Positions 1 through 64,000 of a stretch of DNA of 64,000 nucleotides are shown one piece after another. The position numbers and the translations under genes were made by a program. Below the pieces are notes generated by a model. The model was given only the letters and a program-made list of their open reading frames with translations. It searched no databases and was not told where the DNA came from. Within the stretch, counting starts at the first letter, position 1. Every line of letters starts with the position of its first letter. This stretch comes from Knoellia flava TL1 (lineage in GTDB: Bacteria; Actinomycetota; Actinomycetes; Actinomycetales; Dermatophilaceae). The DNA lies in NCBI RefSeq assembly GCF_000768675.1, contig NZ_AVPI01000007.1, positions 1 through 64,000 of the forward strand, given 5' to 3'.

Positions 1-1
1 C

Positions 2-463
2 GCTGCCGCGGGCGCCGCTGCGGCTGGGTCCGGTGGGGCCGCGCGCTCCGTCCCGCCACCGCGCCGCCCCGACCCGAGGTATGCGGCACCGGAGGCCGAG
101 GGCCTCGGTGAGACCGCGGCATACCCACCGGCGAAGCCGCCGACCAAGCCGCGCCGGACCAACCCGGCGGACCGGCCGTGGCTCGACGTCGACGGAGAGC
201 GCTACCCGCTCATGGGCGCGATCACCGTCCTCGGCCGCGACGACAGCGCCGACATCATCCTCGACGACCCGGGAATCTCGCGTCGGCACAGCGAGATCCG
301 CGTGACCCAGGACGGCCCGCACACCGTGGCGACGATCCGCGACCTCGGGTCGACCAACGGCACCTTCGTCAACGGCGAGCCCGTGACGAGCGAGCACCTC
401 GAGTCCGGCGACCGCATCACGGTGGGTCGCACGTCAGTCACCTACCGGGCCGGGCGCAAGTGA
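2..463 (+). CDS. fhaA: FHA-domain protein FhaA, C-terminal part (cut by window start)
   Basis: The reading frame is open from base 2, so the N-terminus lies outside the window. The visible part is a Pro/Ala-rich linker followed by a C-terminal forkhead-associated (FHA) domain from about base 170. It carries the phosphothreonine-binding signatures GRDDSADI, SRRHSEI and the LGSTNGTFVNG loop. FHA domains bind phosphothreonine; in mycobacteria FhaA binds phosphorylated PknB and MviN to control peptidoglycan synthesis. It heads the fhaA-fhaB-pstP-rodA-pbpA-pknB cluster, which supports the assignment. The upstream FhaA N-terminal domain cannot be checked here. Confidence 0.85.
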   Translation, partial: AAAGAAAAGSGGAARSVPPPRRPDPRYAAPEAEGLGETAAYPPAKPPTKPRRTNPADRPWLDVDGERYPLMGAITVLGRDDSADIILDDPGISRRHSEIRVTQDGPHTVATIRDLGSTNGTFVNGEPVTSEHLESGDRITVGRTSVTYRAGRK

Positions 464-475
464 GCGCCGGAAGCC

Positions 476-1003
476 ATGAGTGAGCTCACCATCACCGTCA
501 TGCGCCTCGGGCTGCTCGTCGCGCTCTGGGCGTTCGTCATCGCCGTCGTCGGCGTCCTGCGCGGCGACCTCTACGGCACCCAGGTGACGCCCCGTCGCGC
601 CGCTGCGCCTCGCGGCAACACCCCCCGGCCGGCCGCTCGGGGGAGCGCCGCGTCCGTGCCCGCCGAGCAGCGCCCGGTCGGCCGCCGCATCAACGCGCGG
701 TCGGCGAGCCGCGACCCCAACCACCTGCGCGTCATGAGCGGCCCGCTCGCCGGCACGAGCCTGCCCCTGCGCGAGGCCGGGATCCTCATCGGCCGCAGCC
801 CCGAGTCGGCGCTCGTCCTCGAGGACGACTTCGCCTCCGGGCGCCACGCCCGCATCTTCAAGGGTCCCGACGGCTGGGTCGTCGAGGACCTCGGCTCGAC
901 CAACGGCACCTTCATCGGTCCCCAGCGCCTCACGACCGCCACACCGGTGACGGCCGGCACCGAGATCCGGTTCGGGACGACCGTCGTCGAGCTGCGGAGG
1001 TAG
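476..1003 (+). CDS. fhaB: FHA-domain membrane protein FhaB (FipA-like)
   Basis: A 175-aa protein. It has an N-terminal hydrophobic helix at residues 8-28, a basic/Pro-Ala linker, then an FHA domain at about 80-175 with GRSPES, SGRHARI and DLGSTNGTF. The single membrane anchor with cytosolic FHA domain matches FhaB/FipA, which links Ser/Thr kinase signalling to the division apparatus. The start at ATG 476 lies 13 nt after the fhaA stop. The next gene starts 3 nt after its stop, so co-transcription is likely. Function is from family and context. Confidence 0.88.
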   Translation: MSELTITVMRLGLLVALWAFVIAVVGVLRGDLYGTQVTPRRAAAPRGNTPRPAARGSAASVPAEQRPVGRRINARSASRDPNHLRVMSGPLAGTSLPLREAGILIGRSPESALVLEDDFASGRHARIFKGPDGWVVEDLGSTNGTFIGPQRLTTATPVTAGTEIRFGTTVVELRR

Positions 1004-1005
1004 CC

Positions 1006-2403
1006 GTGGCCATCGCGTTCCACTTCGCCGCCCGCTCCGACGTCGGGATGGTGCGGACCAACAACGAGGACAGCGGGTATGCCGGCCCGCACCTCCTCGC
1101 GATGGCCGACGGCATGGGCGGCCACGCCGGTGGCGACGTCGCCTCGTCCACCGTCCTCGGCGCCCTCGTCCCGCTGGACGGCGAGTCGTTCTCCGGCGCC
1201 GACGCGACCCAGGCCCTGCTGCGCCGGATCACCGCCGCCAACGCCGAGCTCGGTCAGATGGCGCAGGACGACCCCGACCTCGAGGGCATGGGCACGACGC
1301 TCATCGCGATCCTGCGGGCGCGTGACAAGCTCGTCCTCGCCCACATCGGCGACTCGCGCGCCTTCGTCGTCCGCGACGGCCAGGTCAGCCAGATCACCAA
1401 GGACCACAGCTTCGTCCAGTCGCTCGTCGACGAGGGCAGGATCACCGCCGAGGAGGCGTCGACCCACCCGCAGCGCTCGCTCGTGACGAGGGTCCTCACC
1501 GGCGCCGAGGGCGAGGAGCCCGACGTCGTCGTGCGCCGGGCGGTCGTCGGCGAGCGCTACCTCATCTGCTCCGACGGCCTGTCCGACTACGTCGCACGCG
1601 ACACCATCGACGAGGTCCTCACCACCGAGCGCCGCCCCGGCGAGTGCGCCGAGCGGCTCGTCCAGCTCGCGCTGCGCGCCGGCGCCCCCGACAACGTCAC
1701 CGTCGTCGTCGGCGACGTCGTCGACCTCACCAAGGGTCCCGTGCCGAGCGACTCGCCCCAGGTCGTCGGTGCCGCCGCGGCCATCCGGCGCCACACCCGG
1801 CCGATCCCGGTGACCCCGGCCGAGAAGGCCGCCGCGCTGTCGCAGGAGGCCAGGGGTGCGACCGACGACGACCTCCACCTCGCCGACGAGGGACCCCGCA
1901 GCCGCACGGCCACGCTGCTGCGCGGGGTCGGCGCGGCCGTCCTCGCCGTCGTCCTCCTCGTCGGTGGTGGCTATGCCGCCTACGCGTGGACGCAGGCGCA
2001 GTTCTACGTCGGCGTCCGCGAGGGCCGCGTCACCGTCTTCAAGGGCGTCGACCAGACGATCGGGCCGATCAGCCTGTCTAGCCCCGAGACGATGAGCGGC
2101 ATCGTCGTCGAGGACCTGCCCGACTTCTACCGCGGCCAGCTTGCGCGCGGCATCACGATGAACACCCGCTCCGACGCCGCCGCCCTCGTCCGCAACCTCG
2201 AGGTGCAGGCCGGGGCGTGCCGCTACGCGAAGTCGCAGGGCCGCGACTGCGCGACCGTCCCGTCGAACTGGACGACCCCGACCCCCACCCCCACCCCGAC
2301 GCCGACCCTCTCGGGCCCCTCGGCGAGCGTGCCCGGAGCGACCCCGTCGCCCAGCGCCCCCGTCACCGGGTCGCCGGGACCGAGCGTCAGCCCCAACGCA
2401 TGA
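1006..2403 (+). CDS. pstP: PP2C-type Ser/Thr protein phosphatase PstP
   Basis: A 465-aa metal-dependent phosphatase that dephosphorylates PknB and its substrates. The cytosolic PP2C domain (about residues 1-240) shows the metal-site motifs TNNEDS, ADGMGGHAGG, GDSRAF, CSDGLSD and DNVTVVV. A juxtamembrane stretch leads to one transmembrane helix at about 303-328. After it come a small extracellular domain and a Thr/Pro/Ser-rich tail. The start is GTG 1006, just after the fhaB stop. The stop overlaps the rodA start by 4 nt (ATGA), indicating translational coupling. Confidence 0.93.
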   Translation: MAIAFHFAARSDVGMVRTNNEDSGYAGPHLLAMADGMGGHAGGDVASSTVLGALVPLDGESFSGADATQALLRRITAANAELGQMAQDDPDLEGMGTTLIAILRARDKLVLAHIGDSRAFVVRDGQVSQITKDHSFVQSLVDEGRITAEEASTHPQRSLVTRVLTGAEGEEPDVVVRRAVVGERYLICSDGLSDYVARDTIDEVLTTERRPGECAERLVQLALRAGAPDNVTVVVGDVVDLTKGPVPSDSPQVVGAAAAIRRHTRPIPVTPAEKAAALSQEARGATDDDLHLADEGPRSRTATLLRGVGAAVLAVVLLVGGGYAAYAWTQAQFYVGVREGRVTVFKGVDQTIGPISLSSPETMSGIVVEDLPDFYRGQLARGITMNTRSDAAALVRNLEVQAGACRYAKSQGRDCATVPSNWTTPTPTPTPTPTLSGPSASVPGATPSPSAPVTGSPGPSVSPNA

Positions 2404-3782
2404 CCACCGTCTCCGCTCTCTCCTCCCGCAAGGGCCGCAACGTCGAGCTCGGGCTCCTCGTCTTCGCGGTCGCCATCGTCGCGCTCGCCTACATCAACGT
2501 CGGGGTCGCCGTCGAGGGCGCCGTGCCGCCGAGCCTCGTCGCCGTCGGCACCGGGTTCCTCGTCATCACCGCCGCGTTCCACATCACGATGCGGCTGCGG
2601 GCGCCCTACGCCGACCCGCTCATCCTGCCGATCGCCACGCTCCTCAACGGGCTCGGCCTCGTCATGATCAACCGGCTCGACCTCGCCAACGACCGCAGCC
2701 TCGCCGAGGGCATGGCGCTGCGTCAGCTCATGTGGAGCGCCCTCGCCGCCGGACTCGCGATCGCGGCGCTCATCATCCTGCGCGACCACCGCATCCTGCG
2801 CCGCTACACCTACCTCGCCGGCGCCATCGGCTTCGGGCTGCTGCTCCTGCCGCTCGTGCCCGGGCTCGGCGTCGAGAACTACGGCTCGCGCATCTGGATC
2901 GCCGTCGGGCCGTTCTCGTTCCAGCCCGGTGAGATCGCCAAGATCGTCCTCGCGGTCTTCTTCGCCGGCTACCTCGTGCAGACGCGCGACGCCCTCTCCG
3001 TCGCCGGCCGGCGGATCCTCGGGCTCACCCTGCCACGGGCGCGCGACCTCGGCCCGATCCTCGTGGCGTGGATGCTCTCGGTCGGCGTCCTCGTCCTCGA
3101 GAAGGACCTCGGCTCCTCGCTGCTCTTCTTCGGGCTCTTCGTGGCGATGCTCTACATCGCCACGGAGCGCACCTCGTGGGTGGCCATCGGCCTGCTGCTC
3201 TTCGGCGTCGGCTGCTGGGTCGCCAACCTCCTCTTCAGCCACGTCCAGCGCCGCGTCCTGCTCTGGCTCGACACCTTCAGCCGCGAGGCCCTCGACACCT
3301 CCGACCAGCTCGCCCGCGGCCTCATGGGCATGGCCTCCGGCGGCATGCTCGGCACCGGCCTCGGCCGGGGCCGCCCGGAGCTCACCTACTTCGCCGAGAG
3401 CGACTTCATCATCCCCAGCTTCGGCGAGGAGATCGGGCTCATCGGCCTCTTCGCGCTGCTCCTGCTCTACGTCCTGCTCGTCGAACGCGGCCTGCGCACC
3501 GCGATCGGCGCCCGCGACGGCTTCGGCAAGCTGCTCGCCGCCGGCCTGGCCTTCTCGGTCGCCCTCCAGTGCTTCGTCGTCGTCGGCGGCGTCACGCGGG
3601 TCATCCCGCTCACCGGCCTCACGATGCCGTTCCTCTCCCAGGGTGGGTCCTCGCTCCTCGCCAACTGGACCCTCGTCGCGCTGCTCCTGCGCATCAGCGA
3701 CCACGCCCGCCGCCCCGTCCCCGACCCTGCCGCGCCCAACCCCGTGGCCAGCGAGGAGACGCAGGTGGTGAAGGTGCGATGA
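2400..3782 (+). CDS. rodA: FtsW/RodA/SpoVE-family peptidoglycan glycosyltransferase
   Basis: A 460-aa polytopic membrane protein with about ten or more hydrophobic helices. Such SEDS proteins polymerise lipid II at the membrane outer face, working with a class B PBP. Typical segments are visible: KDLGSSLLFFG, the FAESDFIIPSFGEEIGL region and the C-terminal TGLTMPFLSQGGSSL. The ATG at 2400 overlaps the pstP stop by 4 nt, and its own stop overlaps pbpA by 4 nt. The partner PBP is the next gene. In mycobacteria the corresponding gene is rodA; assignment to RodA rather than FtsW rests on this cluster. Confidence 0.92.
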   Translation: MTTVSALSSRKGRNVELGLLVFAVAIVALAYINVGVAVEGAVPPSLVAVGTGFLVITAAFHITMRLRAPYADPLILPIATLLNGLGLVMINRLDLANDRSLAEGMALRQLMWSALAAGLAIAALIILRDHRILRRYTYLAGAIGFGLLLLPLVPGLGVENYGSRIWIAVGPFSFQPGEIAKIVLAVFFAGYLVQTRDALSVAGRRILGLTLPRARDLGPILVAWMLSVGVLVLEKDLGSSLLFFGLFVAMLYIATERTSWVAIGLLLFGVGCWVANLLFSHVQRRVLLWLDTFSREALDTSDQLARGLMGMASGGMLGTGLGRGRPELTYFAESDFIIPSFGEEIGLIGLFALLLLYVLLVERGLRTAIGARDGFGKLLAAGLAFSVALQCFVVVGGVTRVIPLTGLTMPFLSQGGSSLLANWTLVALLLRISDHARRPVPDPAAPNPVASEETQVVKVR

Positions 3783-5236
3783 ACCAGCCGATCCGCCGCC
3801 TCTCCTTCGTCGTCGCCCTGCTCTTCGCCTCGCTGCTCGTCTCGACGACCCTCATCCAGTTCGTCTGGGCCAAGGACCTCAACGCCCGGCCCGACAACCG
3901 GCGCACGCTGCTCAGCACCTACGCCCGCGAGCGCGGCCAGATCCTCGTCGGCGACACGGCCATCGCGAAGTCGGTCCCGGTCGACGACGAGTACAAGTGG
4001 CTGCGCACCTACCCGGGCAAGACGGCATACGCGCACGTCACCGGCTACTACTCCTTCTACGGCGCGGGCGGCGGCCTCGAGCAGGCCGAGAACGGGCTGC
4101 TCTCCGGCAGCAGCGACAAGCTCGCGTTCCGCCGGGTCTCGGACTTCTTCACCGGTCGCAAGACCGCCGGCGCGAGCCTCGAGCTCACCATCGACGCCGC
4201 GGTGCAGCAGGCGGCGATCAAGGCCCTCGACGGGCGCAAGGGCGCCGCGGTCGCGGTCAACCCGTCGACCGGCGAGATCCTCGCGATGGTGAGCAATCCG
4301 ACCTACGACCCGTCGCCGCTGTCGTCGCACAACCTCGCGCAGGTCGACGCGGCCTACAAGAAGCTCAACGGCGACCCGGCCAAGCCGCTCGTGAACCGCA
4401 CCATCGGCGGCGACCTCTACCCGCCGGGGTCGACGTTCAAGATCGTCACGGCCGCCGCAGCGCTCTCGAGCGGCCGCTTCGCGCCCGACACCGTCCTCCC
4501 CGGGCCGGCCGAGCTCGACCTGCCGCAGACGACCGTCGGCCTGCCCAACTTCGGCGACCGCTCCTGCGGGCCGGACGACAAGACGACCTTCCTGCACGCC
4601 ATGGAGATCTCGTGCAACAGCGCGTTCGGCTACCTCGGGCTCGAGCTCGGCGCCGACGCGCTGCGTGACCAGGCGGCGAAGTTCGGTGTGGGCGACCAGC
4701 TCTCGGTCCCGATGCGGGTCACGCCGAGCTCGGTCCCGGCCGAGCTCAACCCGCCGCAGCTCGCGCAGTCGGCCGTCGGCCAGTACGACGTGCGCGTCAC
4801 CCCGCTCCAGGTCGCGATGTTCAGCGCCGGCGTCGCCAACCGCGGCATCGTCATGAAGCCGCACCTCGTGCGGTCGGTGCTCTCGAGCGACCTCAGCGTC
4901 ATCGAGCGCGCCGAGCCCGAGGAGCTCTCGCAGGCCGTGAGCCCCGAGGTCGCCGCCCAGCTCACCGAGATGATGGAGGCCGTCGTCGAGAGCGGCAGCG
5001 GCGAGCCCGCGCAGGTCGACGGCGTCCGCGTCGCCGGCAAGACCGGCACCGCCGAGACCGACCGCGTCTCCCGCGCCCACGCGTGGTTCACCGGCTTCGC
5101 ACCGGCCAACGACCCCCAGATCGCCGTCGCGGTCGTCGTCGAGAACGGCGGCGACCCCGACAGCGAGGCCCGCGGAGGTGGCGCCGTCGGTGGCCCCATC
5201 GCCAAGGCGATGATCGAGGCGGGGCTGAAGAAGTGA
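3779..5236 (+). CDS. pbpA: Class B penicillin-binding protein PbpA (transpeptidase)
   Basis: A 485-aa peptidoglycan cross-linking enzyme. An N-terminal membrane anchor (about 8-28) is followed by a short PBP dimerisation region and the transpeptidase domain. The three active-site motifs are present: S218-T-F-K221, S278-C-N280 and K421-T-G. The protein is short for a class B PBP but matches the actinobacterial PbpA type. The start overlaps rodA (ATGA) and the stop overlaps pknB (GTGA), so polymerase, transpeptidase and kinase are made together. Confidence 0.93.
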   Translation: MNQPIRRLSFVVALLFASLLVSTTLIQFVWAKDLNARPDNRRTLLSTYARERGQILVGDTAIAKSVPVDDEYKWLRTYPGKTAYAHVTGYYSFYGAGGGLEQAENGLLSGSSDKLAFRRVSDFFTGRKTAGASLELTIDAAVQQAAIKALDGRKGAAVAVNPSTGEILAMVSNPTYDPSPLSSHNLAQVDAAYKKLNGDPAKPLVNRTIGGDLYPPGSTFKIVTAAAALSSGRFAPDTVLPGPAELDLPQTTVGLPNFGDRSCGPDDKTTFLHAMEISCNSAFGYLGLELGADALRDQAAKFGVGDQLSVPMRVTPSSVPAELNPPQLAQSAVGQYDVRVTPLQVAMFSAGVANRGIVMKPHLVRSVLSSDLSVIERAEPEELSQAVSPEVAAQLTEMMEAVVESGSGEPAQVDGVRVAGKTGTAETDRVSRAHAWFTGFAPANDPQIAVAVVVENGGDPDSEARGGGAVGGPIAKAMIEAGLKK

Positions 5237-7116
5237 CGGACGTGACGCGCGAGGAGCCCGTCCTGCTGGGGGGACGTTACGAGGTCGGCGAGCTGATCGG
5301 GCGCGGCGGCATGGCCGAGGTCCACCTCGGCCACGACACCCGTCTCGGACGACCCGTCGCGATCAAGATGCTCCGCAGCGACCTCGCCCGCGACCAGTCC
5401 TTCATCAAGCGGTTCCGCCGCGAGGCGCAGTCGTCGGCCGGGCTCAACCACTCCTCGATCGTCGCGGTCTACGACTCCGGCGAGGACCACACCATCGAGT
5501 CGGGTGGCGCCAGCGTCGCCGTCCCCTACATGGTCATGGAGTACGTCGAGGGCCGCACCCTCCGCGAGGTCCTCAGCTCCGAGGGCAAGCTCAAGACCGA
5601 GGAGGCGCTGCGCGTCACCGAGGGGGTCCTCGACGCGCTCGGCTACAGCCACCGCATGGGTATCGTCCACCGCGACATCAAGCCGGCCAACGTCATGATC
5701 AGCGACGACGGCTCGGTCAAGGTCATGGACTTCGGCATCGCCCGCGCGATCGCCGACACCGCCGCGACGATGACCCAGACGCAGGCCGTCATCGGCACGG
5801 CGCAGTACCTCTCGCCCGAGCAGGCCCAGGGCCAGACCGTCGACGCGCGCTCGGACCTCTACTCCGCCGGCTGCATGCTCTACGAGCTGCTCACCGGCCG
5901 ACCACCGTTCATCGGCGACAGCCCGGTCGCCATCGCCTACCAGCACGTCGGCGAGCAGCCGATCCCGCCGTCGGCCCTCGAGGACTCCGTGCCCGACGAG
6001 CTCGACGCCGTCGTCCTCCACTCGCTCGCCAAGCCGCGCGAGGACCGCTACCAGGACGCCGCCTCGTTCCGCAGCGACCTCCAGCGCGTCCGCCTCGGCC
6101 GACCGGTGAGCCGCGAGGCGACCGCGTCGCTCGCCGCCCTCGCCGCCGGTGCCGCGCCGACGCTCGCGAGCGCCGAACCGACCCAGGTGTATGCCGTCCA
6201 GACCCGCCCCCCGGAGGCCGCGGCTGCCGCTGCGCCCCCGGTCGGTCCGGTCACCTCGACCTTCCCGGCCGCGGTTTCGCGCGACGAGCGCCCGCGCCAC
6301 CGCGGGCGCCGGGCGGCGTTCATCACGGTCGCGCTGCTCACGGCCGCAGCGCTGCTCGCGTTCGGGCTCATGCAGTACCGAGCCATGCAGGCCGAGGCCG
6401 CCAAGGTCTCCGTGCCACCGGTCGAGGGCAAGCCGGTGCCGACCGCGCTCGCCGACCTGCGCAAGGTCGGGCTCGACGACGTCGTCCAGAGCACCGCGCG
6501 CAGCGACAGCGTGCCCGAGGGCTCCGTCGTCTCGCAGACCCCCGAGCCCGGTGTGCGCGTCGACCCGTCGGAGACGACCGTGGCCCTCGTCGTCTCGACC
6601 GGGCCGAGCTCGGTGCCCGTCCCCCAGCTGGCGGGCATGACCGTCGCCGAGGCGACCGCGGCGCTCGCGAAGCTCAAGCTCACGGTCGGCAAGACCGAGA
6701 AGGTCAACACCTCCGAGCAGCCCAAGGACCGCGTCGTCGGGTCGACACCCAAGGCCAACGAGTCGGTGGAGCCGGGCACCGTCGTCGACCTCAGCGTCGC
6801 GACCGGTCTGGTCGCCGTGCCCAAGCTGACGACGATGACCCAGGACGAGGCCTCGGCGGCGCTGCTCGCCATCGGGCTCAAGCCCAGGACGACCTACCGC
6901 CAGACGTCGCAGGCGGCCGAGGGCACGGTCATCGCACAGGAGCCCGACGAGGGCGAGCTCATCGCGCTCGGGTCCGAGGTGACGATCCGCGTCGCGCAGA
7001 AGCTGCCGCCTCCGCCGCCCACGCCCACCGCCACGCCGACTCCGAGCCCGACGCCGTCGGCGAGCGCCACCCCGACCGGCACGCCGACCCCGTCGATCAC
7101 CCTCCCCGGCCCCTGA
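5233..7116 (+). CDS. pknB: PASTA-domain Ser/Thr protein kinase PknB
   Basis: A 627-aa receptor kinase. The N-terminal kinase domain (about 15-275) has the Gly loop GRGGMAEV, catalytic Lys45, the HRDIKPAN loop near 146 and DFGIA near 166. One transmembrane helix lies at about 361-385. Three extracellular PASTA repeats (about 394-593) are known in this family to bind muropeptide/lipid II, and a Pro/Thr-rich tail ends the protein. GTG 5233 overlaps the pbpA stop and is the natural start. Mycobacteria carry pknA between pbpA and pknB; here that gene is absent and this is the only kinase in the cluster. Confidence 0.94.
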   Translation: MTDVTREEPVLLGGRYEVGELIGRGGMAEVHLGHDTRLGRPVAIKMLRSDLARDQSFIKRFRREAQSSAGLNHSSIVAVYDSGEDHTIESGGASVAVPYMVMEYVEGRTLREVLSSEGKLKTEEALRVTEGVLDALGYSHRMGIVHRDIKPANVMISDDGSVKVMDFGIARAIADTAATMTQTQAVIGTAQYLSPEQAQGQTVDARSDLYSAGCMLYELLTGRPPFIGDSPVAIAYQHVGEQPIPPSALEDSVPDELDAVVLHSLAKPREDRYQDAASFRSDLQRVRLGRPVSREATASLAALAAGAAPTLASAEPTQVYAVQTRPPEAAAAAAPPVGPVTSTFPAAVSRDERPRHRGRRAAFITVALLTAAALLAFGLMQYRAMQAEAAKVSVPPVEGKPVPTALADLRKVGLDDVVQSTARSDSVPEGSVVSQTPEPGVRVDPSETTVALVVSTGPSSVPVPQLAGMTVAEATAALAKLKLTVGKTEKVNTSEQPKDRVVGSTPKANESVEPGTVVDLSVATGLVAVPKLTTMTQDEASAALLAIGLKPRTTYRQTSQAAEGTVIAQEPDEGELIALGSEVTIRVAQKLPPPPPTPTATPTPSPTPSASATPTGTPTPSITLPGP

Positions 7117-7167
7117 CGGGGGCACACGGCATACGGAGGCGTTGGCCACGCCCCCAGCGGAGGGAAG

Positions 7168-7208
7168 GTTGAGGGTCCGGAGGGAACATTTCCCTCCGGA
7201 CCTTCAAC
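7168..7208. terminator. Bidirectional hairpin between pknB and pabA
   Basis: Bases 7174-7186 and 7190-7202 are perfect 13-bp inverted arms around a CAT loop. The flanking GTTGAG/TTCAAC bases extend the stem with one mismatch. It sits between two convergent genes, so it probably ends transcription from both sides. There is no clear T-run. Confidence 0.7.
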
Positions 7209-7252
7209 GTTCCCGCACGGGGAGGAAATGCTGGGACGAACGGGCGGGAGCG

Positions 7253-7924
7253 TCAACCGGTGACCTGGGCGGCGATGTCGGCGACGTCCGCGCCGTGCAC
7301 GAGCGGGCTCAGCCCGTGCGACCGCTCGACGGCGCCGTCGTCGCCGCACACCTCGAGCCAGTTGGCGAGGAGTCGGTGCCCACCCTGGGTGAGGACCGAC
7401 TCGGGGTGGAACTGCACCCCGTGCAGCGGCAGGTCGCGGTGCTGGACCGCCATGATGATGCCGCTGCCCGTCTGGCCCGTGCTCACGAGCGCGTCGGGCA
7501 GAGTCGGCGGGTCGATCGTCAGCGAGTGGTAGCGCGTCGCCGTGAACGGCGAGGGCAGCCCGGCGAGCACGCCCTCGCCGGAGTGCTCGACGAGCGAGGT
7601 CTTGCCGTGGAGCAGCTCGGGCGCCCGGCCCACCGTGCCGCCGAAGACGACGCCGAGCGCCTGGTGCCCGAGGCACACCCCGAGCATCGGCTGCGAGCGC
7701 TCGGCGCACGCCTCGATCATCGCCATCGAGACGCCGGCCTCCTCGGGCGTCCCCGGGCCGGGTGAGACGAGCACCCCGTCGTAGTCGGCGGCGTCGCCCG
7801 GTGCGACCGCGTCGTTGCGCACGACGGTGCACTCGGCGCCGAGCTGCTCGAGGTAGCCGACGATCGTGAAGACGAACGAGTCGTAGTTGTCGACGACGAG
7901 GATGCGGCGGGCGGTGGTGGTCAC
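7253..7924 (-). CDS. pabA: Glutamine amidotransferase, PabA/TrpG type
   Basis: A 223-aa class I glutamine amidotransferase subunit that supplies ammonia to anthranilate or aminodeoxychorismate synthase. The nucleophile is Cys84 in GVCLGHQ, with His173/Glu175 in FHPES. The oxyanion motif SPGPGTP is present. GTG 7924 gives the normal N-terminus (TARRILVVDNYDSF); longer upstream frames lack homology. In mycobacteria the gene beside pknB is annotated trpG. No chorismate-binding partner is visible, so PabA versus TrpG cannot be decided. Its start overlaps the upstream small membrane gene by 4 nt. Confidence 0.88.
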   Translation of the reverse strand: MTTTARRILVVDNYDSFVFTIVGYLEQLGAECTVVRNDAVAPGDAADYDGVLVSPGPGTPEEAGVSMAMIEACAERSQPMLGVCLGHQALGVVFGGTVGRAPELLHGKTSLVEHSGEGVLAGLPSPFTATRYHSLTIDPPTLPDALVSTGQTGSGIIMAVQHRDLPLHGVQFHPESVLTQGGHRLLANWLEVCGDDGAVERSHGLSPLVHGADVADIAAQVTG

Positions 7925-8127
7925 GAGGGCTCCGGGGTCGGGAAGGATGGGTATGCCGTGGCACCAGTATCCGCACCGACGGTCGTCTCGTCGTAGGGCA
8001 GCCACGATGCGACGAGCGGGAAGAGCCACTCGAAGCACACGAAGACCACGAGCGCGAGGAGCAGGAGGAGCAACAGGACGCGCACGACGACGGGACCCGG
8101 CAGCGCGCGCCAGAGTGCGGCATACAT
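7921..8127 (-). CDS. Small membrane protein between sortase and pabA
   Basis: A 68-aa protein with one strongly hydrophobic helix (VRVLLLLLLLALVVFVCFEWLF is the core, about residues 15-36) followed by an acidic/Thr-Pro tail. It overlaps pabA by 4 nt (GTGA) and follows the sortase gene in the same direction, so it is part of the DUF881-sortase-small protein-pabA run. No function is recognised. Position and coupling suggest a real conserved actinobacterial gene. Confidence 0.65.
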   Translation of the reverse strand: MYAALWRALPGPVVVRVLLLLLLLALVVFVCFEWLFPLVASWLPYDETTVGADTGATAYPSFPTPEPS

Positions 8128-8140
8128 CAGGACGCCCCTC

Positions 8141-8830
8141 TCACGACGGCTCGCTGGACGGCGCGGTCCCGGGCGCGGGCAGGTCGTCGACGAGCGAGAT
8201 CTGCTCGCGGGTGCGGGTCCGCGTCAGCTCGGCGTGCACGACGTAGCGCTGCTTCGCGCTGAACCTCGGGTGGCAGGAGGTGAGCGTGAGCATCGCCCTG
8301 GTCGGCTTCGCGGCACGGTCGCCGGGGACGGGGGCGATGACCTCGGACTCCCAGGGGCGGACGATCGTGTGGCTGCGCACGGCATACACGCTCTCGCCGG
8401 CAACGGTCTCGACGATGATCTCGTCACCCGGGCGCAGGCTCGCGATCTCGGCGAGCGGCTTGCCGTAGGTCGTGCGGTGACCGGCGATGGCGAAGTTGCC
8501 GACCTCGCCGGGCCCGGCGGTGCCGACGTAGTGGCCGAGGCCGCGGGCGAGCTCCGCGGCCGACGTGCCCTCGACGAGCGGGCGCTCGTAGTCGCTCCCG
8601 AAGCGGGGGATGCGCACGACGGCGAACGCGTCACCACCGATCCGGGTGGCGGTCGCGCTGCCCGGGTCGCGCGAGGCGTCGACGAAGTCCTGCTCGAGGC
8701 TCGTCACGGTGCGGGCCTGCGCCCGGTCCGAGACGACGTCTGTCCAGAAGAGCTGCCACACGACGAAGAGCAGGACGAGCCCGCCCAGGGTGAGGAGCAG
8801 CTCGCCGAGGACCCCGACGGCACGCCTCAC
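8141..8830 (-). CDS. srtE: Class E sortase
   Basis: A 229-aa membrane-anchored cysteine transpeptidase. An N-terminal helix (about 7-28) is followed by the sortase beta-barrel. The catalytic triad is visible: His118 (AGHRTTYG), Cys186 (TLTSCHP) and Arg195. Class E enzymes occur in actinobacteria that lack class A housekeeping sortase and recognise LAXTG-type signals. GTG 8830 overlaps the stop of the upstream DUF881 gene (GTGA), which fixes this start. No obvious sortase substrate is encoded within the window. Confidence 0.9.
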   Translation of the reverse strand: MRRAVGVLGELLLTLGGLVLLFVVWQLFWTDVVSDRAQARTVTSLEQDFVDASRDPGSATATRIGGDAFAVVRIPRFGSDYERPLVEGTSAAELARGLGHYVGTAGPGEVGNFAIAGHRTTYGKPLAEIASLRPGDEIIVETVAGESVYAVRSHTIVRPWESEVIAPVPGDRAAKPTRAMLTLTSCHPRFSAKQRYVVHAELTRTRTREQISLVDDLPAPGTAPSSEPS

Positions 8831-9579
8831 CGGTCGTCGTCCACCGTCGCGTAGTCGGGTGTGATCGAGCCGGCGTAGGCGGGGAACTCGAACCGGTCGG
8901 AGGAGCGCACCTCGTAGCCGAGGCCGACGGCGCGGACGTACTCCTGGTAGATGAGGACCTCGGGCGACTGCGTGAGCATCTCGCGCATCGACGCCGGGTC
9001 GCCGATGGCCCGGATGCGGTAGGGCGGGGAGTAGACCCGGCCCTGGAGGATCAGGGTGTTGCCGACGCAGCGGACCGCGCTCGTCGAGATGATGCGCTGG
9101 TCCTGGATCATCATCGCCTCGGCCCCGCCGGCCCAGAGGGCGTTGACGACAGCCTGTACGTCCTGCTGGTGCACGACGATGTCGTCGACCGAGAACCCCT
9201 CGGGGAGCTTGTCGACGGGGAGCTTGGAGTCGGTGAGCTGGACCTCGACGCCCGGGCCCTCGACGTCGGTGCGCCCGGCGGCGAAGCCGAGGGCGTCGCC
9301 CTCCTTCGTGAGCTGCTCGACCTCGGCGTTGCCTGGGGCGCCACCGAGGGTGAGCTCGTCGACCTCGGCACTGAGCCCTTCGAGCTCCTCGGTCATCCGG
9401 GTGTTGTCCTGGGTCTGCTCGCGGATGATGTCGGGCAGGCCGGCGGCGTCCGAGCGCAGGCTGCGTCCCTGCGCCACCGAGCCGCTCGTCGCGAAGAGGA
9501 TCCCGGCGAGGATCGCGACGACCGGCACGAGCACCGACCACACGGTCAGCTGCCTCGTGCGGAACCTGCGCTCCACCAC
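8827..9579 (-). CDS. DUF881 family membrane-anchored protein
   Basis: A 250-aa protein with an N-terminal transmembrane helix (about 11-30), a coiled-coil segment (REQTQDNTRMTEELEGLSAE) and the DUF881 domain. It corresponds to mycobacterial Rv0012-type proteins placed between crgA and trpG, and DUF881 proteins sit beside division genes. Molecular function is not established. Two adjacent GTG codons (9579 and 9576) are possible starts; an AGGTGG sequence lies just upstream. It is divergent from crgA and probably leads the sortase/pabA operon. Confidence 0.82.
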   Translation of the reverse strand: MVERRFRTRQLTVWSVLVPVVAILAGILFATSGSVAQGRSLRSDAAGLPDIIREQTQDNTRMTEELEGLSAEVDELTLGGAPGNAEVEQLTKEGDALGFAAGRTDVEGPGVEVQLTDSKLPVDKLPEGFSVDDIVVHQQDVQAVVNALWAGGAEAMMIQDQRIISTSAVRCVGNTLILQGRVYSPPYRIRAIGDPASMREMLTQSPEVLIYQEYVRAVGLGYEVRSSDRFEFPAYAGSITPDYATVDDDR

Positions 9580-9648
9580 GCGGTCACCACCTCTCCGATC
9601 TGCAGGCCCTACGCTAGGCCACGACACCGCTAGCCAAGGAGAGAGTCC

Positions 9649-9903
9649 GTGCCAGAGTCCAAGGGCCGCGCCAAGCCCGCCTACACCCCGCCCCGCACGG
9701 CGCAGGACAGGAACATCAAGCCGAACCCGCGCTGGTTCGTGCCGGTCATGCTCGGCCTCATGGTCATCGGGCTCATCTGGGTCGTGACCTACTACATCTC
9801 CGGCGCCAAGGAGTACCCCGTGCCGCAGATCGGCCGCTGGAACCTCGGCGCGGGCTTCGCGTTCATGATGGCCGGCTTCCTCATGACGACGCGCTGGCGC
9901 TGA
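9649..9903 (+). CDS. crgA: Cell division protein CrgA
   Basis: An 84-aa protein with two transmembrane helices (about 29-50 and 65-80). A basic/Pro-rich N-terminus ends in NPRWFVPVMLGLMVIG, typical of CrgA. In actinobacteria CrgA bridges FtsZ, FtsI/PbpB and CwsA at the septum. The start is GTG 9649 with AAGGAGAG about 8 nt upstream. It is followed by a strong terminator, so it is probably monocistronic. Confidence 0.93.
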   Translation: MPESKGRAKPAYTPPRTAQDRNIKPNPRWFVPVMLGLMVIGLIWVVTYYISGAKEYPVPQIGRWNLGAGFAFMMAGFLMTTRWR

Positions 9904-9924
9904 GCCCCCCCCCCAGCTCCTGCC

Positions 9925-9958
9925 GAACGGCCCCCGACCCTGTGGTCGGGGGCCGTTC
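9925..9958 (+). terminator. Intrinsic terminator of crgA
   Basis: Perfect 15-bp arms (9925-9939 and 9944-9958) surround a CTGT loop and are followed by CGTT. The hairpin lies 21 nt after the crgA stop. Confidence 0.85.
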
Positions 9959-10008
9959 CGTTGCTCCCGTATGCCGTCCCCTCGCCTCGCGCGCGCCGTT
10001 CGCCACCG

Positions 10009-10154
10009 TGTGGACGACCTGTGGACTAACGCCGAGTTGTCCACAGGGGTTATCCCCACTGTGGAGAATGACAGCCGTGTAACTTCCACAGGACTTGTCC
10101 CCAGTGTGGAAAATGACACCCGTGTCATCCACAACGCCCACAGGCTGTGGACGA
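10009..10154. promoter_or_regulatory. Cluster of ten DnaA-box-like nonamers
   Basis: Ten TTNTCCACA-like nonamers occur in 146 bp on both strands, at 10009, 10020, 10037, 10050, 10060, 10082, 10095, 10105, 10125 and 10146. The one at 10037 is TTGTCCACA, the high-GC actinobacterial DnaA-box consensus; others differ by one to three bases. Boxes at 10037, 10050 and 10060 repeat 45 bp later at 10082, 10095 and 10105, showing a tandem duplication. The cluster lies between convergent crgA and the rhomboid gene with no dnaA/dnaN nearby. It could be a DnaA titration site, an accessory origin element or a displaced origin. The boxes are seen directly; the role is inferred. Confidence 0.7.
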
Positions 10155-10188
10155 GCGGCGTGCGCCCGACGCAGACGGGACGCAGGCG

Positions 10189-11118
10189 TCAGAGGAGTGA
10201 GCTGGTGACGGCGTACTTGACGACGGTGAGCACGAGCAGCAGCAGGGCGATGGCCCCGAGACCCACCCAGTGGACGCCGAAGCTCGCGGGCCGGGTGCCC
10301 GGGCCGTCGGGTCGGCGACCGAGGTAGGCGAACACCGCCGCGCAGGCCGCGCCGACGACGAGCCCGCCGAGGTGGGCCTGCCAGGCGATGCCGGGGACGA
10401 CGAACCCGAGGACGGCGTTGATGCCGATCGTCGCGACCATCGGGCCCGCGGACCGGCCGAGCCGGCGCTGGAGGACGAGGAAGGCACCGAAGAGCCCGAA
10501 CACCGCACCCGAGGCGCCCACCGCGGCGGTCTCCCACGAGCCGTAGTCGCCGTTGCGCATGTCGTCGAAGGTCGCGGGGAAGGACAGCAGGAGATACATC
10601 ACCGAGCCGCCGAACGCGCTGAGCAGGTAGAGCGCGGCGAACCGGGCCCGGCCGAGCATCGGCTCGAGGTACTGGCCCATAACCCAGAGCGCATACATGT
10701 TGAAGGCGATGTGCAGGAAGTTCCGCGGCGAGTGCGCGAAGGCGGACGTGAGGAAGCGCCACGGCTCCGTGTCGCCGAGGTAGGGCACGAAGGCGACCTC
10801 GTTGGTGAGCCGCGGGTTGGCCATCTGCCCGAGGAAGACGAGGACACAGATGCCGATGATCGTCGTCGTCACGAGCGGCCGCTCGCCGACGCCGGCCATG
10901 TCACCGCCGAAGACCGTGCGGCCCTGGCGGACCGACTTCTGCCCCTCGCGCACGCAGTCGACGCACTGGACGCCGACGGCCGCCGGGCGCTGGCACTCGG
11001 GGCACACGGGTCGGCCGCACCGCTGGCAGCGCACGTAGGAGACCCGGTCGGGGTGACGCGGGCAGACCGGCACCTCGTCGGGAGTGCCGGTCTGTCCGTA
11101 TGCCGTCGGCTCGCTCAT
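10189..11118 (-). CDS. Rhomboid family intramembrane serine protease with N-terminal zinc-ribbon-like region
   Basis: A 309-aa membrane protease. The N-terminal 60 residues hold a Cys/His cluster (CPRHPDR, CQRCGRPVCPEC, QCVDC) resembling a B-box/zinc ribbon. A six-helix rhomboid domain follows, with Asn140 in HIAFNMY, catalytic Ser203 in GASGAVFG and catalytic His249 in AHLGG. It cleaves transmembrane substrates inside the bilayer; the substrate is unknown. The ATG at 11118 is chosen because it places the Cys cluster at the N-terminus as in actinobacterial relatives. It lies in the conserved ppiA-crgA interval. Confidence 0.92.
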   Translation of the reverse strand: MSEPTAYGQTGTPDEVPVCPRHPDRVSYVRCQRCGRPVCPECQRPAAVGVQCVDCVREGQKSVRQGRTVFGGDMAGVGERPLVTTTIIGICVLVFLGQMANPRLTNEVAFVPYLGDTEPWRFLTSAFAHSPRNFLHIAFNMYALWVMGQYLEPMLGRARFAALYLLSAFGGSVMYLLLSFPATFDDMRNGDYGSWETAAVGASGAVFGLFGAFLVLQRRLGRSAGPMVATIGINAVLGFVVPGIAWQAHLGGLVVGAACAAVFAYLGRRPDGPGTRPASFGVHWVGLGAIALLLLVLTVVKYAVTSSLL

Positions 11119-11163
11119 CGCGGGAATCCTATCGACGCCACCTGAACCCGGGCTGAATGCGGC

Positions 11164-11196
11164 GAGGAGCGCCGACCGTCGTGGTCGGCGCTCCTC
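11164..11196 (-). terminator. Hairpin between ppiA and rhomboid gene
   Basis: Perfect 14-bp arms (11164-11177 and 11183-11196) enclose a GTCGT loop. It lies downstream of the cyclophilin gene on the minus strand and next to a second, longer inverted repeat. Confidence 0.6.
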
Positions 11197-11208
11197 GCGC
11201 CTCTTGCC

Positions 11209-11281
11209 GACTTCTTGCCCCGTTGCGACACGCGTCGGCGGCCGAAGGCCTCTGCCACGTGGCGCAACGGGGCAAGAAGTC
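11209..11281. repeat. Palindromic intergenic repeat, family A copy 1
   Basis: Perfect 19-bp arms at 11209-11227 and 11263-11281 start with GACTTCTTGCCC and enclose a 35-nt spacer. The same arm core recurs at 62982 and, as GACTTATTGCCC, at 63557. It lies just downstream of the ppiA stop and may help terminate it. Confidence 0.75.
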
Positions 11282-11293
11282 GATGTCGAGGGG

Positions 11294-11812
<519 letters not shown>

Positions 11813-11968
11813 GCCCCCACTGTATGGGGACCGCGGCGGTGCCCCGAGGGCGCGGTCGGGACGGGGCCGGCATACCGAGGTGCGGTTGGGGGCGACCCCT
11901 AGGTGCCGTGACGTGGGTAAACAGTGTTTGATGGAAGGAACCCGATCGTCCACCGATAGGAGAATCTC

Positions 11969-12838
11969 GTGTTCCGCACGAAGAGCAAGACCGAGCAGGC
12001 ACGCGACGCCGTCGCGGCCCGGGTCGAGAGCGCTGCCTCCACCGCCTCGGACGCCGGCTCGAGCGCCCAGTCGCACGCGGCCGACCTGCGCGCCCGCGCC
12101 GTCGACCTCAAGGACAAGGCGGCGCCTCACGTCGAGCTCGCCCGCGAGACCGCGCGTGACTACGCCGACCAGGCGGGGCCCAAGGTGGCCGACGCCAAGG
12201 ACACCTTCGTCGAGGAGGTCGTGCCCAAGCTCGCCTCGGCCCTCGCGACCGTCGTCGCCGGCGCCGTCGCGGCCAAGGGTGCAGCGGCCGAGGCCGCCGA
12301 CCGGGCGCCTGACGCCTACCACGTGCTCAAGGGCGACGCGGTCGTCAAGAAGCAGCGCAAGGGCGGCAAGGGCGCGCTGCTGCTGCTCCTCGCCGCTGGT
12401 GCGGCCGCGTTCGCGTGGAAGAAGTCGACCGAGAAGAAGGACCCGTGGGCCAGCGCGGGGGCCTACACCCCGCCGTCGCACGGACGCGACTCGTCCGTGG
12501 GTGACAAGGTGACCGACCTCGCCTCCGCCGCCAAGGAGAAGGCCGCCGCGGCCGGCTCGGCCGCGAAGGACAAGGCCGCTGCCGCGGGTGCTGCCGCCAA
12601 GGACAAGGTCGACGAGGCCCGCGACAAGGCGTCCGACAAGGCCTCTGACAAGGCCGACGAGGCCAACGCGTCGGACTTCGGTGGCGAGCCGACGACCGAG
12701 CAGGCCTCGGAGGGCAACGCGTGGACCGACGCCGGCGACTTCGCCGATGGCTCCGTCCCGTCGACGACCGGCACCTCCGAGGGCGCCGACCTGTCGACCC
12801 CCAACCTCGACGAGGGTCGCAACACGAGCAACACCTGA
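11969..12838 (+). CDS. Ala/Lys-rich helical protein (LEA/apolipoprotein-like repeats)
   Basis: A 289-aa protein rich in Ala, Lys, Asp and Glu. The N-terminal half (about 1-115) is amphipathic helix with heptad-like SAAS/ARE/KDK patterns. A hydrophobic stretch (GALLLLLAAGAAAFAWKK, about 134-151) may be a membrane anchor. The region 180-225 has repeated AKDKAAAAG/DKASDKA motifs like LEA-type or histone-H1-like tails, and the end is Ser/Thr/Asp-rich. GTG 11969 is the start, with AGGAG upstream. Function is unknown; envelope association or nucleoid binding are both possible. Confidence 0.7.
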   Translation: MFRTKSKTEQARDAVAARVESAASTASDAGSSAQSHAADLRARAVDLKDKAAPHVELARETARDYADQAGPKVADAKDTFVEEVVPKLASALATVVAGAVAAKGAAAEAADRAPDAYHVLKGDAVVKKQRKGGKGALLLLLAAGAAAFAWKKSTEKKDPWASAGAYTPPSHGRDSSVGDKVTDLASAAKEKAAAAGSAAKDKAAAAGAAAKDKVDEARDKASDKASDKADEANASDFGGEPTTEQASEGNAWTDAGDFADGSVPSTTGTSEGADLSTPNLDEGRNTSNT

Positions 12839-12856
12839 CCTTCGGGTCACGAACGC

Positions 12857-12894
12857 GAGGCGGTATGCCGGGTGCCCACCCGGCATACCGCCTC
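12857..12894 (+). terminator. Terminator built from inverted GTATGCC copies
   Basis: Perfect 18-bp arms (12857-12874 and 12877-12894) with a 2-nt loop are followed by CGTCTTTGTC. Each arm contains one copy of the heptamer GTATGCC/GGCATAC that recurs across the window. It terminates the Ala/Lys-rich protein gene. Confidence 0.85.
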
Positions 12895-12934
12895 CGTCTT
12901 TGTCGGTACTCGCGGGGTGGATACGGTGAGCGGC

Positions 12935-14053
12935 ATGTCATCGTCGACGTCGCCCCGGCCCGAGCCCCTCGTCGACACCGGCCTGCGGACCGAGCCGGAC
13001 CGCGCGTGGGTGCGCGAGGCGATCCGCAAGCTGCGTGCCGACGCGACGAGGACCTCGGACACGCACCTCGTCAAGGTGCACCTGCCGGGGTGCGGACGCG
13101 TCGACCTCTATCTCAAGGACGAGTCGACCCACCCGACCGGGTCGCTCAAGCACCGGCTCGCCCGCTCGCTCTTCCTCTACGGGCTGTGCAACGGTGTCAT
13201 CGGCCCACGGACGACGGTCGTCGAGGCCTCCTCGGGGTCGACGGCAGTGAGCGAGGCGCACTTCGCGCGGATGCTCGGCGTGCCCTTCGTCGCGGTCATG
13301 GCGTCCTCGACGTCACCGGCGAAGATCGCCCTCATAGAGCGCGAGGGCGGCCGGTGCCACCTCGTCGACGACCCGACGGCGGTCTACGACGAGGCTCGGC
13401 GGCTGGCCGACGAGGCCGGCGGGGTCTACCTCGACCAGTTCAGCAACGCCGAGCGAGCGACCGACTGGCGCGGCAACAACAACATCGCCGAGTCGATCTT
13501 CGAGCAGATGTCGATGGAGGAGCACCCGGTGCCGACGTGGATCGTCGTCGGCGCGGGGACCGGTGGCACGTCGGCGACGATCGGCCGCTTCGTCCGCTAC
13601 CAGGCGCTCGACAGCAAGGTCTGCGTCGTCGACCCCGAGCACTCGGCGTTCCTGCCGGCGTGGCAGGGCGACGGCGAGGCGCGGCTCGAGTCGTCGCGGA
13701 TCGAGGGCATCGGGCGGGCGCGACTCGAGCCGTCGTTCCTCCCGCTCGTCGTCGACCGGATGCTCGGCGTGCCCGACTGCGCCTCGATCGCGGCGATGCG
13801 ATTCCTGCGCGAGCGCACCGGGATCTCGGCGGGCCCCTCGACCGGCACCAACATCTACGGCGCCCTCCGGCTCGCCGCCGAGATGCAGGCCGCGGGCGAG
13901 CGGGGCTCGATCGTCTCGCTCGTCTGCGACCGCGGCGACCGCTACGACGAGACCTACAACTCGGACGCCTGGGTGGCCGAGAAGGGGCACGACCTGCAGC
14001 GGTATGCCGGTGTCCTGGCGTCCGCGTGGGACGACGGCGTCTGGCTCGGGTGA
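12935..14053 (+). CDS. PLP-dependent cysteine synthase-fold enzyme (Cds1-like)
   Basis: A 372-aa fold-type II PLP enzyme. The Schiff-base lysine is probably Lys72 in [11 protein letters not shown]. The substrate loop [10 protein letters not shown] and the phosphate-binding [13 protein letters not shown] are present. It resembles mycobacterial Cds1 (L-cysteine desulfhydrase, Rv3684 type), which releases sulfide from cysteine. Biosynthetic cysteine synthase activity is possible, but no serine acetyltransferase is near. The start at ATG 12935 removes a low-complexity extension; GTG 12926 is an alternative. Confidence 0.78.
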
Positions 14054-14203
14054 GGCGCGAGGACTAGTCGATGTGGGTCGAAGGGACTACACGAAGTTGA
14101 CCAGTTCGATTTGACCAATCCTCGGTCCGTTCGTGCTGGTCAGCCCTAGGTTTCCGGCAGGGGGCCGCCCCTCCGAGATGACCTTCCTGCCAGGAGCCCA
14201 GCC

Positions 14204-16459
14204 ATGAACAGATCCCTACTTCGTCGTGCCTCCGTCGCCGCCGTCGCCGCGCTGACGCTCGCCGCCGGCGCCGCCACCGCGAGCGCCGATGACATCGTCA
14301 ACAACATCGACGCCACCATCGACCCCGAGGCCGAGGTCATGCCGCTCACCGTCGGCGGCGCCGATGGGACCACCACCCTCCGTGTCGTCACGACGGGCGG
14401 CGACGGCAAGCCTGGGTGCAACCTCACCGGGCAGACCGTCCTGACGGTGGCGGTCACCTCGTCCGACCCGACGAAGGCGACGGTCTCGCCGAACAGCGTG
14501 AGCTTCGACAGTTGTTCGGCGACGAGGACGATCACCGTGCACCCGGTGGCCGCTGGCAGCAGCACCGTCACGCTGTCGCAGACGGGCAACAACACCGGCG
14601 GGACATTCACGTTCGCGCCCGCGACCTTCAGCGTGAATGTCAGCCCGGCCACGCCCACGAACACCGCTCCAAGCGTGGACGTCACCGGCGTGACGAGTGG
14701 GACGGCATACGAGTTCGGTTCGGTGCCCACCGCGATGTGCCAGGTGACGGACGCGGAGGACGGCCCGTCCAGCTTCGTGGCCACGCTCAGCGCGGTCACC
14801 GGCGGCCCGGCCGCCCGGCTCGGGCAGCAGACGGCCAGCTGCACCTACAAGGACAGGGGCGGCCTCACCGCCGTCTCCTCCGTGACCTACTCGGTCGTCG
14901 ACACGACGGCCCCGGTCATCTCGCTCGTCAGCCGCCTCCCCAAAGCCAACGACGCCGGGTGGAACAACAGCGACGTCACGGTGACGTGGTCCTGCTCGGA
15001 CGCCTTCCTCGACGAGACCGCTTCGGTGAGCCAGGCGGTGCGCGCCGAGGGCGAGGGCCAGTCGGCGACGGGCACCTGCACTGACCCGAGCGGCAACAGC
15101 GTGAGCAACACCGTCTCCGGGATCAACATCGACAAGACCGCGCCGACGATCGAAGCCACGCTCAGCCCCGACGCCGACTCCTCCACCGGCTGGTGGAACA
15201 TCGGCTCCGGTGCGCCGACAGTGACCTACGCCTGTGGTGACGCGCTGGCGGGCGTCGCCTCCTGCACCGGCGGCCACACATTCGGTGAGGGTGCCGACCA
15301 GGCCCACGAGGGAACGGCGATCGACAAGGCCGGCAACAGTGCGAGGGCCGAAGTCAGCGGCGTGGACGTCGACCTCACTGCTCCGACCATCTCGGCCGCT
15401 CTCGGCTCCGCCTCCAGCTTCAACCCGGCTCCGAGCGGCTGGTGGAACAAGACGACTGGCGCGCCCACCGTCACGTACAGCTGCGACGACATCGGGTCCG
15501 GCCTGGCCGCCGGCGCCTGCCCCGCGGCGCACACTTTCGCCGACGGCGAGGACCAGAGCCAGAGCGGCACGGTCCATGACAGGGCGGGCAACAGCGCGAC
15601 TGCCGAGGTGACCAACGTGGACGTCGACGTCACCGCTCCCACGATCTCGGCTGCTCTGGACTCCCCGTCCAGCTCCAGCCCAGGTGCGAGCGGCTGGTGG
15701 AACACGACGACCGGCGCCCCGACCGTCACCTACACCTGTAATGACGACACCTCAGGCGTGGTCGACTGCCCCGCGTCACACACCTTCGCCGAGGGAGAGA
15801 ACCAGGATCACAGCGCCACGGTGTACGACGAGGCCGGCAACAGCGCGAGCAACGGCGTCGCCAACGTGGACGTCGACCTGACCGCGCCGGGTGTCACCTG
15901 GGTCGGTGGGCCGGCCGACGGCGCGAGTTACTACTTCGGCTCTGTCCCTGCTGCGGGCACCTGCACGGCCACGGACGCCCTGTCCGGGCCCGTGAACGAC
16001 TGCTCCATCGCGGGATACCAGACGAGCACCGGGACGAAGGAACTCGTCGCCACCGCCCACGACGTCGCAGGCAACACCACGACGGCACAGCGCAACTACA
16101 CGGTCCTCGCGTGGACGCTCAAGGGCTTCTACCAGCCGGTCGACATGAACGGCGTCCTCAACACGGTCAAGAACGGTTCGACCGTGCCGCTCAAGTTCGA
16201 GGTCTTCTCCGGGTCGACCGAGCTGACCGACACGTCGGTCGTCCAGAGCTTCAAGGTCACGAACATGAGCTGCTCGACCAACGTCGCCACGGATGACATC
16301 GAGCTCACCACCTCCGGAAGCACGGTTCTCCGCTACGACGCCACGGGTGGTCAGTTCATCCAGAACTGGCAGACGCCGAAGTCGCCGGGCTCCTGCTACC
16401 TCGTGACCATGACCACGCAGGACGGGTCGAAGATCTCGGCGAACTTCAAGCTGAAGTGA
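14204..16459 (+). CDS. Secreted Ig-like repeat protein with PxKF domain
   Basis: A 751-aa exported protein. The signal peptide (about 1-28, cleavage after TASA) is followed by a beta-sandwich region. Then come at least three repeats of about 80 residues beginning VDVDLTAPTISAAL, each with paired Cys and an AGNSA motif, as in Big/HYR-like extracellular modules. The last 110 residues (from GFYQPVDM) match the PxKF type with NGSTVPLKFEVF. No sortase signal is present, so it is probably released or loosely wall-bound. Function is unknown; adhesion or surface-layer roles are guesses. Confidence 0.75.
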   Translation: MNRSLLRRASVAAVAALTLAAGAATASADDIVNNIDATIDPEAEVMPLTVGGADGTTTLRVVTTGGDGKPGCNLTGQTVLTVAVTSSDPTKATVSPNSVSFDSCSATRTITVHPVAAGSSTVTLSQTGNNTGGTFTFAPATFSVNVSPATPTNTAPSVDVTGVTSGTAYEFGSVPTAMCQVTDAEDGPSSFVATLSAVTGGPAARLGQQTASCTYKDRGGLTAVSSVTYSVVDTTAPVISLVSRLPKANDAGWNNSDVTVTWSCSDAFLDETASVSQAVRAEGEGQSATGTCTDPSGNSVSNTVSGINIDKTAPTIEATLSPDADSSTGWWNIGSGAPTVTYACGDALAGVASCTGGHTFGEGADQAHEGTAIDKAGNSARAEVSGVDVDLTAPTISAALGSASSFNPAPSGWWNKTTGAPTVTYSCDDIGSGLAAGACPAAHTFADGEDQSQSGTVHDRAGNSATAEVTNVDVDVTAPTISAALDSPSSSSPGASGWWNTTTGAPTVTYTCNDDTSGVVDCPASHTFAEGENQDHSATVYDEAGNSASNGVANVDVDLTAPGVTWVGGPADGASYYFGSVPAAGTCTATDALSGPVNDCSIAGYQTSTGTKELVATAHDVAGNTTTAQRNYTVLAWTLKGFYQPVDMNGVLNTVKNGSTVPLKFEVFSGSTELTDTSVVQSFKVTNMSCSTNVATDDIELTTSGSTVLRYDATGGQFIQNWQTPKSPGSCYLVTMTTQDGSKISANFKLK

Positions 16460-16471
16460 CCTGACCCGACT

Positions 16472-16511
16472 CGACGAGGCCCGGAGGAGCGTGCTCCCTC
16501 GGGCCTCGTCG
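16472..16511 (+). terminator. Terminator of the PxKF secreted protein gene
   Basis: 12-bp outer arms (16472-16483 and 16500-16511) plus an inner GGAGC/GCTCC stem lie just after the stop. Confidence 0.75.
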
Positions 16512-16703
16512 TCTGTCCGGCCGATTCCGCGATTTCGTGGGGTCCGGAGGGTCCCCGCCGGCGGCTACGCTTCCCGCGGGGTCACGGGGGGTGACGACGG
16601 AGGTCGTCGGGGTCCATGGCGCCACCTTCCGTCCGCACGTCCCCAGGAGTCGTCCGTGTCCTCGACCGTCCTCGTCGCACCGCCACTGTCACGAGGAGGT
16701 GGG

Positions 16704-19676
16704 ATGCGCCGGCTCGTGGTTGTGACGCTCACCGCCGTCCTCGGCATCGTGCTGGGCCTCGCCGCAGCCACGCCCGCGCAGGCCGCGTCGGGCTACACCA
16801 TCACCGGTGTCGTCACCGGTCGCGACGCCAGCGGCGCGCTCGTGCCGCTCGACGACGTCTACCTCTACGCCCAGCCGGTCGACTGGCAGGACGACCGCGA
16901 CCACTACGGCACGGCCGACGCCTCGGGCCGCTTCACCATCGACGTCACCAAGCCGGGCGACTACACCCTCTATGCCAACTGCCACACGGGCACGGCCTGC
17001 GCCGACACCTACGCGGCGCAGTACTACGACCAGTCCCCGGGGTGGGGTGACGCCAAGACCATCGTCGTGAGCACGACGAGCCCCACCGCCACCGCCAACG
17101 TCCGGCTGCCGCGCTTCGCCACCGTCAAGGGTCGTGTCACGAGCACCTCCGGCGCGGCCATCCCGGGCATCCGGGTCGAGAGCGTGCCCACGAGCGGTGG
17201 CTCCGTGGTCGGCACCACGACCGACGCGACCGGCGCCTACACCCTCACCAAGGTCGTCCCCGGCGAGGTGAGCATCACCGCCCGCGATGCCGACTGGAAC
17301 ATGCACGCCTGGGACGCCGAGTACTGGGACGGCACATCCGTGAGCACGCCCGACTACCCCTCCCCGGACCCGGTCCTGCCCGAGGGACCCACGGTGACGA
17401 CCGCCAACTTCGAGCTCGCGCCGACGACGGGCTTCTACGGTGAGGCCGTCGACGCGGCCGGCGCTCCGATCCAGGGGGTCCGCTGGGTGACCTACACCCA
17501 CAACGCCGAGACGGGCCAGTGGGAGACCCCGCAGTACGGCCCGCTCATGACCGACGAGAACGGCAGGTTCTTCTGGCGGACCGATGTCGGTGGCCGCTAC
17601 AAGCTCTGCTTCGTCGACGACCACTACGGCCCCGAGGCACCCAACCGCGAGACCCGATACGCCTCGCGCTGCTGGGACAACGCCGCGACGAGCGACACCG
17701 CGACGATCCTCACGCAGCCGACCTCTCCGGCCCAGCGCACCCTGCGCGTCGTCCTGCCCGTGGCCGGCAAGTCGCTCACCGCGAGCGAGCCGTGGGTCGA
17801 CGGTGCGTCCCGGGTCGGCTCCACCCTCACCGCCCACGCCAACGCCTGGGGTCCGTCCGGGGTCCAGCTGACCTACCAATGGGGCTGGTACGACACGACG
17901 AACCGCTGGGCCTTCGTCCCGGTGGCCGGCGCTACCGGCACGACGTTCGTCCCCACCTCCGACCTCGCCGGCAAGCCGGTCGCCGTCCGCGTGACCGGTT
18001 CGCTGTCGGGCTACGTCACGACGACGATGTCGAGCATCGGCTACGAGGTGGGCAAGGGCGTCGCCCTCACCTCGCCCCTTCAGATCTCCGGTAGCGCCGT
18101 CGTCGGGCAGACCCTCACCGCGAACCACGGCACTCCCGTCGGTGGCACAGCGATCGACTACGACGGCTACGAGTGGCGTGCCGACGGTGCGTATGCCGGT
18201 CAGCAGAAGACGCTGACCCTCACCAACGACATGGTCGGCAAGAAGATCAGCGTCCGCTACTACGTCCGCACCGTCACCGGCAACGACGACACGACCTACG
18301 TCGCGAGCGCGGGTCCGGTCACGGCGCAGCTCGGCACGTTGACGGCGCCGACGCCCACGATCACGGGAACCGCCAAGGCGGGCTCGGTGCTCACCGCCGT
18401 CCCCGGGGCCTGGGGCCCTGCGCCGGTCACGCTCACCTACCAGTGGAAGCGGGCGGGCGTCGCCATCACCGGCGCCACCGCGAGCACCTACACGCTCACC
18501 GGGTCCGACACCGGCAAGACGATCACCGTCACCGTCACTGGCACGAAGTCGGGCTACGCGACGGCCGCGAAGACCTCGGCCGCGACCGCCGCCGTCGCGG
18601 CCGGCATGCTCACCGCCCCGACCCCGACGATCAGCGGCACGCGGACGGTCGGCTACACCCTCACCGCCGTCCCCGGCACGTGGGGCCCGGCACCGGTCAC
18701 CCTCGCCTACCAGTGGTTCCGCTCCGGCGTCGCCATCACCGGCGCGACGGCCAGCACCTACGCGCTGACGTCGACCGACATGGGCAAGACGCTGACCGTG
18801 CGCGTCACCGGCAGCAAGACCGGCTACACGAGCGCCGCGAAGACGTCGGCCGCCACGACGACCGTGCTCGGCGCCCTCACCGCCCCGACCCCGACGATCT
18901 CGGGGACCCGGACCGTCGGCTACACCCTCACCGCGGTCCCCGGCACGTGGGGTCCGGCACCGGTCACCCTCGCCTACCAGTGGTTCCGCTATGGCGCCGC
19001 CATCACCGGCGCGACGGCCAGCACCTACAGGCTGACGTCGACCGACATGGGCAAGACGATGACGGTCCGGGTCACGGGCAGCAAGAGTGGCTACATGAGC
19101 GTCGCCAAGACCTCGGGCGCGACCGCGACCGTGCTCGGCGCCCTCACGGCGCCGACCCCGACGGTGAGCGGCACGGTCAAGGCCGGCTACCGGCTCACGG
19201 CCACGCCGGGGACGTGGGGACCCTCCCCGGTCACGCTGACGTACCAGTGGAAGCGGGCCGGCGTCGCCATCACCGGTGCCACCGCGAGCTCCTACGTGCT
19301 CACCGGGTCCGACACCGGGAAGGCGATCACCGTGACCGTCACCGGGACGAAGACCGGCTACATGACCGTGGCCAGGACGTCGGCCGCGACCGCGGCCGTC
19401 GCCGCGGGGACGCTCACCACCGCGACCCCGACGATCAGCGGCACGCGGACCGTCGGCTCGAGGCTCACCGCCGTGCCCGGGACCTGGGGCCCGGCACCGG
19501 TCACCCTGAGGTACCAGTGGTACCGATCGGGCGTCGCGATCTCCGGTGCGACGGCCAGCACCTACGTCCTCACGACGACCGACCGCACCAGGACGATGAC
19601 GGTCCGGGTCACGGGGAGCAAGACCGGCTACACCAGCGTCACGAAGACGTCGGCCGCCACGGCGACGATCACGTGA
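16704..19676 (+). CDS. Large secreted protein: carboxypeptidase-regulatory-like and tandem Ig-like repeats
   Basis: A 990-aa exported protein. The signal peptide (1-27, TPAQA cleavage) is followed by two or three CarboxypepD_reg-like beta domains (about 30-340, including TSSGAAIPGIRV and DATGAYTLTKV). A transition region follows. Then come five near-identical units of about 89 residues with the pattern TAPTPTISG, GTWGPAPVTL and YQW, typical of actinobacterial surface proteins. ATG 16704 is chosen because GAGGAGG lies 5 nt upstream and it opens the signal peptide. No enzyme motif or sortase signal is seen. A cell-surface or secreted scaffold role is inferred. Confidence 0.78.
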   Translation: MRRLVVVTLTAVLGIVLGLAAATPAQAASGYTITGVVTGRDASGALVPLDDVYLYAQPVDWQDDRDHYGTADASGRFTIDVTKPGDYTLYANCHTGTACADTYAAQYYDQSPGWGDAKTIVVSTTSPTATANVRLPRFATVKGRVTSTSGAAIPGIRVESVPTSGGSVVGTTTDATGAYTLTKVVPGEVSITARDADWNMHAWDAEYWDGTSVSTPDYPSPDPVLPEGPTVTTANFELAPTTGFYGEAVDAAGAPIQGVRWVTYTHNAETGQWETPQYGPLMTDENGRFFWRTDVGGRYKLCFVDDHYGPEAPNRETRYASRCWDNAATSDTATILTQPTSPAQRTLRVVLPVAGKSLTASEPWVDGASRVGSTLTAHANAWGPSGVQLTYQWGWYDTTNRWAFVPVAGATGTTFVPTSDLAGKPVAVRVTGSLSGYVTTTMSSIGYEVGKGVALTSPLQISGSAVVGQTLTANHGTPVGGTAIDYDGYEWRADGAYAGQQKTLTLTNDMVGKKISVRYYVRTVTGNDDTTYVASAGPVTAQLGTLTAPTPTITGTAKAGSVLTAVPGAWGPAPVTLTYQWKRAGVAITGATASTYTLTGSDTGKTITVTVTGTKSGYATAAKTSAATAAVAAGMLTAPTPTISGTRTVGYTLTAVPGTWGPAPVTLAYQWFRSGVAITGATASTYALTSTDMGKTLTVRVTGSKTGYTSAAKTSAATTTVLGALTAPTPTISGTRTVGYTLTAVPGTWGPAPVTLAYQWFRYGAAITGATASTYRLTSTDMGKTMTVRVTGSKSGYMSVAKTSGATATVLGALTAPTPTVSGTVKAGYRLTATPGTWGPSPVTLTYQWKRAGVAITGATASSYVLTGSDTGKAITVTVTGTKTGYMTVARTSAATAAVAAGTLTTATPTISGTRTVGSRLTAVPGTWGPAPVTLRYQWYRSGVAISGATASTYVLTTTDRTRTMTVRVTGSKTGYTSVTKTSAATATIT
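18339..19676 (+). repeat. Five tandem units of 264-270 bp inside the secreted protein gene
   Basis: Units begin at 18339, 18609, 18876, 19143 and 19413. They are similar at the DNA level, especially units 2 and 3, with a whole number of codons each. This is a substrate for copy-number change by recombination. Confidence 0.85.
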
Positions 19677-19707
19677 CCGGATCCGGGTGAGGCACCCGGC
19701 AACGAGG

Positions 19708-19739
19708 GAGAGGGCCCGACCGCATGGTCGGGCCCTCTC
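19708..19739 (+). terminator. Terminator of the large secreted protein gene
   Basis: Perfect 14-bp arms (19708-19721 and 19726-19739) enclose a GCAT loop, 31 nt after the stop and before the convergent lysG-like gene. Confidence 0.8.
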
Positions 19740-19796
19740 CGGCTCTCCCGAGAGATGGCGTCCCCGGGATGGCCGCGCCTCGGAGGTGAGGGGACG

Positions 19797-20663
19797 TCAG
19801 CGGCGCGGCGCATGGGCACGCACGGTTTCGGTGAGCCGGTCGACGAGCGGTGAGCGCAGCCGCCACGCCTGCCAGTGCAGCGGCACGTCGACGTGCTCGC
19901 GAGCGCCGAGCCGGACCAGGACGCCCGACTCGAGGTCCGCCCGGCACTGGGCCTCCGGCAACGCACCCCACCCGAGCCCGGCGCGCACCGCCTCGGCGAA
20001 GCCCTCGGACGACGGCACCCGGGAGGTGGGTGGCTGCGCGTCGGCTCCGATCCCGTGGCGGCGCAGCACTCCTCGCTGCACGTCGTCGTGCTCGTTGAAC
20101 TGCAGGGCCGGCATCCGTGCCCAGTCGACGCCCCGACCGTGCGAGAACCGCTCCCGCAGGGCCGGTGTCGCGACCGGCAGGTAGCGCATCACCCCGATCC
20201 GCTCGACCGAGCAGCCCTGCACCGCAGTGGGACTCGAGGTCACCGCGCCGAGGACGGTGCCCGCCCGGAGCAGCTCGTGGCTGTGCCCCTCGTCCTCGAC
20301 GTGGAGGTGCAGGACGACGCCCTCCCAGCCGGCCACCTCGCGCAGGACGTCGACGAACCACGTCGCGAGCGAGTCGGCGTTGACGACGACCGAGAGCTCG
20401 CGCGTCGTCGCTGCGTCGTCGAGGGCGGCGCGGGCCTCGCGCTCGAGCAAGTCCTGCTGCCGGGCCAGGCGGACGAGCACCTCACCGGCCTCGGTCGCCT
20501 CGCAGGGCAGGCCGCGCCGGACCACGACCCGGCCGAGGGAGTGCTCGAGCGCCTTGATCCGCTGGCTCACCGCCGAGGGTGTGACGTGCAGCCGGCGGGC
20601 AGCCGCCTCGAACGTCCCCTCGTCGACGACGGCGAGGAGGGCCCGGAGCTGGTCGGTCTGCAC
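19797..20663 (-). CDS. lysG: LysR-family regulator, LysG/ArgP type
   Basis: A 288-aa LysR-type regulator. The N-terminal winged HTH (about 2-60: LRALLAVVDEGTFEAAARRLHVTPSAVSQRI in segments) is followed by the effector domain. The ArgP/LysG subfamily activates a basic amino-acid exporter when lysine or arginine accumulates. It faces a lysE-type exporter gene 86 bp away, the classic lysG-lysE layout. Confidence 0.9.
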   Translation of the reverse strand: MQTDQLRALLAVVDEGTFEAAARRLHVTPSAVSQRIKALEHSLGRVVVRRGLPCEATEAGEVLVRLARQQDLLEREARAALDDAATTRELSVVVNADSLATWFVDVLREVAGWEGVVLHLHVEDEGHSHELLRAGTVLGAVTSSPTAVQGCSVERIGVMRYLPVATPALRERFSHGRGVDWARMPALQFNEHDDVQRGVLRRHGIGADAQPPTSRVPSSEGFAEAVRAGLGWGALPEAQCRADLESGVLVRLGAREHVDVPLHWQAWRLRSPLVDRLTETVRAHAPRR

Positions 20664-20696
20664 CTCTCCAACCTAGATGAAGCCAGACTAAGGAAC

Positions 20697-20725
20697 CCCG
20701 TGAATCCTTCGCTGGCCTTCACGGG
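20697..20725. promoter_or_regulatory. Inverted repeat in the lysG-lysE intergenic region
   Basis: Arms CCCGTGAA (20697) and TTCACGGG (20718) are separated by 13 nt. The repeat lies 24 nt upstream of the exporter start, in the 86-bp divergent promoter region. It is a candidate regulator site or 5'-UTR hairpin. Confidence 0.5.
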
Positions 20726-20749
20726 CGATCACGCCTAGCGTCGGAGGCG

Positions 20750-21361
20750 ATGAACACCACGATCCTCACCGCCGTCCTCAGCGGCCTCGTCTCGGGCCTC
20801 TCGCTCATCATCGCCATCGGCGCCCAGAACGCCTTCGTCCTGCGACAGGGAATCGCGCGCGACCGCGTCGGCGTCGTCGTCGCGATCTGCGCGGTCAGCG
20901 ACCTCCTGCTCATCGTCGCGGGAGTCGCGGGCGTCGGCGCGCTCGTCGACAACCACCCCGGCCTGCTGCGCGTCATCACCGGCGCCGGTGCGGCCTACCT
21001 CGTCTGGTTCGGCATCCGCTCCCTGCTGTCCGCGCGCCACCCGCAGGCGCTCACCACCGGGTCGGCGGCCGGCGGGTCCGCGGCACTCACTGCGGTCGCG
21101 CTCACGTGGCTCAACCCGCACGTCTACCTCGACACCGTCCTCATGCTCGGCAACCTCAGCGCCTCCCACGGGACGACGGGGCGGTGGTGGTTCGGCGTGG
21201 GCGCCGGGGTCGCCAGCCTCCTGTGGTTCCCGACCCTTGGGTATGCCGCGCACCTTGCGTCCCGCTGGCTCGCCCGCCCCCGGGTCTGGCAGGTGATCGA
21301 GGTGCTCATCGGGTTCGTCATGTTCGCCCTGGCCGCGATGCTGCTTCGCTCGACCTTCTGA
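20750..21361 (+). CDS. lysE: LysE-family amino-acid exporter
   Basis: A 203-aa inner-membrane protein with about six hydrophobic helices. The family signature GAQNAFVLRQG is at about 24-34, and LTWLNPHVYLDTV is characteristic of LysE/ArgO exporters. It exports L-lysine and/or L-arginine. Divergent from its probable activator. The ATG at 20750 gives a full-length protein. Confidence 0.93.
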   Translation: MNTTILTAVLSGLVSGLSLIIAIGAQNAFVLRQGIARDRVGVVVAICAVSDLLLIVAGVAGVGALVDNHPGLLRVITGAGAAYLVWFGIRSLLSARHPQALTTGSAAGGSAALTAVALTWLNPHVYLDTVLMLGNLSASHGTTGRWWFGVGAGVASLLWFPTLGYAAHLASRWLARPRVWQVIEVLIGFVMFALAAMLLRSTF

Positions 21362-21394
21362 CGCAGCCGCCCCGTCTCTGGGAGCGTTGGGGAC

Positions 21395-21829
21395 ATGGAC
21401 TTCGAGGCCAGGGTGTCGACGACCGGTGACACGTCGGTGGGGGAGGCCGCGCCGGTCGTCGTCGAGTTCCGCAACCGCCACACGGGGCAGCACCACGAGC
21501 TCGGCCTCGAGGAGATCACCGGCGGGCACGTTCTCCACCTCGCCATCGCCGCCTGCGTCTCGAACGACCTCTTCCGGGAGGGCAAGGCGCGCGGCATCAG
21601 GCTGACGACGGTCCGCGTCACCGCGGGTGGCGGGTTCGAAGGGCACCCGTGCCGTTCGACCGGGGTCCACTACGCCGTCGAGCTCGAGGGCGAGGCGACC
21701 GAGGCCGACCTCCGGGAGCTCCTCGCGCACGTCGAGGACGTCGCCGAGATCCCGTCCGTCCTGCGCCACGGCGCCACCGTCCGGCTCTCCTCCGCGGTGG
21801 TCAGGTCCACCGGGACCACGTCCACCTGA
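21395..21829 (+). CDS. OsmC family protein
   Basis: A 144-aa OsmC/Ohr-fold protein. The two redox cysteines are in IAACVSNDLF and GHPCRS. Members reduce organic hydroperoxides using thiol donors; others bind small ligands. It lies 33 nt after lysE but has no evident functional link to it. Confidence 0.82.
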   Translation: MDFEARVSTTGDTSVGEAAPVVVEFRNRHTGQHHELGLEEITGGHVLHLAIAACVSNDLFREGKARGIRLTTVRVTAGGGFEGHPCRSTGVHYAVELEGEATEADLRELLAHVEDVAEIPSVLRHGATVRLSSAVVRSTGTTST

Positions 21830-21993
21830 CCCACCCGGTCGCACGAGCGGAGCCCGTTCGAGGGGGTTCGGGGCGAACGGCATACGGCGGAGGTTGCGGT
21901 TCGGGCCAAAGCGATGACGGGACCGGCGATGGCGGCGCATCATGGAAGGCGTGGGGCCTCGCGCCCGCCGACGGCTCCGCGCTGGAGGTTGTC

Positions 21994-23316
21994 ATGGGAC
22001 CCACACGAAGGCTCGCGGCCGGAGTGACCACGGCGCTCGCGGCGCTGGCGATCGGCATCATGGCGCCGACACCGGCACAGGCCGATCCGGCCACGCCTGC
22101 TGCCTACCCGAGCGCCTCGTCGGCGACGCGCATCTCGGGCTCCTTCTTCGACACGTGCACGGCGCCGTCGCTGACGGCTCTCGCCGCTTGGCGGGGGCGG
22201 TCGCCCTACACCGGCGTCAACATCTACTTCGGTGGTCGCAACCGTGGGTGCGCACAGCCGAACCTCACGGCGCCATGGGTGCGCAGCGCTACGGCCGCCG
22301 GATGGTCGCTGGTGCCGACCTACTTCGGCGACCAGCCCTTCTGCGTCTTCGGTTCCAAGCCCTACCGCTACGCGGCGAGCGGCGCGGCCGCACGAGGGGC
22401 GGCGGACGGCGCGGACGCCGTGGCGAAGGCTCGGTCCCTCGGCCTCCTGCCCGGCAGTGCGCTCTATGCCGACGTCGAGCACTACGACCGGGCGGCCGCG
22501 GGGTGCACGACGGCGGTGCGGACCTATGTGTCCGAGTGGACGCGCGCCCTGCACAGGGCGGGGTTCCTCGCGGGGATCTACGCCCACCAGGACTCCGGTG
22601 TGCGCGACCTCGCCGCGTCCTACCTCTCGACGACCCTCGCGCGCCCCGACGCGATCTGGATGGCGCGGTGGGACAACGTCGCGACGACGACGAACTGGCC
22701 CACGGCCGGCAACACGCTCTGGGCCGAGTGGCAGCGCGCGAAGCAGTACCGCGGTGACCACCTTGAGACGTGGGGCGGCGTGACGATGAACGTCGACAGC
22801 GACATCATCCGCGGCCCCGTTGCGACGGTGCTCCGTCCCTATCGGGTCACGAGCTCGGGCGTCCTCAACGTGAGAAGCGGACCGTCGAGCGCCTATCCGG
22901 TCATCGGGACGCTGGCGCCCGGATCCGTCGTCTCGCTCATCTGCCAGGCGCGGGGGCAGACGGTGGGCACGACGTCGGTGTGGGACCGGATCAGCAACGG
23001 CGGCTTCGTGTCGGACCGCTATGTGTCCACACCCTCGAGCACGACGTTCAGCGCGCCCCTTCAGCGCTGCTCGTCCCCGGGCCAGGTCACCATCTCGACC
23101 CCGGTCAACACCCGCTCCGGACCCGGGACCTCGTATGCCGTCAGCGGCTCGCTCCAGGGAGGTGCGCTCGCCTGGGTCGCCTGCCAGAAGGCAGGCACCC
23201 TCGTGGGGTCGACCCGTGTGTGGAACCAGCTCGTCGACGGGAGGTGGATGAGCGACTACTACGTGTCGAACGCATCGAACACGACCTACAGCTCGCCGGT
23301 GCCGCGGTGTCCATGA
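21994..23316 (+). CDS. Secreted DUF1906 glycosidase-like protein with two SH3b domains
   Basis: A 440-aa exported protein. The signal peptide (about 1-30, TPAQA) precedes a DUF1906 domain (about 45-275), a TIM-barrel type related to GH25-like lysozymes. It shows FDTCTAPS, YFGGRNRG, YADVEHYD (possible acidic catalytic residues) and WMARWDN. Two bacterial SH3 domains follow, each with an N(V/T)RSGPS/GTSY motif, probably for cell-wall binding. Peptidoglycan hydrolysis is likely but not shown. ATG 21994 has GGAGG upstream. Confidence 0.82.
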   Translation: MGPTRRLAAGVTTALAALAIGIMAPTPAQADPATPAAYPSASSATRISGSFFDTCTAPSLTALAAWRGRSPYTGVNIYFGGRNRGCAQPNLTAPWVRSATAAGWSLVPTYFGDQPFCVFGSKPYRYAASGAAARGAADGADAVAKARSLGLLPGSALYADVEHYDRAAAGCTTAVRTYVSEWTRALHRAGFLAGIYAHQDSGVRDLAASYLSTTLARPDAIWMARWDNVATTTNWPTAGNTLWAEWQRAKQYRGDHLETWGGVTMNVDSDIIRGPVATVLRPYRVTSSGVLNVRSGPSSAYPVIGTLAPGSVVSLICQARGQTVGTTSVWDRISNGGFVSDRYVSTPSSTTFSAPLQRCSSPGQVTISTPVNTRSGPGTSYAVSGSLQGGALAWVACQKAGTLVGSTRVWNQLVDGRWMSDYYVSNASNTTYSSPVPRCP

Positions 23317-23349
23317 CGGTGGAGAGGGCCGGGGTGGCATCCTCGCTCC

Positions 23350-23739
23350 ATGGCCATCGACCCGAGCGCGCTGTCCGACGAGGCCTTCGACTTCCTCACG
23401 GAGCGGCACCTCGCGACGCTCACGACGCTGCGCCGTGACGGTTCACCGCACGTCGTCCCCGTGGGGTTCACGTGGGACGCGGTCGCCGGCGTCGTCCGGG
23501 TCATCACGAGCGGCCCGTCGCAGAAGGCCCGCAACGCCGCCCGCGGTGGCCGGGCCGTGGTCTGCCAGGTGGAGGGCCGTCGCTGGCTCGCCCTCGAGGG
23601 ACCCTCGCGCGTGCTCACCGACGCGGCCGCCGTCGCCGATGCCGTGGAGAGGTATGCCGTCCGCTACCGGCAGCCGCGCGTCAACCCCGAGCGCGTCGTC
23701 GTCGAGATCGCGGTCGACCGGGTCCTCGGCAACGTCTGA
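23350..23739 (+). CDS. PPOX-class flavin/F420-dependent protein
   Basis: A 129-aa split-barrel protein of the pyridoxamine-5'-phosphate oxidase-like family. LATLTTLRRDGSPHVVPVGFTWD and VITSGPSQKARNAARGGRAVV are typical of the small actinobacterial F420- or FMN-binding type (TIGR03618-like). A role as redox enzyme on an unknown substrate is inferred. It is alone between a secreted protein and a glycosyltransferase operon. Confidence 0.82.
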   Translation: MAIDPSALSDEAFDFLTERHLATLTTLRRDGSPHVVPVGFTWDAVAGVVRVITSGPSQKARNAARGGRAVVCQVEGRRWLALEGPSRVLTDAAAVADAVERYAVRYRQPRVNPERVVVEIAVDRVLGNV

Positions 23740-23820
23740 CCGGCCCCGGTCGGGCAGCGCGACATGGCCCGGTCGGAGGGGTTTGGGCCACGCGGCACCG
23801 GGAAGGAGGTGCGCGAGGAG

Positions 23821-24018
23821 ATGCCCATGAACCACAGCACATCGCACCTGCAGCCCGACGGCACGACGTTTCCCCCGGTGACACCGGACCCGCCCCCGCC
23901 CCCGGGCTGGGTCGACCCGCTCGCGCCCCTCGAGGGCGAGGCCGAGGTAGCGGTGGACACCGCCGAGGACGACACGTCCACGTCCGGTGGTGAGCATCGA
24001 GCGGGACCGGGGGCGTGA
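23821..24018 (+). CDS. Small Pro/Asp-rich protein upstream of the glycosyltransferase operon
   Basis: A 65-aa candidate starting at ATG 23821, with AAGGAGG and GAGGAG upstream. It has a Pro-rich centre (TPDPPPPPGW) and an acidic end and stops 3 nt before the next GTG. No homologous family is recognised. The good ribosome-binding region and tight spacing support it, but composition alone could produce such an ORF. Confidence 0.4.
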   Translation: MPMNHSTSHLQPDGTTFPPVTPDPPPPPGWVDPLAPLEGEAEVAVDTAEDDTSTSGGEHRAGPGA

Positions 24019-24021
24019 CCC

Positions 24022-26277
24022 GTGCGCATCGCGATCCTCTCGACCTACCCGCCCCGCCACTGCGGACTCGCCACCTTCACGACCGACCTGCGCCGCGCCA
24101 TGCTCGAGGCCGACTCCTCGGCGGAGGTGCTCGTCGTGCCGGTCCTCGACGACGACGCGTCGCCCTCCACCGGTGGTGAGGTCCTCTTCACCCTGCGCCA
24201 GCACGCACGGGGCGACTACGCCGCGGCCGCCCGCCGCCTCGACGAGAGCGCGGTCGACGTGGTCCTCGTCGAGCACGAGTTCGGCATCTTCGGCGGCGAG
24301 AGTGGCAGCCACCTCGTGGACCTCCTCGACCACCTCGCCGTTCCCCATGTCGTCACCCTCCACACGCTCCTCCTCGACCCGAGCCCGAGCCAGCGCGAGG
24401 TCCTCCAGCGGGTCGTCGCCCGCGCTTCACAGGTCACCGTCTTCACGGCGCTCGCCCGCGACCAGCTCGTGCGCAGCGGGCTGGTCGAGTGGAACCGGGT
24501 GGCGGTGCTGACCCACGGCGCCCCCGAGCCGCTCCGGCCCTCGCCGGCCGGTCGCCGCGACACCCCCGGCCCGGGACCCGGACTGCCCGAGCTGGCACCC
24601 CACAGCGGTCGTCGGGTCCTCTCGACGTTCGGCCTGCTGTCGCCGAGCAAGGGGCTCGACGTCGCCGTCCGCGGCCTCCGGACCGTCGTCGACGCCCACC
24701 CCGACGTGCTCTACGTCATCGCCGGCCGGACCCACCCGGAGGTCGTCCGGCGCGAGGGGGAGCGGCACCGCGAGGACCTGCGACACCTCGTCTCGGAGCT
24801 CCGCCTCGAGGACCACGTGCTCTTCGTCGACCGCTACCTCGCCGACGACGAGATCCGCTCCCTCCTTGACCGCACCGAGGTCTTCATCACGCCCTACCGC
24901 CACGAGGAGCAGGTGGTGTCGGGGGTGCTCACCTTCGCCCTCGTCGCGGGCTGCCCCGTGGTGTCGACGCCCTACTTCTATGCCACCGAGCTGCTCTCCG
25001 ACGGTGCCGGGAGGCTCGTCGGCTTCGACGACCACGAGGCCATGGGACAGGCCGTGGCCGACCTGCTCGCGGACCGGAACGCGCTCGCGGAGGCCGAGCG
25101 GACGGCATACCGGACCGGCAGCCAGCTCACGTGGCCTGAGGTCGGCCGCGAGACGCTCAAGGTGCTCGCGGCAGCCACCTCGCCTGCGCGCGAGCCGGTT
25201 CCGGCGCCACCACTCACGCACCTCGAGCGCCTCGTCGACGAGGGCGGCATCGTGCAGCACGCCGTCGGCACCGAGCCGGACCGCTCGACCGGCTACTGCG
25301 TCGACGACGTGGCGCGTCTCGCGATCGTCGCCGACGGTCTCGTCCGACGTGGACACGATGACGCCGACACGCTGTCGCGAACCGTGGCGCGCAGCCTCGG
25401 CTTCCTCGCTGACGCCCGGGACGCGACGCCGGGCAGCCTGCACAACTTCGCCGACGCCGACGGCCGGTGGCTGGACGAGCCGCACACGGGCGACCACGTC
25501 GGGCGTGCCGTGTGGGCGCTCGGGTCGGTCGGGTCCGGCCGCGGCGAGACCGCCGCGCGGAGCAGGGAGCTGCTGGGCGAGCTCGTCGCCTCCGGACTCG
25601 AGCCCCTGCATCCGCGAACCGCCGCGTATGCCGTCCTCGGGCTCAGCGCGCTGCCTCGCCACCACCTCGGCGACAGTGCTCGTCGCCTGCTCCGACGGCT
25701 CTCGGACGACCTCGCGGACCTCCTGCGCACCACCGCCACCGAGGACTGGACGTGGTTCGAGGACACGCTGACCTATGACAACGCCAGGCTGCCCCAGGCG
25801 CTGGTGTGTGCCGGGTCGGCGCAGCGCGACGCGGAGCAGCTGAGGCTCGGACTCGCCGCGCTGGAGTGGTATGCCGGCCAGTGCGCGGTGGACTCCGGAG
25901 TCGTCGTCACCGTCGGGAACCGTTGGCGCAGGCGTGGATCCGCACCGGCGGACCTCCCGACCCTCGCTCGCAGCAAGGCGTGGGACGAGGGAGACGAGCA
26001 GCCGCTGGAGGCCGCGGCCCTCGTCGAGGCCTGCGTCGCCGCCTACCGGGCGACCGGCTCGCCGGTCCACGCCCGCCAAGCCCGCCGTGCCTTCGCGTGG
26101 TTCCACGGCCGCAACCGCTGGGGGCAGGTGCTCGTCGACGCGGTCGACGGCGGCTGCCATGACGGTGTCGGACCCCACGGTCTCAACCCCAACATGGGAG
26201 CGGAGTCGACGCTCGCGCACCTCCAGGCCTGGCTCGCGCTCGACTCCGTGGACCTCCTGCCGACCGGCTCGGGATGA
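24022..26277 (+). CDS. GT4 glycosyltransferase fused to a helical (alpha/alpha barrel-like) domain
   Basis: A 751-aa two-part protein. Residues 1-375 form a GT-B glycosyltransferase of family GT4, starting RIAILSTYPPRHCGLATF. It has the donor-site region GLLSPSKGLD and ITPYRHEEQVVSGVL. Residues about 390-745 are helical, with GYCVDDVARLAIV, HNFADADGRW, DWTWFEDTLTYDNARLPQAL and SKAWDEGDEQPLEAA. This second part resembles six-hairpin glycosidase-like domains found behind GT4 enzymes. It overlaps the next GT4 gene by 4 nt (ATGA), and a GH130 enzyme follows. The operon probably builds or recycles a mannose-type glycan; substrate unknown. Confidence 0.8.
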   Translation: MRIAILSTYPPRHCGLATFTTDLRRAMLEADSSAEVLVVPVLDDDASPSTGGEVLFTLRQHARGDYAAAARRLDESAVDVVLVEHEFGIFGGESGSHLVDLLDHLAVPHVVTLHTLLLDPSPSQREVLQRVVARASQVTVFTALARDQLVRSGLVEWNRVAVLTHGAPEPLRPSPAGRRDTPGPGPGLPELAPHSGRRVLSTFGLLSPSKGLDVAVRGLRTVVDAHPDVLYVIAGRTHPEVVRREGERHREDLRHLVSELRLEDHVLFVDRYLADDEIRSLLDRTEVFITPYRHEEQVVSGVLTFALVAGCPVVSTPYFYATELLSDGAGRLVGFDDHEAMGQAVADLLADRNALAEAERTAYRTGSQLTWPEVGRETLKVLAAATSPAREPVPAPPLTHLERLVDEGGIVQHAVGTEPDRSTGYCVDDVARLAIVADGLVRRGHDDADTLSRTVARSLGFLADARDATPGSLHNFADADGRWLDEPHTGDHVGRAVWALGSVGSGRGETAARSRELLGELVASGLEPLHPRTAAYAVLGLSALPRHHLGDSARRLLRRLSDDLADLLRTTATEDWTWFEDTLTYDNARLPQALVCAGSAQRDAEQLRLGLAALEWYAGQCAVDSGVVVTVGNRWRRRGSAPADLPTLARSKAWDEGDEQPLEAAALVEACVAAYRATGSPVHARQARRAFAWFHGRNRWGQVLVDAVDGGCHDGVGPHGLNPNMGAESTLAHLQAWLALDSVDLLPTGSG

Positions 26278-27278
26278 GGGTCGCGCTCCTCGGCCCGGTC
26301 GCCTGGCGCACACCGCCAGAGCACTACGGCCCCTGGGAGCAGGTGGTCGGTGTGCTCGCCGACGGGCTGGTCGAGGCCGGCGACGACGTCACGCTCTTCG
26401 CCACAGGGGACTCGCTCACCCGAGCGGTCCTCGACGCCGTCGTCCCCCACGGCTACGCCGAGGACCCGGACCTCGACGGGCGGGTCTGGGAGGCCCTGCA
26501 CGTCGCCCACGTCCTCGAGCGCTCGGGCGAGTTCGACGTCGTGCACAACCACCTCGACTGGCTGCCGCTCGCCTTCTCGCACGCCTTCGCCGCGCCAATG
26601 GTGACGACGATCCACGGGTTCTCGGCGTCCGGCATCCTGCCCGCCTACCGACGCGCGCGGTCCGCCTACGTCTCGATCTCCGATGCCGACAGGGCTCCCG
26701 GGCTCGACTACCTCGCCACCGTCCACCACGGCGTCGACGTCGCCCTGCTGCCTGCCGGACCCGGGGGTGACGGCCTCGTCTCCTTCGGCCGGATCCATCC
26801 CGACAAGGGGACCGCCGAGGCCATCGCGATCGCCCGGCGCACCGGCCGCCGGCTCGTGATCTGCGGGATCGTCCACGACCGGGACTACTTCGAGACCGAG
26901 GTCGCTCCACACGTCGACGACGAGCAGGTCGTCTTCCTCGGACCGGTCGGCCCGGCCGAGAGGGCGCGGGTGCTCGGCGAGGCAGCGGTGCTGCTGCACC
27001 CGGTCGCCTTCGACGAGCCGTTCGGCCTGTCGGTCGTCGAGTCCATGGTCTGCGGCACACCGGTCGTCGCGTTCCGCCGGGGCTCGATGCCGGAGGTCGT
27101 CGACGAGGGGGTGACGGGGTGCCTCGTCTCGACGGTGGACGAAGCCGTCAGGGCCGTGGACCGTGCTGCCCGCCTGGACCGCAGCGGGTGCCGCGAGCGC
27201 GCGGTCGCCCGATTCGGTGCGGCGCGGATGGTGCGGGACTACCGTGAGGTCTATGCCCGCGTCGTGGCATCCGGGTGA
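26274..27278 (+). CDS. GT4 family glycosyltransferase
   Basis: A 334-aa GT-B glycosyltransferase. N-terminal acceptor part RVALLGPVAWRTPPEHYGPWEQVVG, then VVHNHLDWLPLA. The C-terminal nucleotide-sugar site has GRIHPDKGTAEAI and the EPFGLSVVESMVCGTPVVA region (EX7E-like). It overlaps the preceding fusion gene by 4 nt and the next gene by 26 nt, so all three are coupled. Sugar donor unknown; retaining GT4 chemistry is a family property. Confidence 0.88.
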   Translation: MRVALLGPVAWRTPPEHYGPWEQVVGVLADGLVEAGDDVTLFATGDSLTRAVLDAVVPHGYAEDPDLDGRVWEALHVAHVLERSGEFDVVHNHLDWLPLAFSHAFAAPMVTTIHGFSASGILPAYRRARSAYVSISDADRAPGLDYLATVHHGVDVALLPAGPGGDGLVSFGRIHPDKGTAEAIAIARRTGRRLVICGIVHDRDYFETEVAPHVDDEQVVFLGPVGPAERARVLGEAAVLLHPVAFDEPFGLSVVESMVCGTPVVAFRRGSMPEVVDEGVTGCLVSTVDEAVRAVDRAARLDRSGCRERAVARFGAARMVRDYREVYARVVASG

Positions 27279-28203
27279 GCAGAGGATCTTCCGCAGGGCA
27301 GTGGGCAACCCGCTGCTCACGGCAGCGGACTGGCCCTATCCGGTCAACGCGGTGTTCAACCCGGCCGCCGCCTTCGTCGACGGCCAGACGGTCCTCGTAT
27401 GCCGGGTCGAGGACTTCGAGGGTCACAGCCACCTCAGCGTGGCCCGCTCCGACGACGGGCTCAGCGGCTGGGTCATCGACCCCGAGCCGCTGGTCCACCC
27501 CTCGCACGAGCACCCGGCCGAGGCGTGGGGGGTCGAGGACCCGCGGGTGACCCGGGTCGACGAGCTCGGCTGCTGGGTGCTGGCCTACACGGCATACGGG
27601 CCGACGGGGCCGGCGGTGGCGCTGGCGACGACGGAGGACTTCCGCACGGTCGAGCGAATCGGCGTCGTCTGCCCGCCCGAGGACAAGAATGCCGCCCTCC
27701 TGCCACGACGCGTCGGCGACCACTTCGTGCTGTTCCACCGGCCGCGCACGGTGCTCGGCAACCACGCCGACGTGTGGATGTCGCGGTCGACCGACCTGCA
27801 CGGGTGGCTCGCGCCGGAGCCGGTCTTCCAGGCGCGGGCAGGCATGTGGGACAGCGCTCGCATCGGCATGGGGCCGCCGCCGATCGAGACCCCGCACGGG
27901 TGGCTCGTCGCCTACCACGGGGTGCGCGACACCGTCGCCGGGCAGCTCTACCGGGTCGGGCTGGCGCTGCTCGACCTCGAGGACCCGCGGCACGTGCTGC
28001 GACGTGCGCCGGAGTGGTTCCTCGGGCCGGTCGCACCCTACGAGCTGCAGGGCGACGTGCCCGGGGTCGTCTTCCCGTGCGGGTGGCTGCACGACGTGCA
28101 CACCGACACGCTGCGGCTCTACTACGGCGGCGCCGACTCCGTCGTCGCCATGGCGGAGTCGACGCTCGCCGAGGTCCTGGACGTGCTCTCCCGCTGCGAG
28201 TGA
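27253..28203 (+). CDS. GH130 family glycosidase/phosphorylase
   Basis: A 316-aa five-bladed propeller enzyme of the mannoside phosphorylase/hydrolase family GH130. Visible features are NAVFNPAAAF, VEDPRVTR with the proton-donor-type Asp, and the GPPPIETPHGWLVAYHG active-site strand near the middle. It also has LYYGGADSVVAMAES at the end. Family members phosphorolyse or hydrolyse beta-mannosides. ATG 27253 lies inside the end of the GT4 gene; a GTG slightly downstream is an alternative. With two GT4 enzymes it suggests turnover of a mannosylated product. Confidence 0.85.
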   Translation: MPASWHPGEQRIFRRAVGNPLLTAADWPYPVNAVFNPAAAFVDGQTVLVCRVEDFEGHSHLSVARSDDGLSGWVIDPEPLVHPSHEHPAEAWGVEDPRVTRVDELGCWVLAYTAYGPTGPAVALATTEDFRTVERIGVVCPPEDKNAALLPRRVGDHFVLFHRPRTVLGNHADVWMSRSTDLHGWLAPEPVFQARAGMWDSARIGMGPPPIETPHGWLVAYHGVRDTVAGQLYRVGLALLDLEDPRHVLRRAPEWFLGPVAPYELQGDVPGVVFPCGWLHDVHTDTLRLYYGGADSVVAMAESTLAEVLDVLSRCE

Positions 28204-28291
28204 GCAGAGCCCGGCCCCCGATGGTCGAGGCGCCAGGTGACCCGGTCCGTGGAGGTGGGCGGACGGCATACCCCGCTTGTGCGGGGAGCAG

Positions 28292-29434
28292 TCAGACCGA
28301 CGCCGGTGCGGTCGAGGTGAACCAGCCCGACGGGCCGAGCTCGGCGCCCATGCGCGGGACGTACTGGTCGAAGTAGATGCGAGCGATGAGCTCGCGGCGG
28401 CTGCGGACGTCGGCCTTGTCGAAGACCGACTTGAGGTGGTCCTGCACGGTGTAGGTCGACACGTGCATCGTCGAGGCGATCTCCTTGGTGTCGACACCCT
28501 GGAGGACGAGCTGGGTGACGTCGCGCTCGCGCTGGGTGAGGTCGAAGGCGGCGACGACGAGCGGGACGATCTCGGGCGGGCGAGCCTCCTCGACGGTGAC
28601 GACGACGTCGCCGCTCGAGCCGTCGGCGCTGAGCAGCGGGGTGGCGTGCAGGACGAGCCACATGCCGCTGCGGGCACGGACCCGGCTGCGCGGCGGGACC
28701 GTCGTCTCGCCTCGTGCGTAGCGCCGGGCGGCGGCGACGAGTGAGCTGATGATCGCGGTCCAGCGGGCGTTGTGGGTGGGGCTCTCGAGCTCGCGCAGCC
28801 GTTCCTCGGCGCCCATGCTCGTCTGCCGGATCTCGTCGTCGGCGCCGATGATGAGCACGGTCGGCCCGGTGGACGGGCCCGGTGGCGCCGTGGCGGTGCG
28901 GGCGAGCAGCCCGGTGCGCATCCCGGCGGCGAAGACCGCGGAGAGCGACCCGGCGAAGGCGACCTCGTCGAGCTCGAAGGGCCGGCTGTCGGGCTCGCGG
29001 AAGAGCGCCGCTCCACCCCAGACCTGTCCGCCGTCGCGGAAGAGGACGCGCAGCTCGTCGCCATAGCCGAAGTGCGGCTTCATGAAGCTGCTCATCCGGT
29101 GCGAGCGCTCGGGGTCGCCGTGGGTCGCGTGGACACCGGCGGCGGCGAGGCCGGTGCGCGACATCTCGAGGAAGGCGGTCTCCTCGACATTGCCGTACTC
29201 GATCGAGCCCCACTCGTGGTCGTGCTCGTCGCGGCCCTGGAGGTCGCCGAACTTGCGCGTGCTCGTGAGCAGCTCGGTGCTCGGGTCGACGGTCGCGAGG
29301 CAGGCGCCCACGTGCGGGACGGCGCGCTGCAGCGACTGCACCGCCTCGGCGAGGAAGGTGTCGATGTCGAGGCCGGCGCGCGCGACGACCTCGACGTCCC
29401 TGCGCACCCGCTCAGCAGTCAGGGCGCGGGTCAT
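28292..29434 (-). CDS. LuxR-type HTH regulator with GAF-like sensor region
   Basis: A 380-aa transcription regulator. The N-terminal 1-180 looks like a GAF-type sensor (VGACLATVDPSTELLTS, VWGGAALFREPDSRPF, DEVAFAGSLSAVFA). A PAS-like region with VLIIGADDEIRQTS follows. The C-terminal LuxR HTH (about 310-365) has LTQRERDVTQLVLQGVDTKEIA and STYTVQDHLKSVFDK. It is divergent from a RidA-like gene and an FAD oxidase, probable targets. ATG 29434 is chosen; GTG 29440 is possible. Confidence 0.86.
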   Translation of the reverse strand: MTRALTAERVRRDVEVVARAGLDIDTFLAEAVQSLQRAVPHVGACLATVDPSTELLTSTRKFGDLQGRDEHDHEWGSIEYGNVEETAFLEMSRTGLAAAGVHATHGDPERSHRMSSFMKPHFGYGDELRVLFRDGGQVWGGAALFREPDSRPFELDEVAFAGSLSAVFAAGMRTGLLARTATAPPGPSTGPTVLIIGADDEIRQTSMGAEERLRELESPTHNARWTAIISSLVAAARRYARGETTVPPRSRVRARSGMWLVLHATPLLSADGSSGDVVVTVEEARPPEIVPLVVAAFDLTQRERDVTQLVLQGVDTKEIASTMHVSTYTVQDHLKSVFDKADVRSRRELIARIYFDQYVPRMGAELGPSGWFTSTAPASV

Positions 29435-29467
29435 GTTCACAGGGTGACGAGCGCGGCGCCGGCGCAC

Positions 29468-29487
29468 CATCCCACAAAAGTGGGATG
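29468..29487. promoter_or_regulatory. Perfect palindrome CATCCCACAAAAGTGGGATG
   Basis: 8-bp inverted arms flank an AAAA centre, 34 nt upstream of the LuxR-type gene in the divergent promoter region. It is a candidate operator, perhaps autoregulatory. Confidence 0.5.
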
Positions 29488-29571
29488 CCGGCACCCCCAC
29501 GACAGGGGGGCGCGAAGTCCCCGGTCGTGAGGGATGGCGGGTGATGGAGGGTCGGCGGGACCTTTGACGGC

Positions 29572-30075
29572 ATGACGAGCACCGAGGTCCGCCCCACCAC
29601 CACCCCTTCATCGGGTCGGACACCTATAGGTGTCCGAGGCGGCGCCGGTGGTGTGGTCGGGGACGCCCCCGGGCACGACGTCACGGTCGGCGTCGGCGCC
29701 GCCCGGGTGCACGTGGCGCCCACGACTGTCCTGCCGCTCGGCGCGCACGGCCCCCTCGACGACCGGGGCCGGCTCGTGCATGCCGAGGACCCGGCGGCCC
29801 AGCTCGCCCTGGCCCTCGCCGGAGTGGAGGCGACGGTCACCGCGGCCGGTCTGCACCCGCACGACCTCGCCCAGCTGCGGGTCAGCGCCACCGACCTGCC
29901 CGCGGTGCTCTCGGTGCTCGACACGCTCACCGACCGGCTGGCCGAGGTCGGGGCGACCCCTGCCCTCAGCGTCGTCGGCGTCACGGCGCTGCCGGTCGAC
30001 GGGATGCTCATCGCCCTCGACGGCCTCGCCCTCGGCACGCCCTCCGGCTCCACGTCCCCGGCCCGAGGTATCTGA
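29572..30075 (+). CDS. RidA/YjgF-like protein
   Basis: A protein of 167 aa at most. The RidA fold is visible from about residue 37: VTVGVGAARVHVAP, then ALALAGVEATVTAAGLHPHDLAQLRV and LSVVGVTALPVDGMLIALDGLA. RidA enzymes hydrolyse reactive enamine/imine intermediates; other members assist oxidases. The first 27 codons contain a 20-bp perfect palindrome and low-complexity Gly/Thr, so translation may begin at GTG 29653 instead. It precedes an FAD oxidase, suggesting imine removal after oxidation. Confidence 0.75.
   Translation: MTSTEVRPTTTPSSGRTPIGVRGGAGGVVGDAPGHDVTVGVGAARVHVAPTTVLPLGAHGPLDDRGRLVHAEDPAAQLALALAGVEATVTAAGLHPHDLAQLRVSATDLPAVLSVLDTLTDRLAEVGATPALSVVGVTALPVDGMLIALDGLALGTPSGSTSPARGI
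29617..29636. promoter_or_regulatory. 20-bp perfect palindrome resembling a lux box
   Basis: CGGACACCTATAGGTGTCCG has no mismatches, and its ACCT..AGGT core resembles LuxR-family boxes. It lies between the LuxR-type gene and the RidA domain, inside the first codons if RidA starts at 29572. It is a candidate operator. Confidence 0.5.
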
Positions 30076-30178
30076 GCGGCGTCTTCGCGCTCCTCAGTCC
30101 CGGCGCCACCACCACACCCCCACACCGTCACGCGCCCCACCCGGAACGCGTGTGCCCCCACCAGAGAAGGACACCACC

Positions 30179-31591
30179 ATGACCGTCGAGACCACCCTCG
30201 ACCCCCGGCCCGCCTCGCCCGCCGAGTCGCTGCGCGACCTCTGCGGTGGAGCGGTCCACCTCGCCGGCGACCCCGGCTACGACACCGCCCGTATGCCGTG
30301 GAACGTCGCCGTCGACCAGCGGCCCGCCGCCGTGGCCTTCCCCCGCAACGCGCAGGACGTCGTCGACCTCGTGCGAGCCGCCGCAGCCGCGGGGCTGCGC
30401 GTCGCCGCGCAGGCGACCGGCCACGGTGCCGGCCCGCTCGCCGACCAGCCGCTGCACGACGTCGTCCTCATCCGCACGAACGGCATGTCCGCCGTGTCGG
30501 TCGACCCCGACGCACGCACCGCCCGGGTCGAGGGCGGCGCGCTGTGGCAGGACGTCGTCGAGGCAGCGGCACCTCACGGGCTCGCCGCGATGCACGGCTC
30601 CTCGCCCGACGTCGCCGTGAGCGGCTACACCCTCGGCGGCGGCCTCAGCTGGTATGCCCGCAAGCTCGGCCTCGCCACCAACCAGGTGACCGCCGTCGAG
30701 ATCGTCACCGCCGACGGCTCGCTCGTCCGGGCCACCGAGCACTCGCACCGCTCGCTCTTCTGGGCGCTGCGCGGCGGCGGCGGCAACTTTGGGGTCGTCA
30801 CGGCGATCGAGTTCCGCCTCCACCCGATCCCCGACGTCTACGCCGGGATGCTGCTCTGGGACCGCGAGCGCGCGCCCGAGGTCGTGCGGGCCTGGGCGGA
30901 GTGGACGCGCACCGCGCCGGACGAGGTGACGACGTCGCTGCGGGTCCTCAGCTTCCCGCCGCTGCCGGAGCTGCCGCCCTTCCTCAGCGGTCGCCAGCTC
31001 GTCGTCATCGACGGTGCCGTGCTCAGCGAGGACGCCTCTGCCGAGGCGTTGCTCGCGCCCTTGCGCGCGCTGGCTCCGGAGATGGACACGTTCGCGCGGG
31101 TCCCGTCGGCGTCGCTCACCCGGCTGCACATGGACCCCGAGGGCCCGACCCCCGGTGTCGCTGCGACGACGGTGCTCGAGGCCCTGCCGGAGGAGGCGAT
31201 CGAGACGTTCCTCGGCGAGGTCGGGCCGGGGTCGACGACGTCGCTCCTCGCGGCCGAGCTGCGCCAGCTCGGTGGTGCCCTGGCCCGACGCGACCCCGAC
31301 GGCGGTGCGTTGTCGCACCTCGAGGGCGCGTTCGCCGGGTTCTTTGTCGCCATCGCGGCGACCCCCGAGATGGCCGAGCAGGGTCGGGCGGACGGTCAGG
31401 CGCTCGTCGAGGCCCTGCGGCCCTGGGCCAACGGACGGTCCGTCCTCAACTTCGCCGAGAACGAGACCGACGCGAGCACGGCATACGACAGGGGTTCGTG
31501 GGAGCGGCTGCGCGCGGTGCGCGCGGCCGTCGACCCGGACGGGCTCTTCGCCGCGAACCACCCCGTGCCGCAGGAGCGCCGCCCGGCCTGA
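30179..31591 (+). CDS. FAD-dependent oxidoreductase, berberine-bridge-enzyme type
   Basis: A 470-aa oxidase of the FAD-linked (PCMH/BBE) family. The FAD-binding part has QATGHGAGPLAD, whose His is the usual covalent FAD site. SPDVAVSGYTLGGGLSWYARK and ALRGGGGNFGVVTAIEF follow. The C-terminal BBE segment has YDRGSWERLRAVRAAVDPDGLF and NHP. It oxidises an unknown small molecule using O2. AGAAGGA lies upstream of ATG 30179. RidA precedes it and the LuxR regulator faces both. Confidence 0.88.
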   Translation: MTVETTLDPRPASPAESLRDLCGGAVHLAGDPGYDTARMPWNVAVDQRPAAVAFPRNAQDVVDLVRAAAAAGLRVAAQATGHGAGPLADQPLHDVVLIRTNGMSAVSVDPDARTARVEGGALWQDVVEAAAPHGLAAMHGSSPDVAVSGYTLGGGLSWYARKLGLATNQVTAVEIVTADGSLVRATEHSHRSLFWALRGGGGNFGVVTAIEFRLHPIPDVYAGMLLWDRERAPEVVRAWAEWTRTAPDEVTTSLRVLSFPPLPELPPFLSGRQLVVIDGAVLSEDASAEALLAPLRALAPEMDTFARVPSASLTRLHMDPEGPTPGVAATTVLEALPEEAIETFLGEVGPGSTTSLLAAELRQLGGALARRDPDGGALSHLEGAFAGFFVAIAATPEMAEQGRADGQALVEALRPWANGRSVLNFAENETDASTAYDRGSWERLRAVRAAVDPDGLFAANHPVPQERRPA

Positions 31592-31614
31592 GCCCCGGTG
31601 CGGAAGGGGCCGGT

Positions 31615-31649
31615 CCTCACGAAGGCGCTCAGGGGTCGCCTTCGTGAGG
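31615..31649. repeat. Palindromic repeat, family B copy 1
   Basis: 13-bp arms (CCTCACGAAGGCG and its complement) flank a 9-nt loop and are followed by CCGTGCCGTCC. The same sequence recurs at 32946-33007. It sits between two convergent genes and may act as a terminator. Confidence 0.75.
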
Positions 31650-31683
31650 GCCGTGCCGTCCAGGTCGTTCGGTGACGCCGGGC

Positions 31684-32859
31684 TCAGACGCGACCGCGCA
31701 GGATGCGCCTGAAGTAGACCTGCGGCAGCGCGTAGCGGTCGACCGCCCAGGTCAGCCGTCGCGGTCGCACCAGGTCGGGCACGGGAATGGTCGGCGCGGG
31801 CCGGCCCTCGCGGTCGACCTCCACGAGCAGCAGCTGGTGGCGGGCGACCGTGATCGGCATGACGGTGTAGCCGTCGTAGTGCTGGAGCCGGTCGCCGTCC
31901 GTCGCGAGGATGTTGGGTGAGAGCACCGCGACCTGCTTGCGCAGGGCACCACCCGAGGGCTTGATCCCGAGGTCGGCGACGTCGCCCAAGGACCACACCG
32001 CGCCGTGCCGCCGGTGACGCAGGGTCTGCGGGTCGACGTCGACAAGGCCGGCCTCGGTGCTGCCGGCCAGGTCACTCTCCGCGACCCACTGCGGGGCGCG
32101 ATAGCTGGGGATGACGTGGGCGTAGGCGAGGTCGTCGAGCACCACCGTGCTGCTGCCGGACCTCACGGTCACCTGGCGCTCGCCGACCGCCGTGACGCGC
32201 GCGTCGCGCAGCACCCGCACGCCGTATGCCGTGAGCGCATCCTCGAGGACCGCGTCCCCCTCCGCGACACCGATCGGGGTGGGCCCGGGCAGGACGAGGT
32301 GCACGTCGAGGTCCTGGAGCACGCCGGCCCGCTGCCAGTGGTCGCAGGCCATGAAGAGCGGCTTGAGCGCCGTCGCGGCACACGGCGCCGGCTCAGGAGG
32401 CATCGAGAACACGACCCGCCCGCTCGTGAGGTCCCGCAGCGCGGGCCACACCTTCGGGGCGCTCTCGACGAGGAAGGTCGACCCGGCCCAGCCCGCGGCA
32501 TACGCCTCCCGCAGACCGGGGGTGGCTGCCCAGTCCTCCTCGAGGCCGGTGGCGACGACGAGCGTGGTGCACGTGATCGTGCGGCCACCACGGGTGATGA
32601 CGCTCGGGGCCGCGGGATCGCAGGAGACGACCCGGTCCCTGATCCAGGTCGCGTCCTTCGGCATCACCGTGGCGGCGGGCCGCTCGAGGTCGGCCATCGT
32701 GGCCTCACCGCCGCCGACGTAGTTGAGCATCGGGCGGTAGCGGTGCACCGACTCCGACTCGACGATCGCGACGTCGTCCGCGCCGTCGCGCAGCAAGCGT
32801 GCGGCCAGCGAGATCCCCGCGTTGCCGCCACCGACGATCAACACCTTGTGATGGTCCAT
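31684..32859 (-). CDS. FAD/NAD(P)-binding oxidoreductase, sulfide:quinone reductase-like
   Basis: A 391-aa flavoprotein. The N-terminal Rossmann motif GGGNAGISLAARLL binds FAD. VVSCDPAAPSV and TTLVVATGLEEDW are typical of the SQR/NDH-2 group, and the second FAD site is VWSLGDVADL. Cysteines occur in TCTTLVV, PAPCAATALK and FMACDHW, where SQR has its disulfide region; exact equivalence is uncertain. AGGACCGG lies before ATG 32859. It may oxidise sulfide or polysulfide. Confidence 0.8.
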   Translation of the reverse strand: MDHHKVLIVGGGNAGISLAARLLRDGADDVAIVESESVHRYRPMLNYVGGGEATMADLERPAATVMPKDATWIRDRVVSCDPAAPSVITRGGRTITCTTLVVATGLEEDWAATPGLREAYAAGWAGSTFLVESAPKVWPALRDLTSGRVVFSMPPEPAPCAATALKPLFMACDHWQRAGVLQDLDVHLVLPGPTPIGVAEGDAVLEDALTAYGVRVLRDARVTAVGERQVTVRSGSSTVVLDDLAYAHVIPSYRAPQWVAESDLAGSTEAGLVDVDPQTLRHRRHGAVWSLGDVADLGIKPSGGALRKQVAVLSPNILATDGDRLQHYDGYTVMPITVARHQLLLVEVDREGRPAPTIPVPDLVRPRRLTWAVDRYALPQVYFRRILRGRV

Positions 32860-32945
32860 CCGGTCCTCCGTCGGTTGCGGGCTCGACTCCGACCGTAGTT
32901 GGCGAAGGGCAGGCCCGACGCGGCGGCGCTGGTCGAGTCGCGGTC

Positions 32946-33007
32946 GGGACGGCACGGTCCTCACGAAGGCGGGACAGGAGTCGCCTTCGTGAGGACCGTG
33001 CCGTCCC
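32946..33007. repeat. Palindromic repeat, family B copy 2
   Basis: Perfect 26-bp arms (32946-32971 and 32982-33007) flank a 10-nt loop. It lies between divergent genes (start 32859 minus, start 33069 plus), where a terminator is not expected. That argues for a mobile or regulatory palindrome. Confidence 0.8.
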
Positions 33008-33068
33008 GGGACATCGTCGGGACATCTCGACGATGTGTCCGGGACGGCCGGCGCACGAGGTTGGAGCC

Positions 33069-33863
33069 ATGACAACGACCCAGCTCCTCAGCACCTCGTC
33101 CGCCGAGACCGCCGCCGTGCAGGTCTCCCGTCCGGGCCGCGGCCGCCGTGCCGCCGTCGGCCTCACCGCGCTGCTCGCCTGCGCACTCCCCACCTCCTTC
33201 GCCGTCTCGATCACCGGCATGCTCGTCACCGGTGCCGAGGCCGACCACCGCTTCCACCAGCTCACCGGGCAGGGGCTGCTCCTCGCGGCCCTCTGGTTCG
33301 GCGGTCTCGTGCCGCTCATCCGGGCCGGGTGGCGCGGAGTGCGGCCGACGGCGACGGCGGGCTACCTGCACCTCGCGTTCGTCGGGTCCGGCCTCGTCGC
33401 GGCCGCGGTCTCGGCCGGTGGCGGGGCGCGCTCGCTCCTGGCCATCGTCGCCGGGACGGGTGCCCTGCTGTGGGCGGCGCTGCCCCTTCGGCCCCGGCTG
33501 CGGGCGCGGGTCTCGCTCGACCCGGTCCTCACGCCGCTCGCCCTCGCGGTGGCCGCCCTCCTCGTCCCGTTTGCCGTGGACCAGCTCCAGCTGCAGCTCG
33601 CCACGACGACCGGCTACCACGCGGAGAACCCGCACCTCTTCGACATGGCCTGGGTGGCCGTCGTGCTCACGGTGCTCGCCCTGGCTGGTGCGGTCGTGCC
33701 GACGGTTCGCGGCCTGTTCGTCTGGGTGGGCGGTGGGTGCGCCCTCATCGGCGGCGCCGGGCTCTTGCTCGGGGAGTCCTGGGTCTTCTCGTCCGCGGCT
33801 CTGGTCCTCGGCCTCGCGGCGCTCGTCGCTCCCCGACTCGGACTCTCCCGAAACCGGGCCTGA
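33069..33863 (+). CDS. Polytopic membrane protein of unknown function
   Basis: A 264-aa protein with about seven hydrophobic helices from residue 28 to the end. A Ser/Thr-rich N-terminus precedes them. Segment TGYHAENPHLFDMAW is the main hydrophilic loop and could hold a ligand site. No family was recognised. It lies 30 nt upstream of the sensor kinase gene and may be part of the same transcript. Confidence 0.65.
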   Translation: MTTTQLLSTSSAETAAVQVSRPGRGRRAAVGLTALLACALPTSFAVSITGMLVTGAEADHRFHQLTGQGLLLAALWFGGLVPLIRAGWRGVRPTATAGYLHLAFVGSGLVAAAVSAGGGARSLLAIVAGTGALLWAALPLRPRLRARVSLDPVLTPLALAVAALLVPFAVDQLQLQLATTTGYHAENPHLFDMAWVAVVLTVLALAGAVVPTVRGLFVWVGGGCALIGGAGLLLGESWVFSSAALVLGLAALVAPRLGLSRNRA

Positions 33864-33893
33864 GCAGGGACGACGGTGCCTACACTTCGGCGC

Positions 33894-35975
33894 ATGACAG
33901 CGCCTGTCGCCACCCCGCGACCGCTCTGGCGGCGCGGGGTGGATGGCGTCCCGGCGGCGGCCCTCTCGTGGTCCGTGGTCGTGCCGGCGCTCGCCGTAGT
34001 CGCGTCTGTGGCGTCGGCGGTCATCGTGCTCTCCGGGGACGTGTGGTCCTTGTCGCCCGCTCCTCAGGTGTTGGTGGATGCCGCGGTGGGAGTGGGGTTC
34101 TCGGTGCTCGCGGCGGTGATTACGCTGGCCGAGGTGCCTCCCGGCGTGCGGGTGCTCGCGCGCGTCATGCTCGTCAGCGGTGTGGCGGCGGGGTTGGCGG
34201 GGCTGTCCACCGCGCTGGCGCTCGTCCTGCCAGCGTCGGTGTGGGCGACGCCGGTTCTCGTGCAGCTGCAGGGGTGGCTCTGGGTGCCGGGGTTCTTCCC
34301 GCTGCTCACCCTCGTGCCGCTGCTCTATCCGGACGGCCTGCTCGCCGGTCGGTTCTGGAGGGTCTCGGCGTGGGCAGCGGTCGTGGGAATCGTCCTGCTC
34401 ACGGTGGGCGTCGGGCTCTATCCAGAGCCGTTCGCCGGCCGGGTGCCGGTCGACAAGCCGGTGACCTCGGAGACGGTGGCTCGGGTGCTCACCGTGCCGG
34501 GGGCGGCTCTGGTCGCTCCTTCGCTGGTTGCCGGGCTGGTGGCGCTGGGGCTGCGGCTGGTCCGCTCTCGCGGCGTCGCGCGGCAGCAAGTGGGGGTTCT
34601 GCTCGTGCCGGCTGGTCTGTTGCTGCTCGTGACGCTGGCGCAGGGGGCGATCCCCGCGCCGTGGAACGTGCTCGCCCAGATGGTCGCCGTCTTGTTGCTG
34701 CCCCTCGCCATCGGGGTGGCGGTGACGCGGCACGGCCTCTACGACACCGACCTCGCGGTGCGCCGCGGGCTGCTCGGGGCGAGCCTCGCGGTCTGCCTCG
34801 CCGGTCTTTTCGTGACGGTGCTCGCGGTGCTGCGCGGGCTGCTGGGGTCCGACTCGGCGGTGAGCGCGGCGGTCGCCGCGGGAGCGGCCGGGCTCGTGCT
34901 CCAGCCCCTGGCGAAGCGGCTCTCGGCCGGCATCGACCGCCTCTACTACGGCGACCGCGCCGACCCGTATGCCGTCCTCTCCCGTCTCGGTGAGGACCTC
35001 GCGGCCGCCGGTCTCGACGTGGCCGAGATCCCCTCCGTCGTATGCCGTTCCGTCGTCTCCTCGCTCCGGCTCGGCGGGGCGTCGGTGGTGCTGGATGTCG
35101 AGGGCGACTCGCGCGAGGTCGCGCACGCGGGCGGGGTGGTGGGCGGGGACTCTGCGCGGGTGGCGACGTTCGACCTGCGGCACCGGGGAGAGGTGGTGGG
35201 TCGTCTGTCGGTCGCGCCGCGGTCGGGTGAGCGGGTCGTCGGGACGCGCGATGCGGAGATCCTGCGTCGGGTGGCCGACCAGGTGGCGCCGGCGCTCGCC
35301 GCGCTCCAGCTGCACCAGGAGCTCCAGCGCAGCCGCGAGTCGCTCGTCAACGCGCGCGAGGAGGAGCGGCGGCGGCTGCGCCGCGAGCTCCACGACGGGT
35401 TGGGGGCGACGCTGGCGGGCGTCCGGCTACAGGTGGAGTCGGCACACCGGCTCGTCGAACAGCCCACTGCTGCGGGGCTGCTCGACACCACCGAGGCCGG
35501 GTTGGCGCAGGCCGTGGCGGAGGTGCGCCACATCTGCGAAGGACTGCGGCCTCCGGGTGTCGACGACCTCGGGCTGGGTCGCGCGATCGAGCTGGCGGCG
35601 GACCGGGTGCGTGCGCCGAGACTCGAGGTGTCGGTGGTGACCGTCGACCTCCCGGAGGTCGGTCCGGCAGCCGAGGCTGCGGCATACCGGATCGTCACGG
35701 AAGCCTTGGCGAATGTCGTGCGGCACAGCGGTGCCCGGCACGTGACGGTGCGTCTGTCAGGTGGGGGTCGTATGGAAGGTGCGGGGCGCGGACTGGAGGT
35801 GACCGTGGAGGACGACGGCGACGGCATACGGGATGGAGCGGTGGCCGGGGTCGGGCTGGCATCGATGCGTCGGCGGGCGGAGGAGCTCGGTGGGACGTTC
35901 GCCGTGGGAGTCGGTGCTGTCGGGCGCGGGACGTGCGTGCGCGCGGTGCTGCCGGTGACGGGGGTGGGGTCGTGA
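33894..35975 (+). CDS. Membrane sensor histidine kinase, NarL/HisKA_3 type
   Basis: A 693-aa kinase. The N-terminal half has about ten hydrophobic helices (about 20-340), then a GAF-like region (DPYAVLSRLGEDLAAAGL). The HisKA_3 dimerisation helix carries phospho-acceptor His500 (RRELHDGLGATLAG). The HATPase_c domain shows RIVTEALANVVRHSGA and DDGDGI. ATG 33894 is preferred over GTG 33876. Its stop overlaps the response regulator start by 4 nt. Signal unknown. Confidence 0.88.
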   Translation: MTAPVATPRPLWRRGVDGVPAAALSWSVVVPALAVVASVASAVIVLSGDVWSLSPAPQVLVDAAVGVGFSVLAAVITLAEVPPGVRVLARVMLVSGVAAGLAGLSTALALVLPASVWATPVLVQLQGWLWVPGFFPLLTLVPLLYPDGLLAGRFWRVSAWAAVVGIVLLTVGVGLYPEPFAGRVPVDKPVTSETVARVLTVPGAALVAPSLVAGLVALGLRLVRSRGVARQQVGVLLVPAGLLLLVTLAQGAIPAPWNVLAQMVAVLLLPLAIGVAVTRHGLYDTDLAVRRGLLGASLAVCLAGLFVTVLAVLRGLLGSDSAVSAAVAAGAAGLVLQPLAKRLSAGIDRLYYGDRADPYAVLSRLGEDLAAAGLDVAEIPSVVCRSVVSSLRLGGASVVLDVEGDSREVAHAGGVVGGDSARVATFDLRHRGEVVGRLSVAPRSGERVVGTRDAEILRRVADQVAPALAALQLHQELQRSRESLVNAREEERRRLRRELHDGLGATLAGVRLQVESAHRLVEQPTAAGLLDTTEAGLAQAVAEVRHICEGLRPPGVDDLGLGRAIELAADRVRAPRLEVSVVTVDLPEVGPAAEAAAYRIVTEALANVVRHSGARHVTVRLSGGGRMEGAGRGLEVTVEDDGDGIRDGAVAGVGLASMRRRAEELGGTFAVGVGAVGRGTCVRAVLPVTGVGS

Positions 35976-36619
35976 CGACGTTGCTGCTCGTGGACGACCA
36001 CCCGCTCTTCCTCGACGGGGTGCGGGCGGCACTGGCCGGGGAGGACGACATCGAGGTGGTCGGGGAGGCGCACGACGTGGCGTCCGCGGTGGCCCTGGCG
36101 GGTTCGTTGCGACCCGACGTCGTGCTCATGGACCTCAACCTGCCGGACGGGTCCGGGGTCGACGCGACGCGCGAAGTCGTGGCGACGTCACCGGGGACGC
36201 GGGTGCTCGTCATCACCATGTCGGCCGACGACGAGGCTGTCGTCGCGGCGATGCGGTCGGGTGCGCGCGGGTTCTTCGTCAAGGGCGGTGGGCGCGACGA
36301 CCTGCTGTCAGCGGTGCGGACGGTGGCGTCGGGTGGCGCGGTGTTCAGCCCGGCGGTGGCGGATCGGTTGGGGTCGTGGTTCTCGGGTGTGGCGGGGCAG
36401 TCGGGGCGGGAGGCCTTCCCGCAGCTCACCGAGCGGGAGCGCGAGGTGCTCGACCTCGTGGCGCGGGGGTACGACAACCGGCGGATCGCGAAGGCGCTGT
36501 TCCTCTCGGACAAGACAGTGCGCAACCACCTGTCGATCGTCCTCACCAAGCTCGGCGCCCGAGACCGGGCCGAAGCCGTCGAACGCGCTCGGAGGGCTGG
36601 CATGGGAGCGATGGAGTAG
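35972..36619 (+). CDS. NarL/FixJ-family response regulator
   Basis: A 215-aa regulator. The receiver domain has the acidic pair VDDH at 7-10, phospho-acceptor Asp54 (MDLNLPDG) and the conserved FFVKGG lysine. The LuxR HTH (about 150-210) has LTEREREVLDLVARGYDNRRIA and SDKTVRNHLS. GTG 35972 overlaps the kinase stop (GTGA). The two form a two-component pair; target genes are unknown. Confidence 0.92.
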   Translation: MTTLLLVDDHPLFLDGVRAALAGEDDIEVVGEAHDVASAVALAGSLRPDVVLMDLNLPDGSGVDATREVVATSPGTRVLVITMSADDEAVVAAMRSGARGFFVKGGGRDDLLSAVRTVASGGAVFSPAVADRLGSWFSGVAGQSGREAFPQLTEREREVLDLVARGYDNRRIAKALFLSDKTVRNHLSIVLTKLGARDRAEAVERARRAGMGAME

Positions 36620-36771
36620 GAGTGCGGGACTAGGCGTTCGGGACCATGCGCGGATGAACCTTCGGGTTCGCCAGTTCGCCCGTCTCGAGGCAGCGCTCGT
36701 CGCAACACTGGTTAGGTGCGCCCGGGCTCGTCCAGGCAGCCCGTCTGTCCCGGGACGCGAGAGGACTGACC

Positions 36772-37671
36772 ATGAACCGACGCGCTCGACTCCTCGCCCT
36801 CGCCGCCTCCCTGCCGCTCACGATCGGAGGGGCCCTGGCCACCGCCGGACCCGCCTCGGCCGACACGCTCGCGTGCGGATCGGTGATCACGACCAGCACG
36901 GTGCTCACGCACGACCTCGTGTGCGATGGCACCAGCGACGGGCTCATCGTCGCCGCTGACGGTGTCGTGCTCGACCTCAACGGATTCACCGTGAGTGGAC
37001 CGGGCGCCTATGCGACTCCGTTCGCGGGTGTGCGGGTTACCCAGCGTCTGAGAGTGACGATCACGAGAGGCACCGTCACGGGCTGGCAGTCGGGTGTCGT
37101 GCTCAACGAGGCGTGGGACGGCCGCGTCTCGAAGGTGACGGCCGCGTCGAACGACCAGGGAGTCAACCTGGCCGGTGGTGGACGGCACGTCATCGAGAAG
37201 AACACGTCGTCGCTCAACGGCCGCGATGCCATTCGGCTCGGCCTGTCGACCGGCAGCCTCGTTACGCAGAACACGGTCTCGGACAACACCTTCGGGATCA
37301 TGGTCGCCGACTTCTCGAGCAACAACACCGTCTCGCGCAACGTCGTGACGGGGACGCGGTCGGTTGGCGTCAGCGCATTCGGGGGTGCGGTCGCGACGAC
37401 GTTCTCGCAGAACCAGGTCAGCGGCAGCTGGGACGACGGCATCCGCACGTCCGCCGACTCGTCGGGTTCGGTGATCAGCCAGAACACGACCACGTCCAAT
37501 GGTGGCGACGGCATCGAGGCCTCGAATGCCACGGTGACGAGGAACCTGGCGACGTCGAACGGTCAGTACGGGATTCGTGGTCTGGCTGGGGTCGCCGACG
37601 GCGGCGGCAACAAGGCAGCAGGCAACGGTGAGGCGGCCCAGTGTCTGGGAGTCACCTGCGGGGCTCCCTGA
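36772..37671 (+). CDS. Secreted right-handed parallel beta-helix protein (NosD-like)
   Basis: A 299-aa exported protein. Signal peptide 1-30 (PASADT) is followed by repeated coils with N-x-(V/I/S) steps, e.g. NTVSDNTFGIMV, NNTVSRNVVTGT, FSQNQVSG and SQNTTTSNGGDGI. This is the PbH1/NosD-type parallel beta-helix used by carbohydrate-binding or periplasmic copper proteins. A Cys pair near each end may staple the helix. No catalytic site is assigned. It lacks the GTATGCC motif that is common to the left. Confidence 0.75.
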   Translation: MNRRARLLALAASLPLTIGGALATAGPASADTLACGSVITTSTVLTHDLVCDGTSDGLIVAADGVVLDLNGFTVSGPGAYATPFAGVRVTQRLRVTITRGTVTGWQSGVVLNEAWDGRVSKVTAASNDQGVNLAGGGRHVIEKNTSSLNGRDAIRLGLSTGSLVTQNTVSDNTFGIMVADFSSNNTVSRNVVTGTRSVGVSAFGGAVATTFSQNQVSGSWDDGIRTSADSSGSVISQNTTTSNGGDGIEASNATVTRNLATSNGQYGIRGLAGVADGGGNKAAGNGEAAQCLGVTCGAP

Positions 37672-37693
37672 GCCAGTGCTCCGGAAGCGTGTC

Positions 37694-37731
37694 GGCTGGA
37701 GGCCTGCACCCTCGAGTGCAGGCCTCCAGCC
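37694..37731 (+). terminator. Terminator of the beta-helix protein gene
   Basis: Perfect 16-bp arms (37694-37709 and 37716-37731) around a CCTCGA loop are followed by GTTGTG. Confidence 0.85.
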
Positions 37732-37853
37732 GTTGTGATGACCTTGCGTGGAAGGGCTCGGAAAAATGTCCGGGACTCGATGTCGAAGACGCGAGGGGCC
37801 GTTCGACGTACGTGCACGAAGCACCACACCGTCACAGCAGAGGAGAGATCGCA

Positions 37854-38228
37854 ATGCCGCGCTTCATGGGATTCGTGAGGATGGAAGAAGGCATCGGGAT
37901 GCCGCCGCAGTCGCTGTTCGAGGCGATGGACAGCTACATCGGCGAGCGAGCCGCGTCGGGGGTCTTCCTCGACGGAGGCGGCCTCTACGGCACCGAGGAC
38001 GCCGTCAACTTCGTCGTCCGCAAGGGCGAGTTGAGCCGCGTCGACGGGCCCTACGCCGAGGCAAAGGAGGTCGTCGGTGGCTGGTCGCTCCTGGAGTACC
38101 CGAGCGTCGAGGACGCCGTGGCCGACCAGCAGAAGTTCGCCGAGCTGCACGCCGAGCACTGGCCGGAGGTCACCGTCGTGGCGACCCTGCGCCAGATCTC
38201 TGAGGGCCCGGACGCGGCCGCCGACTGA
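37854..38228 (+). CDS. YCII/DGPF-domain protein partnered with ECF42 sigma factor
   Basis: A 124-aa protein with the YCII-related fold. The conserved motif appears as VDGPYAEAKEVVGGW. DGPF proteins are the standard neighbours of ECF42 sigma factors, which follow here after 23 nt. Their biochemical role is not established; they may modify or sense a small molecule that controls the sigma factor. GAGGAGAG lies upstream of ATG 37854. Confidence 0.88.
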   Translation: MPRFMGFVRMEEGIGMPPQSLFEAMDSYIGERAASGVFLDGGGLYGTEDAVNFVVRKGELSRVDGPYAEAKEVVGGWSLLEYPSVEDAVADQQKFAELHAEHWPEVTVVATLRQISEGPDAAAD

Positions 38229-38251
38229 GCCTCGGTGTCTAGGCTGTCCGT

Positions 38252-39571
38252 GTGCCGGCAGACACCACGGACGGTCTCAACGAGGCCATCGTCGCGACGT
38301 GGCGGGCCGAGTCGGCCCGCCTCGTCGGGGCCCTCACCCGGATGACCCGGGACCTCGATCTCGCGGAGGACCTGGCGCAGGACGCCTTGGTTGCCGCTCT
38401 GGAGCAGTGGGCTTCGGGTGGTGTCCCCGAGAACCCGGGGGCGTGGCTCATGGCCGTGGCGAAGCGGCGGGGAATCGACCACTTCCGGCGCGCCGACACC
38501 ATGCGTCGCAAGACGGCCGAGCTCGAACACGCTCTCGGTGGAGAGGAGGCGGCGGTGCCCGACCTTGACGACCAGGTGGACTCGATCGAGGACGACGTCC
38601 TTCGCCTCATCTTCCTGTCCTGCCACCCGGCGCTGACGCCGGAGTCGCGGGCGGCGCTGACGCTGCGACTCGTCGGCGGGCTCACCACGGCGGAGATCGC
38701 GCGCGGCTTCATGGTCAGCGATTCGTCGATGGGGCAGCGCATCTCGCGGGCGAAGAGGACGCTGGTCACGGCCGGGGTGGAGCTCGAGCTGCCGACGGGT
38801 TCTGAGCGGACCGCGCGTCTCGACGACGTCATGGCGGTGATCTACCTGATCTTCAACGAGGGTTACTCCGCCACCTCCGGGGCGGACTGGATGCGGCCCG
38901 AACTCGCTCACGAGGGGATGCGGCTCGCCCGGATGCTCACTGCCCTGGCACCGGGCGAGGTGGAGGTGCTCGGACTCCAGGCGTTGGTGGAGATCCAGGG
39001 CTCGCGGCTGGGTGCGCGGGTGGATGAGGACGGGGCGCCGGTACTGCTGGAGGCGCAGGACCGAGGTCGCTGGGATGGGTTGCTCATCCGTCGAGGGCTG
39101 GGGGCGTTGGCTCAGGCCGAGGCGCTCGCGGCACGTGGTGTGCCCGTCGGGAAATACTTCCTCCAGGCCTCGATCGCCGCCGAACATGCCCGTGCCGCAA
39201 GGGCCGAGGACACGAACTGGCGCCGGATCGCGGCGCTCTACGACGTGGTGGCCGAGGCGGCGCCAGGTGCCGTCGTCGAGGTGAACCGGGCCGTCGCGCA
39301 CGGGCGGGCGTTTGGACCGGACGCTGGACTGGCCGTGCTCGCTGCGGTGGACGAGGGCGCTCTGGGTCGGTCGCCACTGGTTCCGAGTGTGCGCGGTGAG
39401 TTCCTCGAACGGGGCGGGCTGCACGCCGAGGCCGCCGAAGCGTTCGCTGCGGCCGCCGCGCTCACCGACAACCAAAGCGAACGTGCAGTCCTCACCCGCC
39501 GCGCCGGCGACAACTTGGTGTCAGCTGCTCAGGACTCGAGCGGCGGGATGGGCTCGGCCGCTCGTAGATGA
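38252..39571 (+). CDS. ECF42-group RNA polymerase sigma factor with C-terminal extension
   Basis: A 439-aa ECF sigma factor. Sigma region 2 (about 12-80) has DLDLAEDLAQDALVAALEQW. Region 4 (about 110-175) has TPESRAALTLRLVGGLTT and SDSSMGQRISRAKRT. A long helical TPR-like C-terminal extension (about 185-420) has FNEGYSATSGADWMRPELAHEG and ALYDVVAEAAPGAVVEVNRAVA. This extension and the DGPF neighbour identify ECF42, in which no anti-sigma factor is used. The start is GTG 38252. The last 15 residues (after RRAGDNLV) look non-conserved. Confidence 0.9.
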   Translation: MPADTTDGLNEAIVATWRAESARLVGALTRMTRDLDLAEDLAQDALVAALEQWASGGVPENPGAWLMAVAKRRGIDHFRRADTMRRKTAELEHALGGEEAAVPDLDDQVDSIEDDVLRLIFLSCHPALTPESRAALTLRLVGGLTTAEIARGFMVSDSSMGQRISRAKRTLVTAGVELELPTGSERTARLDDVMAVIYLIFNEGYSATSGADWMRPELAHEGMRLARMLTALAPGEVEVLGLQALVEIQGSRLGARVDEDGAPVLLEAQDRGRWDGLLIRRGLGALAQAEALAARGVPVGKYFLQASIAAEHARAARAEDTNWRRIAALYDVVAEAAPGAVVEVNRAVAHGRAFGPDAGLAVLAAVDEGALGRSPLVPSVRGEFLERGGLHAEAAEAFAAAAALTDNQSERAVLTRRAGDNLVSAAQDSSGGMGSAARR

Positions 39572-39657
39572 GCAGCAGGTTGCCCGTCGAGCTGGCCACG
39601 GCGCTCGCACGCCGGCAAGGCTTGGGGGTTGCAGTCGAATGGCACTGCGCCGGACCG

Positions 39658-40059
39658 TTACGTGCGACGAAGGAGCACGGCGACGGCCCTGTTGATCACG
39701 TCGAGACCCTCCCGAGTGACGGTGGAGCCGCCACCGCTGACAGTGCCTCGACTGTCGCAGTCCGCTGTCCAGGAGAGACCCGCTCTAGCGGCAAGCGCCT
39801 CGCCGATCTCGGGCATGGACCCACGAGGCACACCGCATTGGCGGGCTGCCTCCTCAAAGACGTGAGAAGGAAGGCTGCTGCCGACGCCGACCCTCACAGT
39901 CGGAATCCCAAGCTGTCGGCACAGGCGGTCCAACTGGTCCTGCTTGACCTGGCCGCCATGCAGGGCGGTGCCGCGTCCACCACCGAAAGCACCCTCGTCG
40001 TGGCCCCGGCACGTAGAGCACCAGTCGGGGTTCATCCCGTGTCGACACTCGTCACTCAT
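39658..40059 (-). CDS. Small Cys-motif protein divergent from Vsr
   Basis: A 133-aa protein starting at ATG 40059. The N-terminus CRHGMNPDWCSTCRG is a compact Cys/His group suggestive of metal binding. The rest (LCRQLGIPTVRVGVGSSLPSHVFEEAARQCGV) is predicted helical. The longer upstream frame would run antisense through vsr and is rejected. No family function is recognised. It is divergent from vsr with a 66-bp gap and may belong to the same modification locus. Confidence 0.6.
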   Translation of the reverse strand: MSDECRHGMNPDWCSTCRGHDEGAFGGGRGTALHGGQVKQDQLDRLCRQLGIPTVRVGVGSSLPSHVFEEAARQCGVPRGSMPEIGEALAARAGLSWTADCDSRGTVSGGGSTVTREGLDVINRAVAVLLRRT

Positions 40060-40125
40060 GTGCTCAAATCTAGCTCGCCCGCAGAGGGATGGCAGCGCTC
40101 CTCGCAAGCGTCGTAGGTTGGGGTG

Positions 40126-40551
40126 ATGGCGGAGCGGTGGGTCAGCACCCGCGCCGGGTCTCATCTGGCCGGGCGGCGGAAGGAGAGCACCGCGCCTGAG
40201 GTGCTTCTGCGCAAGGCGGTACATGCCGCTGGAGGGCGGTTTCGCCTCCATCCCCGCATCGCCAAAGGGTGTACACCGGACTTCGTCCTTCCTCGACGCA
40301 ACGTCGCCGTCTTCGTGGATGGGTGCTTCTGGCACGGGTGTCCGGAGCACGGGCGGAAGACGCCGTGGTCTGGTCCGAACGCGGAGCTCTGGGCAGAGAA
40401 GATGCGTCGGAACGCGGAGCGGGACGAGCGAGCCTCCCGGTTGGCGCGTGAGTGTGGCTGGACTGTGTTGAGGATCTGGGAGTGCGAGGTTCGTGACGAC
40501 CCTCTAGGTGTCGCGCGCCGGGTACTCGAACCGACTGTCAGAGCCAAGTGA
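40126..40551 (+). CDS. vsr: Very short patch repair endonuclease Vsr
   Basis: A 141-aa mismatch endonuclease that nicks 5' of T in T:G mismatches produced by deamination of 5-methylcytosine. Core features visible are ALPEVLLRK-like TAPEVLLRKAVHAAGGRF, the catalytic Asp in CTPDFVLP, VAVFVDGCFWHGCPEHG with zinc-site Cys/His, and WECEVRDD. ATG 40126 is preferred over the GTG one codon earlier. It precedes a 5mC methyltransferase gene, the expected partner. Confidence 0.93.
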   Translation: MAERWVSTRAGSHLAGRRKESTAPEVLLRKAVHAAGGRFRLHPRIAKGCTPDFVLPRRNVAVFVDGCFWHGCPEHGRKTPWSGPNAELWAEKMRRNAERDERASRLARECGWTVLRIWECEVRDDPLGVARRVLEPTVRAK

Positions 40552-40624
40552 TGGGCTGAGTCCACGATTCTGCCCATCGCCGACGGTCTTCATGATCAGG
40601 CCTGGCATCTCTCGAAGGACCAGC

Positions 40625-42160
40625 ATGACGACACAGGAGTGGCTTCAGCCTGCACTGAAACTCAACTCGCACAGTCAAACTCGGCAAGAATCCCACTTAG
40701 CTGATAAGCTAGCTAACATGACGTCGGCGCAAGGTTCCTCGAAGACGAACGCCGGCCCTGCCGCGTTCAGGTTCGTCGACCTCTTTGCCGGCATCGGTGG
40801 CTTCCACGCCATGCTGTCGCACGCTGGTGGAGAGTGTGTCTACGTCTCGGAGATCGACCGTGAGGCACGTCAGACCTACCTGCGGAACTGGGTGGAGCCC
40901 CTTCCGGAAACGCGTTGGCCCCTGGTGAATACGGACATCACCTCCGCCACCCCGGAGGACGGACCCGTTGAGGTCCCGGATCATGATGTCTTGGCGGCCG
41001 GCTTTCCCTGCCAGCCCTTCTCGAAGTCGGGCTACCAGCGCGGGATGGACGAGGCGCGGGGAACGCTGTTCTGGAACATCGCGCGCATCCTCGAGGAACG
41101 ACGGCCGTCCGTCGTGCTGCTGGAGAATGTGCGCAACCTCGCCGGCCCTCGTCATCGGCACGAGTGGGACGTCATTATCCAGACCCTGCGTGAGCTGGGG
41201 TACCGGGTCTCAGCGACGCCATCGGTCTTCTCACCACACTTCCTGCCACCGTCCATGGGTGGCACGCCTCAGGTGCGCGACCGGGTCTTCATCCTTGGGA
41301 CGTATGTCGGGATGGAGCGGGCCATGACTGAGGTCGACGTCGCTCCGACGGTGGTCCGAGGCCCCGTGAACGGCTGGAACGTCCATGACTGGGACGTCGA
41401 GTGGGTTCTCGACAAGGACGACTCCATCCTGAACCTGAGCAAGTACATGCTCACCTCCGACGAGACTCACTGGATCAACGTCTGGGATGACCTCGTCCAG
41501 CGCATGTGGGCGGCCCACGGCGTTCGCCTCCCCGGGTTTCCGCTGTGGGCCGACGCGTGGATCCCCGAACGCGCCTTGGACCCGGTCGAGCTCGAGGCGC
41601 TGCCTAAGTGGAAGTCCGACATCCTCATCAAGAACGCCCGGTTCTTCGACGACCACCGGGACGTCATCAAGGCATGGAAGAAGGCCAACCCGTCCTTCTC
41701 CAGCTTCCCGGACTCTCGCCGAAAGCTCGAGTGGCAGGCGCAGGACACCGCGTCCCTGTGGGACACAGTGATGCACCTTCGGCCCTCCGGGCTTCGGGCG
41801 AAGGCACCCACCTACCTGCCCGCACTCGTCGCCATCACTCAGACGTCCATCGTGGGACGACGCCGCAGGCGCCTGACGCCTCACGAGGCGGCGCGGCTCC
41901 AAGGCTTCGGCAGCGACTTCACGTTCGGCGGTCAGCGGGACCAAGCGTCGTACAAGCAGGTTGGCAACGGAGTGGCTGTCGGCGCGGCATGGCACGTTCT
42001 TCGCACACACGTAGCCCAAAATGCCGCCGACCTCCCGAGTGCGTTGGTGAACAGCGTGTTGGGGGCACCCCTCAACCCGATGAAGAGTGTCCTTTCCTCG
42101 GCAGCGACTGAGGCTGAAAACCAAGTGCGCCAGACTCGAGCTGAGGATCTGGCCGGATAA
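40625..42160 (+). CDS. dcm: DNA (cytosine-5) methyltransferase
   Basis: A 511-aa C5 methyltransferase that methylates cytosine in an unknown target site. Motif I is FVDLFAGIGGFHAML and motif IV is GFPCQPFSKSGYQRG with the catalytic Cys. Motif VI is ENVRNL, motif VIII is QVRDRVFI, and motifs IX/X are RRLTPHEAARLQGF and QVGNGVAV. ATG 40625 is chosen because AAGGA lies 7 nt upstream; ATG 40718 would also leave all motifs intact. The 5' region is AT-richer than its surroundings. No recognisable restriction enzyme is adjacent. Confidence 0.93.
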   Translation: MTTQEWLQPALKLNSHSQTRQESHLADKLANMTSAQGSSKTNAGPAAFRFVDLFAGIGGFHAMLSHAGGECVYVSEIDREARQTYLRNWVEPLPETRWPLVNTDITSATPEDGPVEVPDHDVLAAGFPCQPFSKSGYQRGMDEARGTLFWNIARILEERRPSVVLLENVRNLAGPRHRHEWDVIIQTLRELGYRVSATPSVFSPHFLPPSMGGTPQVRDRVFILGTYVGMERAMTEVDVAPTVVRGPVNGWNVHDWDVEWVLDKDDSILNLSKYMLTSDETHWINVWDDLVQRMWAAHGVRLPGFPLWADAWIPERALDPVELEALPKWKSDILIKNARFFDDHRDVIKAWKKANPSFSSFPDSRRKLEWQAQDTASLWDTVMHLRPSGLRAKAPTYLPALVAITQTSIVGRRRRRLTPHEAARLQGFGSDFTFGGQRDQASYKQVGNGVAVGAAWHVLRTHVAQNAADLPSALVNSVLGAPLNPMKSVLSSAATEAENQVRQTRAEDLAG

Positions 42161-42435
42161 AGGCGGCCTCGTCGCCACCGTTCTGCGACGGCGAGGGCGG
42201 AGTACTTATGGCTTCCAGTAGCCTCCGGTGCACCAGGCGCCAAGGGAGGTCATCGCTATGGGTTCGGTCGCCGTCGACCAGCTACGTTCAGACGGAAGCG
42301 TCTTCGTGGCGTCGGCGTGGCCTAGCACTTCCACGGACACATCTGAAGCCCGACGAAAACATCATGAAAACAATGTTGCGGAATCGTTCATTCTCAAAGT
42401 TGCTCTTGCTTCGAATACTCCTTGAGAACATTGGC
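42161..42435. other. Lower-GC intergenic region between methyltransferase and 390-aa gene
   Basis: These 275 bases separate two convergent genes. The right part is noticeably AT-richer (AACATCATGAAAACAATG is typical). No supported gene or strong hairpin is seen. Confidence 0.5.
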
Positions 42436-43608
42436 TTACCATAGGCCCGCGTTCTCCAACGGAGTCGTCTCCCAAGGCCCGACCCAATTGAATCGCGATC
42501 CGGACTGACCGCCTACATAAAAGTTCGCATTGAGGGCTGTCTCTGCGGCGCCAATGAGCTGAGCAGCCTTGGCGGGATCGTCCTTGACCTTCACCCAATG
42601 GGGGTTTGCTGCAAACGCCTTGTCGCTCGGCGTCGAACCGCCGTAGTAAATCTGTGCGCTGCCGCTCAGCGGCAATATCTTCCAATCCTCGAGGCCCTCG
42701 AGGCCGCCCCGCACGCAGTCGCGCCAGCCAGTGAGTTCGGTGAGCCACCGAAGGGTGTTCTGCAGCCCTTCGCGGGTGACGCTCGCCAGATTCCACTTAT
42801 CGTTCAGCCGCCGCGCCTCGCCGCTCGCCTGCCGCTCTCGCTCGAGGCGGTGCACTGCATCCAGGAAGTCGTGCGGACGCATGGTGTCGACCAGCCGGAA
42901 CACTTGTTCAGTCAGGCTGCCGGGGCCAACTGCGCCTGCCATCACAGGCCACCATATCCGAGCATTGTTCGCATATTTCGCATATGTGCTAACGCCTCCA
43001 TCGCAGTTGGCAACGAGCCACGGCAAGTATGTCCGGTCAAAGAACTTCGGCGCGTTGTTGGTCACCTCGAGCATTGCCAAGAGGATCTGTGCCGTTCCAA
43101 AGGGGTACTTGTAGGCGGCAGAGTCTGCCTTCGTGGCGTCCTCGTAGCCGGCCTGCGTCTTGGCCCATAGGGAAGGAACGGCCATGAGCCGCTCACTTGC
43201 GGCCTGATCGATAAGTTGATCCCACTCTTTGAGGGCAGTAAGCACTTCGGGTACCTGCAGTTTGCGCTGACCCCACTGCACAATGTGATTGCTTACGTTG
43301 TCGTGCTGCACCGAGAAGAGGTCCACACCGAAGAGGTCGTCAGGAACAACTGACGCTAGCGATGGGTGAACCAGCCATTGGGCCGAGGCCACAGAGAAGG
43401 CGACGACCTCGTAGTTTGGGGCGACCGAGCCGAGCATTGCAGCAGAAACCAGCCCGTCTATGTCGGCACTGACCATCATCGGCCGAGACTGGGACAACAT
43501 GGATGCCAAAGCGCCGGAAGCAGACGTCGGGTCACTGTTAAGCTCGCGACCGAGCGCCTCAATTGCGATGCGCCGGCGAGCCTGGGCGGTTGAGTGAGCG
43601 TCGGCCAT
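42436..43608 (-). CDS. Unknown 390-aa protein with DHH-phosphoesterase-like N-terminal motif
   Basis: Not assigned to a family with certainty. Residues about 44-60 read MMVSADIDGLVSAAML, which resembles the DxDG motif I of DHH/RecJ-type phosphoesterases. About 50 residues later, FGVDLFSV and DNVSNHIVQWG could be a degenerate metal-site region; a strict DHH triplet is absent. The rest has PWLVANCDGGVSTYAKYANNA and a Trp-rich C-terminus. The gene is of lower GC than the backbone and sits beside Vsr and a methyltransferase, so a defence role is possible. Nuclease activity is only an inference. Confidence 0.6.
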   Translation of the reverse strand: MADAHSTAQARRRIAIEALGRELNSDPTSASGALASMLSQSRPMMVSADIDGLVSAAMLGSVAPNYEVVAFSVASAQWLVHPSLASVVPDDLFGVDLFSVQHDNVSNHIVQWGQRKLQVPEVLTALKEWDQLIDQAASERLMAVPSLWAKTQAGYEDATKADSAAYKYPFGTAQILLAMLEVTNNAPKFFDRTYLPWLVANCDGGVSTYAKYANNARIWWPVMAGAVGPGSLTEQVFRLVDTMRPHDFLDAVHRLERERQASGEARRLNDKWNLASVTREGLQNTLRWLTELTGWRDCVRGGLEGLEDWKILPLSGSAQIYYGGSTPSDKAFAANPHWVKVKDDPAKAAQLIGAAETALNANFYVGGQSGSRFNWVGPWETTPLENAGLW

Positions 43609-44108
43609 TTCTGCAGGCTACAAGGCCATGAGTGTCAGTTCCTCCACCCCACCGGCAGATCGGCGAGTACGGCGGTGCCACGCTGACACTCAGGCGTGGA
43701 CGTTTGGCTGCGCGATTGGGACCAAGAGTGCTCTGGCTAAGGCCGTCGCAGGTCAGTGGGTGGCCAAACTTGGTGCGCTGGCGCTGGTGTCGGCGGCGGC
43801 GTTACCGCATCTTCTGAACGGGCCTAGAACGAGGGGCGCTGACCTACAGAATGGCGGGGCCACTCACTGTGGTGGAGCCAAGGGGACTCGAACCCCTAAC
43901 CCCCTGCTTGCAAAATCCCCGAACCGGCTCCACGAGAGGGCGATTGAGCACGCGGTTGGTCAAAGTGGGGTACGCGATGACGCCGGTTTCGTGAGGCACT
44001 GCAGTACTTCGCTGGGGTACGGACCTGAGGGCCTCCCGGTCTCAACCTCAGGACGCCGCGGATCGGCTGTGACCCCTGGGTCAGCAGTAGGCATTCAATG
44101 CCTGCGTC
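43609..44108. other. Non-coding stretch holding the left attachment repeat
   Basis: About 500 bases without a supported gene. It holds a 10-bp inverted repeat (43629-43638 and 43683-43692) and the 44-bp copy of the tRNA-Ala 3' half (43871-43914). The rest up to the HNH gene shows no coding signal. Confidence 0.6.
43871..43914 (-). repeat. Left attachment repeat (attL-like), partial tRNA-Ala
   Basis: These 44 bp are identical to 55684-55727, the 3' half of the intact tRNA-Ala up to the anticodon loop. The similarity stops right after CAAA. Without a 5' half it cannot make a tRNA. Confidence 0.9.
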
Positions 44109-44822
44109 TCAGCTGCTACCGCCCATGAGCCCTGTCAAGGCCGAAGGCGTGAGCCAGGGCCGTCCCCGGTGGATCATGCGGTGGCAGTTGGAGCACAGGA
44201 GGGCGAGGTCGTCGAGCCGGGTCAGGATCGGTCCCGATGCGTGCAAAGGGAGCACGTGATGGACCTCGATGTAGCCCTCCCCTCGCTCGCCATACCGGGC
44301 CGCGAAGTCGAAACCGCAGACTTCGCAAGCGATCGGTAGACCCTTGGCTGTGACCGCGGCCAGCTTGGCGGCGCGCAACATTGGGTTCCGCTCACGACGG
44401 AGGTGGGTCACGGCAAGTGCCCTGCCCTCGTGCGCGGTAAGTTCGTCCAGATCACTGTCATCGGCTGGCGCAGCGTCGGGCGGGGCGATGATTTGGTCGC
44501 GTATTGCCGCTGCGAGAGCCGCCATCGGGACGGGCTCGCTGATGAACGCCGCGAGCACTTCGGCGTCATGGGGCCCGCCCCTGGTCGGCTTGCCGGTGTA
44601 GTTCGGGTGTTGGGTGGCGATGTCGAATGTCTTGCGCTGCACGCTGCTCTTGCTGCGGAAGTTGTCCGGCCGACCCTCGATGGGGTGGATCGGCGCGGCC
44701 CTGAGGAGCTCCGACAACTGGACGACCTTGGGGCTGGTCACCCGCAGGCCCTGCCATGCGTTTTGTGCAACGAGACTGGCTGCAAGGACGACCTCGTCGT
44801 AAGTCCAGTCGAATCTCGCCAC
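44109..44822 (-). CDS. HNH endonuclease, McrA-like
   Basis: A 237-aa nuclease. The N-terminal domain (DWTYDEVVLAASLV, PDNFRSKSSVQRKTFD, HPNYTGKPTRGG) is the conserved module of actinobacterial McrA-like proteins. The C-terminal HNH domain has CEVCGFDFAARYG, EVHHVLPLHASG and LLCSNCHRMIHRG, with paired Cys for zinc. Relatives such as ScoMcrA restrict methylated or phosphorothioated DNA. The modification read by this one is unknown. It is the leftmost island gene and lies downstream of the sigma factor. Confidence 0.85.
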   Translation of the reverse strand: MARFDWTYDEVVLAASLVAQNAWQGLRVTSPKVVQLSELLRAAPIHPIEGRPDNFRSKSSVQRKTFDIATQHPNYTGKPTRGGPHDAEVLAAFISEPVPMAALAAAIRDQIIAPPDAAPADDSDLDELTAHEGRALAVTHLRRERNPMLRAAKLAAVTAKGLPIACEVCGFDFAARYGERGEGYIEVHHVLPLHASGPILTRLDDLALLCSNCHRMIHRGRPWLTPSALTGLMGGSS

Positions 44823-45014
44823 ACGAAGATCTTGACCGACGCGGACAGGAACCGGCGAGGGGCTCGCCGGTCACGGGTCCACGCTCCGCGAAAAGCTCAG
44901 ACGGGTCCGTCCGCCCGCCGCCCCACGGCCACTGCTGAAGTCTGAACCGAAGGGAACACACGGGCAACCAGCGATGAACGTGATGTGTGGGGGCCAGGGG
45001 GTTGGGCTCCTCTG

Positions 45015-46223
45015 CTAGAGGTACGGCCTGAGGGCGTCGGCCCGCGCGGGATGCCGCAGCTTCTCCATCACCTTCTTCTCGACCTGCCGGATCCGTTCGC
45101 GGGTGACTCCGTAGACCTCACCAATGGCGTCCAGTGTCATCGGGGTTCCGTTGGTCAACCCGAATCTCATGCTGATGACCCCGGCTTCGCGCTCGGACAG
45201 AGTGTCGAGCACGGCATGGATCTGCTCGCGCTTCAGGTCCTCGAGCAGGATGTCGTACGCGCTGGGCTGACGGTCGGGCAGGTCCAACAGGTCGCCCAGG
45301 CTGGTGCCGCCGTCCCCGATCTGCTCGTCGAGGGAGCGGATGCTCGACCTGAGGATCAGGCATTCGATGACGTCCTTGGGCCTCAGGTCGCACGCCCTCG
45401 CGAGGTCGGCGACCCTCGGCGGGGTGCCCTCGGCCGACAGCAGCTCCCGGGTGTGCCACACCTTGTGGATGCGGTCGTGCATGTGGACCGGCACGCGGAT
45501 CAGCCGACCCTCGTTGGCGATGGCCCGTGTCACGGCCTGACGGAGCCACCACGTCGCGTACGTGGAAAACTTGTTGCCGGTGTGCGGGTCGAACAGCTCT
45601 ACGGCCCGCACGAGCCCGACCATGGCGCACTGCGCGAGCTCCTCGAGTTCCAGCCCCTGACCCGTGTACTTCTGCGCCACCGACCATGCGAGACGTGTGT
45701 TGTGCAGGTACAGGGTCTCCGCAGCCCGGCGCCGCTCGCCGGTGAAGCACGCCATCGCCCCGCCCTCCAGCTGTTCGGTGGAGCCGTCCTGGATGATCAG
45801 ACCCAGCCCAACCTCCTCCTGAGCGGTCAGCAGGACGTTGTCGAGCCGGCGCCGGTGGCGATCGCGCTCCATGACACGCCTGGCCGCGGCCAGCGCGTGC
45901 TCCTCGCTCGCGCCAGACTCCGCGGGGTCCTGGCCCGAGAGGTGATCATCGACCGGGACGGCGCTCTCCGCGGGCCGGTGGGACGACTCTGGCGGGCCAC
46001 CCCGGACGATGATCCCGGCGTCGCGCAGGGCCGACGTCAGCTCACGCCGGACGCCGTCGTCTGCGTTCGCCGCGTCGAGCGCAACCTGCACGCGGTCCCA
46101 TCCCACGGCGTTGTCCTCGATGTACGGCCCGAGAGCCTGGATCGCGCTGCGGAGGGCGTGGTCGGACGCACGATCGACGCGCCGGCGAGATGGACCGGGA
46201 TGGGTGATCGGCGTGTGCGTCAT
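45015..46223 (-). CDS. Group 2 (RpoD-like) sigma-70 factor in the island
   Basis: A 402-aa primary-type sigma factor without a long acidic region 1.1. Region 2 has NTRLAWSVAQKYTGQGLELE and FSTYATWWLRQAVTRAI. Region 3 has HKVWHTRELLSAEGTPPRV, and region 4 has SEREAGVISMRFGLTNG and TRERIRQVEKKVMEKLRHP. ATG 46223 is chosen because upstream codons are antisense to the helicase gene. It is divergent from the helicase-nuclease pair, separated by 138 bp. It may redirect host RNA polymerase to island promoters. Confidence 0.9.
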   Translation of the reverse strand: MTHTPITHPGPSRRRVDRASDHALRSAIQALGPYIEDNAVGWDRVQVALDAANADDGVRRELTSALRDAGIIVRGGPPESSHRPAESAVPVDDHLSGQDPAESGASEEHALAAARRVMERDRHRRRLDNVLLTAQEEVGLGLIIQDGSTEQLEGGAMACFTGERRRAAETLYLHNTRLAWSVAQKYTGQGLELEELAQCAMVGLVRAVELFDPHTGNKFSTYATWWLRQAVTRAIANEGRLIRVPVHMHDRIHKVWHTRELLSAEGTPPRVADLARACDLRPKDVIECLILRSSIRSLDEQIGDGGTSLGDLLDLPDRQPSAYDILLEDLKREQIHAVLDTLSEREAGVISMRFGLTNGTPMTLDAIGEVYGVTRERIRQVEKKVMEKLRHPARADALRPYL

Positions 46224-46361
46224 GGTGCTCTGAGCGTATTGCGCCGATCCGACAGACGTGACGGAACGGAGGACGGCCGAGGGTGACGCATGGAAGGCTG
46301 TCAATGGGCGCCTCGGGGTGACGGACGGGCGCAGTTGGTGTACCTGACGATGGGATGACTG

Positions 46362-49300
46362 GTGGACGAAGCGGCGCCTCTGTGGCAGCGCTGTGAGCGG
46401 GCGTGGGCCGAGTGGCTGGGCGCCAACGAGTACGCGGTTTTCAACGCAGCCGGGGCGGTGGGGAACGCCCCCGGCACCTCCGCACCGATGATCCGGGCAG
46501 ATGGGCGCCTGCTCCGCGCACCCGACATCCACACGACCAAGCAGCAGGTCACCGAGTACTGGGAGGTCAAGAGCCGCTCGCGTTCGGACGTCGACGAACT
46601 GACGGGTGAACGCGAGCACTGGATGGAGCTCGCCGTATTCAGGGACTATGTCGCGGTGGCACGGGTGACCGGGGCACGGGTGTGGGTCGTGCTCTTCGAG
46701 GCACCGACGGCCATTGCTGAGGGTCGATGGCTCCGCATCGAGGTGCGCGACCTTCGGGACTCGGGCCGCCGGGGCCGCAAGCTCGGCCGTGACGGCACCG
46801 ACGTCGAGGCGTGGATCTGGCCGGTCGGCGCCATGACCGTGATCCATGGACCGGCGGTCGGCGACACCGCGGACGCTCCGCTGCTGCCGGAGGACGGCGG
46901 AGCCACGCCCATCCCGGACGCGGAGTACGACCTCGTCGCCCGGCGGGGACGACGGCGCCGCGCAGTCGTAGAACCAGACCCTGCCGTCCCCGTGTCGATC
47001 GCGGAGTCGGTGATCGACCAAGACCCGGTTGTCGGGTTGGACTTCCTGCGGCGTCGCCTCGGGGTGCCTGCCCTGCCGGCCTATTCCGTCCTCGCGCTGG
47101 CGCCCGACCCCGCGCGCATCGAGGACCTGCTGGCCCTGCTCGACTACGGGATCCGCGTCTTCGTGGTGTCCGAGGAACCCCTCGAGTGGTCCATGGACCC
47201 GCAGTCGCTCCGTGCCTTCGTCGCGAGCCGCCTGCTGGAGTGGGCCCAGGTCGGGGAGTCGGTAGGTCCTCCGCTGTGGGTGGTCGACGGGCAGATCCCG
47301 CCTGCCGCCCAGGCGAGGGTCTCGCGGGCGCTTGACCTGGCCGACGCGTCAGGCGGGATGAACGCCAGGCAGTACCGGGTCGTCCACGCGGACCCGGACA
47401 GCGACGTGATGATCGTTGCGGGGGCCGGCACGGGCAAGACGGAGACCATGGCCGAGCGGATCGTGTTCCTTCTCGCCACGTACGCCCTCGGGTCCACCCC
47501 GGAGGGGACCCCGCCGCGGCACATGCGTGCCGACCAGATCGCCTTGGTGACCTTCACCAGGGACGCCGCGTCGGAGATGAGGGGGCGAATCGCCAGGACC
47601 CTCATGCTGCGACAGCGTCTGTCGAGCCGCTGCGCGCTCCCGGTTCTCGCGTGGCTCATGCAGCTGAGCGGCGCCGACATCTCCACGATCCACTCCTTTG
47701 CCAAACGGACCGTCTCGCGCTCGGGCGGGGCGTTGGGAGTCAGCCCCGGCTTCCGCGTGTCACGTCTGACGATGACGTGGCGGGCGCTCGTCGACCGCGC
47801 CCTCTCGCCGGTGCTGGAGGACCTCTACCGCAGGTTCGGTGATGAGGTGCCAGCGGCGTACGAGTGGGAGCGGCATCTCCAAGAGGTGTGGGAGTCCCTT
47901 GCCAACAACGGTGTGGACCTCCTCGACTTCGCGGGGACCGGCTCGGGACCGGTTGTCGCGTGGGGCGACTCGCCTGGCGGCGAGCTGTCACGGGAGGTGG
48001 TTTCGGCGACACAGCTCGTGCTGACACAGGTCGCCGAGCGGTTCCGAGTCGAGTGCCTTGCCCAGCAGGCGACCCCGATGGACCAGCTGGTGTCCCTTGC
48101 CATTTCCGGGCTGAACGCCTCCCGCTCCTCGCCTAAGCACATCCGCTACCTGTTCGTCGACGAGTTCCAGGACACCGACGCGCGGCAGATGGAGCTGCTC
48201 CTGACGGTCCGCGAGCGCCTGGGCGCGCGGCTGTTCGTAGTGGGCGACCCCAAGCAGGGGGTGTACCGCTTCCGCGGCGCAGCTGGCGACGCCTTCACCC
48301 AGTTCCGCGACCTGTGGACGGCCAGGGGTCTGGAGCCGTTCCAGCCCCCGTTCCTGCTGACTCGTAACTTCCGTTCCGGCCAGGCGTTGCTCAACTCGCT
48401 TCACCCCTACTTCACGGCGTGGGGGGGCAGGCGCCTGCTCGAGTACTCGGCGCAGGACAGGCTGCTCCCGAGGGCGGCGGTCGTTGACCGCAGCGAGCCA
48501 GCTGCCCTGACGCCGGTCAGATGGGGCCATGAGTCGGATCTGGCCGCCTCGCAGGCGCTCGCGTGGCGCGCGGACGACGAGGGCGCGACGATCGGGATCC
48601 TCTGCCGGCAGAACTGGCAGGCGCTCCAGGTGCAGAGGGCGATCAGGGAGCTGGGCGGCTCGTGCGAGATCCGCATCGGGGGTGACTTCTTCCGCTCCCC
48701 CGCCGTGCGGGAGCTACGGGTCCTGCTCGAGGCCGTGGCGTCCCCGTCTGACGATGCGGCTCTTCTGGAGCTCGTGGAGACGAGGTGGGCGGCTGGCATC
48801 CTCACGGGCGAGGCACCTGTGGGTCTGACTGGCCAGTGGGGTGAGGGCCCCATCGAAACGATGGCCTGGTCGGCGAGGCTGGCCGCACTCAACGACGGTG
48901 AATCGATCGTCAGAGCAGACCTAGAGGGGCTCCGGCAGCGGGTGATCGCCCTAGCGGGGCAGCTCGACAGCATGCCCACCTTGGCATGGGTGGTCGAGTG
49001 CAACCGCGCCTTCGGACCCGCCACGTGCTCGCGCCCCGAGGCCGACGACGACGTGGAGCGGGCGCGCTACCTGCGCTGCTTCGACCAGCTCGTCACCCGG
49101 ATGGACGCGCAGTTCGCGAATGCACCGGCGAGCCTCGAGTCGGTGCTTTTCTGGCTGCGCCTGCAGGTTGCCACGAACTTCACCGAAGACGAGGACGCCG
49201 AGGCGGAGGCGACTCCCGGGCGGACCATCGCCCTCACTGTTCACAAGGCCAAGGGCGCCGAATTCGACTACGTGCTGGTGCCGTGGACGACGACGCCGTT

Positions 49301-49580
49301 TAGACGTAGGAAGTATGTGAACCGGGCAACCGTCCTGCGTGAGGACGGCATGCCGCGCCTGGCCTGGGAGTGGAAGCCATTCAGGGGTGAGTTCACCAAT
49401 GTGGCGACCGCAGACGCAGGACTCTGGCAGCGCGACGACTCGGAGACCGCACAGGAGGAGACCCGCTTGCTGTACGTGGCGATGACGAGGGCGAAGAGGC
49501 GGCTCACGGTCTTCGTGCCCGAGCGCCTGCCACAGACCACCGACAACTGGGCGGGCCTTCTCGCGGCGGGCGGTGCCTGA
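46362..49580 (+). CDS. PD-(D/E)XK nuclease-UvrD/AddA-like helicase fusion
   Basis: A 1072-aa protein. The N-terminal domain has a PD-(D/E)XK nuclease signature: Pro54-Asp55 followed by Glu68-Val-Lys70 in EYWEVKSRSR. The SF1A helicase core starts near 340 with Walker A AGAGTGKTETM (about 352). Motif II is LFVDEFQDTD (about 598), then GDPKQGVYRFRGA, motif V HKAKGAEFDYVLV (about 961) and motif VI YVAMTRAKRRL. The protein ends just after motif VI, so the usual C-terminal AddA nuclease is missing and sits at the N-terminus instead. GTG 46362 is the start. It overlaps the next gene by 8 nt. Confidence 0.88.
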   Translation: MDEAAPLWQRCERAWAEWLGANEYAVFNAAGAVGNAPGTSAPMIRADGRLLRAPDIHTTKQQVTEYWEVKSRSRSDVDELTGEREHWMELAVFRDYVAVARVTGARVWVVLFEAPTAIAEGRWLRIEVRDLRDSGRRGRKLGRDGTDVEAWIWPVGAMTVIHGPAVGDTADAPLLPEDGGATPIPDAEYDLVARRGRRRRAVVEPDPAVPVSIAESVIDQDPVVGLDFLRRRLGVPALPAYSVLALAPDPARIEDLLALLDYGIRVFVVSEEPLEWSMDPQSLRAFVASRLLEWAQVGESVGPPLWVVDGQIPPAAQARVSRALDLADASGGMNARQYRVVHADPDSDVMIVAGAGTGKTETMAERIVFLLATYALGSTPEGTPPRHMRADQIALVTFTRDAASEMRGRIARTLMLRQRLSSRCALPVLAWLMQLSGADISTIHSFAKRTVSRSGGALGVSPGFRVSRLTMTWRALVDRALSPVLEDLYRRFGDEVPAAYEWERHLQEVWESLANNGVDLLDFAGTGSGPVVAWGDSPGGELSREVVSATQLVLTQVAERFRVECLAQQATPMDQLVSLAISGLNASRSSPKHIRYLFVDEFQDTDARQMELLLTVRERLGARLFVVGDPKQGVYRFRGAAGDAFTQFRDLWTARGLEPFQPPFLLTRNFRSGQALLNSLHPYFTAWGGRRLLEYSAQDRLLPRAAVVDRSEPAALTPVRWGHESDLAASQALAWRADDEGATIGILCRQNWQALQVQRAIRELGGSCEIRIGGDFFRSPAVRELRVLLEAVASPSDDAALLELVETRWAAGILTGEAPVGLTGQWGEGPIETMAWSARLAALNDGESIVRADLEGLRQRVIALAGQLDSMPTLAWVVECNRAFGPATCSRPEADDDVERARYLRCFDQLVTRMDAQFANAPASLESVLFWLRLQVATNFTEDEDAEAEATPGRTIALTVHKAKGAEFDYVLVPWTTTPFRRRKYVNRATVLREDGMPRLAWEWKPFRGEFTNVATADAGLWQRDDSETAQEETRLLYVAMTRAKRRLTVFVPERLPQTTDNWAGLLAAGGA

Positions 49581-52347
49581 GGTGGGGAGTTGGCAGGCGG
49601 TTGCGCTCGACTCGGTCAGGAAGGGCGCCGTCGAGGATGCCGTAGTTGCTCGCGGCGGCCGCTGGGACGCCGCGAGCCACGTGACCGCGACGACGTCACT
49701 GGCTCGCGCCCTGCGGGAGTCGCAGGGTCACGCGCGTCCGGTCGCCACGCTGGTGGACCTGCTCGTGATGCCCGGTCTGCCGGGCGAGATGAGGCTGGGC
49801 CTCGAGGGTTTCTCCCCGGCACCGACGGACACGTCCGACGCCGAGGTGGTCGCGGCCCACGAGGAGTCGATCAGGGCCTGGCAGCGGAGGGCGTCGGGCC
49901 GACGGCTTCGGACGGGCATCGAGTTTGACCAGGTACTGCGCGAGACCGTGCGCGAGACCGCTGCGGGCACCCCTGCCGCGCGGGCGCTGGTGAGCGGCCG
50001 CCGCGAGTTCGCCCGCAGCGTCCACTCCTTGGTCATGTCGGGCTTCCGCCCGTCGGACTTCGAAGCGACGGACGAGGTCGGACGCCTGGCAGTCGAGACA
50101 TGGGCTCGCGCCGAGCAGAGGATCCCGGCGCTCGCGAGCCCGAGGGATGACCTGTGGATCGACGGCGGCCTCGGCGGCGCGGCGCCGTCCGGGCGCGCCG
50201 CCGACGTCACCCAGCGACTGCTGCGGGCGCTTGACGTGGCCCTGGGATCCGCTCAGGGGAGCCGGTTGGTCGTCCACCACGGCTTCTACTTCTTCACTCC
50301 GCCCCAGTGGGCCCTGTTCCGCCTGTTGCGAGAGCTGCCGGGCGTGGACCAGCTGTTCGTCGTCCACGACGACGGTCAGAACCCGGCGTTCGAGACCTGG
50401 CGCCGCTTCTTCGACCCCGCGTGGGGCATGCCTGTCCCGACGCTGGAGCGTACGGGGGCTCCGGTTTCGGCGTACGCCGCGGCGTTTCGGGACGCCCTCG
50501 CTGGCACCCGGGTGGACCCCGACCAGATGAACAGACTGACGGTGCTGGACTGCCGCAGCCCCGCTGAGCTGGTTCGCGCTTGGGCGATGGAGGACGAAAG
50601 GTCCACCGCCGGGGGCACCCCCGGCGTGCGTCGGTACGCCGCCGACGCCGCCACGGTGGAGCGCTATGCCGCCCGTCTCGGTCGGGGGCAGGGCTCGGCG
50701 GCGAACCTGGCACAGCTGCCGATCGGTGCCTTTCTGCTCGGTATGCACGACTGCATCGTCGCGGAACCCGGTGCCCGCCCCACGGTGAGGCTGTCCGCCG
50801 CCGCCGTCGCGGACGTGCTGGGCAGTGGCTTCCTCGAGGTCCCGGGCGACGGCAAGGAACGGCTGGGGAAGAGGGAGTTGCTCGGTGCCTTCCGTCGTGG
50901 GCAGGAGTTCTTCGCCGGCTGCCGCGAGGGCCATCAGTGGGCGCAGCGCGCGGAGCTGCTCAGGTCGGCCGTGAGCGGTGTCGTGGCACGGCACGGCGGG
51001 GCGTCCGCGGGCGAGTCCGATGTGGCCCGGGTGGCCGGCGCAGCCGGCAACCCCCTCCGTTTGGCGCCTTGGGCCGACCTGCGGCCAGAGGAGGCCGAAG
51101 AGGTCGCGGACGCGATCGCGGCGATCGTCCGGTTCGCGGAGTCGCTGGTCGTGGCCGAGGAGATGGCGCTGGGCAAGCATCTGGAGTTCATCCGCAAGAC
51201 GCTTCGCCACGGCCTCGCGAACGTGGACGACGACGTCCGGGCGGAGCTCGAGGCGAAGGTGTCGGGCTTCTCAGCAGAGATGGATTCGGTGCTGGACGTC
51301 GAGGGTCTGGTCGACATCGTGACGATGCTGCTGGGGCGCTCGGCCGATTTCGACGTCCTTGGCGAAGCGGAGGATGTCGCGGGACCGGTGTCCGAGCTGC
51401 GCGCCCTCGACGAAATCGGCTTGTCGGGGATCGACCGCCCCGTCCACGTGGCCAACCTGTCGGACGCGGCCTTTCCGGCGACCCGCTCCGTGGACCTTTG
51501 GCCGTTCCGACTGGAGGACCACCGCGTGGACCCCGACAGCCCCGTAGCAGTGGGGGCTGAGCTCTTGGGGCTGCGAGAGGAGACGTCCGCACTTAGCGAT
51601 CTGTACCTGATGTGGCTTGTCCTCGACGCCTGCGGCCCCGAGCATGGCCTGACCATCAGCTGGATCTCGGAGGTCGACGGCGAACACCGGAACCTTTCAC
51701 CTCTGGCGGCGCTCCTCCTAGTCCCGGAGGGGGTTGAGGACGAGGTCAAGGCCCGCGCCGGTGGGCTGCAGCCGACAACCGTGACGGGCGCGAACGACTT
51801 CGCCGCCCTGCGCACGCTCCCGGTGCCCCTTGCGGGCGGCGCCGAGTTGCGGGCCTCCGCGAAGGCGAAACTGCACCGCCACGCCACTGCCTCAGCCCAA
51901 CTGTGTCCCAGACGGTTTGCCCTTCAGTGGCTGGTGGGTCCTACGTCCGCGTACGGACCCGCCTACCTGCAGGAGGCGGCGTATGGGAACGTCCAGAACG
52001 CGCTCGTCCGGCTGGGGATGGATAACGCCTTCTCGGCGATTGACGCCGTGAACACCGTGTGGCGGCACCTCACGCCCGGTCAGCGTGCGAGCAGCTCCCT
52101 CAAGGCGCGTGTGACCCAGAGGCGCGCGTCCGCCGACCCTGCGTGGGTCTTCACGCTGAAGGGGAGGAAGAACGGAACCGACGCCTTCTCCCGTGCGTAC
52201 GCGGCGGCCCGCGGACCCGGTCCCACGAAGGTCGACCTCGGCGAGGGGGCACATACGTCGTTGCCCGAAGGAGTGGCCGACGCCGAGGTGTGCAAGTTCT
52301 GTCCGGTCCAGGGCCGATGTCTCGGGTGGACGTCCCGGCCCACCTGA
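49573..52347 (+). CDS. AddB-like protein with Fe-S cysteines but no visible nuclease residues
   Basis: A 924-aa protein. It lacks Walker A, like RecC/AddB-type inactive helicases, and has GFYFFTPPQWALFRLL and PVHVANLSDAAFPATRS as in AddB-related folds. The C-terminus carries a Cys (CPRRFALQWL, about 778) and CKFCPVQGRC (about 907-916). This reproduces the C...CxxCx5C iron-sulfur pattern of AddB/Cas4. The D and ExK residues expected between them are not evident, so the nuclease domain looks structural. GTG 49573 lies within the end of the helicase gene, indicating coupled translation and a complex. Confidence 0.82.
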   Translation: MPEVGSWQAVALDSVRKGAVEDAVVARGGRWDAASHVTATTSLARALRESQGHARPVATLVDLLVMPGLPGEMRLGLEGFSPAPTDTSDAEVVAAHEESIRAWQRRASGRRLRTGIEFDQVLRETVRETAAGTPAARALVSGRREFARSVHSLVMSGFRPSDFEATDEVGRLAVETWARAEQRIPALASPRDDLWIDGGLGGAAPSGRAADVTQRLLRALDVALGSAQGSRLVVHHGFYFFTPPQWALFRLLRELPGVDQLFVVHDDGQNPAFETWRRFFDPAWGMPVPTLERTGAPVSAYAAAFRDALAGTRVDPDQMNRLTVLDCRSPAELVRAWAMEDERSTAGGTPGVRRYAADAATVERYAARLGRGQGSAANLAQLPIGAFLLGMHDCIVAEPGARPTVRLSAAAVADVLGSGFLEVPGDGKERLGKRELLGAFRRGQEFFAGCREGHQWAQRAELLRSAVSGVVARHGGASAGESDVARVAGAAGNPLRLAPWADLRPEEAEEVADAIAAIVRFAESLVVAEEMALGKHLEFIRKTLRHGLANVDDDVRAELEAKVSGFSAEMDSVLDVEGLVDIVTMLLGRSADFDVLGEAEDVAGPVSELRALDEIGLSGIDRPVHVANLSDAAFPATRSVDLWPFRLEDHRVDPDSPVAVGAELLGLREETSALSDLYLMWLVLDACGPEHGLTISWISEVDGEHRNLSPLAALLLVPEGVEDEVKARAGGLQPTTVTGANDFAALRTLPVPLAGGAELRASAKAKLHRHATASAQLCPRRFALQWLVGPTSAYGPAYLQEAAYGNVQNALVRLGMDNAFSAIDAVNTVWRHLTPGQRASSSLKARVTQRRASADPAWVFTLKGRKNGTDAFSRAYAAARGPGPTKVDLGEGAHTSLPEGVADAEVCKFCPVQGRCLGWTSRPT

Positions 52348-52718
52348 CGCCGACCGCAGTCATGGATCGGCCCGGGAGGCCCGTCTCTCCAACGTCGAGG
52401 TCGAGAAGACCGCGGGAGGACGGATGGACCAGCGCGTCTCGTGGGCCGCGAGAACGACGGCTACTGGCACGGCCCTGAGCCAGTCGATCTGTCCGAGATG
52501 CTGACGACCCTAGCTGGGGCACTTGAGGCGAGTCACTCTGCGTGACCCTTCCGTCCGGCCGTGCTGGGACCGGGAAGGGTGCAAGGGGCGCGCGTGGCCG
52601 AAGGGCACTGGTGGGCTCGAATGGATACGGTCGTCTCATGCCTCGTGAGTACGGCCAAGAGTTCCCCGAGCGTCCACTGATGTCGACGCTTTCCGACCTA
52701 CTCGGGATCGCGCACTTC
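52348..52718. other. Gap between AddB-like gene and IS3 element
   Basis: These 371 bases hold no securely supported gene. A 34-codon frame (52441-52545) and a 27-codon frame (52638-52721) that ends at the IS junction are present. The latter could be the start of a gene cut by the insertion. Neither has a recognised product. Confidence 0.45.
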
Positions 52719-52782
52719 TGACCTGTCCTGACCTTTCCGGACACCGATCTTGAGGGGATGATCCTCTCGGGAAGGAGTCAGG

Positions 52783-53121
52783 ATGCCTGCACCGAAGTCG
52801 CCGGAGTTCCGGCAGCGTGCTGTGGAGTTGACCCGTTTGCGGGAGAAGCCGATCGCGGCGATCGCGAGGGATCTGTCGATCAGTGAGTCGTGTCTGCGTC
52901 GGTGGATGGACTTGGCCGACGTCGAGGAAGGGCACAAGGAGGGCCTGACCAAGGACGAGCGCGCCGAGCTGGTTCGGCTACGACGCGAGACTCGGGTCCA
53001 GGCGATGGAGATCGAGATCCTCAAGCGCGCCAGCGCTTACTTTGCCCGGGAGAACGTCCTCCCAAAAGAGGGTTCCGGCTCGTCCACCAGGTCGCCGGCG
53101 ACGGGTTCCCCGTCGCGGTGA
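52783..53121 (+). CDS. IS3-family transposase OrfA
   Basis: A 112-aa DNA-binding protein. HTH region EFRQRAVELTRLRE, IAAIARDLSISESCLRRW is followed by a leucine-zipper-like helix (LVRLRRETRVQAMEIEILK). FARENVLPK is the usual IS3 OrfA ending, before the frameshift. It binds the IS ends and, fused with OrfB by frameshift, makes the active transposase. The last residues after PKEG are the unshifted tail. Confidence 0.9.
   Translation: MPAPKSPEFRQRAVELTRLREKPIAAIARDLSISESCLRRWMDLADVEEGHKEGLTKDERAELVRLRRETRVQAMEIEILKRASAYFARENVLPKEGSGSSTRSPATGSPSR
53062..53068 (+). other. Probable programmed -1 frameshift site
   Basis: In the orfA frame the codons are CCA AAA G, and with the preceding C this allows both tRNAs to re-pair one base back (CCC AAA). 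The shifted frame continues directly into orfB (AGA GGG TTC). Confidence 0.65.
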
Positions 53122-53936
53122 CGTGCCGGGTGCTGAGGGTGTCCACGTCGGGCTACTACGAGTGGTGCACTCGTGGCCCAAGCGCCCGCGACGTCGAGGA
53201 CGCCTACCTGCTCGATGCGATCGTCGCGATCCACGCCGATGCTCGAGGCACGTACGGGGTGCGGCGGGTCCACGCCGAGCTCACCCTGGGTCAGGCCCGC
53301 CGGTGTGGCCGGCAGCGGGTGGAGCGGTTGATGCGGCTGCACGGATTGCAGGGGGTGCACCGGCGCCGCTGGCGGCACGCGCAGCGGTCCGAGGCCGTCT
53401 TCGAGGACCGGGTCCAGCGCAGGTTCACCGCTAACTCACCGGACCGGTTGTGGGTCACCGACATCACTCAGCACCGCACCGGCGGGGGCTGGGTGTACTG
53501 CGCTGCCGTGATCGACGTGTACTCCCGCCGCTGCGTCGGCTGGTCCATCGCCGATCATCTGCGCACCGAGCTGGTCGTCGACGCCTTGGACATGGCCCGC
53601 TGGCAGCGCAAACCGGTCGGCACCACCGTCCACAGCGACCGCGGGAGCCAGTACACGTCTTGGCTGTTCGGGCAGCGGATGCGTCAGGCCGGGCTGATGG
53701 GGTCGATGGGCAAGGTCGCCTGCGCCTACGACAACGCCCTCATGGAGTCCTTCTTCGGCTCGATGCAGATCGAGCTCCTCGACCGCAGGAGCTGGAACAC
53801 CCGGGCCGAGCTCACCGCGGCGATCTTCGAATGGATCGAGGCCTGGTACAACCCTCGCCGCCGGCACTCCGCCCTGGCCTACCGGTCCCCGGTCGCGTTC
53901 GAAGCTCTTCACAAGAGCGCCACCCCGGCGGCATGA
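53067..53936 (+). CDS. IS3-family transposase OrfB (DDE integrase)
   Basis: About 289 residues in the -1 frame relative to OrfA. The HTH_21-like region GTYGVRRVHAELTL precedes the rve integrase core. The DDE residues are in LWVTDITQH (first D), VHSDRGSQYTS (second D) and NALMESFFGSMQ (E, 35 residues after the second D). NPRRRHSALAYRSP is the usual ending. The frame is intact, so transposition competence is possible. Independent initiation inside this frame is not ruled out. Confidence 0.9.
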   Translation, partial: RGFRLVHQVAGDGFPVAVTCRVLRVSTSGYYEWCTRGPSARDVEDAYLLDAIVAIHADARGTYGVRRVHAELTLGQARRCGRQRVERLMRLHGLQGVHRRRWRHAQRSEAVFEDRVQRRFTANSPDRLWVTDITQHRTGGGWVYCAAVIDVYSRRCVGWSIADHLRTELVVDALDMARWQRKPVGTTVHSDRGSQYTSWLFGQRMRQAGLMGSMGKVACAYDNALMESFFGSMQIELLDRRSWNTRAELTAAIFEWIEAWYNPRRRHSALAYRSPVAFEALHKSATPAA

Positions 53937-53976
53937 TCACCACACCAGAACCGTCCGGGAAAGTCAGGACAGGTCA

Positions 53977-54493
53977 CGGCGACATGTGGGCCGACTGCGG
54001 CCTGGTCTTCACGACCCGGCTCGGCGATCCGGTCGACCCACGCAACTTCCACCGCGACTTCAAATTGCGAGCAGCGAAGGCCGGCGTGCCGATCGTCCCG
54101 ATTCACTCGACTCGGCGGACCTGCGCCAGCCTCCTCGTTGCCCTCGACGTTCACCCGCGCGTCGCGATGGCCGTCCTCCGGCACAGTCGCATTGCTCTCA
54201 CGATGGGGGTCTACTCCCAGGTGTCAACGCAGTCGACTCGCGACGCATTGCGCCAACTGGGGGCCACCTCACAACTAGCTAACTCGAGCTCGCTCCACAA
54301 GAGGTCGCACCCGTTCGCAAAGCGTCCTCAACTCCTCAACGAGCCGAGAATCAGCATCGCCGGCGAACTGAAGGACGGCTTCGGCACGCCCCAGGGCGGC
54401 TTGCGCACGTTCGTAGAGGACCTGGTCATCCTGCTCTTGACCAGCGCCCAGCTCGTCAGCCGCGCGCCCAAATGCGAGCACGTCATGTCGTGA
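53977..54493 (+). pseudogene. int: Tyrosine recombinase (island integrase), C-terminal remnant
   Basis: Only the catalytic C-terminus remains. WADCGLVFTTRLG, then HSTRRTCASLL (H-x-x-R box), LRHSRIALTMGVYSQV with the box II His/Arg and nucleophile Tyr. The first catalytic Arg and the DNA-binding domains are gone; the IS3 right end directly abuts the fragment. The frame also runs past the usual end into sequence antisense to the next gene. It lies about 1.2 kb from the intact tRNA-Ala, the expected place for the island's integrase. It is almost surely inactive. Confidence 0.85.
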
Positions 54494-54727
54494 ACGACGA
54501 GCCAGACCTTCGAACTGCTCGACCATCGCCTTGGCTCGCTTGTAGTCACGATCGGCAAGCCGTCGGCATGTCTCCGAGCAGTAGTCCTTCTTCCGGCCGC
54601 GTCCCGCGGTCTGACGGAACTCCTTGCGACACATGGGTCGAGCGCAGAAGTCTGGCAGGTCGAAGCCCTCTGACATCGAGGTGCTCTCCGACCCAAGGCT
54701 TGTCACTCGCAGAGCAGCCTCATCCAT
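54275..54727 (-). CDS. Small zinc-finger-like island protein
   Basis: Up to 150 aa from ATG 54727; ATG 54676 is an equally possible start. The core DFCARPMCRKEFRQTAGRGR followed by KKDYCSETCRR has four Cys as CxxxxC...CxxxC, a likely zinc-binding motif. It is followed by a long charged helix (KRAKAMVEQFEGLARRSR and beyond). Such short zinc-finger/helix proteins occur beside integrases on plasmids and islands, but no exact function is known. It overlaps the 3' end of the integrase remnant on the other strand. Confidence 0.6.
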   Translation of the reverse strand: MDEAALRVTSLGSESTSMSEGFDLPDFCARPMCRKEFRQTAGRGRKKDYCSETCRRLADRDYKRAKAMVEQFEGLARRSRHDVLAFGRAADELGAGQEQDDQVLYERAQAALGRAEAVLQFAGDADSRLVEELRTLCERVRPLVERARVS

Positions 54728-55086
54728 GCGTCCTCCATAAGTCGCGCGAAAAACCAACGCTGATGCCTCCATTTTCAGCTGCATCCGATCAAATCTCGAT
54801 GCCGACACGCGTAGTGGTTCGTATGTAATTCGCGCGATAATCGTGCAGAAGCGCCTTGCAGGTGGCGCGCAAGCTACGCGCTGACGGCGTGTCGACCCGA
54901 TCACGTCGGTGGCGTCTGGTCCCATAGAGGGGACGCGAGGTTGCGTCAGAGAAAAGATCGAGCGCCCGGTCTTGGAGGACCGGGCGCTCGGGCACGCGGA
55001 TGGTGATCCACATGCGGGTTGTGTCTCTGCATCAGATCACCTCCTCGTGCCACTGACAAGTAGGCGCGAGGAGGAGGTGAAACCAG
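54728..55086. other. Non-coding region with a hairpin, upstream of small island genes
   Basis: These 359 bases contain no supported gene. A perfect 12-bp hairpin lies at 54960-54989. Near the right end, ATCACCTCCTCGTGCC and its near-inverse GCGCGAGGAGGAGGTGA could hide the ribosome-binding site of the next gene. Confidence 0.5.
54960..54989. terminator. Hairpin in island right end
   Basis: 12-bp perfect arms (54960-54971 and 54978-54989) with a TTGGAG loop. Either a terminator or a leader hairpin. Confidence 0.55.
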
Positions 55087-55224
55087 ATGGCCCGGAACAG
55101 CAAGCAGACGAGCGCGAAGGCGGCGACAGCCGCCAGCCGGACGCTCGCGAGCAAGGCGGCATCTAAGGCTGCGAAGTCAGCCGCCGCATCCGCGCTGTCA
55201 CAGACCCCCAAGCGGAGTCGGTGA
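55087..55224 (+). CDS. 45-aa basic Ala/Lys/Ser protein of the island
   Basis: ATG 55087 has a strong GAGGAGGAGG Shine-Dalgarno sequence 8 nt upstream. The product starts MARNSKQTSAKAATAAS and ends in QTPKRSR; it is highly basic and predicted helical. Short proteins with this opening are common on plasmids and islands, often next to DUF3892 genes as here. Function unknown; nucleic-acid binding is plausible. Confidence 0.65.
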   Translation: MARNSKQTSAKAATAASRTLASKAASKAAKSAAASALSQTPKRSR

Positions 55225-55230
55225 CGGTCT

Positions 55231-55256
55231 GGCCCGGGGCCTCTGGGCCCCGGGCC
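55231..55256 (+). terminator. Terminator after the 45-aa gene
   Basis: Perfect 11-bp GC arms (55231-55241 and 55246-55256) with a TCTG loop, 6 nt after the stop. Confidence 0.7.
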
Positions 55257-55290
55257 ATCCTCACTAATTGATGCAGAGAAGGAGGGCCTC

Positions 55291-55566
55291 ATGGCCATTC
55301 GCTTTACCCATATCCACCTCAGCGGTGGAACCCAGCACCAGCACATCACCCATCTGTGGTGGGTGAACCCCGGCACGGGAGCAACGGGTGACAACACTCG
55401 TGCGGCACTCGTCGCGTGGATCGAGCAGGGCAACGCAGCCTTCGTCGGAACGGGAGCTGACCGCGTTCAGGTCGGTGTTGTTGACCCGCCGTCTGGCCCC
55501 AAGTACCTGCGAACGTATGCCGATCGCCAGTGGACCAACAACCTCTTGGCGTTGCCGCGTAAGTAG
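55291..55566 (+). CDS. DUF3892 domain protein
   Basis: A 91-aa protein covering the whole DUF3892 domain, opening FTHIHLSGGTQHQHI and HLWWVNPG, and ending VVDPPSGPKYLRTYADRQ with NNLLALP. Members are short beta-rich proteins common in plasmids and genomic islands; function is unknown. GAAGGAGGG precedes the ATG. It contains the only GTATGCC motif in the island (55515), near the tRNA end. Confidence 0.82.
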   Translation: MAIRFTHIHLSGGTQHQHITHLWWVNPGTGATGDNTRAALVAWIEQGNAAFVGTGADRVQVGVVDPPSGPKYLRTYADRQWTNNLLALPRK

Positions 55567-55683
55567 GGCACTGAGGTGGCAGCCTCCCACCGCGGAACGG
55601 GCACCTACGGACTGCAGTACTTATCTGGGGTATCCACAGGGTCAGAGGCCCTGACCGACGAGCGGAAAGGGCCTCTGACCTGC

Positions 55684-55727
55684 GGTGGAGCCAAGGGGAC
55701 TCGAACCCCTAACCCCCTGCTTGCAAA
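55684..55727 (-). repeat. Right attachment repeat (attR-like) within tRNA-Ala
   Basis: Identical over 44 bp to 43871-43914. It covers the 3' acceptor, T-arm and anticodon-arm half of the intact tRNA-Ala. The crossover therefore lay between the anticodon loop and the 3' end. Confidence 0.9.
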
Positions 55728-55758
55728 GCAGGTGCGCTACCAATTGCGCCATGGCCCC
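55686..55758 (-). tRNA. tRNA-Ala (TGC)
   Basis: 73 nt plus CC. The acceptor stem pairs GGGGCCA with TGGCTCC, the D-arm is GCGCAATTGGTAGCGC, and the anticodon is TGC in CTTTGCAAG. The T-loop is GGTTCGAGTCCCC-like. It is the integration target of the island and remains intact. Confidence 0.95.
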
Positions 55759-55786
55759 TCGGCGGCGATGCGCACCGCCGGGTGTT

Positions 55787-55927
55787 TCAGTTCTTGGAGA
55801 CCTGCGGGCTCGTGCCCGAGTCGGTCGCCTCGGCCCACAGGCGCTGGTCGGCACCCTGGGCGTCGAGCTTCTTCTTGACCACGCCCGCCGTCAGGGCGGT
55901 CAGGACGACGAAGAGGACCTTCTTCAC
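55787..55927 (-). CDS. DLW-39 family protein
   Basis: A 46-aa protein starting at GTG 55927: KKVLFVVLTALTAGVVKKK, then DAQGADQRLWAEATD. It has one membrane-like helix followed by an acidic tail with the family's conserved LWAEATD. This tiny actinobacterial family sits beside the gyrase tRNAs, exactly as here between tRNA-Ile and tRNA-Ala. Function unknown. Confidence 0.85.
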   Translation of the reverse strand: MKKVLFVVLTALTAGVVKKKLDAQGADQRLWAEATDSGTSPQVSKN

Positions 55928-55957
55928 GGTGCACCACCTGGCGGGTCGGGGATCGAA

Positions 55958-56034
55958 TGGTGGGCCTAAGAGGACTTGAACCTCTGGCCTCTTCCTTATC
56001 AGGGAAGCGCTCTAACCGTCTGAGCTATAGGCCC
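55958..56034 (-). tRNA. tRNA-Ile (GAT)
   Basis: 77 nt including the encoded CCA. The acceptor pairs GGGCCTA with TAGGCCC. The D-arm is AGCTCAGACGGTTAGAGCG, the anticodon is GAT in CCTGATAAGG and the T-arm is AGAGGTTCAAGTCCTCT. The pair with tRNA-Ala downstream of gyrA is conserved in actinobacteria. Confidence 0.96.
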
Positions 56035-56112
56035 GTCGCCGATCCGGCGGCGCCACCGCAGGGGCGGCGCGAGAGACGAGGTTACCTCACCCTCCGGTCG
56101 CCCACCAAAACG

Positions 56113-56146
56113 GTATGCCGGCCGCTCTCGGGAGCGGCCGGCATAC
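56113..56146 (-). terminator. Terminator built from inverted GTATGCC copies (gyrase operon side)
   Basis: Perfect 15-bp arms (56113-56127 and 56132-56146) with a TCGG loop. The stem base is GTATGCC on one side and GGCATAC on the other, as in the 12857 hairpin. It lies downstream of the DUF3566 gene. Confidence 0.8.
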
Positions 56147-56177
56147 GGTCTGGTGGGGGTCGACTTCACCCCGGAAG

Positions 56178-56238
56178 GTCGCACTTCGGAGGGCAACGGT
56201 TCCCGCCTGAAGTGCGACGAACCCACTTCAGGCGGGAA
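56178..56238. repeat. Multi-hairpin intergenic repeat, family C copy 1
   Basis: Arms GTCGCACTTC (56178) and GAAGTGCGAC (56209) form one stem. TTCCCGCCTGAAGT (56200) and ACTTCAGGCGGGAA (56225) form another; the two share bases and exclude each other. GTCGCACTTC and GAACCCACTTC recur with identical spacing at 62093-62144. Confidence 0.65.
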
Positions 56239-56254
56239 AGTCGGGGCGGTGAGG

Positions 56255-56779
56255 TCAGTCGTCGGTGAGGGTGAGCTGGAGGCCGCCGACGAGGCTGCTC
56301 GACACGTTGTAGAGGAACGCAGCGAGCGTGGCGAGCGCCGTCATGAGGATGACGTCGATGACGCCCACGACGATCGCCAGCGAGACGACGCGGCCGAAGC
56401 CGAGGAAGTCCATGATGTCGAAGGTGTTCTCGCCGTCCTGGATGATCTGGCCGACGAGGCCGTTGACCTGGTCGAAGACGCCCATGCCGGCGAGGATCAT
56501 CCACAGCACGGCGACCATGACGACGCCGGCGATGCCGAGGGCCACCGAGAGCAGGAACGACATCTTCATCGCCGACCACGGGTCGACCCGCGAGACGGTG
56601 AGGCGAACGCGCCGACCGCTGCTGCGCGCCGGCGCCTGCTGGGCCGCGGGAGCCGAGGGCCGCGAGGCGGCCGCCGACGAGGACGTGTCGGACGGGCGGC
56701 TCATCGAGCGCGTGGGCTCGGCCGAGGAGGAACCCGACACCGATCGCATCGAGGTCCCGGCCTGGTCTGCCGTGCTCAC
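56255..56779 (-). CDS. DUF3566 domain membrane protein
   Basis: A 174-aa protein. The first 55 residues are disordered Ser/Ala/Pro. DUF3566 follows, with [20 protein letters not shown] and two transmembrane helices (about 75-98 and 130-158). It corresponds to mycobacterial Rv0007 (CwsA-adjacent membrane protein) downstream of gyrA. GTG 56779 overlaps the gyrA stop by 4 nt, so it is co-translated. Function not established. Confidence 0.88.
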
Positions 56780-59565
56780 TGGTCGCCTCCCTCGCCCGAC
56801 GCCTCGGAGTCAGCGTCGTCGTTGTCCACCGACGGTACGCCATCGGTCACCGCAGGGTCATCCTCCGAGGTGGCGGGCTGAGACGTGTCGTCCGCAGCCT
56901 CGTCCGAGGCACCCGCAGACCTTCCGTCAGTAGCCTCGTCGGGCGCCACTGCAGCGGCCTCCTCCGGGCTCAGCGGCTCGCCGTCGACGGGGGAGACACC
57001 CTCGGCGTCGGCCTCGGCGACCTCCTCCTCGACGACCTTCTCGGCGTTGCGGGCGACACCGACGATGGCGTCGTTCTTGCCCGGCTTGGCGAACCAGACA
57101 CCGGCAGTGTTGCGGCCGGTGAGCCGGACCTCGTCGACCCGCGAGCGGACGATGTTGCCGCGCTCGAAGACGACCATGACCTCGTCGTCCTCGGAGACGG
57201 TGAGGGCGCCGACGAGGTCGCCACCCTTCTCGGTCTGCTTGGCGACGGCAACACCGAGGATGGCGCGGCCCTTGACGTTCCACTGCGACGCCTTGGAGCG
57301 CTTGGCCAGGCCTGACTCGAAGACGACGAAGACGTCGGGGTCCGTGCCCTCCTCGATGACCGACATCGACAGCAGCGAGTCGTCACCGCGGAACTTCATG
57401 CCCGTGACACCGGACGTCGAGCGACCCATCGGGCGCAGCGTCGCGTCGTCGGCGTGGAAGCGCACCGACTGGCCCTTGCGCGAGACGAGGAGCAGGTCGT
57501 CCATCGACGACGTCAGACCGGCGCCGACGAGCTCGTCGCCGTCACGCAGGTTGACCGCGATGAGGCCACCCGAGCGCGGCGAGTCGTACTGCGAGAGCGG
57601 CGTCTTCTTGACGAGGCCGTTGCGCGTCGCGAGGACGAGGTGGGGCGACTGCTCGTAGTCGCGCAGCGCGAGCACCTGCGCGATGTGCTCGTCGGGCTGG
57701 AACGCCATGATGTTGGCGACGTGCTGGCCCTTGCTGTCGCGGCCGGCGTCGGGCAGCTCGTAGGCCTTGGCGCGGTAGACGCGGCCGAGGTTGGTGAAGA
57801 AGAGCAGCCAGTGGTGCGACGTCGTCGTGAAGAAGTGCGCCACGACGTCCTCGCCGCGCAGCTGCGCACCCTTGACGCCCTTGCCGCCGCGCTTCTGCGA
57901 GCGGTAGGCGTCGACCTTGGTGCGCTTGGCGTAGCCGCCACGGGTGATCGTGACGACGACGTCCTCCTCGGGGATGAGGTCCTCCATCGACATGTCGCCG
58001 TCGAAGCCGTGGATGTGCGTGCGGCGCTCGTCGCCGTACTTCTCCACGATCCCGGCGAGCTCCTCGGACACGATCGTCCGCTGCCGCTCGGGCTTGGCGA
58101 GGATGTCCTGGTAGTCCTCGATCTCACGCTGGATCGCGTCGTGCTCGTCGATGATCTTCTGGCGCTCCAGCGCCGCGAGGCGACGCAGCTGGAGCTCGAG
58201 GATCGCCCGGGCCTGGATCTCGTCGATCTCGAGGAGCTCCATGAGCCCGTCACGCGCGGCCTCCGCGGTCGAGGACCGGCGGATGAGCGCGATGACCTCG
58301 TCGAGCAGGTCAAGGGCCTTGAGCAGGCCGCGCAGGATGTGGATCCGGTCCTCGGCCTCCTTGAGGAGGTACGCCGTCCGCCTCTGGATGACGTCGATCT
58401 GGTGGTCGACCCAGTGCCGGATGAAGGCGTCGATCGGCAGCGTGCGGGGCACCCCGTCGACGAGCGCGAGCATGTTGGCGCCGAAGTTCGTCTGGAGCTG
58501 GGTGTGCTTGTAGAGGTTGTTGAGCACGACCTTGGCGACGGCGTCGCGCTTGAGCACGATGACGAGGCGCTGGCCGGTGCGACCCGACGTCTCGTCGCGG
58601 ATGTCGGCGATGCCCTGGAGGCGGCCCTCCTTGACGTGCTCGGCGATCTTCTGCGCGAGCGAGTCGGGGTTGACCTGGTAGGGCAGCTCGGTGATGACGA
58701 GGCACTGCCGGTTCTGGATCTCCTCGACCTCGACGACCGCTCGCATGATGACCGAGCCGCGGCCCGTTCGGTAGGCGTCCTCGATGCCCTTGCGGCCCAT
58801 GATGAGCGCGCCGGTGGGGAAGTCCGGTCCGGTGATCCGCGCCATGACGGCCTCGAGGGCCTCCTCGCGCGAGGCGCCGGGGTTCTCGAGCACCCACTGC
58901 GCGGCGTTCGCGACCTCGCGCAGGTTGTGCGGCGGGATCTGCGTGGCCATGCCGACCGCGATGCCGGACGAGCCGTTGACGAGCAGGTTGGGGAAGCGCG
59001 CCGGCAGGACCTGCGGTTCCATCGTCTTGCCGTCGTAGTTGGGGCCGAAGTCGACGGTCCTCTTGTCGATGTCGCGGACGAGCTCCATCGACAGCGGCGC
59101 CATGCGGCATTCGGTGTACCGCGGCGCGGCGGCCGGGTCGTCGCCCGGGCTGCCGAAGTTGCCCTGGCCCTGGACCAGCGGGTAGCGCAGCGACCAGTCC
59201 TGCACCAGCCGCACGAGGGCGTCGTAGATCGCGCCGTCACCGTGCGGGTGGTACTGACCCATGACGTCGCCGACGACACGGCTGCACTTGTTGAAGCCGC
59301 GGTCGGGCCGGTATCCACCGTCGTACATCGCGTAGATGACCCGCCGGTGCACCGGCTTGAGACCGTCCCGCACATCCGGCAGCGCCCGACTGACGATGAC
59401 CGACATCGCGTACTCGATGTAGGACCGCTGCATCTCGGTGTTGAGGTCGACCTCCTCCACCCGGTCGGTCTCACCGGGGGAGCGGTCGTGCATCACCGCT
59501 CCCTGGTCACCGGTGTCCTCGGTGTCCACGTCGTTGTCCGTCGTGCCATCGATGTCGTCAGCCAT
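56776..59565 (-). CDS. gyrA: DNA gyrase subunit A
   Basis: A 929-aa GyrA, the DNA-cleaving subunit of gyrase. The breakage-reunion domain has [19 protein letters not shown], catalytic Tyr150 (APRYTE; E. coli Tyr122) and the [18 protein letters not shown]. The C-terminal beta-pinwheel includes the GyrA box-type [11 protein letters not shown] 45-residue acidic N-terminal extension and a long Asp/Glu-rich tail (after about 840) are present. Gly111 stands where E. coli has Ser83; Asp115 equals Asp87. It is followed by DUF3566 with a 4-nt overlap. Confidence 0.97.
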
Positions 59566-59740
59566 CAGTTCCCTTGTCTCTCAATACAGTTCGCAAACGG
59601 CGATGTATGCCGTGAAAGTCGGTTCGCCGGCCTGAGCGCCTCTTGCGTCCGGCAAGATGACGGCATAGCCACCACAGTTGCGGACGCAAGGCGAGTTGGG
59701 AGGTGAGGTGCCTCCGCGACCCAGCTGACCGGCATACGCA
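59566..59740 (-). other. gyrB-gyrA intergenic region with inverted repeat
   Basis: 175 bases. Arms CTTGCGTCCG (59642) and CGGACGCAAG (59681) flank 29 nt, and copies of the GTATGCC motif lie at 59605 and 59731. The gap suggests gyrA has its own promoter or a processing hairpin. Confidence 0.5.
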
Positions 59741-62198
<2,458 letters not shown>

Positions 62199-62921
62199 TC
62201 AGCGGCCGGTGGTGAAGAAGGTCCAGGTACCGTCCTCGGCGATGCCGACGCGGTAGCCGGTGTAGCCACCGTCGTCCTGGCGCATCTTCGTGGCCTGGCT
62301 CCTGGTGAGGAGGCCCGCCGCGACGACCTTGTCCCACTCGGCGTCGTTCTGGGCATACTGCTCGGAGAAGACCCGCGGCTGGATCGTGCCGTCGAAGGAC
62401 TCGGTCGGGGGCATCGACAGGACGATGGCGAGCGCCACGTAGCTCGACCCGGCCTTGCTCGTGAAGACCGAGGCCGGAGGCTGGTCGCCGGCGAGCCCGG
62501 TGGAGTCGGCGCGAGCGAGCGAGACGAGGGTCGCGGAGTCGCACGCCCGTGCGGCGGTCGAGATCTTCCTGGCCTTGGCAGCCGCGGCGGTCGACATGCC
62601 GGTGACGTCGGCCGCGCGCACCTTGGCCGCGGCGCACGCGGGGGTGCGCGTCGGGGTCGGTGTGGGCCTCGCAGCCGTCGGCGTGACCGACGGTGAGGGG
62701 GTCGGGGTGGCCGACGGCGTCTCGGTGACGGTGGGGGTCGGGCTCGGCGTCTCGCTCGGGATCTCCGACGACGACTCTGAGACGCTCGGGCTCGGCGACG
62801 TCGAGGGGGCGGCCGTGGGCTCGTCGTCGGAGCAGGCCGAGAGCGCGAGCGTGGCCAGCAGCAACGGAGCGAGCACGCGCGGAAGCCGGCGGGTGGACAG
62901 GACGAGACCCCGGGACGTCAT
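62199..62921 (-). CDS. Putative lipoprotein with Ser/Thr/Pro-rich linker
   Basis: A 240-aa protein. The lipoprotein signal has the lipobox LSAC (Cys30). A Ser/Thr/Pro linker (about 31-92) precedes a C-terminal globular domain of about 145 residues. That domain has CDSATLVSLARADSTGLAGD, PRVFSEQYAQNDAEWDKV and RVGIAEDGTWTFFTTG. No family was recognised. It is exported and membrane-anchored by inference. Confidence 0.72.
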   Translation of the reverse strand: MTSRGLVLSTRRLPRVLAPLLLATLALSACSDDEPTAAPSTSPSPSVSESSSEIPSETPSPTPTVTETPSATPTPSPSVTPTAARPTPTPTRTPACAAAKVRAADVTGMSTAAAAKARKISTAARACDSATLVSLARADSTGLAGDQPPASVFTSKAGSSYVALAIVLSMPPTESFDGTIQPRVFSEQYAQNDAEWDKVVAAGLLTRSQATKMRQDDGGYTGYRVGIAEDGTWTFFTTGR

Positions 62922-62981
62922 GCGGTCACTGTAACGGGAGTGACTGATGTGACTCAGTGCGACAAGCCGTGGTTCACACCC

Positions 62982-63039
62982 CCCGACTTCTTGCCCGGAT
63001 GCGACAGCCGAGCGTGGCGCAGTTGGGCAAGAAGTCGGG
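62982..63039. repeat. Palindromic intergenic repeat, family A copy 2
   Basis: Perfect 15-bp arms (62982-62996 and 63025-63039) with GACTTCTTGCCC. It lies after the thioesterase stop on the minus strand and before the lipoprotein start. Confidence 0.75.
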
Positions 63040-63057
63040 CGTTGGGGTGGTGGTGAG

Positions 63058-63504
63058 CTATGGCTGGGCGGCGAGCGTGCGCTCGACGACGGCGCGGACG
63101 TCGTCGGGGATCGGGACCGAGTGGCGGCCGGCGCGGTCGATGTAGACCTGCGCCCACAGCCCGTGCGCGGCGATGTCGTCGCTGCCGTCGGCGAAGAGCC
63201 CGAACGCGAAGGTCACGCTCTTGGTGCCGACTCGCTCGACCCGCACGCCCACGTCGACCGGGTGTGGGTAGGCCAGCTCGGCGTAGAACCGGCACGACGA
63301 CTCAGCGACCACTCCCAAGGTCGACGTCGTCGTCTCGTCGGTGCCGGTCTCGCGGATGAGCCAGGCGTTGAGCACCGAGTCGAAGAGCTCGTAGTAGACG
63401 GCGTTGTTGAGGTGGCCGTACATGTCGTTGTCGGCCCAGCGCGTGGTCACCCGCTGCATCTCCGGGAAGTCGGCACGGGTCAGCGAGCGCGGGTCGACGG
63501 TCAT
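63058..63504 (-). CDS. Acyl-CoA thioesterase, 4HBT hotdog family
   Basis: A 148-aa single hotdog domain. The signature TRWADNDMYGHLNNAVYYELFDS contains the catalytic Asp of the 4-hydroxybenzoyl-CoA thioesterase type (quoted in parts: TRWADNDMYGHLNN). It probably hydrolyses an acyl-CoA; substrate unknown. ATG 63504 gives the typical short N-terminus. It lies between two family A palindromes. Confidence 0.86.
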   Translation of the reverse strand: MTVDPRSLTRADFPEMQRVTTRWADNDMYGHLNNAVYYELFDSVLNAWLIRETGTDETTTSTLGVVAESSCRFYAELAYPHPVDVGVRVERVGTKSVTFAFGLFADGSDDIAAHGLWAQVYIDRAGRHSVPIPDDVRAVVERTLAAQP

Positions 63505-63556
63505 GCGCCGAGCGTAGTTGCGCCGGTCTTGAGACCGGACGTGCCGGCATACGTGG

Positions 63557-63618
63557 CGACTTATTGCCCAGATGGGACAGCTCGCTGGCGCTCGCCGTCC
63601 CATCTGGGCAATAAGTCG
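63557..63618. repeat. Palindromic intergenic repeat, family A copy 3
   Basis: Perfect 21-bp arms (63557-63577 and 63598-63618) with the variant core GACTTATTGCCC. It lies immediately after the MetQ-like stop on the minus strand and can terminate it. Confidence 0.8.
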
Positions 63619-63628
63619 GGGTTGCGGG

Positions 63629-64000
63629 TCAGGCGTCGGCGCCGGGAAGCACCGAGCCGTCGGGCCAGGTCTTCTCGATGTAGGCCTTGACCTCGGGCGA
63701 GTGGAGCAGCTCGTCGAGCTTCTTGAGAGCCGCGTTGGACTCGTCCTTCTTCTGGACGGCGAGGAAGTTGGCGTAGGGGTTGTCCTTGGCCTCCTCGACG
63801 AGGATCGCGTCCTTGGTCGGCGAGAGGTTGGCCTCGATCGCGTAGTTGCCGTTGATGACGGCGACGTCGAGGTCGTCGAGCGAGCGGACGAGCTGCGCCG
63901 GGTCGGTCTCCTTGAACTGGAGCTTCTTCGGGTTGGCGTCGATGTCGTAGATCGTCGCGTTCGTCGCGTCCTTGCCGGCCTTGAGCGTGATGACGCCGGC
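63629..64000 (-). CDS. metQ: MetQ/NlpA-type substrate-binding lipoprotein, C-terminal part
   Basis: The last 123 residues before the stop; the N-terminus lies beyond the window. Visible are DPAQLVRSLDDLDVAVINGNYA, EEAKDNPYANFLAVQKKDE and the closing EVKAYIEKTWPDGSVLPG. These match the C-terminal lobe of NLPA family methionine-binding lipoproteins (MetNIQ ABC importer). The partner metN/metI genes are not visible. Substrate assignment is from family only. Confidence 0.88.
   Translation of the reverse strand, partial: AGVITLKAGKDATNATIYDIDANPKKLQFKETDPAQLVRSLDDLDVAVINGNYAIEANLSPTKDAILVEEAKDNPYANFLAVQKKDESNAALKKLDELLHSPEVKAYIEKTWPDGSVLPGADA

Follow-up and report, generated by a model that had tools for sequence, protein, structure and literature searches.

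An abundant eight-base word with genus-level spellings in Knoellia flava and its family: a putative DNA uptake sequence

Results

An over-represented word flanks a motif-free island

The analyzed stretch (the window) comprises 64,000 nucleotides of Knoellia flava TL1 (NZ_AVPI01000007.1). It carries many copies of one short word and, at 36–55.5 kb, an island with mobile and defence gene content (Table 1). The heptamer GTATGCC was found 44 times (23 GTATGCC and 21 GGCATAC), the number given in the original prediction, and all 15 of the positions quoted there were recovered among our matches. The excess had been put at 44 copies against about six expected, which understates it: 100 dinucleotide-preserving shuffles of the window yielded a mean of 2.2 copies and a maximum of 7. 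G follows the heptamer in 42 of the 44 copies, bearing out the claim that most continue in this way, and C follows in the other two. By our own gene prediction, 14 of the 44 copies lie between genes, close to the predicted third; non-coding DNA makes up 18.3% of the window, or 10.5% once the island is left out. In a 410 kb sample of the same genome, window included, a third-order Markov model expected 31.7 copies of GTATGCC where 315 were counted, 15.5 of GTATGCCG (311 counted), and 2.5 of GTATGCCGT (181 counted). As these expectations are far exceeded, the word remains enriched in this sample after the correction that the original prediction had named, for the whole genome, as decisive.

Table 1. 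Features of the window, compiled from word matches and the base following GTATGCC
Feature	Position	Strand	Remarks
GTATGCCG copy	117..124	-	
GTATGCCG copy	1077..1084	+	PP2C phosphatase gene
GTATGCCG copy	4023..4030	-	penicillin-binding transpeptidase gene
GTATGCCG copy	6189..6196	+	Ser/Thr kinase gene
GTATGCCG copy	7127..7134	-	
GTATGCCG copy	7951..7958	+	
GTATGCCG copy	8118..8125	-	
GTATGCCG copy	8380..8387	-	
GTATGCCG copy	9969..9976	+	intergenic (own gene prediction)
GTATGCCG copy	11098..11105	+	
GTATGCCG copy	11868..11875	-	
Inverted GTATGCCG pair	12863..12888	.	perfect 11-bp stem, intergenic
GTATGCCG copy	14002..14009	+	
GTATGCCG copy	14703..14710	-	
GTATGCCG copy	18191..18198	+	
GTATGCCG copy	21241..21248	+	
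GTATGCCG copy	21878..21885	-	
GTATGCCG copy	23133..23140	+	
GTATGCCG copy	23652..23659	+	
GTATGCCG copy	25103..25110	-	
GTATGCCG copy	25626..25633	+	
GTATGCCG copy	25869..25876	+	
GTATGCCG copy	27397..27404	+	
GTATGCCG copy	27590..27597	-	
GTATGCCG copy	28264..28271	-	
GTATGCCG copy	30291..30298	+	
GTATGCC then C	30652..30658	+	one of two in window
GTATGCCG copy	31479..31486	-	
GTATGCCG copy	32224..32231	+	
GTATGCCG copy	32496..32503	-	
GTATGCCG copy	34967..34974	+	
GTATGCCG copy	35040..35047	+	
GTATGCCG copy	35680..35687	-	
GTATGCCG copy	35822..35829	-	final one ahead of island
Motif-free mobile/defence island	35830..55514	.	DruM2-like cytosine methylase, UvrD-type helicase, MzaA-like protein, rve integrase core; weak integrase match below cut-off
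GTATGCCG copy	55515..55522	+	first past island
Inverted GTATGCCG pair	56113..56146	.	perfect 15-bp stem, -31.5 kcal/mol, intergenic, adjoins tRNA-Ile/Ala genes
GTATGCCG copy	59605..59612	+	
GTATGCCG copy	59730..59737	-	
GTATGCCG copy	61706..61713	+	
GTATGCCG copy	61996..62003	-	
GTATGCC then C	62352..62358	-	other of two in window
GTATGCCG copy	63545..63552	-	

Genome-wide distribution, codon context, and inverted pairs

The whole 3.56 Mb genome holds 2541 copies of GTATGCCG, 1268 on one strand and 1273 on the other. Its density of 745 per Mb compares with 19 per Mb in relatives (g27, g35, and g46; 420 kb), whereas its 24 one-base neighbors together reach 617 and 569 per Mb in the same comparison; CTATGCCG is the sole enriched neighbor. 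GTATGCCG is an 8-base core, and flank conservation is slight past a base or two. The majority of copies are genic, and intergenic density is at least equal to genic density in the window's genome (G000) and the sister genome G007. Intergenic enrichment amounts to 2–2.5-fold in the window's genome and only about 1.2-fold in G007, and was absent in samples of g9, g3, g34, and g27.

Within genes of the window's genome, the word overrides codon choice: tyrosine is encoded by TAT in 119 of 135 cases in word context versus 117 of 2112 elsewhere, and an override of alanine codons was also seen, which confirms the rare-codon claim. In 437 kb of G000, 234 sites are genic. Of the 136 in sense orientation, 119 fall in the Tyr-Ala frame, and the Ala-Tyr frame takes 78 of the 98 antisense ones. 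The original prediction would have been at odds with a word confined to one reading frame; several frames are indeed used, although two of the six hold most sites (197 of 234). With the replication origin of G007 placed by GC skew, 19 sampled stretches gave 115 leading-strand and 115 lagging-strand copies, i.e., no replication-strand bias.

Among 577 sites in two genomes, we identified 34 pairs of close neighbors (≤60 bp), 29 in opposite and 5 in the same orientation (p = 4e-5). The opposite-orientation pairs are able to form hairpins, and 18 of them are intergenic by gene prediction. The longest GTATGCCG-free gaps in 410 kb measure 19.7 and 19.35 kb, followed by 8.1 kb (adjoining the second island) and 5.0 kb. 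Both motif-free islands have 65–67% GC and contain rve integrase genes, and in the window no word occurs between 35,829 and 55,515; the absence from acquired DNA is a statement about these two islands in 410 kb.

Spellings and conservation across the family

Whole-genome counts in 186 genomes of the family revealed four words. GTATGCCG, GGATGCCG, and GTACGCCG differ by one base, and GCGAAGGGG is unrelated and occurs in two genera; in g35 it was confirmed by further stretches in addition to the whole-genome counts. By thresholds chosen after the counts were seen, 43 of the 186 genomes exceed the limit for none of the four words, and G044 and G045 are rich in two words each. Two g46 genomes pass the GGATGCCG threshold narrowly and are doubtful members, and the GTACGCCG excess of G083 (class C) is doubtful because other TAC words are equally enriched there. 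Two further signals have local causes: an array at one place produces the apparent motif of G088, and an inverted duplication accounts for part of what the first 20 kb of G090 shows. Samples of 20 to 100 kb contained no word matching the four in strength in g11, g12, g13, g16, g28, g29, g37, g38, g46, g53, G019 (g5), or G016 (g4). G016 and G113 stand out as exceptions within genera otherwise rich in a motif. In 40 kb of g31, CGATGCGG was counted 32 times versus 6.9 expected. Outside the family, GTATGCCG reached at most 180 copies in each of 362 sampled genomes from 19 other families of the order.

In Knoellia alignments, the word site is kept in 98 of 127 cases versus 3072 of 9330 (33%) for words of the same composition. 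Where the tyrosine is conserved, TAT is kept in 46 of 48 cases within the word and in 16 of 34 elsewhere. Site conservation is lower in three other genera: GTATGCCG is kept in 2 of 9 cases in G084/G085 and 4 of 11 in G147/G146 (generic 8-mers, 20%), while GGATGCCG is kept in 3 of 7 in g15 (G045 to G042), where no GTATGCCG was found standing as GGATGCCG. In Janibacter indicus, GTATGCCG is kept in 0 of 2. The spelling is swapped at the same place in 3 of 3 cases in G085/G083 and 4 of 10 in G084/G083.

Competence and pilus genes

ComEA, ComEC, and a Tad/Flp operon, the kind of genes for which the original prediction had proposed a search, were all found in the window's genome; the consulted parts of PMC4322843 and PMC12849477 describe them as transformation genes of Micrococcus luteus. 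ComEC was matched in 180 of the 186 genomes, word-bearing or not. The six genomes without a match all bear GTATGCCG, five of them above threshold, and are mostly incomplete drafts (58–95%). The Flp pilin family was matched in 91 of 186 genomes; three other genomes from the window's genus, all rich in the motif, gave no match. Neither gene separates the groups, and we rejected both as the gene explaining where the word is present or absent. PilM was matched in only 7 of the 186 genomes (6 over the cut-off) and not in the window's genome, which makes a type IV pilus with a ComP-type receptor unlikely; this route was discarded.

Discussion

We regard GTATGCCG as most probably a DNA uptake sequence, a putative self-mark recognized by the competence machinery. 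This reading of the sequence data fits most tests, namely the copy number, the even split between strands, the inverted pairs, the two islands without copies, and the codon override, as well as the conserved positions in Knoellia and the one-base dialects between genera.

Other readings share part of this evidence. A binding site of a chromosome-organizing or DNA-repair protein (a nucleoid protein, Chi-like or KOPS-like) with recognition varying by genus would suit a word that is dispersed, conserved in position in Knoellia, and missing from two islands; dialect shifts could track any DNA-binding protein, and the word is not tracked by competence-gene presence. The lack of replication-strand bias and the hairpin-forming opposite-strand pairs, which such a protein would not lead one to expect, make this unlikely, and the strand result also tells against the chromosome-organizing alternative of the original prediction as far as the Chi/KOPS type is concerned. 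Self-marking by a conserved methylase, or a methylase target kept for regulation, would also account for islands without copies, and the window's island does encode a cytosine methylase. That enzyme, however, matches DruM2 of defence systems and lies in motif-free DNA, and the word is amplified about 40-fold, whereas restriction sites are avoided as a rule; we consider a methylation target quite improbable.

Perfect intergenic hairpins formed by inverted pairs would be expected if the word were part of intrinsic terminators or of a small mobile repeat. Yet close pairs account for few of the sites, most copies are genic, and the conserved flank barely extends a base or two, so that we give this explanation very little credence; terminator use of the pairs looks secondary. 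The crowding of genic sites into two frames is what codon or dipeptide usage (Tyr-Ala, Ala-Tyr) would produce, but the codon-context test runs against normal usage and rules it out as the cause, upholding the original case against codon bias, and the word is at least equally dense between genes in G000 and G007 and present on both strands. This origin has next to no probability.

For the uptake sequence, we infer an uptake bias, the identity of the receptor, and spread by recombination. A surface receptor, most likely a Tad/Flp minor pilin or a partner protein, would bind double-stranded DNA bearing the word, and the bound DNA would pass to ComEA, through ComEC, and into recombination. Because marked DNA would enter more often, recombination could then spread and repair the word, which would find a place wherever intergenic DNA or synonymous codons leave room for it and be missing from newly arrived islands. 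Drift of the receptor may have given rise to the genus spellings one base apart (GTATGCCG, GGATGCCG, and GTACGCCG), with GCGAAGGGG standing apart in its two genera.

The consulted part of PMC12616744 describes self-DNA uptake guided by a genomic word in Neisseriaceae and Pasteurellaceae. Our best reading is that Gram-positives, too, have a DNA uptake sequence that comes in dialects, and it is likely, if somewhat less so than the uptake function itself, that it represents a third, independently evolved self-DNA recognition for transformation, with a Tad/Flp pilus, at least four spellings family-wide, two species with two spellings, and an all-or-none receptor leaving almost no one-mismatch sites. 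If true, this third case, from a distant phylum and with a different pilus, would allow one to ask why such codes evolve. It would also offer a handle on the joint spelling change of receptor and genome and on DNA binding by Tad pili, suggest that many environmental actinobacteria of the family are naturally transformable, and provide a tag usable for the genetics of its members.

Comparison with known systems

Chi and KOPS are likewise short oligomers found in excess on the core chromosome, but are known for replication-strand bias, whereas GTATGCCG has no replication polarity in G007. In Haemophilus, one-mismatch copies are commoner than found here: unlike the uptake signal sequence (USS) of Pasteurellaceae, GTATGCCG has eight core bases, carries little information in its flanks, and shows a one-mismatch excess only for CTATGCCG. 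The sequences are unrelated, and the USS 9-mer occurs once in 437 kb. Like the USS, which the consulted parts of PMC12616744 and PMC2346458 present as an abundant self-DNA mark with inverted pairs as terminators and as biased in orientation relative to the reading frame, respectively, GTATGCCG shows a frame-orientation bias (the sense excess given above). Micrococcus luteus, whose transformation depends on Flp/Tad, is likewise an actinobacterium and has tad clusters along with ComEA and ComEC, according to the consulted part of PMC4322843. Neither PMC4322843 nor PMC12849477 uses the term 'uptake sequence' in its main text, and no uptake sequence in actinobacteria turned up in the portion of the open-licence PMC literature covered.

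The neisserial DNA uptake sequence (DUS) differs in that the host of GTATGCCG is an actinobacterium without a PilM match. The bases ATGCCG are common to GTATGCCG and the AT form of the DUS (10-mer GCCGTCTGAA), whose two leading bases are AT, as in the name of the form; this neisserial core is absent from 437 kb of the window's genome (0 copies). According to the consulted part of PMC3630211, Neisseriaceae DUS lie on both strands, form inverted pairs tied to terminators, and comprise eight dialects that differ between species, with 943 to 4,265 copies. GTATGCCG resembles this system, whose receptor is ComP, in its thousands of copies, its presence on both strands, its inverted pairs, and its dialects.

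Abundance and Exact Form of the Word

The window holds 44 copies of the heptamer GTATGCC, 23 on one strand and 21 on the other, where 2.2 would be expected; this confirms the original count of about 44. G follows directly in 42 of them, as had been said of most; aligned on the word, the copies share few other fixed positions. In 410 kb of the genome containing the window (G000; the window plus further stretches), enrichment of the resulting 8-mer GTATGCCG persisted under a third-order Markov model (311 copies against 15.5 expected; 181 against 2.5 for GTATGCCGT), an expectation itself inflated by the presence of the word. The top over-represented words of k = 5 to 11 were overlapping pieces of GTATGCCGTCC. 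Over all 94 contigs of the genome (3.56 Mb), GTATGCCG occurs 1268 + 1273 times by strand. In a comparison with 420 kb of relatives from genera g27, g35, and g46, its density was 745 per Mb here and 19 per Mb there. Against the same relatives, its 24 one-base neighbours were not enriched as a group (617 versus 569 per Mb, summed); singly, CTATGCCG was enriched about 4-fold and GTACGCCG was halved. The sole marked base beyond the 8-mer is T at the next position (59% in G000, 37% in its sister genome G007).

Placement in Genes, between Genes, and on Strands

The claimed intergenic excess was found in 437 kb of G000, where genes that we predicted ourselves left 92 of 326 copies (28.2%) outside genes, against 14.6% of bases; it was weak in G007 (51 of 251, 20.3%, against 17.2%). 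With retrained gene prediction, 95 of 326 and 41 of 267 copies were intergenic, at density ratios of 2.55 and 1.17, respectively. Of 234 genic sites in G000, 119 fell in the sense Tyr-Ala frame and 78 in the antisense Ala-Tyr frame, the two dominant ones. The use of rarer codons noted earlier was evident: in contexts matching the word, TAT encoded Tyr in 119 of 135 cases, against 117 of 2112 other Tyr codons, and GCA encoded Ala in 78 of 115, against 760 of 16,240 elsewhere. The effect was repeated in G007 (TAT 87 of 96, GCA 67 of 95). Within genes, codon choice is overridden by the word. Neighbouring copies at most 60 bp apart in the two genomes were oppositely oriented in 29 cases and alike in 5; 18 of the 29 lay between predicted genes, and several formed perfect stems. 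Leading and lagging strands of G007 carried 115 copies each (19 of 20 sampled stretches, the first omitted; origin set from GC skew).

Positions of perfect-stem pairs and of islands without the word
Feature	Position	Remark
Inverted pair, perfect stem	window 12,863	one of two in window
Inverted pair, perfect stem	window 56,113	second of two in window
Window island	36772-54493	mobile/defence content; one end adjoining tRNA genes
Second low-GC island without the word	L010 10928-20000 + L011 1-17700 (sampled stretches; G000 contig 1, 30.9-57.7 kb)

Islands without the Word

Apart from three, gaps between copies across the 410 kb were at most 5.0 kb. The largest exception is the window's, at 19.7 kb; contig 1 has the other two side by side, of 19.35 kb and 8.1 kb. 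All three have 65–67% GC versus 71% for the sample. The window island encodes a C5 cytosine methylase that closely resembles DruM2 from Druantia systems, a UvrD-type (UvrD/GajB-like) helicase, an MzaA-like protein on the other strand, a 924-aa ORF with no match in Pfam, and an rve integrase core, which we read as IS3-type, plus a weak integrase match. The second island starts near tRNA-Thr and carries another rve integrase core. Also encoded there are a protein with an OmpA domain and an ORF of 1475 aa whose WD40-like match is far below cut-off.

Conservation at Orthologous Sites

Alignments covered window positions 1-16 kb, set against five named Knoellia loci and one from Janibacter sp. HTCC2649, and the com region, set against six congeners. 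At the window's penicillin-binding protein gene, identity is 79–86% to the six named loci and 57% to Janibacter indicus, placing G000 in a Knoellia-like genus. In the Knoellia alignments, GTATGCCG was kept in 98 of 127 cases, counting gapped cases as lost, against 3072 of 9330 for same-composition words; when only ungapped cases were counted, it was kept in 97 of 113 and generic 8-mers in 19–44%. Where Tyr was kept, TAT was retained in 46 of 48 cases in the word versus 16 of 34 elsewhere, and where Ala was kept, GCA in 25 of 33 versus 54 of 200. Outside Knoellia, where generic 8-mers reached ~20%, GTATGCCG was retained at 2 of 9 (G084 vs. G085), 4 of 11 (G147 vs. G146), and 0 of 2 sites (Janibacter indicus), and GGATGCCG at 3 of 7 (G045 vs. 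G042); loss is expected in some of these pairs because their members differ in dialect or density. Long-term conservation of the word is demonstrated for Knoellia only.

Dialects across Family and Order

Across 186 whole genomes in 53 genera of what we infer to be the family Intrasporangiaceae (GTDB: Dermatophilaceae), GTATGCCG ranged from 7 to 4,724 copies. In an order-wide sample (396 genomes), it stayed at or below 180 in all 362 genomes of 19 other families, and in the richest of these a reversed control word was equally frequent. Several genera without GTATGCCG carry a word one base different. GGATGCCG reached 2,099–4,480 copies in the seven genomes of g9, g15, and g51 (241–1,336 elsewhere in the family), two g15 genomes being rich in GTATGCCG as well. 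GTACGCCG reached 1,125–4,185 in g3 (2 of 3 genomes), g5 (2 of 4), g6, g7, and g34, and mostly low hundreds in the remainder; the contrast is smaller because G146 and G083 reach about 1,000 and 1,463. GCGAAGGGG had 478–1,136 copies in 16 of 16 genomes of g27 and 1,304–1,941 in 3 of 3 of g35, against at most 124 in each of the other 167. With thresholds chosen after the counts were seen, 143 of 186 genomes (40 of 53 genera) had at least one of the four words and 43 had none. The classes comprised 107 (GTATGCCG), 9 (GGATGCCG; two from g46 pass narrowly), 10 (GTACGCCG; G083 doubtful), and 19 (GCGAAGGGG) genomes, two falling in two classes. Named loci were consistent with the genome counts: 14–20 GTATGCCG per 22 kb in five Knoellia loci, and 16 in 22 kb for both GGATGCCG in Humibacillus sp. 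DSM 29435 and CGAAGGGG in Janibacter indicus.

Intergenic densities per kb were 2.72 for GGATGCCG in G178 versus 0.12 in G000, 0.45 for GTACGCCG in g3 versus 0.03 in G000, and 2.59 for GCGAAGGGG in g35. Comparing densities within and between genes, only G000, g35, and G178 were clearly higher intergenically; no excess was found in g9, g3, g34, or g27. Among the matches listed, GTATGCCG sites read GTACGCCG in G083 at 3 of 3 sites of G085 and 4 of 10 of G084; in g15, replacement at the same site was not seen among the matches listed.

Two species, G016 (g4) and G113 (g41), are alone at background level in genera otherwise rich in GTATGCCG; as natural losses, they are of use for finding the putative receptor. 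CGATGCGG is over-represented in G082 (g31; L143-L144; 32 versus 6.9 in 40 kb), possibly a further dialect. G090, a GCGAAGGGG-using genome, has a second repeated word, the palindrome TCCCCGGGGA (L046, L054-L057; counted 30 times over both strands versus 0.3, 100 kb). GC-rich G088 carries eleven AT-rich ACTTGTTT units in a single orientation with flanks alike (L045 13.8-19.6 kb).

Competence Genes and Interpretation

The suggested search for competence and pilus genes located adjacent comEA (SLBB+HHH) and comEC on contig 50 of G000 and a Tad/Flp operon on contig 41 (Flp, TadE, RcpC, TadZ-like ATPase, TadA-type ATPase, T2SSF protein); PilM of type IV pili had no match in this genome. In M. luteus, according to excerpts of PMC4322843, transformation requires tad clusters and ComEA/ComEC homologues are present. 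Two distributions complicate the picture. ComEC was matched in 180 of 186 family genomes irrespective of the word, and the six without a match (mostly incomplete drafts) all bear it; the Flp family was found in 91 of 186 but not in three word-rich congeners of G000.

Searches limited to open-licence papers yielded no description of a comparable sequence from actinobacteria. The bases ATGCCG are common to the word and the neisserial uptake word, an overlap that may be chance. That the word is a site for a chromosome protein appears unlikely, and a methylation mark is a highly improbable reading. A DNA uptake sequence is the probable identity, for which we infer an uptake step, a receptor, and spread by recombination. 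The word is strict and amplified on both strands despite codon preference, is conserved at orthologous sites in Knoellia, is absent from two islands, and varies by single-base dialects between genera; this combined set matches the uptake sequences of Neisseriaceae and Pasteurellaceae, as described in excerpts of PMC3630211 and PMC12616744, respectively.
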